Source of the DNA: Bryum argenteum
Taxonomy: Eukaryota > Streptophyta > Bryopsida > Bryales > Bryaceae
Direction: 5' to 3'
Length of the DNA stretch: 64,000 bases
Assembly: GCA_037043015.1 (NCBI GenBank)
Contig: CM073321.1
Span: 30,606,101-30,670,100, forward strand
Under the pieces are notes generated by a model. It saw only the letters and a program-made list of their open reading frames with translations, had not been told where the DNA came from and searched no databases. This document shows, piece by piece, positions 1-64,000 of the stretch. The translations under genes were made by a program, and so were the position numbers. The first letter of the stretch is position 1. Each line of letters opens with the position of its first letter.

Positions 1-780
1 AGTCCCCATGGTGGAGCCCCAACACTAGCTCCACCCATTGGGACTCACCTTGGCTTGGGAGTCCCCATGGTGAGGCCCCAACACTAGCCACACCACTGGG
101 ACTCCCACCTTGGTCACCACCAAGGCACCATGGGAGTGGGGAGGGAGACCAGCCCTCCCCATAGTATACTCTGTGGGATTCGGCAGCCCCCTGGTCCTAG
201 GTGAAGGGCTGGACCCTCACACCTCTTAGTTTTGGAAGACCACCCAATCTCCCAATGCCTTAGCCGCTGGAAGGCCCCGGAGACTTCCCGAACCTTCCAG
301 GGCTCGTATCTACCTCGTCCCGCATCCAAACGCGACGAGCGACCACTCTATCGACATCTACTCGTCAAGTAGATGCCGATAGACACCTTACTTGCCTCAA
401 TCCGACAAGTATTGAGGGAGTTATGCCCCTCTGAAGATTCGGGAGTCCCGGGCCAGCTTCCCAGTCCAGCACTGTCCCTGGACAGCACTCCCTTTAGTCC
501 CACAATCTTCCAACTCCCATAACTTTTAGCTCACACCTCCAAATGAGGTGCTCCTTAGCATCCCGGAATCGTGGCAACATGAGCTTCCATAATCTCATGT
601 CCATTCCCTCGTGGCTCCTAGTCTCCGTGGGTGAGAGGCGTCTCCAACGCCCGGGGTCCTCTCCCACACTAGGCCCACTTAGGTTCCCTTCACCTTGGCA
701 CCCCAAGGCCCGGGCGTCACTCCGGTGTCCCCCTTGGGCCCTTGGTGTTGCGGGCACTCCTCAAGGAGAGGTGCGCGACA
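1..780 (+). mobile_element. LTR (3' part) of an LTR retrotransposon, cut by the window edge
   Basis: Positions 1-780 repeat 50,791-51,569 almost base for base, with only a handful of substitutions and 1-bp indels. The second copy is a complete LTR with target duplication, so this is its 3' portion, ending ...GCGACA at 780. The sequence after 780 is not a primer-binding site. It continues as the coding exon of an unrelated minus-strand gene, so this is a solo LTR or the 3' LTR of an element extending left of the window. The first ~110 bp hold tandem copies of a repeat around GCCCCAACACTAGC. If it is solo, the 5-bp duplication should be TATGG (781-785). Confidence 0.85.
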
Positions 781-1037
781 TATGGGTCCCTGCCAACAGA
801 CGCGTGATGCTCTCGAATTACTGCAATTCGTTGTCGTCGACCTCCATGACAATTGCGGCATGGACAGTAGTATGATGTAATGTTCTTCGTTGTAGCCACA
901 CGTAGCTCTGTCTGGAGGATAAGGTCACCAAGTGGTATGTGACGCATAGTTCGTCCATCAGCATCGATTCGGAGTCTTACGCCATTGCGAATCCGGTGAG
1001 TACTCATTGAAACAAGTTCGCTGACAGAAATTGGCAA
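781..1037 (-). pseudogene. Transposase-associated-domain-like exon, truncated by the LTR
   Basis: Reading 1037 to 781 on the minus strand gives an open stretch containing MSTHRIRNG and the cysteine cluster YYCPCRNCHGG followed by REHH. The CPCxNC cluster in a short N-terminal segment resembles the transposase-associated domain (Transpos_assoc) at the start of CACTA/En-Spm transposases; this is a family resemblance, not a proven match. A plausible 3' splice site (TTTCTGTCAG) lies just upstream at about 1030, so this may be an internal exon. The frame runs straight into the LTR at 780, so the gene is broken here. Its 5' part was not found. Confidence 0.4.
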
Positions 1038-1433
1038 ACGGAACTCAGAACTTGAGCAATTCTCATCTTAATGAAATACCACAAGGATTATGTTCACATG
1101 ATTGAAAAATGTCAAATTTCTTCATGCCTTTCTTAAATGTCGATGACTATATCCATGCGGACGCACAAACGTTTCTACAGACATCGTTTATGACATCTCT
1201 ACAGACATATATCCTCATATGCATGTGTAGGTCACTTACCACTATGAATTGTCTTGTTCTGTACAGCCGTCGATAGCAATGCAGTTGGATGGGTACAGTT
1301 TCTCCGTAATCAGCAAATTTTTCTCCTTAAAATCTCTGAAACATTCTACAAAAATAATGATCAGAACCCAGCGCTAAATGTAGTCATGTCTCGCGAAAAT
1401 ACGTAAACACTATTTAACTTATGCATTCCGTAA
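1038..1433. other. Intergenic or intronic, no gene seen
   Basis: AT-rich sequence with no supported ORF. A short cluster of ACAGACATC-like motifs (about 1178-1212) resembles the motif enriched in the neighbouring CACTA element but lies outside its inferred left end. Confidence 0.5.
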
Positions 1434-1727
1434 CACTACAAGACACCCCATACATTTATTAAGCGTGTACATGTAAATGCGTACAATCAAATATTGAGAA
1501 GACCTCTCTACTAATAAGGACAACTCAAGTATCAACAATTTCTAACATACACACATATACATGTTCAATTGGCCAATGGACATAATCATCCTTCATACAT
1601 ATTGTTCGTACATAGAAATCTATAAGCACAAGCTCTCAGTAATTTTATTTATTGTATTGTATAACACATAGTACTCTTGTAAGCTGAAACTTAATACTAT
1701 TCCTCTGTCATTGCAATACATACTCTC

Positions 1728-2066
1728 TCATATAGGAACTCTTTCATAGTTGTCCTCCCAATTCTCAAACGGATAACATCCGTCATAGAACCATGAGATA
1801 GTGTACATGTTCCCGTGGTAAAAATCATCTTCAGGATCTGGAATAAAAGCTTCAGTGTTCAACAGACCACGTTCAAATAAATACATATTTTCAAGATGTT
1901 TGAACACGAGGCACTCCAAGTAATTTGCGTGTTGTACCTCATACTCTTCGAATGGATACGGCTTATATGGATGATCACACTCTCCCACGGATTCCGAATC
2001 TGACCATGCTTCCCCGTGTAATGCCATGTACATGTAAGAGTCACGACTAAGAGGCCATGTACACAC
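1728..2066 (-). CDS. Hypothetical acidic, aromatic-rich ORF in the CACTA left arm
   Basis: A 112-residue open frame, rich in Tyr, Asp and Glu (for example YPFEEYE and ENWEDNYE). No family is recognised. It lies between the CACTA left end and the plus-strand TNPA-like gene, on the opposite strand. It could be an exon of a lost gene or a chance frame; no convincing splice context or start was found. Confidence 0.2.
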   Translation of the reverse strand: MCTWPLSRDSYMYMALHGEAWSDSESVGECDHPYKPYPFEEYEVQHANYLECLVFKHLENMYLFERGLLNTEAFIPDPEDDFYHGNMYTISWFYDGCYPFENWEDNYERVPI

Positions 2067-3019
2067 AACACATAAGTAAATATCTTAAAACAAAAGTATA
2101 TTAGTATGGGATTATTTCTTACAAGATTTTCAATGTGAATACTAAAATCAATTGTCAACATGGCCTTGCTCTTTAATCAAATTCTAAGCCATTAAAACAT
2201 AATATATTAATTCCTACACTTCAAATTTTTAATCGGATTGAACACCATAATATTTTATTTTTTGAAGGTGATCCTTAAAATCAAAGAATGTAATGGTCAA
2301 TATTTTCATACTTTCGAACTTCTCAGAAATTCTCAGGGTACTCGACTATAGGGGTTTACCTGCCCTTTACTGAATATTCGTACATTTCAGTAACAACATC
2401 TTGTTGTTACCATTCGTCACCTCTACTGTAACCACGATGTCTAAACAAAAGTCTTCGAAGATGTCTAAAAAATGTATAAGATAATGTCTTAGTAGATGTC
2501 TGCATAAATGTCTATGAACTATATGTTCTGATGTTAAGTTACACAAACTCGTAGTCGACGTGGCTCAAAATTTTTAGGTCACACTCTACCACTGTAGATA
2601 GATATTTTTTCTGTACGTTAGGCCCCCACTTTCTTCTTAGGGTAGTATGAAACCCTAAACTAGTGCACTTCATTACATTGAAACATGGGAGGCACTACAC
2701 AATTCTTTGATCATGATAGAGGTATAGTTTGTAGAGATTGTGTACCAGAGATAGTGCGAGGAGCCGAGGTTACGCACGCAGCTCTCCACGTTTTCACAAA
2801 CTTTGTTGATCAAATATCAAGAGTCACTCCTCCTCCACCAACAATGAAGAAGAAAAGTGCAAGTTGCACTACCCAATTGCGACGCAGCTCTAGGTTTTTG
2901 CAACACGTGGAGGCACTTCACGAAACTCAAGTACCTTCCCTCACATTCTCGACAACTCCTGCTACTACAGGAAATGCTAAGAAGGTATGCATCTGGATCA
3001 CTACATTTTGCGTAAACTT

Positions 3020-3840
3020 CAAATTTTGTCGAATCCGCAGCGTTTCTCGCAAGCGGGCGGTAATGGGGTCCGCCGCACGGAATGGAGCGTCTTGCGGGGC
3101 GAGTATGGGGCGGGAGGCGGGCATGGGGGGAGCACGCGGCAATGGGGTGGCGAGGAGGAGGGCGGTGGCGGCGGCTCGGCCCGCAGGCTCAAACCCTGAG
3201 GGATATGGTGGGCCTTGTATCATGCAGGTCGTGGGCGGCAGCCATGTCAGCTTCACATGCTCAGCTTCACATGCTCAGCTTCACATGACACATGCTCCGA
3301 ATATGAAGGCACATTACAGTGCATGATGTCGACCTTTTGCGGGCGGCTAGGGTGCGGGCGGCCGCCTTACGCGGCGGTGTCAGCTATTAAGGTGGTATGT
3401 GATGGGTGATTAAGCTGGTATGTGATGGGTGCTGGGATGTGATGGGTGCTGGCGGCCGAGGGTCCTGGCATTAATGCAGCCGCAACCCCTGCGGCGCTGT
3501 CAGCCCGACAGCCGGGGGCATCAATGGGGCGGGTCGTGCGGCATTGGGCCACGCGGGGTTCGTATTAGGGTCCCACTCCCATTGCAGCTCCTTCGCAGGT
3601 CGTGTGGTCGTCCTCCCCCTCCTGAAGCTGCGGTGCTCCCCTTGTGAAACTGCGGTGCTCCCCTTGTGAAGCTGCGGTCCTCCCCCTCGTGAACCTGCTT
3701 TGTCGGTGTCTTTGCCGTCCCCCTCGTCTTTGCATTTTTGCCGCCTCACCCTTCTCGCCTTCTCTTCTCCTCTCTGCTGCGGTCTTGACGCCTCACCGTC
3801 TGCGCCGTGTAATCTTTCCCCTCTTGCTGCCGTGTGTGTT
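3020..3840. other. GC-rich segment in the first intron of the TNPA-like gene
   Basis: A GC-rich stretch in an otherwise AT-rich neighbourhood, with local duplications (AGCTTCACATGCTC three times at 3249-3285; GCTGCGGTGCTCCCCTTGTGAA repeated at 3626-3685). The pyrimidine-rich 3580-3830 part resembles a plant 5' leader. No protein family was recognised in any frame. It may be a separate insertion. Confidence 0.35.
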
Positions 3841-5660
3841 GCAATTTTTGATTTGTAATAATGTGTTGCAATTTTTGTTAGAATTTGTAATAGTGTGTTG
3901 CAATTTGTAATATTGTCTTGCAATTTGTAATAGTGTGATGCAATTTGTAATTTGCTTCAAGTTTGTAATTTTTTCAAGTTATTTGCTTCATTGCTATCAA
4001 AATTGTTGCTATCAGAATTGTTGCTCATTACGTAGATGTTTGATTCAAGTACTTTGTTTACTTTCTAGATGTTTGAAAGCATGTCTACTAGTTGATCTAA
4101 AATGACTTAAATGATGTTCAAAATGATGTCTAAGATGTCATCGAGATGTCTAAAAATTGTATAATTTTCATTCTTTAGATACATTACGGCTTCTCCATTT
4201 GTTTAATGATAACGATTTAGATTAAATGACTTGAATGTAATTCATAGGTAGGTGATGCTTTTAACTGTGTTGCAATTTCTTGATACTTTGTTGCAATTTG
4301 TAATTTTCTTCAATTTCTTTGCTTGATTGCTAGCTATATTTGTAACTCATTATTTAGATGTTTGATACAAGTACTTTATTTACTTTCTAATTGTTTGAAA
4401 GAATGTTTAGAATGTCTAGAAGTCTAGAAGTCTAGAAGTGTACTTTATAATTGTTTGAAATAATGTCTAAAATGACTTAAATGATGTCTAAAAGGGATGT
4501 CTAAGATGTCATCAGAGATGTCTAAAAGAATGTCTAATTTTAAGTTTTTAGATAAAGTACGGCTGCTGAGCTGGTTAACCCCAAAATTTCCTAAAAATTC
4601 AAAACGGGTTTTGGAGGTTCGAGTATAGGAAAAAATCAGCCAACTTTGAACATTATAATATCACAAATGAGGAACAAATAAACGGTTCAAATTTGGTATG
4701 TGAGAATAATGTCAAGTGAAGATTGAGATCTTACGTTTGAATCCTTAAATACTGCTTAGATTGAGATTTTTTGAGCTTGGAAGGTCAAAATTTGTGACTT
4801 AGACCGTTTTGCAACAACAAAAATTTAAGGGTTACTGATGTAGGTTTTGTTTAATTGAGTCCAATGTACGAATGAGGTACGTTATGCTTTTCATTGTCTT
4901 GCAATTTGTAAAAGTGTATTGCACTTTTTAGTTTTCTTCAAGTTTGTAATTTTGTTCAAGTTATTTGCTTAAATGCTATCTATAATTTGTTGCTCGTTAT
5001 TTAAATGTGTGGTTCAAGTACGTTGTTCACTTTCTATATGTTTGAAAGGATGTGTACAATCATGTCAAAATGACTTAAATGATTTTGAAAAGGATCTTTA
5101 AGATGTCATCAGAGATGTCTAAAAATTGTCTAGTGTTCATTTTTAGAGAAAGTACAGCTTCTAAGGTGTTTACTGATGTTGGTTTTTTTTAAATGAGTTG
5201 AATGTAATTTTGAGGTATGTGATGATTTTCAGTGTGTTGCAATTTGTAATATTGTTAAAGTTATTTGATTGATTGCTATCTATATTTGTAGCTCATTATT
5301 TAGATGTTTGATACAAGTTCTTTGTTTACTTTCTAGATGTTTGAAAGCATGTCTACAAGTTTGTCTAAAATGTGTTTTATGATGTCTAATCACGAATATC
5401 TAAAACGCTGTCTAAGATGTCATCAGAGATGTCTAAAAGAATGTCTTAGATGTCATCACAGATGTCTAAAAACCTTGTCTAAGATGTCATCAAAGATGTC
5501 TAAAAGAATGTCTAAGATGTCATCACAGATGTCTAAAAAAATTGTCTAAGATGTCATCAGAGATGTCTAAAAGAATGTCTGAAACGTAATCACAGATGTC
5601 TAAAAACCTTGTCTAAGATGTCATCAGAGATATCTAATATGATGTCTACGATGTCATTAG
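3836..5660. repeat. AT-rich minisatellites: TTGCAATTTGTAAT and GATGTCTAAAA families
   Basis: TTGCAATTTGTAAT-like units recur at 3838-3960, 4266-4310, 4895-4925 and 5236-5255. GATGTCTAAAA/AAGATGTCATCAGA units recur at 4070-4150, 4390-4540 and 5100-5130, and become a tandem array of about 30-40-bp units at 5395-5640. Blocks beginning TTGCTATCTATATTTGTAGCTCATTATTTAGATG recur about four times, so the intron grew by segmental duplication. No genes are seen here. Confidence 0.7.
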
Positions 5661-8439
5661 ATATGTATAAGTTTATGTCTTAATGAATGTGTGTGGTTTC
5701 AGGGTAAGAACTTGGAGGCTTTTGTGGAGTGGCCAGCACGGCGTCTCAGGATGACAAAGAAGAGTGCACCTAAGCGCAAACGGTCGCCCCGCAGGGCTGA
5801 GCAGAGCAGCGACGGAGATGATGCATCTCGTTGGCAAATTCAAGAGCGTAGGTCCAAGGATCGCCAAGACTTGAAGGCATCGACATACGCTAAAGGTAAA
5901 GCAAAGCTACAAGTTGTGCAACCTACCTCCAGTAAGCGCATCAAGGAGGTGCAAGACTCTCGGTAAGTAAAACATTTAGTCCTCTATAACATTTACTAAG
6001 ACAATGATTTTTCTTTCTAACGATTACTGAGACCATGATTTTTTTGTTCAGTCGCAGAAATGAAACAACGGAAGATGAAGAGGACGATGAGAACAATGAC
6101 GATGAAGACACAGATGACAGCTCTGACGACGTTAGAGAGATTCAAGTTCGGTGCAACGTCCCAAATCGGTAGAGAACGGAAAACCGGCCGTTCAAAAGTT
6201 CCTTCTCTCGCAATGAAGAAGCCTCTCACTGTAGATGAGAAGGGCCGCCCGTACGGAGTACTTGTAATGGCGTTTGAGCAGGATCTACGGTTGATGACCA
6301 GGGCCTTGGATCCTCTGCTACAACATGCGTGACCAAATTTTACGAATTGAGGGAACAGTTTTTACGCGCTTGTTGGAAGGTACATATATTTGTTTCTCGA
6401 ATAAAACTATGAATTCTTAGTACATGATGAAAATGGATAAAACGTTGTTCTACTAAATGTTTTCATGACTCAACTATGATGACATTTGTTTGTAGGATGG
6501 GATGTGAGGGGGCCGGCTCAATGCGGTCGTGGACCGAGCTTGGATAACACCAAGGGCAAACAAGACTCGACAAACCGGCGATATATCTGTATGGCCAACT
6601 CATAGACAAAGGAGAACATAAACTGCCGAATTGACGGATGAAGAGTGGAATGGACTTGCGAAAAATAGGAGAATTGGAAATTCGAAGGGTATGTCTGAGA
6701 GAATGCGGTCCGTGTCGAGGGAAGAAATCAAGGCATCAACAAAACAATCAATCGGGGGGCCTTAACGTTAATGAAACTAGTAAGTTTTTATGTTTTTGCC
6801 AATGTCTTTGTAGATGTTATTTATGCGAATTCAGATGTCTTAACAGACGTCTCACGAAGTTGACTATGAAGACGTCTTTAGAAATGTCTTTATGTATGTC
6901 TTTCTCAGATGTCTTTGCGGACATCTATGGAGATGTCCGAATGGATGTCATGGCTAATGTCTCTACGGTGTCTTACAAAAAGTATAATTCAATGTCTTTC
7001 AAAATGTTTGTACAAATATTTTTGAAAAAGTATGTATCTTCTTAAGTGATGTTGGATTGTAATGTTGTAGTGTATGAAACTTCATCGTGAACCTTTCGAG
7101 ACCGAGATCAACGAGGAGATACGGGAGCAAAGACAAGCGGACGGAAGCGGAGAATGACAATGATGGCGATGATCTCGGGGATTTAGACACAGGATGGACG
7201 ACCTGGAGGCGAAGATGGAGGCATCGAATGAGCGTTTGGAGGAGAAGATCGAAGCATCCAACACACGTCCTGAGTCCAAGATTGATGACTCAAACCAGTT
7301 TGGAGCGATGTTTCGACAATCGATAGTCGTGAAGGCCTCACAGACTGACTCGACTGTGCAGCAGGTGATGGATATGTCGGTTCCTACAATACCCGTGTTA
7401 TTGCAGGTCAATCCAACACCGACAGGTACCACGGAGAACACTAGGCCACCATCTCCAAACCATGGAGCATCTAGCGTGTCCAATCATAGCGATAGAGACA
7501 ATGTCAACATATGCGCTATGAAGCCTACGGAAGGAGGCATGCCGGTGCAGCAGACAAAAAGAGGGGGCTCTGGAGAGGGAGATGGAGTGGCACTCATCAC
7601 AACAGCCGTTGAAGTAATGCAAGAGTTTCAGGATGCCATAACTCCGATTAATGCTGCGCTGGGGTCGCCTCATCCCGTCGTCTCTCGAAAGGGTAATACT
7701 AGAGTAGATATATTGTGAGTATCTATGATAGGTGAACGCGATGTTAAGTATTTAACAATACAGTATATTTTGTTAGTATAAGATATCTTCTGAGCAGATA
7801 ATTGACCTTGTTTTATGGTGGAATCATGTTATATATACTGAATGTTTTATATTGTGATGTTGCTTCATTATCAAATTATTTTATGATCAGGACGCTTTTC
7901 AAACACCCGCTCCACCTCTGGAATATGTCAGGCGCCACTTTAAGTCCGGAAACAAATCGACAACACCGTCCCACAAAGGCCAAAGTCTCTGCAGGATTGT
8001 CCAAACCGGCAAAGGCCGACACATCAAAGGGAACAGGAACATCTAAACTAAAGAAGGGCGCCGGAATAAGATCGGAGTCAGCAAAGAAGAAATGAAGATA
8101 TTGTCCACAAAGAAAGGTTTGGAGGTCACTACTATGGTGTTTTGCATAGAAGATGTTATTCAATTGCATATTTTTGGTTTTTTTAGGTCACAAACAATTA
8201 CACTTATGCTATGTAAATTGTGATGTGATCATATGTACTGTTTTTAATATTTCACTACAGATTTTGGACGTGCAGTTATAAGTGTATATGACATTTGGAA
8301 TTGTGTGTGATCTGATATACATATGTGTTTGTGAAACCTCTGAAATGGAAGAGGCTATGTGTAAAGTTATAAACACCACGTATAGAAGTTTTCATGGTTT
8401 AAAACATCTATCAAAACAAAATGCGAGGACTTGCATGTC

Positions 8440-9641
8440 TGAAAGGATGTTCCGGCAGACGATTATAAACATCTTTAAACATCACCTCAGACATTTTGGA
8501 ATACTAATTTTATGTCATTAAAGACAACTTCCAAGATATCTTGGAAGACATAAACGATGTGTTCTAAGAAATCTTGAGAAACATCTGGGATGTTGTGTAC
8601 AACATCTTATAATACATCTAAAATGTCTTGCGCGACATCTTCAAAGACATACAAGATGTCTTCAAAACAATCTTAGAAGACGTCTACAATGTCTTCTTGA
8701 ACATCTTAGAAGACATCTATGATGCGTTCCAAAAAAATCTCAAATGTCTTCCAAGACATCTTCTTAGCCATAAAGGATGTCTTCTGAGACATGTAGAAAG
8801 TCATATACAATGTCTACTCAAACATCATTTAAGACATATAAGATGTATTGTATGACATCAAAGATGTATTCCGTGATGTCCGAAATCAACTTGACTGAAG
8901 CATAAAGCCCTCAAGAAATGCTGACGTGGCATGCCACGTAATTTCTCCCGGGTTCCACGTCGGATTCTACGGCAGTCTATCACATTTTGAAAGACCACTT
9001 CAAAGACATCTCAAACACCTTGTACGACATCTTATAAGACATAAAACATGTATTCTAAGATATCTTGTAAGACATTGCATACGTCTTGCAAGCCAGCTTG
9101 TACGACATCTAAGTTGTCTTCGAAGACATTAAAGTCGTCTTAAGTCATGTCTAATACTATCATGAGATGAGCATGAAACCCCCCGAAATATGCTGACGTG
9201 GCATGCCACGTCATTTTCCCTGGTCCACGTCAACTTTTCCCGCGTGCCACGTCGGATTTTCCCGCGTGCCACGTGGGATTTTCCCGCGTGCCACTTTGGA
9301 TTTTCAAAGGGTCCACGTAGGGTTCTGGCGCCGCCATGTCATCTTTCGTGGGACCATGTAAAATTCCACATCATGATGAATTTCATCCCCACGTGGCACT
9401 GCCCGTTGAATTCAAGCTGATGTGTCATCTACGTGGCACCTACGTGGCACACTTTTTACCATTCCAAAATTACCTTAAGACATCTTCGATCTTAAGACAT
9501 TTTCGTGTCTTTTTAGACGTCTGCTTAGACATTTGAGCTGTCTAGGATGTCTTATCGTCTATAAGACATCCGAATTAATGTCTACGATGTCTTTTTAGAC
9601 ATCATTTACAACATCGTTAAAAACGCAGGTTTCTTATAGTG
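8440..9641. repeat. Right subterminal repeat region of the CACTA element (AGACATC motif)
   Basis: Dense AGACATCTT/AAGACATC motifs across 8440-9130 and 9475-9620, mostly inverted relative to the GATGTCT motifs on the left. In the middle (8920-9460) is a second repeat type, CCACGTCGGATTTTCCCGCGTG, with several GCCACGT copies. Subterminal motif arrays of this kind are TNPA-type binding sites in known CACTA elements; here that role is inferred. Confidence 0.6.
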
Positions 9642-9889
9642 TATGAAAGTCCTCAAAGTATCTATAGAGAACAGAAGTGTGCAACCAGAACTAGCAAGTA
9701 CTACTCATCACATGAGGTGCAAATGGTGCATCATGTGTGGACTTTTAGGGCATTAGAGAATACAAAACGCTCCTAATTAGCTAATAGAGAACATGTACAA
9801 GTAGAAACTTTGAAGGCAAAAACTCCAAGTGTACAATCATTCACACAAATTGAATCATAAGACATAGCCTAAATGAAACGTAAACTTAC

Positions 9890-11933
9890 GAATTGCTGGT
9901 AACTTGGACTTCGCTTGGTCTATTTTGTCCTTCATAATTCTCTTCCTCTCTTCACCCAACTCGAGCGTTAATTCCCTTTGTGATAGCTCTGCATCTGGCT
10001 CCCCCCAACCAAAGCTTCGATGCCACGCTGGATGAGACAACTTGAAGCAACCCTCAGCCACACACTTGCAATCTCTAGAGAAAACAACTGAAGCACAGAA
10101 GGGATAGTACAAATGCTTACACGTGGATACTACAATGTAACTCTGAGGAAATGGGAATGAACACAAACTGCAAGTTGTAATTCTAATAAACCTGCTGTCA
10201 TCCCAAAAGTCACGTGATGGCGAAGGAGGATCCTCAAGAGAGTACACCATCGGCCATGGTAAGCAGTTCAAAGTACTCCTTCCCGCCGTCAGCTGAAACT
10301 TCTCCGCTGCTAGGGCATCAAATTGCAGCTGGCTATTTTCCAAGCTTCTATTTAATGATGCCATAGCAGCTTCAGCTTTGCCGAGCTCCACGCTTGCCGC
10401 TTTCACCTCCGCAACCTCCTGCTCCATAAACTCTTGAATTCCTTCCATCTTTATCGTTTCCTTGAATGTATCTTTGCCTGATTCTTGAAGTGTCTTGATG
10501 AATGCCTTCTTCTGCGCCTCTTGCTTCTAGAAGGACACCATTCCCCAATCACATTGCTTGCAACTCAATGAAGCCTCTTCGAGCCTCTGCCTTGCCTCCT
10601 TCTTCAGTTCTCAAAGGTATTGCTGCTCCAAATGATTTGCCTCCATCAGCTGTCGCACTTCTAGCAGGCGCTCCTCAAGATGTAAATTTTTTTGAACCAA
10701 ACCTGTCTCTCCACCATTCTCTGGCACGCAAAGCACTGAAGCCATCCCAGATTCCTTGCCGGGCGCACCATCGCAGTCACCCATCGAGACAAACGTCGAG
10801 AGACATCGTGACTTCGCAGCATTCTTCCTCTCCTAAGAGGCATCCACCAGGGCTCTCTTCTTGCCGCTGCTTTCCTCATCCCCCTCCGTCTTCACTTGCA
10901 CACCATGATCCACTCTATATCCACACCATTCCTTGCCTCGCACGTCAACTTTTTTCTTCCCCTCTGCAGTAATAGACGCACCCACTGCTTTCTTCAGTTC
11001 TTCCAACTTCTGACAATCTAACGTGTATCGACTGCGCTGACGCTTATTAGTCTCCTCCCCAAAGGCACACCAGTTCACCCTACCGCAACCTTCCTCGTAC
11101 TCAAGCGCCACCCCTTCAGCAAAACGAATCGTGACAAGATTAGGTGTTTCATCCTCCCCATGCTGGTAGAGGATCGGGTGCAAATACCTCACCCTATTCA
11201 CAACCTCCTGCACATTGCAATTACCCCAAGCATACCTAGCCCGCCCCGATTCCCGGTATGGCTTCTCAAATAGCTTCCTCACACTCTTTGCAGGGAAAGT
11301 ATTCTTGCGAAAGTGATGAGGATTCTCACCTTCGTCCTCAAGCGCGAAATCTCTCTTAAAACCGTGCTTCTTCAGCTGTAAGGGGGGCTTCTTCAATCAC
11401 GCAATTTCGTCCTCAACATCCTCAACAGACCTCAAAACCTTGAGAGATCTGTCCTTCCCCTTCCCTTTCACCTTTGAAGTAGATTTGTCACCTCCGTGCA
11501 GCTCCCTCGGATCTTCCTTATTGCCGTTTGGCACACCCGATCTCCCCGAACGCGCCGGTAAACTACAGCACTTCGACCACTGCACTTCAGACGTCACGAG
11601 AGCTTTGTCGACGCTTCCTGCATCCAGCTTCCCCTCCTTCGCTTATGCACCTTGTGCGTTCTCTTCGTCCACTGAAGCTATAGCGGCTTCCTCAAGGCTC
11701 CCCGATGCGCGCTTCCCTTCCTTTGCTTGTTCATCCCGGAGACCTCGTTCTGCACAATTGAAGCTTTCTGTTTTGGGCGCATACGCCCTATTTTGAATCT
11801 CACCAAGCACTCCCTTCAAACTACAGAGCAACCCACAACACCTAAACCCACTCCCCGAACCTACAGGAGCACGTCGGCTCAGGAAGTTCGAAATCAGAAG
11901 TGGCGCGAAAGCGGAGCGAGGCAGCCTTCCCAA
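9890..11933 (-). pseudogene. Zinc-finger/coiled-coil gene with five in-frame stops
   Basis: Read from 11933 to 9890, one frame stays open for about 2 kb except for stops at 11643-11645 (TAA), 11397-11399 (TGA), 10833-10835 (TAG), 10611-10613 (TGA) and 10527-10529 (TAG). All five lie in the same frame with no indel needed. The C-terminal part has a heptad-like helix (MEGIQEFMEQEVAEVKAA) followed by a treble-clef or RING-like cluster: CSLCSFPFP, CKHLYYPFC, then CKCVAEGC and HPAWHRSFGW. Such C/H clusters bind zinc. An intron donor (C/GTAAGTTT) follows near 9893, but the next exon was not identified. The CACTA element starts 250 bp beyond. Exact family unknown; likely part of an older mobile element. 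Confidence 0.5.
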
Positions 11934-12049
11934 CGAGAGAGACGATGGCTACTGAGTATCACCAGTCATCGATTTGGAGGCTATAATGGGTAACCGGTGG
12001 GCAGCGGTCACCTCAACCTCCTGAACTCGTCCATGTGACACATAGGCTC

Positions 12050-13370
12050 CAATTCTTCAATCAAAATTTCAGTAGTCTCCAATGATGATTACAAATCCAT
12101 ATATGAAAACTAAAAATCAAAAAATAAATATCAAATATCAAGAAATGACTACGTCAAAAATTTCAAAATGAAGATCAAAAATAGAAAAATGGAGATCAAA
12201 TTACACAAAAATGAAGATCAAAATTCAAAAAACGATGATCAAAAATCAAAAAATTAAATAGTTAACACCTATACTTCTAACAAATAATATTAAACTTGAG
12301 AGATTGCATTGATTTCTATACCTAGCTTACATATGAGAGTTTCAAGTTTACCCCTTCTTCACAATTAGTGTTCAAATCTAAGTTCTACAATTTTACACTA
12401 AATAGGTAGATTAGTATTAGATTTTTATAACATTTGAGAATGCTATACAACTTTACTTTTTATTTAAAATGAATTTATCAAGAGTATTGATTCCAATACC
12501 ATGGAAGGATCCCCATCTTCTCGGATGTAGAGGGTAAAATTTTTGACCAAGTGAACAATAAAAACTTATAACATGTTTATATGAATTAGTGCATCTAACA
12601 CTAATCTACCTATTTAGTGTAGTGAAAGTGAAGTGAATTCTAAATATAAATGAATTCTATGAAAGGGCCTGGTAATAAATATATTATTAAATTTAAGATT
12701 CATTAAAATTTAGAATTCACTTTAGTTTCACTAAAATTGTAGAATTTTATAAACTTGAAACTCTCATATGTAAGGTATATAAATCAATGCAAGCTCTCAA
12801 GTACAATATTAGTTCTTAGAAGTATAGGAGTTTTTTATTTTTCATCTTCATTTTTTTATATTTACTCTTCACTTTTTATTATTCATCTTCATTTTTTGAT
12901 TTTTGAACTTCCTCTTTTTATATTTGCGCTCTTCTTTTTTGGATTTTTGGCAAAACAATAAGACCAATCCTCAATATCTCTTATTTTTAAATAGTCTTCA
13001 ATCTATGATTTTTTATCTTCAATCTATGATTTTTAATCTTCAATCTACGATTTTAAATCTTTTCTTAAGCATCTACTTTAAAAACAAAAAAAATTACCAA
13101 TGAATAGATCCCTATATTGGTATAGAATATACTTAAACTATTTGGTTTTGTTTTGATTTCTTTCAGTGTAAGTAGCACATTAAACATGTTGAAAAATTTA
13201 ATCACTAAGTAAGTCTTTCAATAGCATACAATCATAACTTCATATCAAAATTTTGATCTTCATTTCTTGAGTTTGAATAATCTCTATTATTTTTTGCGTT
13301 TAGTGTTGATATTCATTTTCTAATGTTTAAATAATCTTCATTTTTTTATTTATTATCTTCATTATTTTAA
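12050..13370. repeat. AT-rich foldback (long inverted repeat)
   Basis: The left arm at about 12,266-12,350 (CTATACTTCTAA ... CTCATATGTAAG on the complement) is matched in inverse orientation at about 12,749-12,831 (GAGCTCTCAAG... AGAAGTATAGG). The outer arms continue as purine-rich AAGATCAAAAATCAAAA on the left (12,100-12,265) and its complementary TTTTTGATTTTTCATCTTCA type on the right (12,832-13,060, weaker to 13,370). The structure could fold into a hairpin of several hundred base pairs. No coding potential. A MITE sits in its loop. Confidence 0.6.
12396..12619. mobile_element. MITE, copy 1 (TIR CACTAAATAGGTAGATTAGT)
   Basis: A 224-bp unit with ~20-bp terminal inverted repeats beginning CACTAAATAGGTAGATTAGT at both ends, flanked on each side by TA (12,394-12,395 and 12,620-12,621). 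A second copy at 27,970-28,186 has the same ends and an alignable interior (shared ATTGATTCCAATAC and GGATCCCCATCTTC). TA flanks suggest a Tc1/mariner-type mobiliser, but the CACTA-like start makes a CACTA origin a possible alternative. Confidence 0.65.
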
Positions 13371-13968
13371 TCTGACGGACTAGGGCGCCTGGAAAGGGGA
13401 TCTAATGGTGGAGGTGGTGGGGGAAGCAAAGAATCTTTTGGATTTGGGAGGTGTAATGACCATTAAAATCCAAGGCCAGCATGTGAGTTTTCATCTGACA
13501 GACTGGGGCACCTGGGGAGGGGATCAGCGGTGGAAGTGCTCGAAGAAGTACAAAATACATCGCAGTTATAAAGTTTGTTGAACAGTCTCCAGAAAAAAGT
13601 GGGCATTGTTTTATTCGCATTGTAGGGATTCCAAGCACACATGCTCTTGATTCAATTTCAGCCCTAGATCAATCCAACTGTTTGTCAGTAACAAAGTCGA
13701 GCAGTTAATTTACTCATCTCAACCGGCATGTGTTGCTCCATGGTGGTTGCAGAAGGTGGATCGAATTTAATCAGCCTCCCAGAACTTTGATCTCATTTAC
13801 TTAGATTCAGCGAACTCATTGGCGCATTATTTTAAAGCTATTAACTCCCTGACAATCCAATATCAACGGCGGCGATCAATTCTGTAGAAGTAGAGAAAGT
13901 ACAATCTTGTACACTAGGTTCACAACAGTACAAAGAGATTTTGCCAAAATTGCTTAAGCATAGCGTAC
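13371..13968. other. Intergenic with a local duplication
   Basis: A ~50-bp segment (CTGACGGACTAGGGCGCCTGG) at 13,372 recurs at 13,494 with moderate divergence. No gene was recognised otherwise. Confidence 0.4.
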
Positions 13969-13971
13969 TTA

Positions 13972-14960
13972 CACCCAGAACTCCATCCTCAATTCCGTAT
14001 CATAAATATGGTACTCGAGTTCGTTGTATCTCCCGCAGATGTTGAATTGTGGAATGTTGGGGGCCGGGAAGAACTTCGAGAGGTTTGAAATCTTCAATTT
14101 CTGCGATTTACAAAACAAGAAGAGGATCTGGACATGACCCTTGGCCTTCTTGGTCGACAGGGTTTGATCCTCAAGTCGCTCATATGGAGCCGGAATATAT
14201 TCCGCAAACTCTATCTTGTAGTTCTTTCCAAACTCGCAACTATCGAGGTGATTCTTAATCTTCGGCCCAACATCTCTACTTCCGCAGATAAGGTTGTCAT
14301 ATCGGGCGTATTGAGGTAATCGGGCGGGCAAAACGGGCGTACGAGTTTTCCCGGACGGACGGGCGTGCCCGCCCACCTTGATTGTAGGAGGTGTGTAATT
14401 TTTCGTGGGTAACAAACTTTCCAGTAAAAAGCGTGTGTGGCGTTTCACGCGGCTTGTACGCGGCAGCCAAGTGGCTTAGTTTTTACCTAAACCCTTGCCA
14501 CGTTGTTGTTTTTTTACCTAAACTAAAAGTCAACACCCGTTTGAACCTATCGGGCAAGCCTCAACTCAATCGGACGGACGGGCGGGCCGCGTGCCCTCCC
14601 GGTATGACAACCTTGTCCGCAGATCCAAACTGAAACGGGGATTTCGGTAACCACCTGGTCCGTGATACACTTTAGGACTTGGAGGATGTTGTAAAAGTAC
14701 GAGCCTCATGACAAGCTCGATGAAGCTGATACCTCCTGTGCTCCGGGGAGATTACGGAAGTCCATTATTCCAACCTTGATTCTCTTGGAAGATAATTCGT
14801 TCGATGAGTCATCGTGCCATTCCCCCAGCACATCGTCCTCCAGGTTGTAGGCCGTGAAGTTTGTCTTGCCCCTTGAAACTTGAAACTTCTCCTTGTTCGC
14901 GAGAAAGACTCTGAAGAACTCTGCTGCATACGGCAAGAGATGCTCTACGGACTTGTTCTT
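13972..14960 (-). pseudogene. Unrecognised minus-strand gene, split by a MITE
   Basis: Once the 326-bp insertion at 14,290-14,615 is discounted, the minus strand reads from about 14,960 (YKNKSVEHLLPYAAEFF) through KVGIMDFRNLPGAQE, an in-frame stop near 14,706, then ILQVLKCITDQVV, ICGSRDVGPKIKNHL and KFFPAPNIPQFNI to a terminal stop at 13,969-13,971. Coding sense continues on both sides of the insertion, which supports a real exon. No family is recognised. It lies upstream of a same-strand zinc-finger pseudogene (9.9-11.9 kb) and downstream of the DUF7869 pseudogene, and could be part of the same old element. Confidence 0.4.
14290..14615. mobile_element. 326-bp MITE with TIR AAGGTTGTCATAYCGGG
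   Basis: The ends are AAGGTTGTCATATCGGGCG (left) and, inverted, AAGGTTGTCATACCGGGAGG (right). The element is flanked by the direct repeat TCCGCAGAT (14,281-14,289 and 14,616-14,624), 9 bp as drawn, or 8 bp if the right end extends one base, which would fit hAT. The interior is GC-rich with repeated CGGACGGACGGGCG near both ends and no coding capacity. It interrupts a minus-strand coding exon. Confidence 0.75.
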
Positions 14961-15413
14961 GTAACACGTAATTTGTTATAATGGTAATATTCAAACTCTC
15001 AAAAACCAATCGACCTAAATTCCAACATATGTATTGAACTGAACGCGCGTGTTGTAGAGCTAAAGTGAATACAAAAGATGATGAAAGTAGCAAACGCAAA
15101 ATGCATCCCGACACCTATTTGCAAAAAGAGCACAATAAAACGATAAACTCAATTAAAGTGGGAATCGACAATCAACGCCAACAAATTACAAACACTTCAA
15201 TCATTGACCTTTAAGGCACAACGACTGTACCAATACTTAACTACGAATATCAACCGCTAGCAAAGATAAGAGGTAGGACTTCTACGTGCATTTCTAACAT
15301 GATTCTATTGGCAAAAAGTCACGACAGGATAAATTGATAGCTCAAATTGCACTCAGGTCATTTAGCTCGACTAGAGCTAAATTGGCATGCCCAAATAAAC
15401 TAGGGATGTCAGG

Positions 15414-18400
15414 CTACTCCTCTCCACTGTCGAACTGCTCAATACTTTGTTTGATGATGTCGATTTGACGCTCCGATAATGAAATAATCGAACGCCGACA
15501 GCCAAGTTTTGCACTTGATTTCCATGACGTAAAAATAGCATCAACATGAAGCCATTCCGGAATGTGAGTGTCTTCAACTTTCCATTATGAAAGTCTTCTT
15601 CGTATTCCAACCAACATAGGTTTCTTGAACAACACTATTTTTTGATGCAGGTTGAAAATATTGCATTTGAATACAGCCTGGATAGTTGTGATCAACATCG
15701 AAATCAGTTACAGCCCTAGCAATCCAGACAGGACGAGCATCCCCATCAGCTGGCCGTAGAGCTACAAAATATCCAGCAAAAACATCTCGACCAACCCGAA
15801 ACGACTCCCTTGGTCTATCACACAACCGACTGTTAAAGTGCGGATCGCGCCCATATTCCTCTCGCAATTCGCCAGTATTTAAGAATTCTCGTGTCGCGGG
15901 TACTCGAGTTAAAGGCCAACACCCGTTCTAAAAAATGAAGGCACTTCTATAGGCTCAACCAACGCAAGCTTCACAGCTCGCCAATAGCGAATAACAAATT
16001 CATGACGTCGACCAAATTCTCCAGATATGTCCTCCGCACATGAAGTCTCCCACATCTTAATAAACCCTCCAATGTCTTTTACGAAGTCATCACGGTTCTT
16101 CATGGGAATGGGCACCAAAGGTTTCATCTCACATGTAGGTAACAATGGCTTTCTTGTACTTCGGTCCTCTTTCCACAATTTTATACCTCCATTAGTAGAA
16201 GGTAACCACTCATTGTCTGTGCATGACATCTTATACTGCATTATGGGCCATCCATTCTCATGCTTGTAAAACTTGAATTGCTGACCCTCCGAATGCCCAA
16301 CTAGAATTTCATCTTTGAACCAATGTAGTCTTTGATATAACCTTTGAAGTCAGGTATTTCCTCTATCAAATGAGGAATGACCGGCAAAGACTCTACGTCC
16401 ATAAATGACTTCATCATGTGAGGAAATGTGAGAAAGTCATTCTCTTTGAGATTCATGCTCCAACGTCCAAAGAGGGCGTCAATATCTTCGTGGATTTGAC
16501 CAACTAACAAGAAATTGACATTTACTTCACGGAACACACCCATGTGTACCAGAAGAGACCAAAAGCAAAACATAAATCTATTTTTGATGTCAGAAGCTAT
16601 GTTGTCCAGTTGCACATGCAGGACAGGAGGTAGAGCCTCCGCCACCCCAGAAACTTCACTTTCAGGAAGAAAAGAGTTTAAACACCCTTCTTTTCCAAAC
16701 AATATACCTTCAAATAAAGGCAACGACCCTAAATTTGCAAATAATGATTTTGAATACGAGATCGGAACACCTTCTAGATCTCGTAGAAGCTTTAATATTG
16801 ATATAACAGTGTGACTGCAATCACTTGGATAAATATCAAGCCCATAATGAGCATACCGAATAATGCTATGCCCGTGCGCATTCATGCCAGTCACAGCAAT
16901 TGGGAGCTTCATCAATGCATCATTTGCCTTTGTTTTATGTGAAAATACAGGGCACGCAGTCTTTGCATGATCCATTTTGTCATGTCTTGTACAAAGTACA
17001 TCTCTCGGCCTCTGAATAGAAAGAGAACGATTTGAGTAATAATACTCATGATGCTTTTCTTGATGATGCAAATGCTCTTCTAGCTTATCGATCCACATAT
17101 TCTCTTCACATGAATCAGGTACCATTGACTTCATGATTGTCTCCATCCTGTCACAGGTTGAGCAACGAGCAAAGTTGTCCCCCGGCGCCTTTTTTGAATA
17201 CTCAGAAAATTTTGACCTCCTAATCCTGCTAAGTGTGCTCTGAGAAATGGACTTCAAGCCCAACCTCTCATTAATGTCATAAATCCCGGGTATGGCATCC
17301 TTCCATTTGAACGACGACGGCAAGGACCGAGACACAACCTTCTCACCAGATGTCAACATCTTCGTCCTGTGAGGCATGTGATCAACACCATTGTCAATGA
17401 ATGTCTTCTGAGTAACTACAGCTTGCTTAACATGCAATCGTGGTTAATTCAGGCCAACATTGCAATGGTGGCGAGCACGTAGTGTAGCTGTAGCTTCTGC
17501 CTTCCTCCTGTAGAACGTTGAAATCAAAACTCGACTTATATGTTACCATGCACGCGCACAAACGTCGATGCCTTCAGTGGTTACCATCATCGTACCATCA
17601 GGTGCCTCATGACAACGATTATCAACATCTAACTTCAAATGTGACTTAAATTTAAAACCCGACGCCTCGTACATCTGCTTTCGGAGAGCCATAATTTTGT
17701 CTCGAGGGAAAGGTTGGCAACAGTTCTTGCTGCAGCAAATCTTGCTTGCAACCAAGTTGACTGAATCTAACGTCACGAGCTCCTCTTCTCTCTTGGTCCT
17801 TAAGAATTGTGAGTTTCATTGTTCCAACTCATACGGTCGCACCCCCTTTCTCTTTGGATGATCGCGGGCATAAACAACGACGTTAAATTGATCAACTCGT
17901 AAATGATCAAGTAGTGACCAACCCTCATGGATAGCATGGCTGAGCTTCCAACTCCTAGTTCCATATATGGTCTCTGCGGGTACGAAGTCGAAATTCAAGC
18001 ACTTCACAATCTGCACAACTACCTGATTTTTACATACGGGCTCATCATTACTCTCTAACATTCTTTCAGCGTCCATAGTCTGACAAATGCCTTCACCTAC
18101 AACGTCCTCACTATTGTCGAGCTAAATGGTCTTCTTTATACACGTGCTTCGGGCTGAGTGATGGAAAGTTATCTTGAAGCCCATTTAGCTCGAGTCAAGC
18201 TAAATGGTCTTCCTATGAATCATCAAGTACACGACTTCGTGAACTCGAAGCATTTTGATGTGGATGCCCATTTAGCTCGAATTGAGCTAAAGGGTCTTCT
18301 TATGAAACATTCAAGTACACGACTTTGTGAACTCGAAGCATTTGGATGTGGATGCCCATTTAGCTCGACTTGAGCTAAATGAGCTTGACCATATTTCATG

Positions 18401-18598
18401 CATTCGTGATAAGAAAATGCCTCGATATTCGTGCACAGTTATTTGTGAGAATGATTTTTGGGAACTGTGCACAAGTAAAATAGTATATTTGCCTCGATTT
18501 CTGTGCACACCAACTTCGACGAAATCCACTTTGCCATCAGGAATGCACCACGATGAAGGCAACATATGATCAATCAACAACAAATTCTTGTCACACAT
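15414..18598 (-). pseudogene. DUF7869-containing transposon-type protein, 3' part, broken
   Basis: Minus-strand order: an N-terminal exon (18,598 to about 18,410), a palindrome-bearing intron, an exon from 18,079 (MDAERMLESNDEPVC), a Cys cluster KICCSKNCCQPFPRDKI with a GIDVCARAW segment (17,776-17,543), a TFYRRK helix, then a DUF7869-type core (17,437-16,301) with VLHVQLDN, FCFWSLLVHMGVF and VGQIHEDIDALFGRWS. The C-terminal part (GQQFKFYKHENGWP, then GRDVFAGYFVAL, ending LSERQIDIIKQSIEQF) extends to about 15,414. The core with conserved D, H and D residues is typical of DUF7869 proteins, thought to be transposase-related. Breaks: in-frame stops at 17,816-17,818, 17,543-17,545 and 17,444-17,446; frameshifts near 16,300 and 15,900. 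The MULE at 18,613 cut this gene off from its 5' end, which probably lies beyond 55,272. Confidence 0.65.
18116..18385. repeat. Short palindromes TTTAGCTCGA/TCGAGCTAAA in a DUF7869 intron
   Basis: Three near-palindromic sites (around 18,184-18,209, 18,268-18,292 and 18,357-18,382) plus a half site at 18,117 lie in two ~90-bp direct repeats that also share a CATTCAAGTACACGACTTTG-type segment. The same palindrome occurs just past the gene's 3' end (15,357-15,386) and in a large array at 62-63 kb. Confidence 0.75.
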
Positions 18599-18602
18599 TG
18601 AA

Positions 18603-18612
18603 ATTGAGGTTA
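18603..18612. repeat. MULE target-site duplication, left copy (ATTGAGGTTA)
   Basis: A ten-base direct repeat, identical at 55,263-55,272. Ten bases is within the 9-11 bp typical of Mutator-like elements. Confidence 0.75.
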
Positions 18613-19170
18613 GGACGTTGCTACCGTGTGAGCGTTAAGCGGTGAGCGGTGAGCGGTGATTGATAAGATTTCTAAATTTTTAGGGCTGACTTTGTATATT
18701 TAGTAAAAAAGTTTCTAAAAACAGTTTAATATGTTTATTAGGGAATAACTCTCGAATATTCTCAAGAGTATTCAAATGTTTAAGACTTGTTACCGTGGAT
18801 TTAGTGACCCAAACCCGTGGAAATAAGGTTCAAATTCCCTGAATTTGGTTGGACTTGAGCTACAAAACTCAACAGTTAATCACAATTTGTAAATGTCAAG
18901 AGATATCTAAGGTAATATTTCTAAGTGATTAGTACTCCAAGTGAGACAAATTGGCAAGGTTTGCTGTACATGTAGGTACTGGTATAATTATATTTAATAA
19001 GTTGTGAAATAAATATCACATACACCCAATCATAGGACTTACATATGGCGTATGTAAATGAGGAGATATAAGGCATTCTAATCTGTAGCATGGTCTAGGA
19101 TTCCTCCCTCCAGAATCTTCTTCACCTCGTTGAAACTAAGAGTGGCCGCGTGGATGAAGAGGTCAGCATC

Positions 19171-21097
19171 TTAATCAAATTTGCAAACCAATACCGTGAT
19201 GAAGTATAGGTGCTTGCACGGTCCGTATGAATCTCTCCGTCCTAACGAAGAAATTGTTTTCTTGAACACTAGGCATGAGCAATCCGGGAATTCACTAATT
19301 GAAAGTCTATAAACTGCATCCAAGTCCGACTCCAAGTCTACGATACACCCAAAACCAGGCTGCAAGATCATAGTCACCTTCAGAATTTTGGCCTGCATTG
19401 AGGTGGCAGACTCAATGTTCTTCATGTGCTTTGAAGTCATAGCTGGAATGCGTTTCATGTTCTTCGATCTTCTTGACCTAGGGAACACGTCCGGCTTCTC
19501 CGGGACTGGAATATGCGACAAGTCTCTTGGTGGGGCAGCATTATTGAAAGTGCGGTTCGTAGGAAGCTTCTCTTTTTGTCGTAGTTGAAAGCCCGCATTC
19601 TCTAACGCCTCCATTTCATCACGGGTAAGATTAGTCCCTATCTTAACATGCCATATTGAAGGAATAGGGGATCTTTCCTGGCTTAGAGAAAATGGCTCAA
19701 TCCACTTGCGACGATGACCCTTCACACACCTGTCAATATCATCCGCACAAAAAAAGAACTGATCCGTATTTCTTGAGGGCGCTGCCATACTCTGATATAA
19801 GTTGGAGCTGCAGTGGCCTTCCCCTTCTGAATAATTTGTGAGTCACATCTATTTTTACTCTTTTGCATGATACCCCAACAAGCCTTGGCAGAATTCTCCC
19901 TTAAACGGGCAATGTGCCACAGCCTCTCATCTACTTTAGTCTCCTGAACAGCGGTCACACGTTCAATACTAGGTGCAGCAAATGTGGATGGTAATGTCGG
20001 TGGCTCCTCAACTTCATCCTCTTCATGGATAGTACTCAGATTTTCAGCACAGATTCGGGTAACCCTTCTCCCAATTCGGGGACGTGAGTAGCTCACGGTG
20101 TCGGATTTGTACATTTCATCATCAGATCCAATTAGAACATCAGACTTTTGTTTCTTGGATCCGAACACCTCGGCCCCCTTAAGGTGGGCGTCGCGGGTAC
20201 AAATCTTTACAGCTCATGGATAGTCAAAAACTGCCTTCATGAGGCCTGATGGATCGCTGGTTCGTTGAGTTTTATGGGCAACACGAACTAATAGTTCTTC
20301 GGATGTGGTCCATTACCACCCTTACCACCTCCGTTGAAGCCGTGATAACCCACAACTTGGAGGAAATCACGAACATAATCATCAACAGCTGCAACGTACA
20401 AGTCTCCACCCTTGTTGCCAGACACTTGCAACCATATGTTATGAATAAGTTCTACAAAGTTGCATGAAGGCATCTCCGCCAGCTCTTCTGCAGAATATTT
20501 ATTTTCCTGCAACGTGCAAAGACATTTGACTTAGTAACAAAAGGAGCTGATCACAATATCAAGAGCGGGTTAGACTCGCGGCACCGCAAGTCTGATCTCA
20601 AAATAGATGTTTTAAAAAAAAACTTTAAAGAATTGATAATGTAAAAGTTCAGAAAAGCATAATATTTTCTAATTGGAAAGTAAATATATTTAACTGGTTT
20701 ACTAGACATTTATGCACGTGTACACAATTGCTACAGTGACTGTCGGCTCACCAATTCCATGATGCCACCCCACTGCCTATATCAGAAATGCCAGAATGCA
20801 AGCTAGTGTTCCAGGTGACCTAATCCAACTTCGGAGGTGGCCTGCGCCAACGCCCACCACGATCGGATCGCCCAATATCTTGTCTCCACCTCAACCACGG
20901 TGCGTGCATCTTTGTATTGCTCACAAAGATGTCGATGTCATCCTGCAGCCCCTGCACGATGTATTGTTTGATGTGTTTCCCAAAGAATTGCGTCCAATGG
21001 AAGTAGAAAGTTCGCTTGCGGCCTTCCATGGGCTCTTTAGGGTCTCCGGAGCCGTAAATGATCCGCACAGCGTTCTAGTTGGCTTGCGCACTATCGC
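19171..21097 (-). pseudogene. MULE transposase (MURA-type), C-terminal part with SWIM finger
   Basis: This continues the transposase whose N-terminal part is at 34,363-36,077; the hAT separates them. From 21,097 the frame carries the end of the DDE region: GFM/GDSAQAN, a stop at 21,075-21,077, AVRIIYGSGD and FHWTQFFGKH. After a frame change come ETRYWAIRSWW and the LAFWHF region with stops at 20,803-20,805 and 20,782-20,784. A donor lies at 20,751. The next exon starts at 20,506 (ENKYSAEELAEM, VDDYVRDFLQVVGY) and continues to GSKKQKSDVLIGSDDE and, after a frameshift in the A-run near 19,750, to FCADDIDRCVKGHRRKW. The C-terminus has CSCLVF ... YGPCKHLYFI, the CxC...CxH pattern of a SWIM zinc finger, as in MuDR-type transposases. 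The gene is broken. Confidence 0.7.
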
Positions 21098-21105
21098 CCA
21101 TGAAC
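21098..21105. repeat. hAT target-site duplication CCATGAAC, left copy
   Basis: An eight-base direct repeat identical to 34,355-34,362. Eight bases is the diagnostic duplication length of the hAT superfamily. Confidence 0.95.
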
Positions 21106-21294
21106 CAGGGTTGTCTTATTAGACACACTTTTCGGAATGTCTGTCTAATTTGTCGTATTGGACATGTCTGTTAGATGTTCGATCGACAAAAATGTCGACC
21201 GTACCAAAAATTACATAGTAAAAAACTTGTTGAGATTTACCTTGAGGTAAAAAGCTATTCTCCTACGTGGCGTAGGGTTGAAAATGACGTGGAA

Positions 21295-21615
21295 AATCAA
21301 AATACACGTCACAGTGGGCGACCGCGGGTAGGCGACCTCGCTAGGCGACCGACGGTCGCACATGGGCGAACGTCGGTCGCCTGCTGTGATCACCGATTCC
21401 CTGGCTGCCGCGCGTAGGCGACCGGCGGTCCAGTATGGAGACCGGCGGTCGCCCTGGCAACCTCTACAAGGCGACCGCCGGTCCAGTAGTGAGCGACCGA
21501 CGATCGCCCAGGGCGATCGTCGGTCGCTTATAGCGATCGGCGGTCGCATTAGGGGTAGCGCCCATGTGGCGATCGCTGGTTGCCTTGGGCCACCGCGTGT
21601 GTGGTGACCAGCACT
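21295..21615. repeat. GACCGNCGGTC array, left terminal block
   Basis: Repeated near-palindromes GACCGNCGGTC/GCGATCGTCGGTCGC spaced 20-35 bp apart, about 190 bp inside the hAT left end. The same motif fills five other blocks in the element. Likely binding sites for an element-encoded protein (inference). Confidence 0.8.
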
Positions 21616-21947
21616 ATGGTTGAATACGAAACAAGAAAGATAAATTTATATTGGTACAAAATGAGCTTCAATGCATGTTTATGAATACCTTTTTATCGGA
21701 AACAAGATCAATGGTGCATTTCATAGTACAAATTTGTCCATGTCTATAATCATAGTATTCATACATATGATGTAACTATTACATATACCAAACTATATAT
21801 ATATATTATACTCCGAAACATACCAGAATACCAAAAAATTGTAAGCTAATACTTGCCCTACTTGCAGTACATTGTAGTATTGTACTGAGTACTAACAATG
21901 AACTTCGTGCTTCCAATCCAAAATAACAAAATTCTAATAACCCGTCT

Positions 21948-22481
21948 TTAGGTATCCTTCAATGTATACGTATCGTCGCTTGATACTTCATCTGCGTTTG
22001 GATCGGTCTCACCTAGAGAGTCATCAGTGCTTTGGTCGCCATCCTCGTCTTCATCCTCTGTCTTATTGCGTACTTCACACTCAACCTCACTCGCCAAATT
22101 GCGCAATTCCGTGTCCGTAGTTGTTTTCTTGTTCACTGTATCGAGGCGCTTCAAGGGCCGTGAAGCATTAGTGATCCCGTTTGCGTTCAGTGGTAGATGG
22201 CGCATTGTACGTGTATTCGGATTATTGGATGAAGCAATTCCAGCATGGACTTCTTCATGTACGCGTGCTCCTTTCCGACATCGTCGGTCGTGTGCCTTCC
22301 TCAAATGCTTCTGGCCTTGTGTAATACGATTGCGAGGTTGTGTAGATGGCCCGACGTCTCGTGCCACTGCCAATGCCTGGGTGCATGTTGGACTTGTTGG
22401 TTCTATCTTGACCTCCATCTTCGGCAATACCATACGAGTTGTATGGGCCCTTTTAGGTTGGGTAACCCTTGGGAACAACAA
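21948..22481 (-). CDS. Low-complexity ORF downstream of the hAT transposase
   Basis: A 177-residue open frame on the transposase strand, Pro/Thr/Asp-rich, ending NADEVSSDDTYTLKDT. It overlaps the region just after the transposase frame (ends 22,530) and may be the true C-terminal tail reached by a frame change or small intron. No domain is recognised. Confidence 0.3.
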   Translation of the reverse strand: MLFPRVTQPKRAHTTRMVLPKMEVKIEPTSPTCTQALAVARDVGPSTQPRNRITQGQKHLRKAHDRRCRKGARVHEEVHAGIASSNNPNTRTMRHLPLNANGITNASRPLKRLDTVNKKTTTDTELRNLASEVECEVRNKTEDEDEDGDQSTDDSLGETDPNADEVSSDDTYTLKDT

Positions 22482-22529
22482 TTGTAGAGGTACATCGGAG
22501 TCATCTCCGTTAAGAGTTGAATTCCTTGA

Positions 22530-25262
22530 TCAAATGGTTGAAACTCTAGGTGACCCCACTTCCATGCAACCTGAATCGTATACATCGTCAGGTTCCACTT
22601 TAATTTGGTCCATTTGAACTCTTGCCGTGGTAACCGTGCACTTCACACTCTCAAGTTTATTGTCGTTGTTAGAGTGTGGGCTGCCTTTAAGTGCACCAAT
22701 GTTCTCTTCATCCATCCGGTTTACCAAGTCTTGTTTCGCTAGGAAGGTACTCTCTTGGAGTTGTAAATTTGCCACTCCTCCTTCTGTGTCATTGGCGAAT
22801 ACCGCAAACTGGCGAGGCAGTTGTGGAACATCCTGGTCGTCATCGAACTCAAACGGGTCCTTGACATGAATAGTCATGTTTCCTTTGTTGTCGTTCCAAT
22901 TCTCTAGGTCGTCGTGTTCGCTACCGTCATTGAGATAATTGTCGTCATCCGCCTCCGGATTATCCATGAATACACCATCATCCCATTCATTGTCCGGTAC
23001 ATAGTCTTCTTTGTAAGAGTCCTCTTCTTCTAAATAATTTTCGTACCACGTTCTCGGCGATTTGGTACGTTTCTGGCGCTCGAGTTTGGCGTTCGCATAG
23101 ATGTACACAAGGTCCTCTGCTTTGGAAGTTGACAACCGATTCCTCATTTTGTTGTGCACGAAAGAGTACATGCTCCAATTCCTCTCACATGATGAAGCTG
23201 AACATGTCAATGCCAAAATCCTCTTTGCAATTTTTGGCAAGGCATTCCCCCCGACTTAATGCCACCATTGATGTGGTAACAAGTCACACTGAGCTGGATC
23301 AGGGGCCTCTGAATTGGTGTTAAATGGACCCGTCCTCTCCTCATATTGTATGAGTTCCCGCACCACTTCCTCATAGACTACTCCCATTGGGGCGCTAAGC
23401 TTCCTTATGACCCGGTTTAAAGCTCTTTTTGCTTCTCCATTGTTTTGAATTGCTCCCATATTTGTCAAATAAGGGTTCAACAAAGCTGCTGCATAGTGGA
23501 GATCTGTGAGCATCATTTCCCATCGTTTTTGAAATGGATCCTCGTATTTTGTAGCAATGTCGGGGGATAGTTCGAATGGAGGTTCACGCAAAGAGAACAC
23601 GTGTTCTTCAAGGTCCGACATGATCACATACGCCCTAGGCATGGCTGGTACTTCCCCGTCAAACTCCCGAAGAGCTATGAGTACTGGTTCAACTACTTTC
23701 ACAAACTTCGTACAATTCTCCCAAAACTCATCGCTCCTAATGCTATTCCGCACATTCCTTGCCTTTGTCTGTAACTGGTGACTGTTTTGCCTGTTGAACA
23801 ATGTTTGGACAAACACATGCCACTCCGCATCGATCACCATGTTGTTCAGAGGTTGTTGTAGCTTTAACAACCGCTCTATCATCAAGTAGTTTGTTGCAAA
23901 TCGAGTCTGAGGTGGTACCTTGAGCTGCAGCTTCGGCGAGTACTTCCTGAATAGAGCAAGTGGGACGTGCGACCCTTTAATAAATGTGTACACTCTCTTG
24001 GTTTGCTCCACCAAATGCTTAACCCGTGCCTCTTTCCCCCAATCTTCTAGAAGGAGGTCTAGAATATGTGCCGCACAACCTTGTCCATATAAGTGAGGAT
24101 AGTCTATCTGCAACTTCTTCACAGCACCTAACATGGAGCTTGCATTGTCTTTGCATGTCTGAACGATGTTTTGTGGTCCAACCTCCTCTATGTACTTCGC
24201 CATTTCATTTGCCACATAAGCGATGTCCTCTTTCTTTTTTGTAGTATCCACTGATCCCCGAAACACCTCTCCCATTGGGCAAATGAGCATCATGTTAATG
24301 AGTGGTCTACTTGTGATAACTGACCACCCATCTGAGCATATTGTTCCTCCGTGCTTCTCGATAGAAAGTTTTGTTTGATCTTCAACTGACCTTTGCACAG
24401 CTGCCTTCTTCGCATCGAGCATCGTAGTCCTAATAGCATGATACAAGGGTGGTTGATATCCAACAATACCGGCCTTTGCTGTCTCTTGAACGGCACTTAT
24501 GAATGCTGGATGTCGTACGGCATTGAATGCAATGTTTGCCTTATAGAAAAATAGAGCCCACTTTGCATCCAAATTTTGCCTAGTGGCAAGATCAAAACTA
24601 TCCTCCATACTCATTTGCCCATGTCGCCATCCACTAGAGAGTGTAGAGATCCTTTGTCCATTGCTGCCATGACTCCTCTTGTTAGAAGATGGCACCTGAT
24701 TAGACCTTAGGTTAGGGGATGGCACTTGTACAGACTTGCTGCGAGGGGAATCTATGTTCTCTATAGTTTCCCTTGCCACATATGGTATGCCGGCATCCAC
24801 TCGTGAGTCAGGAACAACATCCGCATAAGGAATGTTGTTATTTGAAACCATCCGTCCGCAGTCACGGAATAGCTCCAGAACTCCACGGGGTAACCTCGTA
24901 CACCGGGGTAATGGGGAATTCTGAGGATATCCGAAATAAGCATATGCTCGTTGCTTAACAAAGACTGTGCTTTTCCCACAGAATAAGCACACGCGAGTAT
25001 TTGGCTTGTCGTTCCGTTCCGTGGATACTTGTAGCCAATCGTCCCATTTGCGAGTGTCTCTTCTATTATCTGCTCCATGTTCCGGAATCGCACCTCCGCC
25101 GGCGTAATGAAACTGGTGACGATAATGCGCACTACAAGGGCTCAAGTTACTCATTGCACATATAGACCGAGCAGGGGGCTTCTCATGGGGAGACCCAAGA
25201 CAACGGGCAAAGCACAGAGGAAAGTGGCTTCGAGCCCGTGAACGACTCCTTATATTCTCCAT
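22530..25262 (-). pseudogene. hAT transposase (DUF659 plus C-terminal dimerisation domain), one in-frame stop
   Basis: A frame of about 910 residues starting near 25,262 (or at an internal Met, MSNLSPC). The N-terminal part holds CLFCGK, which resembles the start of a BED finger, but the following His is not at the expected place (YAYFGY). The middle has the DUF659 region: CSDGWSVITSRPLINMML, CKDNASSMLGA, YGQGCAAHILDLLLEDWGK and TRFATNYLMIERLL. After one in-frame TAA (23,256-23,258) the frame continues with the hAT dimerisation signature LTCSASSCERNWSMYS and NKMRNRL, then an acidic, low-complexity tail to 22,530. The reaction is cut-and-paste transposition in the nucleus. The single stop separates the catalytic body from the dimerisation motif, so this copy is inactive unless read through or supplied in trans. 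Confidence 0.85.
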
Positions 25263-25289
25263 ATTTCTGTAAGTCGGGGGCGAATGCGC

Positions 25290-25500
25290 ATAGAAGGGGA
25301 CCGGCGATTCGGCTAGGTCGCCACAGCCAAATCGGCGGTCGCCCTAACAACAACGCTGTCGTGCCATATGAACCGGCGGTCGCCCTGGCCTTGACTTCGT
25401 CGCGCTAGCTGGACCGCCGGTCGCCCTAGCCCTGACCCAGTTGGACCGCCGGTCGCCCTAGCCCTGATCCAGTTGGACCGCCGGTCGCCCTAACGATGGC
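25290..25500. promoter_or_regulatory. GACCGNCGGTC array upstream of the transposase start
   Basis: Regular repeats of GGACCGCCGGTCGCCCTA with a period of roughly 33 bp begin within 30-250 bp upstream of the transposase start. Their position suggests a promoter or operator role as well as the terminal binding role. Confidence 0.6.
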
Positions 25501-26226
25501 AAATTTTTGCGACGAAGAGCACTTTACTCCCCAACCACAAATTTGTAGGGGGCCATAGTCAATATCCATGGTCCACGTAGTACAGCTATTATTAACTAGA
25601 ATCCCGGAGACCATGCGGCTCAAAAATGTTTGATTCGCAATTATGTTTTTTTTTTTTTTAAATAAAAAAATAAAAATAAAGGGAACATGGGAAGGCAAGA
25701 GAGAGAACAATAAGGAATCATATTAGAAAATAGAGTTTTAACTTCTCTTGCTCCAAATCCCAAAAATAAAGGGATGAATATTGCTCAATCCACGTTTCTT
25801 AAATAATTAAGAATGGTAAAAATTGCCATATATCAATGAAGGTACCTTGGACATTGAAGGTTTTTCCCTTATGCTTATACCAAATGCAATAGTGAGATTT
25901 CATTCACCAAGAATATTTAAATTGAAGAAAATCAAAAACTTCATATTCACATTCAACGTTTTTGCATACAAAATGGCAATTGCACTTAGTGTTTGATATT
26001 GAGTACACTACTTTTCTACAACTGCTAGAAAAACGTGATTAACATACTACCAGTCATTCTTCGCTTGGGCCCCCTTCATTGTAAAGTTGGCTTGGCCCCC
26101 CTTCTGTACAAACTTGGCTTGGCCCCCCTTCATCCAAATGTCCTTCATCTTCCTCCATCGTTTGGTTCGGCTCCCCTTCATCCACTTCTCGCCTTTCGGT
26201 CCCTTCTTCTTCCGAATCTGACCAAA

Positions 26227-26778
26227 CTATGTCCTCATCAGGGATTCCTCCTTTGTAACCCCTAGGCGTTGTAAGACCTTCTCGTGGGTTGGCCGCTGGA
26301 TAAGGAGCTCGCGGAATATGGGTTCTGTTGGCTTAATTGTTTCAGGGGATTTTTTTAACGTCCTCCAATCCACCTCCCTCTGCAAAATTATCTCCGCGTA
26401 CACCATTTGTGCTATGTTGTACGAAACCTCGTTGCTCACCACATGCACACCGGCGTAGAGGAACTTCCACACTACAATGCATCGTTGCACAAATTCATCG
26501 TGATTGCAATAGTGCAAATTTGCGCAATTCAGGCGGCGATGAAACTCGTGACGATAGTGTGGAAACAAATGGCCGATGTGGCACCAAGCAATGTACCACT
26601 TGCAAGTCTTAAGAATCCACGGTCCCTCTACTTGCGCCCACCCCGGAAAAGCATGTTGCGTGGGATCTATGAGAACCTTGTGAAATCTCCTTTGCTTCTT
26701 TCCTTTCCTCTTGCGGTCCTTGTCTCTCGCTATCTTTCGCTCCTGGCTAGGCGTCATCGTCACCCAAATGCTAACCAA
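26227..26778 (-). CDS. hAT accessory ORF, short paralogue
   Basis: A 183-residue ORF starting MVSIWVTMTPSQERK, basic at the N-terminus (DKDRKRKGKKQRR), then AFPGWAQVEGPW, YIAWCHIGHLFPHYRHEFH, NLHYCNHDEFVQRC and EVSYNIAQMVYAEIIL. It is clearly homologous to the first ~170 residues of the 29,975-31,555 ORF on the same strand. Conserved Cys/His pairs (WCH, HYC) could bind metal. No known family is recognised. It lacks the long C-terminal half of its paralogue, so it is probably a truncated copy. Confidence 0.6.
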   Translation of the reverse strand: MVSIWVTMTPSQERKIARDKDRKRKGKKQRRFHKVLIDPTQHAFPGWAQVEGPWILKTCKWYIAWCHIGHLFPHYRHEFHRRLNCANLHYCNHDEFVQRCIVVWKFLYAGVHVVSNEVSYNIAQMVYAEIILQREVDWRTLKKSPETIKPTEPIFRELLIQRPTHEKVLQRLGVTKEESLMRT

Positions 26779-27029
26779 GGAAGAAAATTTTTAAAATAAC
26801 TCAAAACAAAGTTATATCTATTCCGTGGACTAACACAGAATTTGAAAAACTCGAAAATCGGGCAGCACGTATGTGTAAAATGTACACGTGTGGCACGTGT
26901 GTGCCAATTACCGCACGCTCTAGCGCTCGAACAAGCAGGCGGCAACCAGAGGTCAACACCAGACAATGTGCAAGGCCCGACACGTGGATGTGAAAAATGG
27001 CGACTGCCGGTGTCCGCGCGCGTATTTGT

Positions 27030-27320
27030 AACTCTGGTGCTAGGGCGACCGCCGATCCACCCGATGGGCGAACGTCGGTCGGTGGGGCGACCGCCGATCC
27101 AGCGGTTGGGCGACCGCCGATCCACCTGGTGGGCGACCTTCGGTCAGAGGGCGCGACTTCCAAATGGGAGGGCGCGACGTATGTCTGGGGGCGCGACCTC
27201 TGGATCTCGCGACCGTCGATGCAGCGGACGGGCGAACGTCGGTCGCTGGGGCGACCGCTGATCCAGCTGGTGGGCCAACGTAGGTCAGTGGGCGACCGCC
27301 GGTCCAGCTCATGGGCAAGG
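27030..27320. promoter_or_regulatory. GACCGNCGGTC array upstream of the short paralogue
   Basis: Repeats of GGGCGACCGCCGATCCA and GGGCGAACGTCGGTCGC every ~30 bp, lying 250-540 bp upstream of the minus-strand ORF that starts at 26,778. Confidence 0.6.
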
Positions 27321-27419
27321 ACTAACCTTCCTCCCAGCATATTTGTCAAAATTATCAAAGCAGTAACAAATTTATATAATAGCTTTTGGTGGCAAGTATT
27401 TGGAACCATCAAAACTATA

Positions 27420-28975
27420 TTAAAAAAAAAGAGATAAAATAGATAAATGGGGCAATAATGTGATTTTAATACTTGGACTTCTTAATAATGACCCTATGAA
27501 AATGATCGAATCATAAAAAAAACCATAGAAAGATCGCATCCATATGTCATAATTTAGGTGCACCCACCACAACTTCGAATGATAAGGGAAAAGAGAATAA
27601 AAGGGTAGAGGAGGTGATACGAACACTTGAATTAGGTAATAAGGGCCTCATGAATGTAATGGAAGTATTCATAAAACCATAGGAGAATGCGAACTATGTG
27701 GTTGAATTTATATGGGGATATTTGAATTGCGGGGTTTGAAGCACGAGGGCATATGTAAAAATATAAGCAAATAGGGAGTGGAAGGGGTGTTGATAACTTT
27801 CCTAGGTGATTCGTATAGTGTAAAAACTATGGTATAAATCTTAGGGCCACGGGAGGAACGAAAGTATTTTTCCCGAATTTCTGAAAATTAAATAGTCATG
27901 TGAAAGTAGGCGGTGTGCGCACATGCATACGAAAACAAAGTGGGGAATGTAATTTGAACATTTGGACTACACTAAATAGGTACATTAGTGTTAGATTTTT
28001 ATAAGATTTGAAAATGCTACAAGTTTTTACTTTTGGTATAGAAAATTTACCAAGAGTATTGATTCCAATACTATGTAAGGATCCCCATCTTCACCATTGT
28101 AGAGGGTACAAAGATTGACTAATAGTAAAAACTTATAGCCTATTTATGTAAATTAGTGTATCTAATATTGATCTACCTATTTAGTGTAGGTAATATGGAT
28201 CATATAAAAATGATGGAACCATCAAAAATATTATAGGACAACCTGTACTATTTTTTCCCAAATTAATCTATAATTTTCGAAGTAAGTAGAGGTTTAAATA
28301 ATAGATAAAAAATAGTTAAATGGAGAGAAAAAATATTTTAAAAAGAATTGGACTATTTAATAACTACCTTATGAACATGATGGAGCTATAAAAAAAAATC
28401 GTTGGAGTAAAGGATCTATAGGGTGGATTTTGGTTGCAAGCACTTAGAAACACCAAAACTTCAAAAAATAAGAAAAAATAGATAAAGGGGTAAGGGGACA
28501 ATTTAAACCCTTAGACTACCTAATGATGACCCTATGGAAATGATGGTGTTATTTAGAAAATCGTGGGGATATCTCATCTATAGGTCATCATTTACTTGTA
28601 AGTCATTTGAATGAGTAGAATATTGAATGATATACGGAAAACTTTGTGTTGAAGGGATAACGATTTTAAAACTTGTGTTGACTAAAAAAGACCTTATAAT
28701 AAAAATTATGGAAGAATAAAATTTCCCGCAAGAGAAACGTATCTACATGTTATGATTTACTTTGACTTTGTAGGATGCTGAGTAATAGAGGAAGTTATAC
28801 TAAAGGGGGGAGGAGGTGGTTTTATTATTTTCTCTAACCGTATTAAATATATTGAATCATGAAAGAAGCCACATGGAACTTGGATTTACATGGAAGGAAA
28901 TACTTGGTGTTAATTTGATTCAACGCTGGCATGGTATAAGATACTTGGTGTTAACTTGATTCAAAACCTCCAGAT
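27420..28975. other. AT-rich spacer in the hAT, with a MITE
   Basis: No coding sequence was recognised. Loosely repeated blocks (ATAATGACCCTATGAAAATGAT around 27,483, 28,363 and 28,523, followed by AAAAAATCGT) show old internal duplication. A MITE copy lies at 27,970-28,186. Confidence 0.5.
27970..28186. mobile_element. MITE, copy 2 (TIR CACTAAATAGGTA)
   Basis: A 217-bp relative of the 12,396-12,619 element, flanked by TA on both sides (27,968-27,969 and 28,187-28,188). Its interior aligns throughout with the first copy (ATTGATTCCAATAC, GGATCCCCATCTTC). It entered the hAT after that element was formed. Confidence 0.65.
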
Positions 28976-29262
28976 CGCGCGACCGCCAATACAGCGGATG
29001 GGCGAACGTCGGTCGCTAGGGCGACCGCCGATCCAATCGATGGGCGAACGACGCTGATAGGGCGACCGGCGGTCTACGTGATGGGCAAGGACCCAAGGAG
29101 AAAGTGTCCGCGAGCCTCCGCGCACCCCCTCTTGATGGGGCGACCGCCGATCTAGCCGATGGGCGAACGTCGGTCGCTTGGGCGAACGTCGGTCGCTAGG
29201 GCGACCGCCGATCCAGCCGATGGGCGAACGACGCTGACAGGGCGACCGGCGGTCTACGTGAT
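28975..29262. repeat. GACCGNCGGTC array, internal block
   Basis: Repeats of GCGACCGCCGATCCA and GGGCGAACGTCGGTCGC, with a duplicated ~100-bp stretch containing GGGCGAACGACGCTGA. It lies about 700 bp beyond the 3' end of the 29,975-31,555 ORF. Confidence 0.7.
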
Positions 29263-29974
29263 GCGCGCGAATATCTGCTTCCCCCCCTTTTGCTACAAAT
29301 CTTTTTCTGCATATTTGAAATCATGTACGATTATACTGAATCATTACCTTTAGATGTTTTGGGGGGTTTGTCAAAATATTCATCGACTCTAAATACTTGC
29401 AACTAATTCCCACCATATATTGATACGTAACTTTAACAACTTAGTTATGATTCCAAATTTTTACAAATTATTTATCATTACTTCATCGTGAATTAATGCT
29501 AATCAAAGCTTTCCAAAATTCAATATCATTATATATACATATGGAATGGTATAGACGACATAATTTTCTAAAATACCATTGTCCAAAGTATCCACCAACC
29601 TACCAACATACAAACCTACCAACTTAAATAATTACCAACCTACATACCATTCTAAGAACCTTTCTTTACATATTTCCAAATCATGCATTTAAAATAAAAA
29701 ATAAAAAAAGAAAAAGAATAAACAAGATGATTAAAATAACACCGTGCGCATATATACAAATAATAAACATAACATCGTTCAACTAGTATCTTACTAGTAA
29801 AAACATATCATATAATCAAAAAGATACATTGTATAACATATAGCCTAGCACTTATCTCCCAACTTTCAGTTCACAAATAAAATAAAGTAAATGGATATAA
29901 CCAACACACGAACGTCTTTCTAAAATTTGATTCTGCTTACTCTAATCTTCTTCCATTGTACTTTCGATATTTTA
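29263..29974. other. AT-rich spacer, no gene seen
   Basis: Low-complexity AT-rich sequence between a palindrome array and the 3' end of the 526-aa ORF. Nothing coding was recognised. Confidence 0.5.
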
Positions 29975-31555
29975 TCAATGGTACCATCTCCGAAATTTCT
30001 CCTTTGTCTTATTTGCAATACATAGATCTTCGATCCTTGCTTTTAAGAACCTCTCCTCTTCTGCGAACACAAGTAGCTTTTTGACCAACTCCTCAGTTGT
30101 TTCATTGCGCTGTGAACTTTGACCCTCTTCTGCAATATCCACGGTTCCATCTATTCTATTGAGTACTAACTTTTCCTTGTTCTCCTTCAATCTTCTTGAT
30201 GCTAGGTTCACCCTTTCGATCTCAGCTCTCAAGGCATCGCATTCCGAAATGAGTACCTTTAGCTCCTTCTCAGAATGACCTTGGTCCTTGGCTCCTTCAA
30301 CCATAATATCCTTCTCGCGACCCCAATCATTGACCACAAACCATTCGTCGACGTGATTATATCTCCTTTGCACATCTTTGAAATGTTTCATGTGCTTTAT
30401 GAGATCTTTCTCATAATTGACCTGATCCGATGCATTGAGAGTTGGAAAAACATTCGTTGCCACGTCTTGAATCTTCTTTATTGCATCTTTGATTACCTGT
30501 ATGTCATGTTGGAGTTCAACACACTTTGCCCGTTCGTATGACAAAGCATGAAACAAATATTCATAATCCTCATAAGCCCTCTTCATCTCCTTCATCCACG
30601 AATCATCGATTTCATTTGGGCATTTCGCTTTGAAGACTACTTGAACTTCCTTCTCCAGCTCTACTTCTTCATTTCCTTCTCTTTCTGGCTGTTCAGTCGT
30701 TTCCATTGGATATTCTAGAGTCCCATCCTCTACGCTAACATTTGTTTGAGGAGAGGCGCTCATAGCGGGCCGAACTATAACTTCGGGTGGACCCAAAGTA
30801 CAAGCACCAAACATTCCTTCAACCTCCATGTATTCAATGACATCCGCTTCTCCTTCTGTTTGTAGGTCCTCGACGTGCTTCACAGGTGCATCAATCACAT
30901 CCAAATCTTGCACGCTTGTTTCACCCACATGAAAGTCTCCTACGCCACCAATAGAACCTTCTACAAGAGGAGTATGATGCTCCCTCTCGTTAACCTCTTC
31001 TTCATGAGAATTAGGATTTTCCCAAACATACACATCATCAGCATCCCCATCTTTCCGATGCCTTGCTGCCGTAAGTCCTTCTCGTGGGTTTTCTGTCAAT
31101 GGAGCTCTTGGAATGTCTTGCTTGGTTGGAAGGAAGAATTGAGGCGATTTTTTCATTGAGCTCCAATCCACCACTTTCTCCAATATTACCTCTGCATACA
31201 CCATTTGAGCAATATGATACGAAACCTCGTTCTTGGTGACATTCTTGCCTTTATAAAGGAACCTCCACACTTCAATACATTGTTGTACAAATTCGTCATG
31301 CTTACAATAGTGCAGATTTGCAGCATTTAATTTCAAGTGCGTCTCATGTCGAAAGTGTGGAAACAACTTGCTGATGTGGCACCAGGCGATGTAATTCTTC
31401 ACTGTTGTCTGACTCCACACACCCTCTTCGGTCTCCCACCCCGGAAAAGCGCGTTGAGTGGCATCTTGGAGAATACAGTGATTCCTCTTCTGTTTTTTTC
31501 CTCTCTTCTTGTGTCGCTCACCGAGTACTATTTTACGTTCCGCAATTGTAGTCAT
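29975..31555 (-). CDS. hAT accessory protein, 526 aa, uninterrupted
   Basis: The longest fully intact frame in the hAT besides the kinase-like one: 526 residues from MTTIAERKIV. Residues ~1-170 share a domain with the 26,227-26,778 ORF: AFPGWETEEGVW, YIAWCHISKLFPHFRHETH, NLHYCKHDEFVQQC and EVSYHIAQMVYAEVILEK. The middle (170-330) is acidic and low-complexity. The C-terminal ~200 residues are charged and coiled-coil-like (RAEIERVNLASRRLKENKEK, EERFLKARIEDL). No known family is recognised. The N-terminal basic region, the Cys/His pairs and the coiled coil suggest a DNA-binding, oligomeric accessory protein, by analogy with second proteins of other DNA transposons; this is inference. Confidence 0.65.
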   Translation of the reverse strand: MTTIAERKIVLGERHKKRGKKQKRNHCILQDATQRAFPGWETEEGVWSQTTVKNYIAWCHISKLFPHFRHETHLKLNAANLHYCKHDEFVQQCIEVWRFLYKGKNVTKNEVSYHIAQMVYAEVILEKVVDWSSMKKSPQFFLPTKQDIPRAPLTENPREGLTAARHRKDGDADDVYVWENPNSHEEEVNEREHHTPLVEGSIGGVGDFHVGETSVQDLDVIDAPVKHVEDLQTEGEADVIEYMEVEGMFGACTLGPPEVIVRPAMSASPQTNVSVEDGTLEYPMETTEQPEREGNEEVELEKEVQVVFKAKCPNEIDDSWMKEMKRAYEDYEYLFHALSYERAKCVELQHDIQVIKDAIKKIQDVATNVFPTLNASDQVNYEKDLIKHMKHFKDVQRRYNHVDEWFVVNDWGREKDIMVEGAKDQGHSEKELKVLISECDALRAEIERVNLASRRLKENKEKLVLNRIDGTVDIAEEGQSSQRNETTEELVKKLLVFAEEERFLKARIEDLCIANKTKEKFRRWYH

Positions 31556-31744
31556 TGTTACCTCCGATCACGGAAATGCGGCTATGATGTGATGTTAGAT
31601 ACAAAACACCAAAAATAGTGCAGTCCACGTTGGCCGACCAATCGAGCAAGCAAGTGGCAACTTTGAGTCGACACCAGACAATGCGCAACACCACGGCACG
31701 TAGACTGAAAAGTGACGACTACGGCCAATAACGATTGTATTTAA

Positions 31745-31960
31745 CCTCCTGTGGGAGGGCGACCGGCGGTGTCACGGCGACATCGTTAGAGCGACCACCG
31801 GTCCAGTGTTTCTTGCAAGACTCGCTCCATGGCGACCGCCGGTCCAGCTGCAGCAGACCTCCGGGGCGACCGGCGGTGCAGCTTCAGAAGAGTTTCGATC
31901 CAGCCTCAGCGGAGCGCTTCGGGGCGACCGGCACTCTACGGGGGCGACATCGCGAGAGCT
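31745..31960. promoter_or_regulatory. GACCGNCGGTC array between two divergent hAT genes
   Basis: Palindromic GCGACCGGCGGT/GACCGCCGGTCCAG units lie 190-400 bp upstream of the minus-strand 526-aa ORF and 480-690 bp upstream of the plus-strand kinase-like ORF, so one block could serve both promoters. Confidence 0.6.
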
Positions 31961-32438
31961 CCCGCTCTTGTTCTTGGATCCTCTTTATGCAATATTCAAA
32001 TTTTGAATTAACCGCTTCAAGCATCTCCCCCATTCCCCCCTTCAATCCCCCTCATCCCCCCTCATCCCCCCTCATTCCCTCTCATTCCCACTCCGTTCTT
32101 CCTATTTCTCATTCCCAATTGGAAATGATTCTCATGGTCATGGGCATTTTGCCAAGAGCGGTGACCATGATACATGAAAAATGTATTTTATGCTCATTGG
32201 ATACTCTTGTGGTGTAATATGGATTTAGATCGATACAAGTTTAATCACAATTTACAAAATTATAATTTTCAACATTCTCAAAATTCTCAACATAAAATAC
32301 TCATCAAATATTGGTTCCAAAAGTACCCTCAGTAATGGGTTGATTAGAATGTCCGCAAATCATTAGTCTTCTTGACTTCAAATATTTACCTTCATATAGT
32401 GGTCACCCATTTTTTCTCCAAAATGGGAAAAAACCGCT

Positions 32439-33446
32439 TTGCGCGCCACATTTGAACGAGACACAAGGTCGGGGGTGGTGTGGATTCCTCAAGACGCTAC
32501 GATAGAAGCTCTATCAGCCCGCGACATGGAGAGAGGCCATGGACTGGTGCGGAAGGTGAAGATACTTGGAGTAGACCACGTTCCAACTAATATCGAGTTT
32601 GCAGCAAAGCTTTCCAAGAATGTGAATATTCAGAAGAGGAGGATAGAGACTGCAGCAGAAGCTCTTGTATGTCCTTTGAATCATCCAGGAATTATCAAGT
32701 TTTGGGCGTTGCATACAAGGACATTCGAAGCTTACTCATATTGTTGGAATGGAGGATCACTACACGAAATGTTGAAGTTGGATGAGAAGGTCGGCGACAA
32801 ACATCTTCACTGGTCGAGAGTAAAGGAAGTTCTCAGTCTCACTCAAGAGGAGGCTTTCAGAATTAGCCTTTTCCGTCAGCATAGGATGAAGTTAGCTTGG
32901 GGTTTAGTATACATCATGAATCTGGTGCAGAAGACAGGAGTACTTCACAACAACCTATCTCCCTCGAACATACTATTGCATTTCCCAAATGTCGGAGAAG
33001 ACAAGATTTGTATTGGAGTGTGTGACTGGGGGATGGCATCTCGTATAGTAGAACAACATCCTTCACGTTACGGATACCAGACGGAGAAGAAAAAAGAAGA
33101 AGATATGGCACGTCGATGGTGGGTGGCGCCCAAGATGTTCTATACTTATAGACCTGAAAGTTCTGATACAAATTTGAACGTCCAGGAACTTCGACATCAA
33201 ACCACAGTAGCATCAGATTCGTATGCGGTTGGCAAGCTCATCCAGCTGATTGGTGTGCAAAACGGATTCGACGAAGAATTATTTCCGAATTCGACGGTGC
33301 CAGAATCATTCCTATCAAAAGTGTTATCACTGACCAGGCATGAATCGGAGAAGAGAATGACCTGTGGGGAGGTGGTGAACCGCTTGATGGGGAAACCGTA
33401 TCATATGCTTCCACCGGAGTCTGTATTTAGAGAGGACAGTTATTAG
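32439..33446 (+). CDS. Protein-kinase-like protein carried by the hAT (probable pseudokinase)
   Basis: A 335-residue intact frame; the likely start is a Met near residue 1, or MERGHGLV at residue 30. Kinase-fold landmarks in order: an N-lobe stretch with LNHPGIIKFWALH and YSYCWNGGSLHEML; the catalytic-loop equivalent VLHNNLSPSNILL, where the usual HRD aspartate is Asn; the metal-loop equivalent CDWGMAS in place of DFG; an activation segment leading to RRWWVAPKMFY (APE-like); and ASDSYAVGKLI (helix F region, DxxxxG). Loss of the HRD aspartate suggests a pseudokinase or a very divergent enzyme. It has no intron. It sits between palindrome arrays inside the hAT, so it is either a captured host gene or a regular element gene. 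Confidence 0.65.
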   Translation: MRATFERDTRSGVVWIPQDATIEALSARDMERGHGLVRKVKILGVDHVPTNIEFAAKLSKNVNIQKRRIETAAEALVCPLNHPGIIKFWALHTRTFEAYSYCWNGGSLHEMLKLDEKVGDKHLHWSRVKEVLSLTQEEAFRISLFRQHRMKLAWGLVYIMNLVQKTGVLHNNLSPSNILLHFPNVGEDKICIGVCDWGMASRIVEQHPSRYGYQTEKKKEEDMARRWWVAPKMFYTYRPESSDTNLNVQELRHQTTVASDSYAVGKLIQLIGVQNGFDEELFPNSTVPESFLSKVLSLTRHESEKRMTCGEVVNRLMGKPYHMLPPESVFREDSY

Positions 33447-33839
33447 TTTATAATATCAGTATATCTTCTTGCAATTCATAGACTCCTATAGATGACCATC
33501 TCACGCCATTGAGTGCTCATTTAGCCATGTAATTCACAAATTATACTTGCAATATATACAATCTACTTTTTGACATATTGTTCCAGTTCTAATAGATTTT
33601 TGCAACTCTTATAATTATGTTCCCTTTTTACACTAGTCACATATGTATGTCACCACATTTTTTGTTACATGAGTTTCAAACCTCATGGTTGATGTTAGCC
33701 TTTTCTTCACCGGTTCGTGGATTGTTGTAATTTGTTTCATCTTAAATTCTTAATGCTTCATCTACATTTGTATAACGAGAATTTTGGGTAATGTTGGATA
33801 GCAAAATGACTTATTCTACTCGGGGGAAGCCTCCAATGC

Positions 33840-34165
33840 AAGGCGACCCTAGGCGACCACCGGTCCAGGGGCGAAAATAGGCGACCGCCGGTCAAGCGAG
33901 ACTGCCGGTCCAGCGAGACCGCCGGTCGCCCTGGGCAATCGTTTGTCGCTCATGGGCGATCGTCGGTCGCTCATGGGCAATCGTCGATTGACCCTGGGCA
34001 ATCGTTTGTCGCTCATGGGCGATCGTCGGTCGCTCATGGGCAATCGTCGATTGACCCTGGGCGATCGTCGGTCGCTAAGGCGACCGCCGGTCCTGAGAAG
34101 GCGATCGCCGGTCTAGCCGAAGCGACTGCCGGTCTAGACGAGGCGACCGCCGGTCCAGTCCTACG
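33840..34165. repeat. GACCGNCGGTC array, right terminal block
   Basis: Palindrome repeats (GCGACCGCCGGTC, GGGCGATCGTCGGTCGCTCATG) starting ~190 bp inside the hAT right end, mirroring the left terminal block. It includes a duplicated ~75-bp segment (CCTGGGCAATCGTTTGTCGC at about 33,929 and 33,994). Confidence 0.8.
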
Positions 34166-34354
34166 TGGCGCAGTCGCGAACCGTATTGCTGAGTTCTACA
34201 CACGACGTGGCAGCCACGTAGGATGCAACGTGGACATGGTAAATGAAGGGTAAAAAAAAGATTCTGTAGATTCTTTTAGACATTCTGAGGCTCAATGTCT
34301 GTCTGACATGTCGTGTCTGTCTGACGTCCGAAAGTGTCTAATAAGACAACCCTG

Positions 34355-34362
34355 CCATGAAC
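34355..34362. repeat. hAT target-site duplication CCATGAAC, right copy
   Basis: Identical to 21,098-21,105. Confidence 0.95.
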
Positions 34363-36077
34363 CCTTGAAACTGCGGCGCTTCTACTCCGTTCCTGCCCAT
34401 GACGTGGTTCAGGTTTTTCCTGAAGACGATTTGAGCTTCTCCGTCTTCAGACTGGAAATCACAGCATGCAATAGGTAGAATGCGGCATTTTTTTGAGTCA
34501 TAAACGTGGCAGGCCATGGTGGTCCAGTTCTTGAAACGCTTGACGTGGTCGAACATCATCCACGTGTGGGAAAGGTCACCTTGGGGCTGCATACGACAAA
34601 CAAGGTCAACACCGCTTCCGACGCCGACCTCGGACATCTTGAAAATGAAAACTTTGTCACTTTTATCCCCTTGGCCCGGGAACTGGTTACGTTGGATGTA
34701 AGCCCAGTCGCTAAGGCCTTGAAGCTTGGTGATCCCATTAAGAACACCGTATCTGCGCAAGTGCTTAAAAGTGGTAATTTGATTCCTGACGCTCGATGAG
34801 TTCAGCTCTTTACACTGATCGAAGATTGATTCTAGCTCCTGGAGGGTGAGCTTGGAGGTTACAGGGTCACCTTCTTCATGGAGAAGTAAGTTTCCGAGTA
34901 AGTCCTTGCTTGCCTCCATGACTATTTTGGACGTCGTAGCTTGTGGGTTACGTTCTACGTGCTCCTCTATTAACTCATCAAGTATTTTACGTGCACATCT
35001 GTAGTCTCTGACCTTGACAGGATGTTCGTGGGTACCGATATGCACACACGCCCCCTCTTGACTGTCCTCCCCAAATACGTAAAATATTTTAGAAGGGCAG
35101 AGAGCAACACAAACAGGAGGTTCTTTGCAGATCTTACAGACCAGTGTTGAAGAATGAGGAGGCGCGTGACCGACCGAAAAGGGGTCCTTGGTAAAGTCCT
35201 CGAACTCCACCTCATTCACTTGTGCTCCGCGGTCAGGTCATAGCAAGAAGCCGCAGTTCTCATTTTGGGATTGAAGATGACCTACACAGTTAGAGTAGTA
35301 GAAAGACAAACCGAGGTTGTTACTGATGTTAGTAGTCATTGTCCTGGTCCACACATGACCGTCGTATCTTTTGTCCATCCCTTCCACAAATTTGGCTACC
35401 TTGACAGCAGTAATTGGTAGAACAGGAGGGAGAATATACAAGACATCACCATTGATAGTGGGAGGCAGGAAAGAGACGTTGTGAGTACGAATGGAATGGA
35501 AATCTATTTTTTTGAGTATAGTTTTCTTGCGAGACATACTACCTAGTCTACGGAGCGAGGAAAGAATGTTTTTCGGTTTTACGACATTGGACGCGGGAAG
35601 AGAAGAGGGGGTGGTTCTGAGACTGTGTTTAGAACTCGACGAGGGGGGAGGCAGATTCGATGATAGTCGACGGGTCTGGATGGACGATTTTCTTTTATCG
35701 TCGGATGAAACAGAAATATCGATTTGGACTTCGAGTCCGGGTTCGACCTTGACACGAGCAATAATTGGAACAACTGTGGAGATGGTAGAAGAACTACAAG
35801 GAGTGAGGAGGACGGTGGAGGCGTTCATGACCGACTCTGTCAAGCGGAACAGTCGATACTGTCCAGGCCGTAGCTTATACATTTTACAGTTACTCTCAAG
35901 GTCGACTGGTTCGACAAGGACAGAGTACTCGACTAGATTAGTGTTTGGATCTAAGATTTGATTCTCTAACCAGAGAGAGGACTCATTAAACCCGAAACGA
36001 ATTGCTAGCCAAGACGGAGTGACTTCTGCCACTCCATCCACCCCCAGAGGAATGCAGATGGGAGGACCTAATGGCAA
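34363..36077 (-). pseudogene. MULE transposase (MURA-type), N-terminal and catalytic part
   Basis: One frame from 36,077 (MPLGPPICIPLG) down to the hAT insertion, interrupted by a single in-frame TGA at 35,238-35,240. Order: a variable Ser/Thr-rich N-terminus with a basic patch (SRKKTILKKIDF); a C/H-rich DNA-binding-like segment near the stop (YYSNCVGHL, NENCGF, continuing NEVEFEDF); a second cysteine group VCKICKEPPVCVALC; a helical region; and the DDE catalytic stretch ILPIACCDFQSEDGEAQIVF (Asp/Glu) ending QFQGFM, where the hAT enters. The family is the nuclear transposase of Mutator-like elements. It is divergent from the plus-strand methylase-like gene across a ~590-bp intergenic gap. Confidence 0.7.
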
Positions 36078-36667
36078 TGACGTCTGCAGCGGGGGGTTGG
36101 GGAGCGGAGGATGCCATGATAGACGAAGACGAGGAAGACAGCATCAACAAGTGCGCGGAGAAAGAGAGTCTCAGGTGCGTTTCGAATGTTCAAATACAAG
36201 AAATTGGTGTAGGGTGTTTGCATATGTATTGAAAACCTATTAGACGTTATTTCTTATAATAAAACGTACAGATACTAGATACTCTGAATTGTGAGCATGA
36301 TGATTTGAAAGCACATAAGCCTCAATACTTAAATTACTGGACTGACATAATTGCATTAATTAGTTACAATTAAAAATATTATATCCGTCGATAAAATAAG
36401 TAGGTGTAGAAGGTAAAGTGACGGCGGCAGTCATTGTCAAAGATTTAGGTGGATAATAGATGCATTCAAAAGTTAGCTTATTTTGGATTATCAGACACGG
36501 TCATAGCGGGATGTTAGGGAATACGCGTTGGCTGATTAGGGCTTCGTAGCCGCATGGGGGAAGTTATATAATGGAGTTGAAATCAGTAGTTCGACTTCTT
36601 CATTTGTATTGAGAACTCTTGGAGTCGTTAGGTGGAACGTGTGATAAGTTTTCTCCAAGCAAACAGC
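36078..36667. promoter_or_regulatory. Divergent promoter region of the MULE
   Basis: About 590 bp between the starts of the minus-strand transposase and the plus-strand gene. AT-rich with no ORF. It should hold both promoters; no specific motif was assigned. Confidence 0.4.
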
Positions 36668-36668
36668 A

Positions 36669-38357
36669 TGGACGAAACCGCCAGCGGGTAGTGAGAGAGG
36701 AAAGAATATAGGTCAGAAAAAGAAGAACCAAAGGGGTGGTACGAAGTTCACTAATTCTAAAGCACAGAGGCGTAGCGCTATGCGGAAGCGCGATGGGAGA
36801 AGCTCTAGCGGCGAAGATCGGGAGCTAGGCGGGTACGATATCTTAATCGACGATAATGTGCTACCGCCATTCAGGCGGACTATCAAAATGCGATCGCTCA
36901 ACCTCGACAGTGTCCTGGAGAGTGTCGGGATGAACGAAGGAGAAGAAGAGGAGGAGGAAGGGAGTAGAAGGCAGTTCAGGACGTCGAGCGAGACTGTTTG
37001 CGTGGATGGGGATGACGATGGAGGTGTGGACTCTAAGAATGAGGTAATAAATTAGTGTTTGTTACAAATTGTTCGTAAAGGTCAACATATTCTGGAATAC
37101 GTATATGGATTAATAACAACATGTGTTGTCTTCAGGATCGCATAGGATTAGAAGAGGAAGACGATGGATCAGGAGATGAAGCAACAACTTTTGAAGAGAA
37201 AAGAGTCACTGAAATGGGCAAGAGAGCAGAAGCCTCTTCTCAGCAGGGGGCACAGAATGATGTTGCGGATGGATTTGAGAGAAATGCCAAAGAATTAGAG
37301 GAGGTACATGAGAAACCCTACTTCCTAGTGTACTGGGAGGACATAGGGTTGGTTAAGTATACAATCAACGAGAATTCATTCTTCAATACAATGTAGTTTT
37401 GGGTTTTGACATGATATAATTATATGATATGTATGGACCCAAGACTGAATAATATATTTTATATTGATTTCATAGTGCAAAATTTATTTTGAGAGTGGTA
37501 TAAATTATATTAATATGGATTGCACTGACTGAGTGCGGTAATTAAAAATACACTACATAGTATTGGTAAAATTATTGCGGAGAAAACAAAAAAGTAGTCT
37601 ATGATAAAGTAGGAATGGAAACAACAGTACGTTATTTATTTAAGTACTTGGGAGGGGTCGCAAATGGGGCCGGAACCACACTAGGGCAGGTAAACCCCAA
37701 TGTATGTGTTGGAAGATGAGGGTGCGGGTAAGGTCGAGGGGGGTAGGCTAAAGGATAATTGAGGACCGAGTATCTACTTGGAAGGACCGGTTATTAGCTA
37801 GATAGGGTCCCGTTATAGGCGGGCTTATGTCCAGCAGGGTCTGGCGCCGGCGATGATGCAGCAGGGTCTGGCGCCGGCGATGATGCAGCAGCGTTCTGGC
37901 GATGATCCAGTCGGGTCCAGTAAGGTTCTGGCGATGATCCCGTCGGGTCGGGGTCGGCGATGATATCGCATGTCACGCTCGCTGATAATGAATTCGGCCA
38001 TTTCAAATCGATGGTGCCGATAGCGTGGAAGGCGTGAACTGAATTAGAACCCTAAATTGCTTTCTCGCGTAGAAGCTATGGATTGTCTAAAAGGGAAAAA
38101 ATTTGTAAAAATCCCCGATATTCGACCTGTAGGAAATAGCTGCGTTTTCAGACGAGGAAGAAGATATGGCGAACTTAGTCAAAGAAGAGGTGGCACTGGT
38201 CTATGGAGAAGAGAACGTGGACATGAATTTAGAGAATGTGAGTTCTGATTCAGATTCCAGTTTCTTTGCTCACTTTTACAAAGCACATCGGTACGCTTCT
38301 GGAGAGAAAATGAAGACACAGGCACAATTGGAGGCATTCTACTCAAAGGAATTCAAG
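36669..38357 (+). pseudogene. 5' exons of the MULE plus-strand gene (acidic/basic leader)
   Basis: Apparent exons: 36,669-37,043 (basic GQKKKNQRGG, then EGEEEEEEGSRRQF, ends GAG/gtaata), 37,136-37,303 (DRIGLEEEDDGSGDE) and 38,152-38,357 (DEEEDMANLVKEEV ... LEAFYSKEFK, ends AAG/gtcagt). The first two join in phase; the third needs one extra base, so an exon is missing or the gene is damaged. An alternative start is the ATG at 38,079, just after AACCCTAAA (38,049). The low-complexity charged sequence gives no family. The donor at 38,358 is phase-compatible with the acceptor at 48,432, which suggests the satellite block is intronic. Confidence 0.4.
37794..38000. repeat. Local tandem repeat GGCGCCGGCGATGATGCAGCAGGGTCT
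   Basis: Short GC-rich repeats of GGCGATGAT with GGGTC spacers in the intron between plus-strand exons. Not coding. Confidence 0.5.
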
Positions 38358-38459
38358 GTCAGTTCTCTCTAACTTCAAAACCTAATAATGTGGTTGCGTT
38401 GAACTCCCGCAACGGCCTTCCTTGCTCTCAACCTTTTTTCCCCGATCGAGTCCAGCTTG

Positions 38460-40058
38460 AGGAGCGTGTCGTGCGATTCGGCATTCACAGCCTCTCCTCT
38501 AGAAGGGAGGGTCTCGGAATCTCCAAGAGGGCTCTCGAGGTGATCATCTTCGTCTGCTGTGTTGAACCTACGGTGCCGAACGTCTCTCTGTGTGGGTTGA
38601 TTAAAATTTTTTCTTTCCCAACTTGTTTGTGATCCCCGTCGTGCTCGTGGAATTTCAGCACGCAGGATCCGGCATTCACAGCCTGCCCTCTAGAAGGGAG
38701 GGTCTCCGCGTTTGCATACGGCCTTCGAGGTGATTGTGTTGGTTTGCTGTGTTGAACCTGCGGTGCCCAAGGTCTCTTTGTGAGGGTTGATTGGATATAT
38801 TTTTTCCCAACTTGTTTGTGGTCCCCGTCGTGCTCGTGAAATTTCAGCAGGTAGAATCCGGCATTCACAGCCTGCCCTCCAAAAGGGAGGGTCTGGGCAT
38901 TCCCAAGAGGGCCCTCGAGGTGATCATCTTGGTCTCTTGTGTTGAACCTATGGTGCCGAACGTCTCCCTGTGTGGGTTAATTAGATATATTTTTTCCCAA
39001 CTTGTTTGTGGTCCCCGTCGTGCTCGTGGTATTTCACCAGGCAGGATCCGGCATTTAGAGCTTGCCCTCCAGAAGGGAGGGTCTTGGCATCTCCAAGAGG
39101 GCCCTTGAGGTGATCAAGTTGGTCTGCAGTGCGTAACCTGCGGTGCCGAATGTCTCCCTGTGTGGGTTCATAAGATTTTTATTTTCCAACTTGTTTGTGG
39201 TCCTCGTCGTGCTCGTGGAATTTCAACACGCAGGATCCGGCATTCATAGCCTGCCTTCTAGAAGGGTAGGTCTCCGCGTTTGCATACGGGCCCTCGAGGT
39301 GATCGTGTTGGTCTGCTGTGTTGAACTTGCGGTACCGGAGGTCTCATTGTGTGGGTTGATTGCTTTTTTTTTTCCCCAACTTGTTTGTGGTCCCGGTCGT
39401 GCTCGTGGAATTTCAGCAGGCAGAATCTGGCATTCACAGCCTGCCCTCCAGAAGAGAGGGTCTGGGCATCTCCAAGAGGGCCCTCGAGGTGATCATCTTC
39501 GTCTACTCTGTTGAACCTACGGTGCGGAACGACTCCCTGTGTGGGTTAATTAGATATATTTTTTCCCAACTTGTTTGTGGTCCCCGTCGTGCTCGTGGAA
39601 TTTCAGCAGGCAGATTCCGGCACTCACAGCCTGCCCTCCAGAAGAGAGGGTCTCCGCGTTTGCATACGGGCCCTCGAGGTGACCATCTTGGTCTGCTGAG
39701 TCTAACCTACGGTGCCAAACGTCTCCCTGTGTGGGTTAAATAGATATATATTCTCCCAACTTGTTTGTGGTCCCCGTCGTGCTCGTGGAATTTCAGTACG
39801 CAGGATCCAACATTCACAGCCGGCCCTCCAAAAGTGAGCGTCTCGGCATCCCCAAGAGGGCCCTCGAGGTGATCGTGTAGGTCTGCCGTGTTGAACTTGC
39901 AGTACCGGAGGTCTCATTGTGTGGGTTGATTGCTTTTTTTTTTCTCCAACTTGTTTGTGGTCCCCGTCGTGCTCGTGGAATTTCAGTAGGCAGGATCCGA
40001 CATTCAGAGCCGGCCCTCCAGAAGTGAGGGACTTGGCATCCCAAAGAAGGCCCTCGTT
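38460..40058. repeat. ~189-bp satellite, array A (about 8 copies)
   Basis: Tandem monomers marked by CAACTTGTTTGTGGTC at about 38,620, 38,809, 38,998, 39,188, 39,377, 39,567, 39,756 and 39,946, a period of 188-190 bp. Each monomer carries a perfect 10-bp palindrome GAGGGCCCTC (or near variant) and a stem-loop CCCTCC-AGAA-GGGAGGG. Copies differ at scattered sites. It lies between plus-strand exons ending 38,357 and beginning 48,433. Confidence 0.9.
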
Positions 40059-41383
40059 GTGAGTTACCAGACCAAGTAGGACCAAAAACAACTCAATTTA
40101 CCTCTAAAACCTAGCAAAATAGTCCACCTTCCGGGTAAAGTTCCTCAGAGATTCTTTGAAGTGCAAAGACAAGATGAAGTCCGGGTTGACTACCGGTGCT
40201 ACGCTACAACGACCTACTGCAATCTTAGTACATCGGAATAGTGGGTCGTCTGGTTAGACCTAATCGCGTTCCAACCAAACCCTCGGGTGACCGAGTGATT
40301 TGTGATCCCGGTGCCCTTCTCTGAGCGTTTAGTCTCTCGACCGGGTAGGACTTAGTGGCAGATAGTGATTTAGTTTAGCCTCCGTAAATCCTCGGAGGGA
40401 TCCTTCCTATTAGCTTGGAAGAGTGCGGAATAGTCACTTTCTACCGGGTGATTAAGGTGATCGGAGTTTCAGCGCTTTGCTTTACTAGTACCCTTTTCTC
40501 TCCTGGAGTTCTTCCCTTAGCACTACTGCCACTATCCGGTTTACCTCCCGAATAGTGGGTCACACAGCAGCGGTCCGGTTTCTTCTCTCTTCCTAGTCCA
40601 GGGGGTTACTTGCGGTCCGGATTGCAGTGAGTGGCATCCCACCACTCGATCCGCGAGATTTCAACTAACAAAACCTGAGAAGGGGCTAATCAGTATCCGG
40701 GTTGTACGCAATTCCGAAGGGGGACTTCCCTCAACCGAACATCACGTTCGGGAGGTCGACAGTTAGGGCGGTTTTACTCACTAACCTTAACGCCTCTGTC
40801 CAATCCGGATGACGTGACAACTTCCCAAACCAACAAAACACACCCAGGGTTGCTCGGACTCTCCCACTCGGACCTCTTACTGACCACGTTACTCCTCTTG
40901 AAATCCCTCCACGGGTACTGGAGTTGTAACCACCGAATCAACAAGGGACTCTCGGCATCCACCCCCGGACTCAGATCTCACTTACATACACACAATCCTG
41001 GAATCATTGACACGCACAACACAAGGACACGAGTTCTCAGATGCAAGCTTAACCTTTACTCACGAAGGCGGAATTACAGAAAAGACGCGAAGCACTCCGC
41101 AGAGGCCTCGCTAAGTACTTAGGATCCCAGCTTTCCCGGAAACCCTATCAGATCCGAAATTCCCGGAATCCGAGATTCCCGGGGTGAATGTGAGTAAGTC
41201 ATCTGCTATTTCTTGCTAAATCTAACCAAACTAATTCTTCATACTAACTCCTGCTGGCGGCGTTCGGGCGGCTCAAGGTAAATGGCGGTGGTGTCTTCCT
41301 CCTGAGAATGCTGTTTACCCGCAAAAAGGAGAACCACTTGGCCTTATCCGGGGTGGTTGGGTGAAAGAGGGGCTAAGCAGGAT

Positions 41384-42546
41384 TTACTGAGTCTTCTTGC
41401 TCTTCCACCTATTCCGGAGCGCTTGAAGCTTCGATGGGGGTGGAACGGGGTGGACCTCCTGTTCTTGTGGAACCATGGGCTCCTCTGGTTGTACCGGTCC
41501 ATTGTGACCTTCCACTCCCTCGACTTGAGGCTCCGGTTGCGGGTCAGTTACCTCGGTGTGCCTTGTGGATGCCGACTCTCCCCCTTCTGTGCTCGTAATC
41601 AGATTCTCACTCGGTTGTTGGGGGGAACTGGCCTCCACTGGTGTTGCATCCTCCTCTTCTATTACTCCGGACGCTCCTACTTCATCCGTGGCCTCCACAC
41701 CCCCAGGTGGTGTCGCGATTCCTTCATCTGCCCTCTCTTCCTGTACTTCACCGTTCCCTGGGATTTCTCGGCCCTCCAGAATGGGTACGGGCACCTCCTC
41801 GACTTCCATCGGAGTCGATTCCTCAGGGGGTACTCCTGGAGGTATGACTATCTTCTCCTCCTCCGGAATGGCCGCTTCCCTTGGATCTACGCGGGGCAGA
41901 GCTCCTAGCAATCTGCCCGTGAGAGTCCGGAATTCCTTGAGGCATTGATTAATCCCTACCGAATGCCTCCGGAGTAACTCCGTTGATTGGAGTGACTCGT
42001 CAATCCCAATCCGGGCGTCGTAGAAGGTTGCCTTGGTTTGGGCCTCCGCATCCGGTTGCAGCACCTTCAGAATGGAGTGCAGTACCGTCCTGTCGATACT
42101 CTGCAATTTGCGGAGGGTGGACTCCTGCTCCTGCACGGTCCTCCTGAGAGCTTCCACCTCCGGATGTGTCTGCGTGTCTGAGGGCTCCGAGCTTGGGACC
42201 TGTTCCTCCTCGGTGCCCTCGGGTTAGCCTCCGGACTGGCCGACCTCCTCCTCTTCCTAGTCTTGCGCTTGAGGTTGGGCAACCTTCTTCGTGGAGGTCC
42301 CGCGCCGAGTGGTGACACTACCATCTCCCATCCAGATGTGGCCACGAGTTGAGTTCCCGAGTTGGAAGTTCCCTGTGTTACCCGAAGAGGGAGCCGGATA
42401 GGAGAACTTCTCCTCCCACAACCTGTAGTGTCTTTTCTCTTCACCCCTCGGGATGATCCTGTGCGCCGGGGTGGGGTTTCTTCCTCTTCGTCTTCTTCTT
42501 CTTGATCATCCTCCTCTTTGGATTGATCACCGCCAGCCTCGGCCAC
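41384..42546 (-). pseudogene. Downstream part of the gag-like protein: charged, coiled-coil and Pro/Glu-rich
   Basis: 42,546-42,240 encodes an acidic/basic linker (KEEDDQEEEDEEEE). After a frame change, 42,157-41,384 reads MEALRRTVQEQESTLRKLQ (coiled coil), FRTLTGRLLGALPRV and a long Pro/Glu-rich tail ending RNRWKSKKTQ. It follows the Transposase_32-like segment in the same direction and is probably its C-terminal half. Confidence 0.4.
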
Positions 42547-42665
42547 TTCCTCGGCCCGTCTCTTCTAGGCTCTCGTCCTCCGGATGAGGGTAGTGCATTC
42601 CTCTTCCTCCTCTTCTGCGTTTGGCATGAACAGGGAGGGCACCGTCCTGCGTGTCCGGGTAGTGT

Positions 42666-43664
42666 TTACCGGATTTGCCTCTCCACCCGGGGTACAATGC
42701 TGGGCCCGGCTTGATTGGGTCCCACCAGCCTGTTCTGTCCGGGGGCTGGCTCCGGTGACCCCTCGAAGTCGGTAGGCCGCACTCCTTCTACTTCGTCCTC
42801 AGACTCGGACGAGGAGAGTCCCTGGGGTTCTCCGGATGGGAGGTCTTGCTTCTCGTGCCAGTAGAAGATCTCCCGGTCGGTGGGGATGCCATGCCGCTGG
42901 TAGAGGTGGAAAAGGTAGGGGGCAAGTAGGCACCCCTTCCGGTTACCAATTTTGATAACCTCCCGCTGCACCAAATCGTAAATGATGTGATGCCATCCGA
43001 TCTACATCTTCCCGTCATAGCTCGCCATGATCGCCTTCATGAGCTTGACGGTGCAGGTTGTTGGCTTGTCCAGGCTCAAAATGGGGAGGAGGAACCGGAG
43101 AAGTCGCATTTCCCGGGGGTTTCTGCAATCCTCGGGCTTGAATCCGTCCTTCTCCGTTGGTCCCTTACTGACCCGGTTCTTCAGTCCGTCCTTGCCCATC
43201 TTCTTTATATACCCGATTGGGGACTCCGGAAACTTGTAGGTCGCCCTCCAATGGCGCGCTCCCCCATTATCCGTCTTCCCCCCCAGCGGATGCGTCACGT
43301 ACAGTTCGGGGAAGCGGTGGCTGACAGTCTCCTCGATGATGAGCTGGTCCGTCAAGTCCCACGGGACATCGTAAAGTCCGGCTCACCCCATCCGGAGGAG
43401 TTCTTTCTTCAATTCTGCCTCGTGCTGCGGCGTCTGAGAAACCTGCGGCTTCACCGCCTTGAGGGGGATCGGCATCCCCATTCGCCGGGGAATCACGTCC
43501 TTCTTCTTCGTTATCGCGCCGGGGTCACTCTCCAACTGATGTCCGGAGTTTCTCGCCAAACTCTCCTTTTCCGGACCCTCTCCAGTAGGAACCCTACTCC
43601 CAGTAACCCTAACCTCGCTCCTTGCTTCTCTCTCTCGGATTGCTGAGCGCGCAGCAATGTACAA
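42666..43664 (-). pseudogene. Gag-like / plant transposon-associated protein (Transposase_32-like), two in-frame stops
   Basis: One minus-strand frame from 43,664 to 42,666 with a TGA near 43,383 and a TAG near 43,002. Landmarks: VPWDLTDQLIIEETVS, GARHWRATYKFP, LRFLLPILSLDKPTTC, KLMKAIMASYDGKM, then after the stop IGWHHIIYDLV and GCLLAPYLFHLYQRHGI. The W..., LLPILS..., LMKAIM..., G-LL-PYL-LYQ order resembles the putative plant transposon protein domain (Transposase_32) found with gag-type retroelement proteins. This is resemblance only. Confidence 0.4.
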
Positions 43665-44103
43665 TCTCTAAGAATGCGCGGGTTAGAATGACTGAGAATG
43701 GTGGCAGCAGCGTCTAATAACCATAATCCGGATCCCTCCTCCCAAGGCATCATTAGCTCGTTCTCAAGAGGTACACCGGTAATTATCCCGGTCATGATTG
43801 AGCCGCCAGTGGTTCTATCGGGCGCCCGCAAAGTATCCGGCCGTTTCTTCGGGTTGACCGGCAGCCTCGGTAGTCAGTCCGGTGAGGTGACCGGACCATC
43901 CGGTATTCACAAGGCATGACCAGGTAGCCAAAGCGGTTTTCTCGGTAAGCTTTCGAATCCCTTAAGGCTAACCGGTTGAGCCTAAAAACAAAAATACTAT
44001 CGACAGATCGGTCTAAGCGGTCTGATCATTATTTCCAAATGCTAAAATTACTATTTTAACTCTAATTATACATTAAAAACAAAAATATTGGAGAACAGGT
44101 TTG

Positions 44104-47100
44104 ACAGCCCTTCAGGTGATTATGTTGGTCAGCTCTACTTAACCTACGGTACCGAAGGTGTGCCCTGTGTGGGTTGATTGGATTTAATTTTTCCAACTTG
44201 TTTGTGGTTCCCGTCGTGCTCGTGGAATTGCAGCAGGCACAACCCAGTATTCACAGCCTCTCCTCCAGAAGGGAGGGTCTCGGCATCTCCAAGGGGGCCC
44301 TCGAGGTGATCGTGTTGGTCTGTTGTGTTGAACTTGCGATACCGGAGGTCTCCCTGTGTGGGTTGATAGGATTTATTTTTCCCCAACTTGTTTGTGGTCC
44401 GCGTAGTGCTCGTGGAATTTGAGTACGCAGGATCCGGCCTTCATAGTCGGCCCTCCAGAAGGGAGGGTCTCAGCGTTTGCATACGGGCCCTCCAGGTGAT
44501 CGTGTTGGTCAGCTGTGCTTAACGTGCGGTACCAAAGGTCTCCCTCTGTGGGTTGATTGGATAAATTTTTTCCCAACTTGTTTGTGGTCCCCGTCGTGCT
44601 CGTGGAATTCCAGCAGCCACGATCTGACATTCACAGCCGGCCCTCCAGAAGGGAGGGTCTCCGCATCTCCAAGAAGGCCCTCGAGGTCATCGAGTTGGTC
44701 TACTGTGCTTAACCCGCGCTGCCGAACTTCTCCCTGTGTGGGTTAATTAGATTTTATTTTTTCCCAACTTTTTTGTGGTCCCCGTCGAGCTCGTGGAATT
44801 TCAGCAGGCAGAATACAACATTCACAGCCTCCCTTCAAGAAAGGAGGGTCTCGGCATCTCCAAGCGGGCCCTCGAGGTGATCGTGGTTGTCTCCTGTATT
44901 GAACTTGGGGTACCGAAGGTCTGCTCTCTACGAGTTGATTGCTTTTTCTTTTCCCAACTTGTTTGTGGTCCGCGTCGTGCTCGTGGAATTTCAGCAGGCA
45001 CGATCTGGCATTCACAGCCTACCCTCCTGAAGGGTGGGTCTCGGCATCCCCAAGAGGGCCCTTGAGGTGATCATGTTGGTCAGCAGTGCTTAACCTGCGG
45101 TACCGAAGGTCTGCCCTGTGTGGGTTGATTGGATTTACTTTTTCCAACTTGTTTGTGGTCTCCGTCGTGCTCGTGGAATTTCAAGAGACAGGATCTGACA
45201 TTCACAACCGGCCCTCCAGAAGTGATGGTCTCGGCATCCCCATGAGGGCCCTTGAGGTCATCATCTTGGTCTACTCTGCTTATCCAACGGTACTTATGGT
45301 CCGCCCTATGAGGGTTGATTGCTTTCTTTTTTCCCAACTTGTCTGTAGTCCCCGTCGTGCTCGTAGAATTTCACCAGGCACGATCCGGCATTCACAGCAG
45401 GCCGTCCAGAAAGGAGGGTCTGAGCATCCCCAAGACGGCCCTCATGGTGATTATGTTGGTCTGCTGTGTTGAACATGTGGTACCAAAGGTCTGCCCTCTG
45501 TAGGTTGATTGCTTTTTTTTTCCCAACTTGTTTGTGGTCCGCGTCGTGCTCGTGGAATTTCAGCAGGCAGGATCCGGCATTCAGAGCCTGCCCTCCTGAA
45601 GGGTGGGTCTCGGCATCCCCAAGAGGGCCCTTGATGTGATCATGTTGGTCTGCTGTACTCAACTTGCGGTACTGAAGGTCTACCCTGTGTTGGTTGATTG
45701 GATTTACTTTTTCCAACTTATTTGTGGTCTCCATCGTGCTCGTGGAATTTCAGCCGGCAGGATCTGACATTCACAGCCGGCCCTCTAGAAGTGATGGTCT
45801 CAGCATCCCCAAGAGGGCCCTTGAGGTGATCATGTTGGTTAGTTGTGCTTAACTTGCAGTACCGAAGGTGTGCCCTGTGTAGGTTGATTGGATTTAATTT
45901 TTCCAACTTGTTTGTGGTTCCCGTCGTGCTCGTGGAATTTCAGCAGGCACAACCCAGCATTCACAGCCTCCCCTCCAGAAGGGAGGGTCTCAGCATCTCC
46001 AAGGGGGCCCTCAAGGTGATCGTGTTGGTCTGCTGTATTGAACGTGCGGTACCGAAGGTCTGCCGTCTGTGGGTTGATTGCTGTTTTTTTCCCAACCTGT
46101 TTGTGGTCCGCGTTGTGCTCGTTGAATTTCAGCACGCAGAATCCGGCATTCCCAGCGTGCCCTCCAGAAGGGAGGGTCTCGGCATCTCCAAGAGGGCCCT
46201 CGAGAAGATCATGTTGGTTTTCTGTACTTAACCTGCGGTACCGAAGGTCTGCTAGTTGTGGGTTGAATGGAATTATTTTTCCCAACTTGTTTGTGGTCCC
46301 CGTTGTGCTCGTGGAATTTCGGCAGGCAAGATCCGACATTCATAGCCGGCCCTCCTGAAGGGTGGGTCTCGGCATCTCCAAGAGGGCACTTGAGGTGATC
46401 ATGTTTGTCCGCTGTGCTTAACCTGCGGTACCGAAGGTGTGCCTTGTGAGGACTGATTAGATTTTTTTTTTGTAACTTGTTTGTGGTCCTCGTCGTGCTC
46501 GTGGAATTTCAGCAGGCAGAATCCGGCATTCACAGCCTGCGCTCCAGAAGGGAGGGTCTTGGCATCTCGATGAGAGCCCTCGAGGTGATCATGTTTGTGT
46601 GTTGTGTTTAACCTGCGGTACCGAAGGTCTGCCCTGTGTGGGTTCATTGGATTTATTTTTTCCAACTTGTTTGAGGTTCCCGTCCTGCTCCTGGAAGATG
46701 AGCTGGCAGGATCCAGCATTCACAGCCTCCCCTCCAGGAGGGAGGGTCTCGGCATCTCCAAGAGGGCCCTCGAGGTAATCATCTTGGTCTGTTGTACTTA
46801 TCCAACGGTACTTATGGTCTGCCCTTTGAGGGTTGATTGCTTTCTTTTTTCCCAACTTGTTTGTAGTCCCAGTCGTGCTCGTGGAATTTCAGCAGGCAGG
46901 ATCCGGCATTCACAGCCGGCCCTTCATAAGGGAGGGTCTCGGCATCCCGAAGAGGGCCCTTAAGGTGATCATGTTGGTCAGCTGTGCTTAACCTACGGTA
47001 CCAAAGGTCTACCCTGTGTTGGTTGATTGGATATATTTTTTCCAACTTGTTTGTGGTCCCCGTCGTGCTCGTGGAATTTTAGCAGGCAGAATCTGGCAAT

Positions 47101-48110
47101 CACAGCCTGCCCTCCTGAAGGGAGGGTCTCGGCATCTCCACGAGGGCCCTCGAGGTGATCATGTTTGTGTGCTGTGCTTAACCTGCGGTACGGAAGGTCT
47201 GCCAGTTGTGGGTTGATTGGATTTATTTTTTCCAACTTATTTGTGGTCCCCGTTGTGCTCTTGGAATTTCAGCAGGCAGGATTCGACATTCAGAGCTGGC
47301 CCTCCAGAAGTGAGGGTCTCGGCATCTCGAAGAGGGCCCTTCAGGTGATCATGTTGGTCAGTTGTGCTTAACGTGTGGTACCGAAAGTCTGCGAGCTGTC
47401 GATTGATTGGATTTATTTTTTCCCAACTTGTTTGTGGTCCACGTCATGCTCGTGGAATTTTAGCAGGCAGGATCCGGCCTTCACTGCCTGCCCTCCAGAA
47501 GGGAGGGTCTCGGCATCTCCAAGAGGGCCCTTGAGGTGATCATGTTGGTCTCGTGTGCTTATCCAACGGTACTTATGGTCCGCCCTTTGTGGGTTGATTG
47601 TTTTTTCTTTTCCCAACTTGTTTGTAGTCCCCGTTGCGCTCGTGGAATTTCAGGAGGCAGGATCCGGCATTCATTGCCGGCCGTCTAGAAGTGAGGGTCT
47701 CGACATCTCCAAGAGGGCCCTCGAGGTGATCGTGTTGGCTGCTGTGTTGAACTTGCGGTGCCGAAGGTCTCCGTGTGTGGGTTGATGGGATTTATTTTTT
47801 CCAACTTGTTTGTGATCCCCGTCGTGCTCGTCGAATTTCATCAGGCAGGATGTGGCAATCACAGCCTGTTCTCTTGAAGGGAGGCTCTCGGCATCTCCAA
47901 GAGGGCCCTCAAGGTTATTATGTTGGTCTGGTGTGCTTAACCTTCGGTGCGAAGGTCTGCCCTGTTTAAATTGATTGCTTTTTTTTTTCACCAACTTGTT
48001 TGTGGTCCCCGTCGTGCTCGTGGAATTTGAGCAGGCATGATCTGTCATTCACAGCCTGCACTCCTGAAGGGAGGGACTCGGCATCTCTCTATAGGGCCCT
48101 TAGTGGAGTT
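44104..48110. repeat. ~189-bp satellite, array B (about 21 copies)
   Basis: Same monomer as array A. CAACTTGTTTGTGGTC-like markers recur every ~189 bp (for example about 44,196, 44,385, 44,574, 44,955, 45,523, 46,848 and 47,993). Monomers alternate between two spacer forms (TTGATTGCTTTTTT and TTGATTGGATTTATTTTTT), hinting at subfamilies. 189 is divisible by 3, so long spurious frames run through several copies on the minus strand. Confidence 0.9.
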
Positions 48111-48432
48111 ATTTGAGGAGGATAGCATGTTTGCAGCTTGGTTTTATTTTTATAGTCGAATTGGGGCGATGCAATTTTGCCACTCTGATGGTTATTCTTA
48201 TTTTCTACTGATCTTCCTTGCCTGGCCCTCCTCTTATGTTCTGTTTGAAAAGTTGAATTAAGGGGTACCTCTGCTTAATTCTCATTGCTTATATGGATGT
48301 CTAATATTGATATATTTTGCGTGTAACTTGATAAATATTGTGGCAATGGTGTTTAGTATTATCTGTTCAGTGTGTTCATTGTATATAAATTGTTGTTGAT
48401 ACTTATGTTAAGTGTTATATCGGGTAATGCAG

Positions 48433-51400
48433 GATCCATTGAAAGTTAATGTTGTCCCTGAGGAAGAGGAATCTGATGCCGATAGCGACTTATCGGCTTT
48501 GACAAATCATGTCATGGCTGTAGTAGAGTCCCGACGTTTGGTTGTAGCATTGTCCTCGATTCCGGAAACTCCGCCTCCTGCCCCTCCTGTCCGTTACACT
48601 TCAAGTGTATTCGTTCATCGGCTTGCACGAGCGGTGAACATGCGAATTAAAAAGAATGAGGCCAAAGCTAGACGTATCGAAGCGATAGCATTAGTTAGAG
48701 TTGCACCCAGACGTTCTCCGCGACTTGCAGCGAAGTTGAACTCCATATATTTCAATGACAACATTACTTGATACTTATAGCATTTTTCTACATTGTGAAC
48801 GGCTTTATATTTGAATTAATATTTTATTACCTATTTGATTTATCTCAGTGGCAAATACTTCTACGTATATGAAGGTAACCACCGTTTGACTGCGTGGATG
48901 CGTCACATTGAGAGGTACCACCAGATAGATCCATCATGGTACATCTCAGTTGATTGCATCGTACTCGATGCTCGCGGAGAAAGCAATCTCCTTCTTGACG
49001 CCATGAATGACATAAACTGGTAAGTACTTGAAACATTTTTTTGATTAATTTCAATTCAATTCTTTGTAACCTCGACGTATTCTCATCTCTGTTTCTGCTA
49101 CATAGGTTTCTACCGAACATGACTATGTCGAAGATAGTTTATGTGCGAAGCTGCAACGCATGAGGAAGTTTGGGAAGTTGAAACTTGAAGATTTCAAGGA
49201 TCTCATTACTCCGGAGGATTACCAAATTTGCATAAACGCTAAAGCAAAAAAAGATACATGGTATCATGTCACAGTGGACGTCTTCGTCAAGTTCTTATAT
49301 GCGGTAAGACTTCTTAATACGTACTAAACACTCCCATCTTGTACTCATTTCATTACAATTTCTTACTAATACTTCTGCGCCATGTAGAGGAGGTTAGCGA
49401 AAGCGTCGGATAATGCCGAAGCTACTTACTACGCCACTACCCCTAAAGAAAAGCAAACGGGGCCAGGAGTTTGGAGTGCCATGGATAACGCTATCAAAGC
49501 AAAAATCAAATCTATTTGTGGCAAATAGTTCGACAAGATGGTTGTTGTGCCCAATAACCAACTTGGCAAAGTATTCCCGAAAGAGGTTAATATTTTTGTC
49601 TACTTAGTTTCTAAGGAGACTCAATACTGTTATTGATTAATACTGAAAATAACTACTTCGATTTGTTCTATGTGCAGATCTATTCTCACTACAGCCAAAA
49701 CCTGAAGCCCCATATGGCAATCGAACGGTTGCACATGGTTGCCACCACCAATGTCCATTTTGATTTTAAGGGAAAGTCTCTGCAATGGTGGATTGCGCCA
49801 AATGATGTTCGTCAATCTGTCCACTTCCCATTAGAGCGCCCTATGAAGGATAAAACGTTGCTAGCATTTCTGCATCGCGCTTCTCTCTGGGCTCATGTAT
49901 ATCATACTGAACTTTTGTCATTACTGTATTCTCGTCATCGACTATCTACTTCGTCCTAACGTGGTCTATTTGATTGCAGTTACAACAATCCCTCGAAAGT
50001 GAAATACCACAACTTCTGGAGGATGGCAAAATCCACATTCAGTGGTCGGATGCGGTACTAACGCCATCCGCGTACGTTGAGAAATGGAGATTGCTTTAAT
50101 GGGAAAAGGCCTTCGGCAACAACCTCGCTCAAAATGCCTGCCCAAAGTTCATAAAAGGATCCGATATTCAGAAGATTAGAGGTGGCAAGGTTACTATTAA
50201 ACGGCTCTTATTCCGGTACGTATTCACTTAGCTTTTCATTTTCCTACTGTATATGCGGAGTACCAAAATCAATACTTGTCGCAACCCTTGCTAGCTCACC
50301 TTAGCTTACACCAACTTTTTCCCAACTCTAGCAAGTGTCACGAGCGCTAACTCTGCACATCCCCCACATGCACAAAGTTAGCTCTCCATACCAACCACCA
50401 AGCTCACCGCTTGGTTATCAATCCCTCCTACTCATGCAACCGGGACTCAACTCCTTCGTAGGTAGCCAATGGTTAGGTGCGGACTTCCACTTATGTCCAA
50501 GGCCCAACTTGGTGGCACTCCCATACCACGCGGCCTAACCGCACTTGGTGGTGTCTCCTCACCACCGCCCATGACCACCATGGTGACCCCAAGGCCACCA
50601 AGTAATCACAACGCCGGCGGTGAGACACCACCCCACATCGGTAGCACTCATGGTCCTCATTTTGCCTATATGAGTCCCCGTGGTGAAGCCCCAACACTAG
50701 CTCCCCCACCGGGACTCACCTTGTCCTTATGAGCCACCGTGGTGAAGCCCCAACACTAGCTCCACCCACCGTGCCTCATTTTGCACTTTGAGTCCCCATG
50801 GTGGAGCCCCAACACTAGCTCCACCCATTGGGACTCACCTTGGCTTGGGAGTCCCCATGGTGAGGCCCCAACACTAGCCACACCACTGGGACTCCCACCT
50901 TGGTCACCACCAAGGCACCATGGGAGTGGGGAGGAGACCAGCCCTCCCCATAGTATACTCTGTGGGATTCGGCAGCCCCTGGTCCTAGGTGAAGGGCTGG
51001 ACCCTCACACCTCTTAGTTTTGGAAGACCACCCAATCTCCCAATGCCTTAGCCGCTGGAAGGCCCCGGGAGACTTCCCGAACCTTCCAGGGCTCGTATCT
51101 ACCTCGTCCCGCATCCAAACGCGACGAGCGACCACTCTATCGACATCTACTCGTCAAGTAGATGCCGATAGACACCTTACTTGCCTCATTCCGACAAGTA
51201 TTGAGGGAGTTATGCCCCTCTGAAGATTCGGGAGTCCCGGGCCAGCTTCCCAGTCCAGCACTGTCCCTGGACAGCACTCACTTTAGTCCCACAATCTTCC
51301 AACTCCCATAACTTTTAGCTCACACCTCCAACTGAGGTGCTCCTTAGCATCCCGGAATCGTGGCAACATGAGCTTCCATAATCTCATGTCCATTCCCTCG

Positions 51401-53797
51401 TGGCTCCTAGTCTCCGTGGGTGAGAGGCGTCTCCAACGCCCGGGGTCCTCTCCCACACTAGGCCCACTTAGGTTCCCTTCACCTTGGCACCCCAAGGCCC
51501 GGGCGTCACTCCGGTGTCCCCCTTGGGCCCTTGGTGTTGCGGGCACTCCTCAAGGAGAGGTGCGCGACAATACTGTATACTAAATTCTGTCATTGTAATA
51601 TGTTTTCTTGACTCTAGGTACTTGAAACAAGAGTTTCTTAGCAAAGGAGCCTTGGCTTCATGGTCCATTCCGGCTGAGCTCGAGGACTTAACCGTCTCAA
51701 ATGATCCATCTAGCGTCTTTTCCGAAGCCCAACAGAGACGATTCTCCAATTACCAGTTGTTGACCGGTGGTTGGTTCCTTGAGTGCAACGATAACTTTGT
51801 GTACAAGGAAGAAAGACATCTGCTTTGGAACCTCAGTTCAAACGCACCAGCCCATGCACCTATGGAGATCCATGACGATGAGGACGAAGACGTCTCCATT
51901 TTACCAACCGCACCTGTCTCACCCTCCGAACCTCCTTCACCGGTTGCACAGCCCAGAACCAGAGCAAATAGAAAGCGACGCAACGGTGCTGCGAGGCCTT
52001 TAGTTGATCTTGAACAAGAACCCGATGAAATCGCTCCGCTCCATCAAGACATTGCAGGTCCAGAAGAAGCTGATTTGACTCACGCTTCACATGGAGCGAC
52101 CAACAATGCAGGTAGACGCGGTCGACAATTGATTCAGATTTCTGCAGGCGCTCTTACGAATGCGGGGTCCCCTCCTCAATCTTTCACAGTCGCCCACAAC
52201 TCCGGAAAGAAGTTCGCTTCACTCCCATTTCTTGAACTGAAGCATGTTGGAGAGAGCTTGTCTTCTGAGATTACTATTCCTCTCCCAATGTACTTGAAAA
52301 AGGGGATATCGGAGCTTCTGTTCAAAAGGCAGCTCATGAAACAAAAGACTGAGACACGCAAGTCATGGACATCATCAACCACATCAGAAAGGTATTATGT
52401 CTTAAATCTTTTATTACATTCTTTTCTTTCTTAAATTTTGATTTGAACACATTGCTTACAACCTGTCTAACTTTTGTGATTTCCAAAGATTGGCAAGGAC
52501 AGGAAGTACCCATGTAAGGAGATGGGCACGAAACACCCGCAACCCGGCATTGATCTCATCTACGCAGACGTTCCCGAGAACTTACGCGTGCCTGACGTCT
52601 CGCCCGTTAAAATCCCTTCATGGAACTAGCGAGAGAAGAGTTACTTCGAGAGTGTGTACTTTTTTGCTTTCTACAACTTTACAGAGGAGGGTGCGATACT
52701 TGTAATGCATTGCAAGGACCGTCAAGTTGAGAAAGCTCTGGATGCCGAGTCAAAGGCTTTCGAATTCCGAATAGTGCGAGATTGGTAAGGATATAATCCC
52801 ATGTTAATGGCCTCGACGAAACCCCACATGAAAACGGTATGGTCTTCATTCTGCATTCAAATCATCATTCATGATTATTTACAACGTTTTTCTAAATCTC
52901 TCTCATGTATTGAATTTTGCAGACTTACAACTTCCACATTAAGATATTTGTTCGGAAGTCTTTTGCCACCAGATTCTCTATAAGACAGGTTGCGAAAGAG
53001 TACGCAGGTGTGCCCATTCTTCCCAACGAGGAGGACCATGTTTTCAATTTTGCGAGCAATGCCTCCATTCGTAAGAAGAAAGATCATGGTACTCCGTGGC
53101 GTGGCTCGCGAGAGTAGAATCCCTCCTTCCTCCAATGTTTTATTGATTCTCTCACAAACGAGCGGGGAATCGTCTTTGACTGGAGCCCTAGTACATGTTA
53201 GTTGTTGCTAATACCATTCTCATTCAAATTATTCAATATTGTAGTTTTGATGTTGGTTGCTTGTATGTAGGTGCTTCCGTGATTGCCTGCGCGCGATCGA
53301 ACCGTCATCTCATTGCTGTTGAAGCTGATGCAGAGATATTTGACGGGCTTTTATCGGCATACGTGGATGGTACCGCTTTTGAGGAAGAAAGCGGCGATTC
53401 GGTTCCAGTTTATGACTACGACAGTGACACTTCTGAACCGCTTCAGAAGAAGCAACGCCCAACATTTTGTGCGTACTTATCTCTTACTTTCCCCTCTTCT
53501 ATTTTAACATTCACTTGCTAATAATTTATTGGTATTGACTTTTTCTGTACTTTTAGAATTGCAGGTTCAAATCGACGCTTGATTGGCGACGGAAGTCTCT
53601 ACACCAGTCCTCCGCAAAGTTTCTCTGTACCATCTTATGCGAAGAGGATAGCTCAGGATTTTGTGGCTGCCCCTTCTCCCGTCTTATCGGACAGTAGTAG
53701 ACGTCGACGCTTTAGCTCAAGAGTGCTTGTGTTTATAGACGATGAGGCTGATCAGTGTGACCAATACTTTAATGGTCGTTCACCATCAGCATCCTAG
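48433..53797 (+). pseudogene. ParB-like / DNA-methyltransferase-like multi-exon gene of the MULE
   Basis: Exons, approximately: 48,433-48,770 (DPLKVNVVPEEEE, SPRLAAKL), 48,848-49,019, 49,106-49,303, 49,388-49,585, 49,678-49,896, 49,980-50,215, 51,618-52,391, 52,489-52,785, 52,923-53,200, 53,272-53,468 and 53,565-53,797. GT-AG borders are good and most phases agree. KYFYVYEGNHRLTAWMRHI matches the ParB/sulfiredoxin-type GNHR/GxHR motif. Further on, GIDLIYADVPENL lies where a DPPY-type catalytic motif would be, followed by YFFAFYNFTEEGAILVMHC, and the C-terminal IVFDWSPST / RSNRHLIAVEADAEIF resembles an AdoMet-binding motif I. That order (catalytic motif, then motif I) is that of beta-class DNA amino-methyltransferases. 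The canonical D/N/S-PP-Y/F is not visible, so activity is doubtful. Stops at 49,526, 50,097, 52,627 and 53,115, and frameshifts near 49,020 and 52,360, mark this copy as a pseudogene. The solo LTR lies in the intron after 50,215. Confidence 0.55.
50277..51569 (+). mobile_element. Solo LTR, 1,293 bp, with 5-bp duplication ATACT
   Basis: Starts TGTCGCAACCC and ends GTGCGCGACA, with the terminal inverted repeat TGTCGC/GCGACA typical of LTRs (TG...CA). It is flanked by ATACT at 50,272-50,276 and 51,570-51,574, a perfect 5-bp target duplication. No internal retroviral-type sequence is present, so it is the product of LTR-LTR recombination. It lies in an intron of the methylase-like gene, whose phase is preserved across it. 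It contains tandem ~50-60-bp repeats with GCCCCAACACTAGCTCC (50,690-50,880). Confidence 0.95.
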
Positions 53798-55262
53798 GTG
53801 TTTTTATTTTTGAGGTTTGGTTTGGACTACATAGGGTCATATAGTTGCCCTACGACATTGGTCATACATGTGGTTTTATTATACGTTTTTATATCTATAT
53901 ATGATGTTTACCTTCTAATCATGAACGTTTAATGCATTCTTAATTAATATCTAAATGTTTAATTTATAAACTCAATGCAAACTAAAAGTTTTAATACGTT
54001 TCTTTATTTTGAATTGGAGTGATTGAATCTAGCTAATGTTGGTAGAGGCTCTTGTTCAATATTTGTATAGCTCAGGATAGTTGCTTTACGACGCACTGCA
54101 ATGCTCAAACGAGGCCGAGGAGAATCGAACTCGGACCACCACAATGCCACGAGAATGTCTTTCTGTACACCTTACAAGGGGACACGGAGAGACGACTTGT
54201 AGTTATAAACTTCAGATTATATAAATCGTAGCATTTACATGTAATTCTGATAAGTCTAATAGGAAATTGATGACATCAGCCCTAATTATACTCTAAATTT
54301 TAAAATAATTAAAGTAAATTTATTGATGTCCCAATGGATCCTCCGAGATTTTGGTTAAAGTTTTGTATTTGTAAGTGAACGCGGCCAGTATATGATTTAA
54401 ATTGCATGGGTTACACATGATGATGTCAGCCCTAATTTAATTAACTTTTATTTAACCCCTTAAGATCCTTGGGTGTTTTTGGGAGCTTAAAACCTCAAAA
54501 CTCCAATTCTCTACCTCTATGCACTTCAAGGGGTGCGAAACAATTTTTTTATTCTTTTCTTAACTTCCAACCGTAAGATCTTGTACCTAAGCCAATTTTC
54601 AGTATCTGATATAAAAATTGACCGTTGGATGTTTACCATTTGAGAGATTATAACATCCAAAGTTTGTCTACGAAGTTTTTTTGGGCATTGTTGAGATTAT
54701 TTTTAACACTTTTGGAGGCTGCCCTTGTAAAATTGGTACACTTTTTGACTTGGGGCCCTTTGGAACTTAAGTAGCGATTTGGTCATGAACATATTTCCAA
54801 AAAAAAATCTCAAAAAAATACTAAATTTAAACTGCCCCAGTTCGGCTCGCAAACCAAGAATTGTTGTAGAAGACTCAAAAATTGGAATTTGGCTTTGTAA
54901 ATTTTACCACATACACTTTGCAGTATAGGGAGCACCCATTAAAAAATTTAGGCAAAAATATTACTTTTAACCTATTAATCTAAGCTGCCCAAAATAGCAA
55001 AAGCCTAATTTGGTCCTCTTGGATCTTTAGGGGTTAAACTTGCAAATGTGGATTATTTATGAAATAGTGTATGACCTCAATACCTTGAAAAGAAATGGAT
55101 AAAGGACCTATATCCACGGTTTTTGGTCCTTTTATGCCTAAAAATAACCATTTCAAAATTTCTGCACCACCCATTCCATGTTAATAGGGCCATTAACTTT
55201 TCAAAATTTTATTTCTTACCGCTCAAACTTTACCGCTCACCGCTCACACTGGTGGTTTACCC
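53798..55262. other. Right subterminal region of the MULE
   Basis: AT-rich, no gene seen. It ends with GAGCGGT-type repeats on the minus strand (55,215-55,245) and the terminal GTGTGAGCG block. Confidence 0.5.
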
Positions 55263-55272
55263 ATTGAGGTTA
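55263..55272. repeat. MULE target-site duplication, right copy (ATTGAGGTTA)
   Basis: Identical to 18,603-18,612. Confidence 0.75.
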
Positions 55273-55700
55273 TTGATCGAACTCACCCTCACGCCGTGCC
55301 CGACAGCTGCAATACTTCAACGAAGGCCCTGGGCATCCTCAAAAGCAGCACGCACATCAACTCTAGAGCTACTAAGAGTCCCAAACCCTAATCAGAATTT
55401 ACTAAACCGGAAGCACAAATGGGAAACGGAGTATAGGCGAAACGTAGTATAGTGAGACGAAGGGCAAAGGTGCGGAGGTGCAGAGGTGAGGCGAAGGGCA
55501 AATGTGTGAAAATACGAAGGTGCGGAGGAGAGGAGGAGCAAAGGAGCGGAGCAGCAGAGGAGTGAAGGAGCGGGATAGTGCGCAATGAGAAAGAAGAGGG
55601 AGCAACACCAAGCGGGAAGAGAAATGGCGCCAAAAAAGAGCACGAACTGGACAGAGAAAGGGCGCCAAAAAAGGCCACTAACGGTCAAACAATTTTGAGT
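55273..55700 (-). promoter_or_regulatory. Pyrimidine-rich leader, possible 5' region of the DUF7869 gene
   Basis: On the minus strand: a C/T-rich stretch with repeated CTCCGCACCTTTGCCCTTCG-like units (55,440-55,560), then TTAGGGTTTGGGACTC (a telo-box, AAACCCTAA, at 55,384) and a short coding-like segment (VDVRAAFEDAQGL). Excising the MULE would place this directly upstream of the minus-strand exon at 18,598. A similar pyrimidine-rich leader precedes the palindromes at 61.5-61.9 kb. This is inference from layout. Confidence 0.35.
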
Positions 55701-58512
55701 ATAAGCGATGTCGTTGGGAACTTCGGGAGTAACGGGGAACTTCGCGAGGAACGGGGACATCTTGAGGGAGTAAAAATCATTTGAAGTTAAGTCACGGAGA
55801 AGATTGGATTATTTCTAAAAATAGAAATTACATAATTGTAATAAAAAAAACCGGATTCGCGAGGAAAGTGGATAACCCAAACTCAAATTAACAAAATAAT
55901 CACATATTGGGCACTAGAATGTCAACCCCTAAATGCGCCGAATGTCGAAAAACGACATTTTGGATGGAAGGCAGAACTTTGAATAGCCATATCTTCTTCA
56001 CCTTAGTTTACCGTTTTGGATGAAATCACTTGGGTTTTGCTCCAAATCAAGTCTAGTTTGTATTCCAAAATTTGCAATAAAGTATGAATTAATGGAATGC
56101 ACTTTAGTGAAGACATTTCTTCTATTTCATTGGAACTCCAAGCATGGGGCATGTATTATCATTGCAAGCCAATTATGTGAAATTAAAAATAGTTCTTCAT
56201 GATTTGCTTTTTCATGGTCATGATCTTAAGGTGATTCTTAACAACTTTATAGTGACAAGTTTACTGATCATAATGATTTTGCTATTCGATTTGCAATGAT
56301 GTTTCGTCAACATAAAAAGTAACAAAATGGATGATATTTGAGGAGCTATATCTCCTTCATCCACCGTTGGATTTCAACTTAATTTTTTGGGATGGCCTAT
56401 AATTAGAGTCTAGTCTAAGTGATAAGAACCTTAACTTGTTCTAAGATGTTTAAAAGATAAGGCATGAAATTTAATGCAAAGGTTCTAGTTTTCGACTATT
56501 TTTCCTTTGTAAAATTTACGGTAGTTTTTACCAAGGCATTCATTTACATGGCTTTTAGAGCCAAGAATTTTGAGAAACTAATTTTTGTGGCGAGTTAATG
56601 TATTATTAGTAAAGAAATTAGTCAAGTTTACATCAAACCTTAAAACCGTAATGAAAAACTCTAAACCCTAGACCATAACTAACTTAACTTTTAATATTTT
56701 AAAAATCGATAACTTTAATTATAAAACTTTTACCATTGTTGCAAACATTTTTTACCACAATTCATCCGACTACACAACGAGACAAAGAAACTTCAATCTA
56801 GTTGTTAAAGAGATAGTGTCATTTGTTATTTGAACCTTAGTTTACCTTAAATAGAGTATAGGGAGAAAAACATGAAAATGATTAAATTACATGAAACTTA
56901 TACTTATTAAATGTTTAGAGGGAAAACAAATTGTTCTCGTCGTCTACCTTAGATTGATGTAGTCTTGAATGATTTAATTTTATTTTATACTAAATTAAGT
57001 ACGCAGGACTTCGAAGAGTTTGAATTCATAGAGTTGTGATAAAGTATCAAATGGAGAGTAGAATTATTGAGTAATTATGTGAATCTATTTGCATTACTTC
57101 CATATTTCAATTCTAACAATTGTTAGGTTTATTTTGGTGAATTAGCATGTGAAATGATGGACGCTATTAACATTTGCTAAGCCTTTATACCTAGCTTTTA
57201 TGCTCAATTTATCAAAACCAAGAGGTGATGTGAGGTTTTGTAAGATTTGTATTTACTAAAATACGTGTAATATTTAAAGACTAATACTTTGCACATTACA
57301 ACGGTTATAGTAAATAAAATATTGAGTTTTTTTAAATGTGATTCTATAAGATTAGTTTCTACTTAACTAGGTGTGCTATATTAAGTATGATATTCAATTA
57401 TGTTGATTGTGGTGTTTTACAAATGCATGTTGTAAACATAATTTTCAATATATTTTTGTGAGATACTATTATATAAGTATTTAGATGGTGAATAAGTTGA
57501 GGAATTATAAGTTTATTACTTAGCTTTATCAAGTGTATCATTACCATATATGATATTTAAAATATAAAATTATTGGTTTAAAATTAAGTCTTGTTAACAT
57601 TTAGTGAGTAAATATATTTTACAGGTTTAGTATTCTATGTGTGATATTCAAACATAATAATATTTAGTTTTACTTCAATTCTTATGCTAAGATGATTTTT
57701 ATAGTATGGTATTCTAAACCTATTTTCAAAAATTTAGAATGTATCCGCATTTACGCTTTCTTCCACAAAGTTTCTATCTAGCTTCTCTTTACATTTCAAT
57801 CCTAAAGCATTAACTTCAAAAATAATTAACCTTTAATCCTGAACCCTTTACACTATAACCAAAATCTTCATTCGTAAACTTTATAGCCTAAATTGTATAC
57901 ACTAAATCCTATACTAAACCCTTAACCCTAAACACTTAACTTTGAATCATAACTACTACACTGTAAAATATTATAAACTTGGTAGTTACTTTGAACTCCA
58001 ATCCGTATGGAAAAAATTCGAGAAACACAAATTTTAGAATTTATCCGTCGAACACTATATAATTTTTGAGGAAACTAGTTAAAAGTATTTTTTAGTATTA
58101 CGTAAAAAAATTTAAGAATATAGAGATTAAATTGTTTTATAGAATAAAGAATGAAAACCATATGTAAAAAAATTAATTAGACAAGGTTTATATAAAAAAT
58201 TATCATTTATTAAACTAGGTTAAAATTATTATAATGTTAGGCGTTTAGCAATTGATCCTTATGATTGAAGTTATATACAGTTTCTGAACATGGTTCTTAT
58301 TCTTACAACTAATACAAAACATGTCACATTACACGTAAGGTTGCATTACGTATATATATGGCCACTTAAACTAAGGAACGGTGCGGCGGCCAATGAATTT
58401 GTATTATGTTTAAGAAGTGAATTACAAGTTGTCGTATAGGAAAGAATGCAAGAATTTTCTCAAATTTACAACAATCTTTTATTAATCAGATTTTATGTTT
58501 CACTGTTGCAAT
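55701..58512. other. AT-rich region, no gene seen
   Basis: About 2.8 kb of AT-rich sequence with scattered short ORFs of no recognisable family and no convincing repeat. Confidence 0.5.
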
Positions 58513-58606
58513 CACTACTCGGAAAGAGGGGGGTTTGCAATGATACAAACATTGTTCAAGTAAGCAATGTTTGTAACATTGGAAACCCTTTACTTTCCCA
58601 GTAGTG
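58513..58606. mobile_element. 94-bp CACTA-type foldback MITE
   Basis: The left arm CACTACTCGGAAAG...ACAAACATTG is matched in inverse orientation by CACTACTGGGAAAG...ACAAACATTG, giving arms of ~42 bases around a ~10-base loop. It is flanked by a perfect 3-bp duplication AAT (58,510-58,512 and 58,607-58,609), the duplication length of CACTA elements. No coding capacity. The transcript would fold into a pre-miRNA-like hairpin. Confidence 0.85.
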
Positions 58607-58609
58607 AAT

Positions 58610-61380
58610 ATGAATACTATGAATTTTTAAAATGGCCAGTTTACATTACAGAAAAAAAGGCGAGAAGTTTCTCAATTTTATAGTTTATTAAACTATATTA
58701 AATCAAATTACTTATTAAATTATAATAAACTATATTGATTTTTATTCAATATACTAATATGTTCTATTTTACTATATTATACTATATGAAAATATATTTC
58801 TTATAAATGTATATTAACTATTACAGAAAATGCTATTATATACTATTTTACTATATTAAAGTAGATTAAAATATGATTATATCATATTATGTTAAGTTAC
58901 GTTATATTAAACCATAATATATTAAATATACCTAAAACTTGTTCGGTCCACACAATCGTGGACAACTATCTATCAAGAATAGATTACAATATTATAACAT
59001 TTACAATAGATTTAGGATCTTATAAAATTTTGTTATAATAAAAATCAATAATGTAATAAAGGTAAATTATAGAATCATTACATCAGCAACAGTGTATATC
59101 AAACATCGAGCATGTTTTACTAATGAGAGCTGTGTATGTACAATCAAAAATATTTTTCCGTAACTTTGTATCTTACAATCTTGAGAAACTTAGGTTTGCC
59201 TTTGTGTATTTGTTGTGGCAGGAGCAAAATCGCAAACTTTGTAAGAAAAAGCACTGTACTTTTGTGGAACTAACAGCTCCTAAGCATAGAAGAAGCAGTG
59301 TTTTACATTCTTGAACATGGAGGAATGCAAAACGTTCGAGAGTTTGCTTCAATCTTTACGGACCAAATTGAAACTTAAGACAAGTTGCGTGTCGTCCCTC
59401 ATATTTCTTTCAAGGAATGTAAGCAATCGGAATAGAAAGCAATGTAGTAGAAGCGCAAGTGGTTCTTCTTGCATATTTCAAATCTTACAATCTCGCTTGT
59501 GACATTGGACGTAAAAGTTGTCTCGTGAATTATGATCGTTACTAATGAAAATATAAATAATAAGATCTTGATTGTTTAAACTTTGGTTCTATTCACTAAT
59601 TTTGATAAAATCATGAAATAAGATTTCCAAGATTCAGTCGGGATCTGTCTTTTGAATTTAGTATTTAAACATAAATAAGCGGATTCTATGTGAATTTATT
59701 TAGTTCTATGCACTAATTTAAATAAAATGATATAATTAGATTTCTAGAATGAGTTGGGATTCGAGTTCGGTTCTTGGGGGTACCTAAAGTGCATTTGAAA
59801 ACATGACCCTGGCTTAAAGATGTACATAGTAAGGTTATCAATCTATAATATATCCAATATCTTTATCATTGGGAACTTACTAGATCAAGTAGGCAAATAT
59901 TTGTAATTGATATTGTTTATAACTTTTATAGTGACAAATTGAAACATGCGATATTTCGAGTCTACCTTGGTGCTTTAGGAATAACCGACATGTTTGGTTC
60001 TAATTAAAACTGCTTTCATCTCTCATATTTAAATAAGTTTAAGATTAAACAACATGTACAAAATCTAGAAACATCTATAAAGATCTAGAAAATGAAATTG
60101 AATAAATAAATATGAATTTCATAAATTATTATCAGGTAATTAAAAATTAATGGTAATTATTGTTTTGCAATTTACGGGTGATCACTACTTGTTCATACAT
60201 TCAATTGAACAATAACTGACATAACAAAAAAATTTATGCTGAAATGGGAGACTAAGAATTGGCTAACAAATCTAAAAAAGGCATACATGTTTCAAAATTC
60301 ATCATTGATTAGGAGTTAAGGTTTGAGGTTCTTTTAAAGCAATCATCCTGAATATTGCACACAAGTGCAATATATGCTAATTTAAATTCAAATTTTGTTT
60401 AGAATTATCTCTTTTGCAAAGAGGGCTCAAACTTAAAGAAAATTGTGATTTTAATTTTTTCCTATTTTTATTGAATTTCTCTATGTAAAAGATCAAATGT
60501 TTTTAGAGGTTATAATATCGAAGAGTTAAGTTATTTTCTAAGAGAACATTGCAAAGTCAATTTAAATAAGAAATGGAAAAAAACGCTACTTCAGTAATTT
60601 TTTGAAAATGATTTTTTGGATTTACGAAATATACCAAAATCATTATGCAAGAACAAAAAAATAATTTATTTTTCATCTTTGAACATCATACTTTCATGAT
60701 CTATAAGAAAGCTGAATTGAAAATCTTTCATACTTTTATATACAACTTAAGTAGTAATTCATACGGTTATATAATTAAAAATTTATTTTCTATTAAAGTT
60801 ATAAAAACCAGATACACTCTCTTGTTGCCCATACTTTTTTTGTTTTTACTTCCTTTAAATTCTGTCGGATTATTGAATTCTCAATTTCTTTCTACAAATA
60901 GTTTCTTTTAGCATATAATAATTTTAACACGTTCACTACAAATATATGGTTTTATTTAGGTAATTTAGAAATGATAATCACTTCCTTATACAAACTTAAG
61001 AGGGTTTATGTAGATGATGACATGTAGGTTCGTTACCCCTATATATTATTTGTAGGCTTCTTTCATTTTTTTAAGGTTCTTATAAAGTAATACAAGTACA
61101 GCAATCTTATTCTTGTATTTTATTTATTTACATTTTACTTATTATTCAAAGTTTTAAAGTATTAAAACTTTTGCGAAAAACTCATAGCATATAAAGTCGT
61201 TTTTTTCACAAGTTATAAATATCACCATCATTTTTATAGGAGTCATTTTTAAGTTTTCAAAATAACTTTACCCACCTTATTTTTATTTCCTTCCAATTAA
61301 TCATAGTTTTGACCATACAAATATATTGAACTAATTGAATTCTTGAGAAAAAAAGAAAAAAATAATAAAATTTAAAAAAT
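58610..61380. other. AT-rich region, no gene seen
   Basis: Strongly AT-rich, including TATTA-rich low complexity at 58,680-58,930. No supported genes. Confidence 0.5.
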
Positions 61381-61900
61381 AAAACGAGCAAACCGGGCAG
61401 CCCGGGCAGCCCAAGGAGGTCGGCTTTGCCCGGGCAGACCGGGCAGACCGGGCAGCAGGAAAATGGCGGCGGCGGCGGGCTGGGTGATGAGTGGGAGTGG
61501 CCTCCTGCTGACCAGCTCACTTCTCGTCTCCCCCGACCAGCTCATTTCTACGTCACCCCCCCCACCTTTCGCAGTTGCATTTTTGCTGTCGCGCCTGCTC
61601 CATCGCTCGTGCCTGCGTCTGCTCTATCGCTCGTGCCTGCGTCGCCTGCTCCATCGCTCCGACGCTTTTGCCTTCGCGTGTGCTCCTTCGCGCCTTTGCA
61701 TTCTTCTTCAGAGCTCGCCTGCTCCGTCTTCGCTTCCTTCCTCTTTCTTCTCTTCATTTGTCGCTTCTCAGCAGCGCCCTCAGCGTTCATGTGCTGCACA
61801 TTTCCGCTCGTTCTCCCTCGGCCTCCTCCAAGTTTTGGGCGCTGCATTACGCATCATTGCTGCATTTCAGCGCAATTTTTGACGAGCTATCTTGTAAGTT
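61381..61900 (+). promoter_or_regulatory. GC-rich block and pyrimidine-rich leader
   Basis: It begins with tandem CCGGGCAGCC/CCGGGCAGA repeats (61,393-61,455), then C/T-rich sequence with CTCCATCGCTCGTGCCTGCGT repeated (61,600-61,660). No domain is found in any frame. Position and composition fit the promoter and leader of the plus-strand gene at 63.3 kb. Confidence 0.35.
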
Positions 61901-62089
61901 GCTAATTCTCGACTTTTAGGTTTTATATTCTGTTTGCATTTTCATAGCTTTTTTTGTACATTGCAGGGCACAATATTATGGAATGTTGCTCACAGAGTAA
62001 TGGAGCTCTTCCAATTTGTGTTCTTCGCTTCGAAATTTGTGTTTTTTTGCTGAAATGCGCTCCTTTCAACTTTCAGCTCTTTTAGCTCG

Positions 62090-63190
62090 ATGCCCATTTA
62101 GCTCGATGCCCATTTAGCTCAATGCCCATATAGCTCGATGCCTAATTAACTAGATTAAATAATATAATTTTCCGGGACTACCCAAGCCCATTTAGCTTGA
62201 GTCGAGCTAAATGGTCTCCCACCTCATTTCAGGCAAGCTCATTCAGCTCGAGTCGAGCTAAATGGACTCAATACTCGGTATTGGGTCAAGCCCATTTAGC
62301 TCGACTCGAGCTAAATGGACTCAATACTCGGTATTGGGTCAAGCCCATTTAGCTCGACTCAAGCTAAATGGACTCGAACCTTGTGTCAGTTGAAGCCCAC
62401 TTAGCTCGACTCGAGCTAAATAGTTTCGATTCCCGTTTTGAGGTCAAGCGTATTTAGCTCGAGTCGAGCTAAATGGACTGAATACCCTCTTTCGGGTCAA
62501 GCCTATTTAGCTCGACTCGAGCTAAATGGTCTCGATTCTTGTCTCAGGTCAAGCCCATCTAGCTCGAGTCGAGCTAAATGGTCTTTCTAAATTGTTTCAG
62601 GTTAAGCCCATTTAGCTCGACTTGAGCTAAATGGACTCAATACTCGGTATTGGGTCAAGCCCATTTAGCTCGACTCGAGCTAAATGGACTCGAACCTTGT
62701 GTCAGTTGAAGCCCACTTAGCTCGACTCGAGCTCAATGGTTTCAATTCCCGTTTTGAGGTCAAGCCCATTTAGCTCGAGTCGAGCTAAATGGATTGAATA
62801 CCCTCTTTCGGGTCAAGCCTATTTAGCTCGACTCGAGCTAAATGGTCTCGATTCTTGTCTCAGGTCAAGCCCATCTAGCTCGAGTTGAGCTAAACGGTCT
62901 TTCTAAATTGTTTCAGGTTAAGCCCATTTAGCTCGACTTGAGCTAAATGGACTCAATACTCGGTATTGGGTCAAGCCCATTTAGCTCGACTTGAGCTAAG
63001 TAGTCTCGATCCTCGTTTTGAGGTCAAGCCCATTTAGCTCAAGTCGAGCTAAACGGTCTAGCAGTTTTAGGTCTATGTACTTGAAGTCTGATCATTTAGC
63101 TCGAGCCGAGCTAAATGAGCTCCTAAAAGTGCGCAAGGATTAGGAACACAGCTCAAGCCCATTCAGCTTGAGTCGAGCTAAATGATCTCG
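62090..63190. repeat. Palindrome array TTTAGCTCGA(G/C)TCGAGCTAAA
   Basis: It starts with tandem half sites (CATTTAGCTCGATGCC, ~18 bp, at 62,090-62,145), then about 17 near-perfect ~20-bp palindromes spaced 50-70 bp. A higher-order unit of about 316 bp is visible: GACTCGAACCTTGTGTCAG recurs at 62,371 and 62,687. Related sites lie at 15,357-15,386, 18,116-18,385 and 63,458-63,482, in introns or flanks of coding sequence. Confidence 0.9.
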
Positions 63191-63312
63191 CCACTGATTC
63201 AAAACTTGCAAGATTACTTTCCGGATTTGATCGTAACGATCATTATGATCTTATGTGCGTGTATGTTGCCCGTGTGAAACTTACATGTGATTCTTTTTTG
63301 ATGAATTACAGT

Positions 63313-64000
63313 GATGGCGTGAACCAAAACCACTGCTACGATTGTTCGGATGGATGGAAATGCACCTGCCGAGGAAGTCGATATGGAAGCCTAGGAGCAA
63401 GAGTCTGTTCCTGAGGTAGGACTCCACCGTATATCTATAAGCTCATTTGATGTGTCCATTTAGCTCGAGTCGAGCTAATTCGCCCTCTGTAAATTTTTTA
63501 TTCACAGGTCACTTACAACATGGAAGCTCTGGAAGGATTCCATGAACCTGTCGTACTCGATTCAGTAGACGATCCGCTTGTAGCTATTGCTGAGGACGCG
63601 CAATGGGGGTGGTTGTGGACCTCCAAGAGTAATCCCATTCTCTCTTGGTCTATTCGTCCAATGAACAAGACCCATTTCTTCTTCTATCAACAATCGGGGT
63701 CTCACGGGGCATTTTTACCTCTGTGTATTGATGCCTTCATCAGTCTTGTTACGTATGAAGACGCATACCTCTTGATCAAGTTCGAAGCATTGGAGGTCGA
63801 AAATTTTGTCTTCACCATTGTGTTTCCGCCCAATGAAGTCCGATTCTCCCACAACTTCATCCGCAATTATATGGTCGGGAAGGTCGATCCCACTCAGCTG
63901 CATCATCTCGACACCAGATTGCTACCCAATGTTTTGTCGCCAAAAGCCTTCATGAAATCGTACATTTCATACACGGCGCAGATTTGGAAGGCTCTGACTA
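63313..64000 (+). CDS. Unrecognised protein, 5' exons, runs off the window
   Basis: Exon 1, about 63,313-63,416, reads VRMDGNAPAEEVDMEA, an in-frame TAG, then EQESVPE, ending GAG/gtagga. The intron 63,417-63,509 contains one TTTAGCTCGA palindrome. Exon 2 from 63,510 stays open for at least 490 bases: VTYNMEALEGFHEPVVLDSV, WGWLWTSKSNPILSW, FFFYQQSGSHGAFLPLC and KFEALEVENFVFTIVFP. The splice borders and long open frame support coding. No family is recognised. The associated palindromes link it to the DUF7869-type element at 15-18.6 kb. A TAG in exon 1 suggests either a downstream start or a damaged copy. Confidence 0.5.

Follow-up and report, generated by a model that had tools for sequence, protein, structure and literature searches.

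Structure of the element

The window, as we call the whole 64-kb stretch of Bryum argenteum DNA that was analysed, contains a 36.65-kb transposon copy with two divergent genes and four nested inserts. It is compared below with E1, a 12.66-kb copy of the same family that is free of the inserts. The features, in window coordinates, are:

18603..18612, no strand: left copy of the target-site duplication ATTGAGGTTA, from the 10-bp direct repeat and empty sites
18613..18665, + strand: left terminus; GGACGTTGCTACC as its 13-bp tip, followed by GTGTGAGCG and repeats of GAGCGGT, by comparison with left ends of other copies
19174..21105, - strand: transposase C-terminal exons plus the 3' portion of the main catalytic exon, which the hAT insert cuts; 19174-19842 gives a weak SWIM match
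21106..34354, - strand: nested hAT element of 13,249 bp; TIR CAGGGTTGTCTTATTAGACAC, duplication CCATGAAC
34355..37401, - strand: remainder of the main transposase exon, with the 5' region; the insert at 35604-36693 interrupts this part
35604..36693, no strand: unclassified nested insert of 1.09 kb; duplication AGAGA
38475..40056, + strand: tandem array of 190-bp units in the intergenic stretch
44107..48100, + strand: another tandem array of 190-bp units in the intergenic stretch
48445..48747, + strand: small conserved ORF directly upstream of the second gene, a candidate third gene or leader ORF
48835..53791, + strand: second gene, predicted ParB-like plus DNA-methylase-like, about ten exons (exon 1 remnant, 48835-49017; methylase exons, 52489-53462; last exon, 53558-53791)
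50277..51569, no strand: solo-LTR-like nested insert, TGTCGC...GCGACA; duplication ATACT
54456..55033, no strand: nested high-copy insert of 578 bp; CCCCTTAAGATCC ends, TTAA duplication
55218..55262, - strand: right terminus; a tip followed by GTGTGAGCG and repeats of GAGCGGT, in inverted orientation to those on the left
55263..55272, no strand: right copy of the target-site duplication ATTGAGGTTA, from the 10-bp direct repeat and empty sites

A preliminary description of this DNA had reported a 10-bp direct repeat with its copies 36.65 kb apart, and ATTGAGGTTA indeed has just two occurrences in the window, 18603-18612 and 55263-55272. The inward ends are also as described, both starting with GG and carrying GTGTGAGCG at offset 14, and the subterminal GAGCGGT repeats are present twice on the left (+ strand, 18644 and 18651) and three times on the right (- strand, 55239, 55232 and 55218), with three scattered matches elsewhere within the element. 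The termini consist of divergent tips of about 13 bp followed by the common GTGTGAGCG...GAGCGGT stretch, and are short, degenerate inverted repeats.

When the flanks were fused with a single ATTGAGGTTA, all 40 scored paralogous sites (the best 40 of 149 candidates) matched across the junction with 89-96% identity. These empty sites, which are paralogous repeats and not alleles, place the junctions exactly at 18612/55263, where the preliminary description had put them. Because they span the junction in 40 of 40 cases, the repeat and the ends are beyond chance. The four nested inserts and an 11-kb stretch unmatched in E1 might suggest that a chance repeat merely flanks several unrelated transposons, but the empty sites bridge the exact junction and E1 shows the same ends, gene order and genes within 12.66 kb; we reject this reading as virtually impossible. 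The 36.65-kb block is a genuine transposon copy from a large family with many copies.

A genome search for other copies, suggested earlier as a check, recovered the same ends repeatedly: 40 were scored on each side, the best of 586 left-end and 379 right-end candidates. The right-end query was 55036-55262, which excludes the 578-bp high-copy insert that dominated matches to 54600-55262. Genome counts in this report are lower bounds taken from the best candidates scored, and one gene may yield more than one row. Duplications of 10 bp were read at five end pairs; three are exact (the window copy and, at 10/10, ATGTTTGGCA and ATAGAGAAGC at two other copies) and two agree at 9/10 positions (CACGAGGAAA/CACTAGGAAA and CTCTTAAGCT/ATCTTAAGCT, at two further copies). 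A sixth two-ended copy, E2, has a truncated right end, so that no duplication is readable there.

Nested inserts and state of the window copy

The preliminary description had counted four nested insertions, without listing them, and gave a figure of about 18 kb that may mean either the inserts or the element without them. Four inserts are present here, each with a clean target duplication; they total 16.2 kb and about 20.4 kb is left once they are removed, neither figure being exactly 18 kb. The 13.2-kb hAT insert is a member of a family carrying a kinase-like gene, and part of the solo-LTR-like insert (50791-51569) is 99.2% identical to window positions 1-780. No alignment with E1 was obtained for the 11-kb intergenic region at 37402-48445, which contains both 190-bp arrays; a genome search with two units of the array matched this locus only, although absence of a match is not proof of rarity. 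About 700 bp of the 5' part of the second gene is missing, and several stops are present. Because the hAT insert lies in the main exon of the transposase, and the second gene lacks most of exon 1 and has stops, the window copy can probably perform neither function.

The transposase

Target-site duplications of MULEs are about 8-11 bp long (9-11 bp in the preliminary description), and a D/D/CxxH pattern, with CxxH after the second D of an RNase H-like DDE transposase, is a mark of these elements. The duplication length of 10 bp at the five end pairs falls inside this range, and D519, D585 and C614-x2-H617 are kept in 41 of 41 transposase relatives, in which the third acidic residue was not located. 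A DDE+SWIM transposase had been claimed; the transposase is present, but the SWIM zinc finger (PF04434) matches its C-terminal part below threshold (E = 0.0048; score 16.9 bits, family cut-off 19.6).

The Mutator-like identity assigned earlier is a provisional label, resting on the 10-bp duplication, the D/D/CxxH pattern and the sub-threshold SWIM match. No Pfam MULE match appeared in the E1 pieces scanned or the 41 relatives (PF10551 is absent from the 19 families listed), and Transposase_mut (PF00872) matched 2 of the 41, with a best E of 0.034. A PDB search with the transposase profile gave nothing useful, and NCBIfam gave no match for two relatives. The Pfam results, together with a conserved Cys/His region of unusual kind on the N-terminal side of the catalytic part, could indicate that the enzyme is a member of a different DDE superfamily in which 10-bp duplications also arise. 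We consider such a mislabelling quite improbable in view of the duplication length, the invariant D/D/CxxH residues and the SWIM match, sub-threshold as it is.

Recurrence of the gene pair

The transposase and the second gene are both genes of the element. Among the loci fetched (the best 20 of 40 scored for each end, window and E1 included), the C-terminus of the transposase is encoded at all 20 on the left and that of the second gene at 16 of 20 on the right, with one cross-hit each way; the remaining four right-end loci have no second-gene exon within the 1.5 kb examined. Near the 85 transposase matches scored, from 1532 candidates, exon 1 of the second gene was found in divergent orientation within 40 kb of 39 (controls, 1 and 2), the methylase exon near 43 (controls, 0 and 1), and either exon near 51. 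No scored transposase match lay within 40 kb of 28 of the 40 left ends, but the scored matches are 85 of 1532 candidates, and every left-end locus fetched encodes the transposase. The order and orientation of the two genes are fixed between the ends; they recur together, as the preliminary description had wished to see checked, and its inference that the second gene belongs to the element is supported by the right-end and exon-1 counts.

There is ample documentation that plant transposons, and MULEs among them, capture genes (PMC13317346), and the second gene might be a passenger that some copies picked up from the host in the manner of Pack-MULEs. A passenger would not be expected to adjoin 16 of 20 fetched right ends, to exist in many copies with open frames, to form subfamilies with low dN/dS, or to have relatives in other sources, including Ceratodon. 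Because of this recurrence and the selection on the gene, we reject capture as very improbable.

Domains of the second gene

The methylase-like gene claimed to diverge from the transposase was found as described. Its product is predicted to combine a ParB-like N-terminus with a beta-class DNA-methylase-like C-terminus, several of the matches being sub-threshold. For the methylase half, the PHROG DNA methyltransferase match has an E value of 9e-5, Pfam N6_N4_Mtase gives 0.0098 and 0.0078 (weaker than the family cut-off) and the CcrM model 0.0074; hhalign gives 96.1%, with strong alignment over only 55 columns at the end of this half. The best tblastn matches to phage methylases have E values of 1e-3, covering 24% of the domain, and 4e-3, covering 93% of it.

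The active-site motif of the ParB/sulfiredoxin superfamily is of the GxHRxxA type, and the ParB-like part carries EGNHRxTAW. A ParB-like PHROG matches 10 of 29 relatives, the best at 0.0021, and the other 19 fail E<=1. For exon 1, Pfam gives nothing convincing and PDB shows no ParB match, and the tblastn search of phages with an exon-1 relative lends ParB no support, because its single match (E = 0.2) is unannotated.

A protein database search with the full-length product returned nothing at E<=0.001 among 6193 candidates, and a search with exon 1 returned 33 relatives, Ceratodon among them; because of this difference we assume that gene-callers split the gene by exon. In the genome, exon 1 is kept in far more than a hundred copies (142 scored of 1206 candidates). 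The small ORF upstream (48445..48747) is present in 11 of 13 sequences examined and has no Pfam match.

Altered motifs and selection

Motif IV precedes motif I in one domain of the second gene, the order of beta-class methylases. The catalytic (D/N/S)PP(Y/F/W) is absent, with DVPE or DAPE in place of DPPY in five sequences (window, E1, C2, L082 and L016), and so is the SAM-binding FxGxG-type motif I, which reads D-W/F-S-A/P-S-T-G in most copies read (MGSG to ASTG or PSTG). These alterations are common to the copies compared. Frames are stop-free in 7 of the 10 top exon-1 rows and in 10 of 10 top rows of another second-gene search, and median dN/dS across four exons is 0.17-0.33, calculated from non-independent pairs, with dS saturated between subfamilies and stop-bearing copies included with stop codons skipped. 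Because the motifs are altered and yet common to the copies and constrained, we infer that the protein is a DNA-binding pseudo-methylase.

It might instead be an active N4-cytosine or N6-adenine methylase that marks element DNA despite its altered motifs. The beta-class order, the retained residues (Asp and the final Pro in motif IV, Asp in motif I and Lys in the preceding motif), and the occurrence of DLPF or DLPY rather than DPPY in two of four phage methylases in the same alignment are consistent with activity. The replacement of the DPPY aromatic residue by Glu in all five sequences and of MGSG by ASTG or PSTG makes it unlikely.

Proposed role of the second gene

The reading that best joins these results, to which we give a probability of roughly 0.7, is that of a transposon family with its own transposase and a selected ParB/pseudo-methylase gene that would act on element DNA. 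At its base lie direct observations, namely the element's ends with their 10-bp duplication, the empty sites, and the recurrence of the gene pair. The transposase would bind the GAGCGGT-rich ends and move the element through cut and paste. The second protein, a putative fusion of ParB-like and beta-class DNA-methylase-like domains that appears to be kept by selection, would bind the element's own DNA without methylase activity. It would most likely serve as an anti-silencing or transposition-accessory factor, in a role comparable to that of VANC in VANDAL elements.

More tentatively, and less likely than not, a bacterial-type ParB-methylase fusion may have been recruited into a moss transposon lineage, where, having lost methyl transfer, it became a sequence-specific anti-silencing factor, independent of VANC, that recognizes the element's repeats and keeps host methylation off. 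Only a small number of transposon-encoded proteins are known to act on host silencing. If this proposal is true, the second gene would give plant MULEs a second anti-silencing protein, unrelated to the first and assembled from DNA-modification parts of prokaryotic type, and would imply that such systems arise repeatedly. The gene is a candidate, open to experiment, for the means by which a plant transposon controls its host or escapes from it, and because it has many copies in several subfamilies, its role is directly testable in a moss model.

Comparison with known systems

The short, degenerate inverted repeats of the element agree with the absent or short, degenerate ones that are a trait of VANDALs and non-TIR MULEs; for some VANDAL members, PMC6446971 gives terminal repeats of 46-174 bp, and its table gives a 9-bp target duplication, compared with 10 bp here. 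VANDAL21/Hiun of Arabidopsis, with VANA, VANB and VANC, has a VANC-type DUF1985/DUF287 gene where this element has a ParB/methylase-like second gene; among the ORFs that were scanned with Pfam, a set that takes in not every short one, none matched DUF1985, DUF287 or any further VANC domain. The likeness to VANDALs in having repeats as targets is partial, because E1-like arrays occur within 1.5 kb upstream of this gene at 4 of 8 loci only, E1 included.

Among the papers listed in searches of the open-licence PMC literature, none reports, in its title or the opening of its abstract, a MULE with a ParB- or methylase-like gene. Both kinds of domain are joined in prokaryotic fusions such as Bacillus cereus Bce_0392 (PMC5512222, in a passage that does not give the domain order), and the methylase domain can be aligned with phage enzymes of the beta class, to which CcrM and DpnA belong. 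Unlike these, the second gene is eukaryotic, multi-exon and transposon-borne, with a long inter-domain spacer and altered motifs IV and I.

Kaonashi elements, non-TIR MULEs that according to PMC13317346 likewise acquired an enzyme-like domain in a conserved accessory gene, differ in that the domain is a Ulp1 protease rather than ParB/methylase. Fungal transposons carrying TET/JBP, and HarbingerS and MuDR elements carrying SET, are also DNA transposons with a gene for an epigenetic-type enzyme, as described in PMC12730594, although their enzyme families and hosts differ from those of the element described here.

Element boundaries and target site

The 10-bp direct repeat ATTGAGGTTA that flanks the element occurs at only two places within the 64-kb window. 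Both element ends, read inward, begin with GG, carry GTGTGAGCG at offset 14 and contain GAGCGGT repeats, which bears out the preliminary description of a direct repeat with matching inward ends.

18603-18612, left copy of the target-site duplication
18613-55262, the element, provisionally Mutator-like
55263-55272, right copy of the target-site duplication

An empty-site query of 500 bases (250 bp of flank per side, joined with a single copy of the duplication) gave 149 candidates, of which 40 were scored; the query matched every one of them at 89-96%, and each match spanned the junction. The element is therefore an insertion within an older repeat, and the unoccupied paralogues put the junction exactly at 18612/55263, where it had been placed from the window alone. 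The target duplication is 10/10 in the window copy and in the pairs of ends at C4:16416861 and C1:35943676 (other contig positions in the same genome), and 9/10 in the C1:23010385 pair and in E1, a family copy that lacks the window's inserts; in E2, another two-ended copy, the right end is truncated. In other copies the left end is GGACGTTGCTACCGTGTGAGCG, little altered, and in several the right end, reversed, is GGGGAAACCACCGGTGTGAGCG, so that in less eroded copies the similarity of the two ends extends beyond the tip as an imperfect short terminal repeat.

Linkage of the two genes and the ends

Searches of the 258.8-Mb genome (25 contigs), in which the window is C1:30606101-30670100, yielded copies with the same ends, at least 40 scored on the left (586 candidates) and at least 40 on the right (379 candidates). 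They also gave at least 85 scored matches to the transposase (1532 candidates), 142 or more to exon 1 of the second gene (1206 candidates) and 150 or more to its methylase exon (960 candidates). Pairs were counted as observed and, as controls, in reversed order and then in inverted orientation. Exon 1 lies divergently within 40 kb of 39/85 scored transposase matches (controls 1 and 2) and the methylase exon of 43/85 (controls 0 and 1), with one or the other present at 51/85. Within 40 kb of the 40 left ends, a scored transposase was found at 12, at a distance of 1.0-1.6 kb (controls 1 and 0), a methylase exon at 14 (the least clear contrast, with controls of 3 and 0) and a right end at 6. The methylase exon precedes 20 of the 40 right ends by 0.8-2.2 kb (controls 0 and 0).

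In locus sequence read directly, which the limit on scored gene matches does not affect, the transposase C-terminus is encoded at 20/20 left-end loci (the best 20 of 40 scored, window and E1 included), where the query overlaps the transposase ORF by 27 bases. At right-end loci (again the best 20 of 40 scored), for which the query is non-coding, second-gene exons are encoded at 16/20; there was one cross-hit in each direction. The two genes thus recur jointly between the ends, and the second, earlier only supposed to belong to the element, is an element gene.

Nested insertions and intergenic arrays

E1 (C1:35844291-35856946, 12,656 bp) aligns with window blocks 18612-21106, 34357-35603, 36694-37401, 48446-48831, 48842-50275, 51576-54455 and 55034-55262. 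Gaps in this alignment delimit the nested inserts, with clean duplications at four.

21106-34354, hAT element, 13,249 bp, 8-bp duplication CCATGAAC
1.09-kb insert, duplication AGAGA
50277-51569, solo-LTR-like insert, 1.29 kb, duplication ATACT
54456-55033, TTAA-flanked insert, 578 bp
38475-40056 and 44107-48100, intergenic tandem arrays of 190-bp units

The 578-bp element matches 39 other scored places over about 438 bp (4408 candidates) and, given their 98-99% identity, was probably active recently. The solo-LTR-like sequence is present twice in the window, at 1-780 and within 50277-51569 (99.2% identity, 781 columns). A DUF7869 protein (16301-17440, 3.6e-31) lies outside the element.

The 13.2-kb hAT insert is no simple hAT, and its family carries a protein-kinase-like gene. 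Across the genome, 119 matches to the insert's kinase-like ORF (Pfam Pkinase, 6.4e-8) were found. Of 71 scored hAT-transposase matches, 44 have this ORF within 40 kb in the same divergent arrangement (controls 1 and 2), some rows being fragments of a single gene. The spacing is 12.5-14.3 kb in 22 of the 44 and 7.1 kb in the window copy. The insert also contains two paralogous coding stretches, 26341-26675 in ORF 26230-26790 and 31139-31473 in ORF 29978-31567, which share 73% DNA identity across 337 bp; Pfam gave no match for either ORF except a weak, sub-threshold Spectrin one in the second.

The 11 kb between the transposase and the second gene (37402-48445) did not align with E1. In the genome search the 190-bp arrays turned up at the window locus only, and they are apparently a local amplification between the two genes. 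E1 has a 116-bp array in the corresponding position. At 4/8 loci, E1 among them, the 1.5 kb upstream of the second gene contains an array with units of 114-118 bp, and none was found in that interval at the other four.

Structure and constraint of the second gene

48445-48747, small ORF just upstream of the second gene, with a PRRSPRLAAK-like end
48835-53791, (+) strand, second gene, ParB-like and DNA-methylase-like

Comparison of the window with E1 and with the open exons of L082, a subfamily copy, gave a model of some ten exons, most of whose junctions have GT-AG borders; the upstream border of the last exon is uncertain. Median Nei-Gojobori dN/dS over pairs of copies is 0.33 for exon 1 (34 pairs), 0.27 for exon 7 (4), 0.17 for exon 8 (97) and 0.31 for exon 10 (170); the transposase pieces gave 0.66 (105), 0.35 (186) and 0.30 (1). 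Among the most divergent pairs listed, exons 1 and 8 and one exon 7 subfamily pair fall at 0.03-0.12, with dS saturated, and exon 10 at 0.21-0.27. On these ratios the second gene looks constrained no less than the transposase pieces measured. The small upstream ORF, present in 11/13 sequences under weaker constraint (median dN 0.243, dS 0.411) and with no Pfam match, is possibly a third element gene. A far more diverged exon 1 relative near another left end (L019:918-1388, 39% identity, one stop) suggests deeper subfamilies.

Predicted function of the second protein

The N-terminal part reads IPLCRL...VRPI...GYREGDRVxYVS...EGNHRxTAW. A ParB-like PHROG is matched by 10/29 of its database relatives (E<=1, best 0.0021) and the next-best family by 2/29 only; neither Pfam nor PDB gave a convincing match. 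For the C-terminal part, Pfam N6_N4_Mtase scored 0.0098 and 0.0078, under the curated cut-off, PHROG methyltransferases 9e-5 and 2.8e-4, a DpnA-like structure 0.13, and the CcrM and PRK13699 models at best 0.0074 and 0.0079, both far under their own cut-offs. A tblastn search against phages returned 126 records at E<=10, and the 30 matches listed are annotated as methylase (22), hypothetical (6) or unannotated (2); the best E was 1e-3 (24% of the methylase domain), with 4e-3 for a match covering 93%. The hhalign value was 96.1% across 55 columns.

An active methylase is the less likely reading because the motifs are altered. The alignment pairs motif IV of four phage enzymes (DPPY twice, DLPF, DLPY) with DAPE or DVPE in the second protein, and ASTG or PSTG stands in place of the MGSG of motif I. 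Both changes are common to the compared copies from different subfamilies, and we therefore read them as old and maintained, not as recent decay. According to PMC5512222, prokaryotes have ParB-methylase fusions, and the ParB part of one is reported to nick DNA non-specifically; by analogy, the second protein may have a nicking or accessory role. The transposase would act at the GAGCGGT-rich ends by cut-and-paste, and the second protein would bind element DNA and either aid escape from silencing or assist transposition.

Distribution and classification

A public protein set contained 238 transposase relatives and 33 exon-1 relatives at E<=0.001. Ceratodon purpureus is the only organism named among those listed; its relative lies on a 110.5-Mb contig, which from the locus tag we read as the V chromosome. 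Residues D519, D585 and C614-x2-H617 are kept in 41/41 transposase relatives. These residues, the weak domain matches and the 10-bp duplications provisionally fit the family to the MULE superfamily. The SWIM match in the window transposase is sub-threshold, and Transposase_mut matches weakly in 2/41 relatives; the Mutator-like label of the preliminary description is kept provisionally. The element resembles VANDAL elements as described in PMC5735166 and PMC6446971 in that its ends are degenerate, it has genes beyond the transposase and tandem repeats lie between its genes, but no VANC domains were found in the ORFs scanned.
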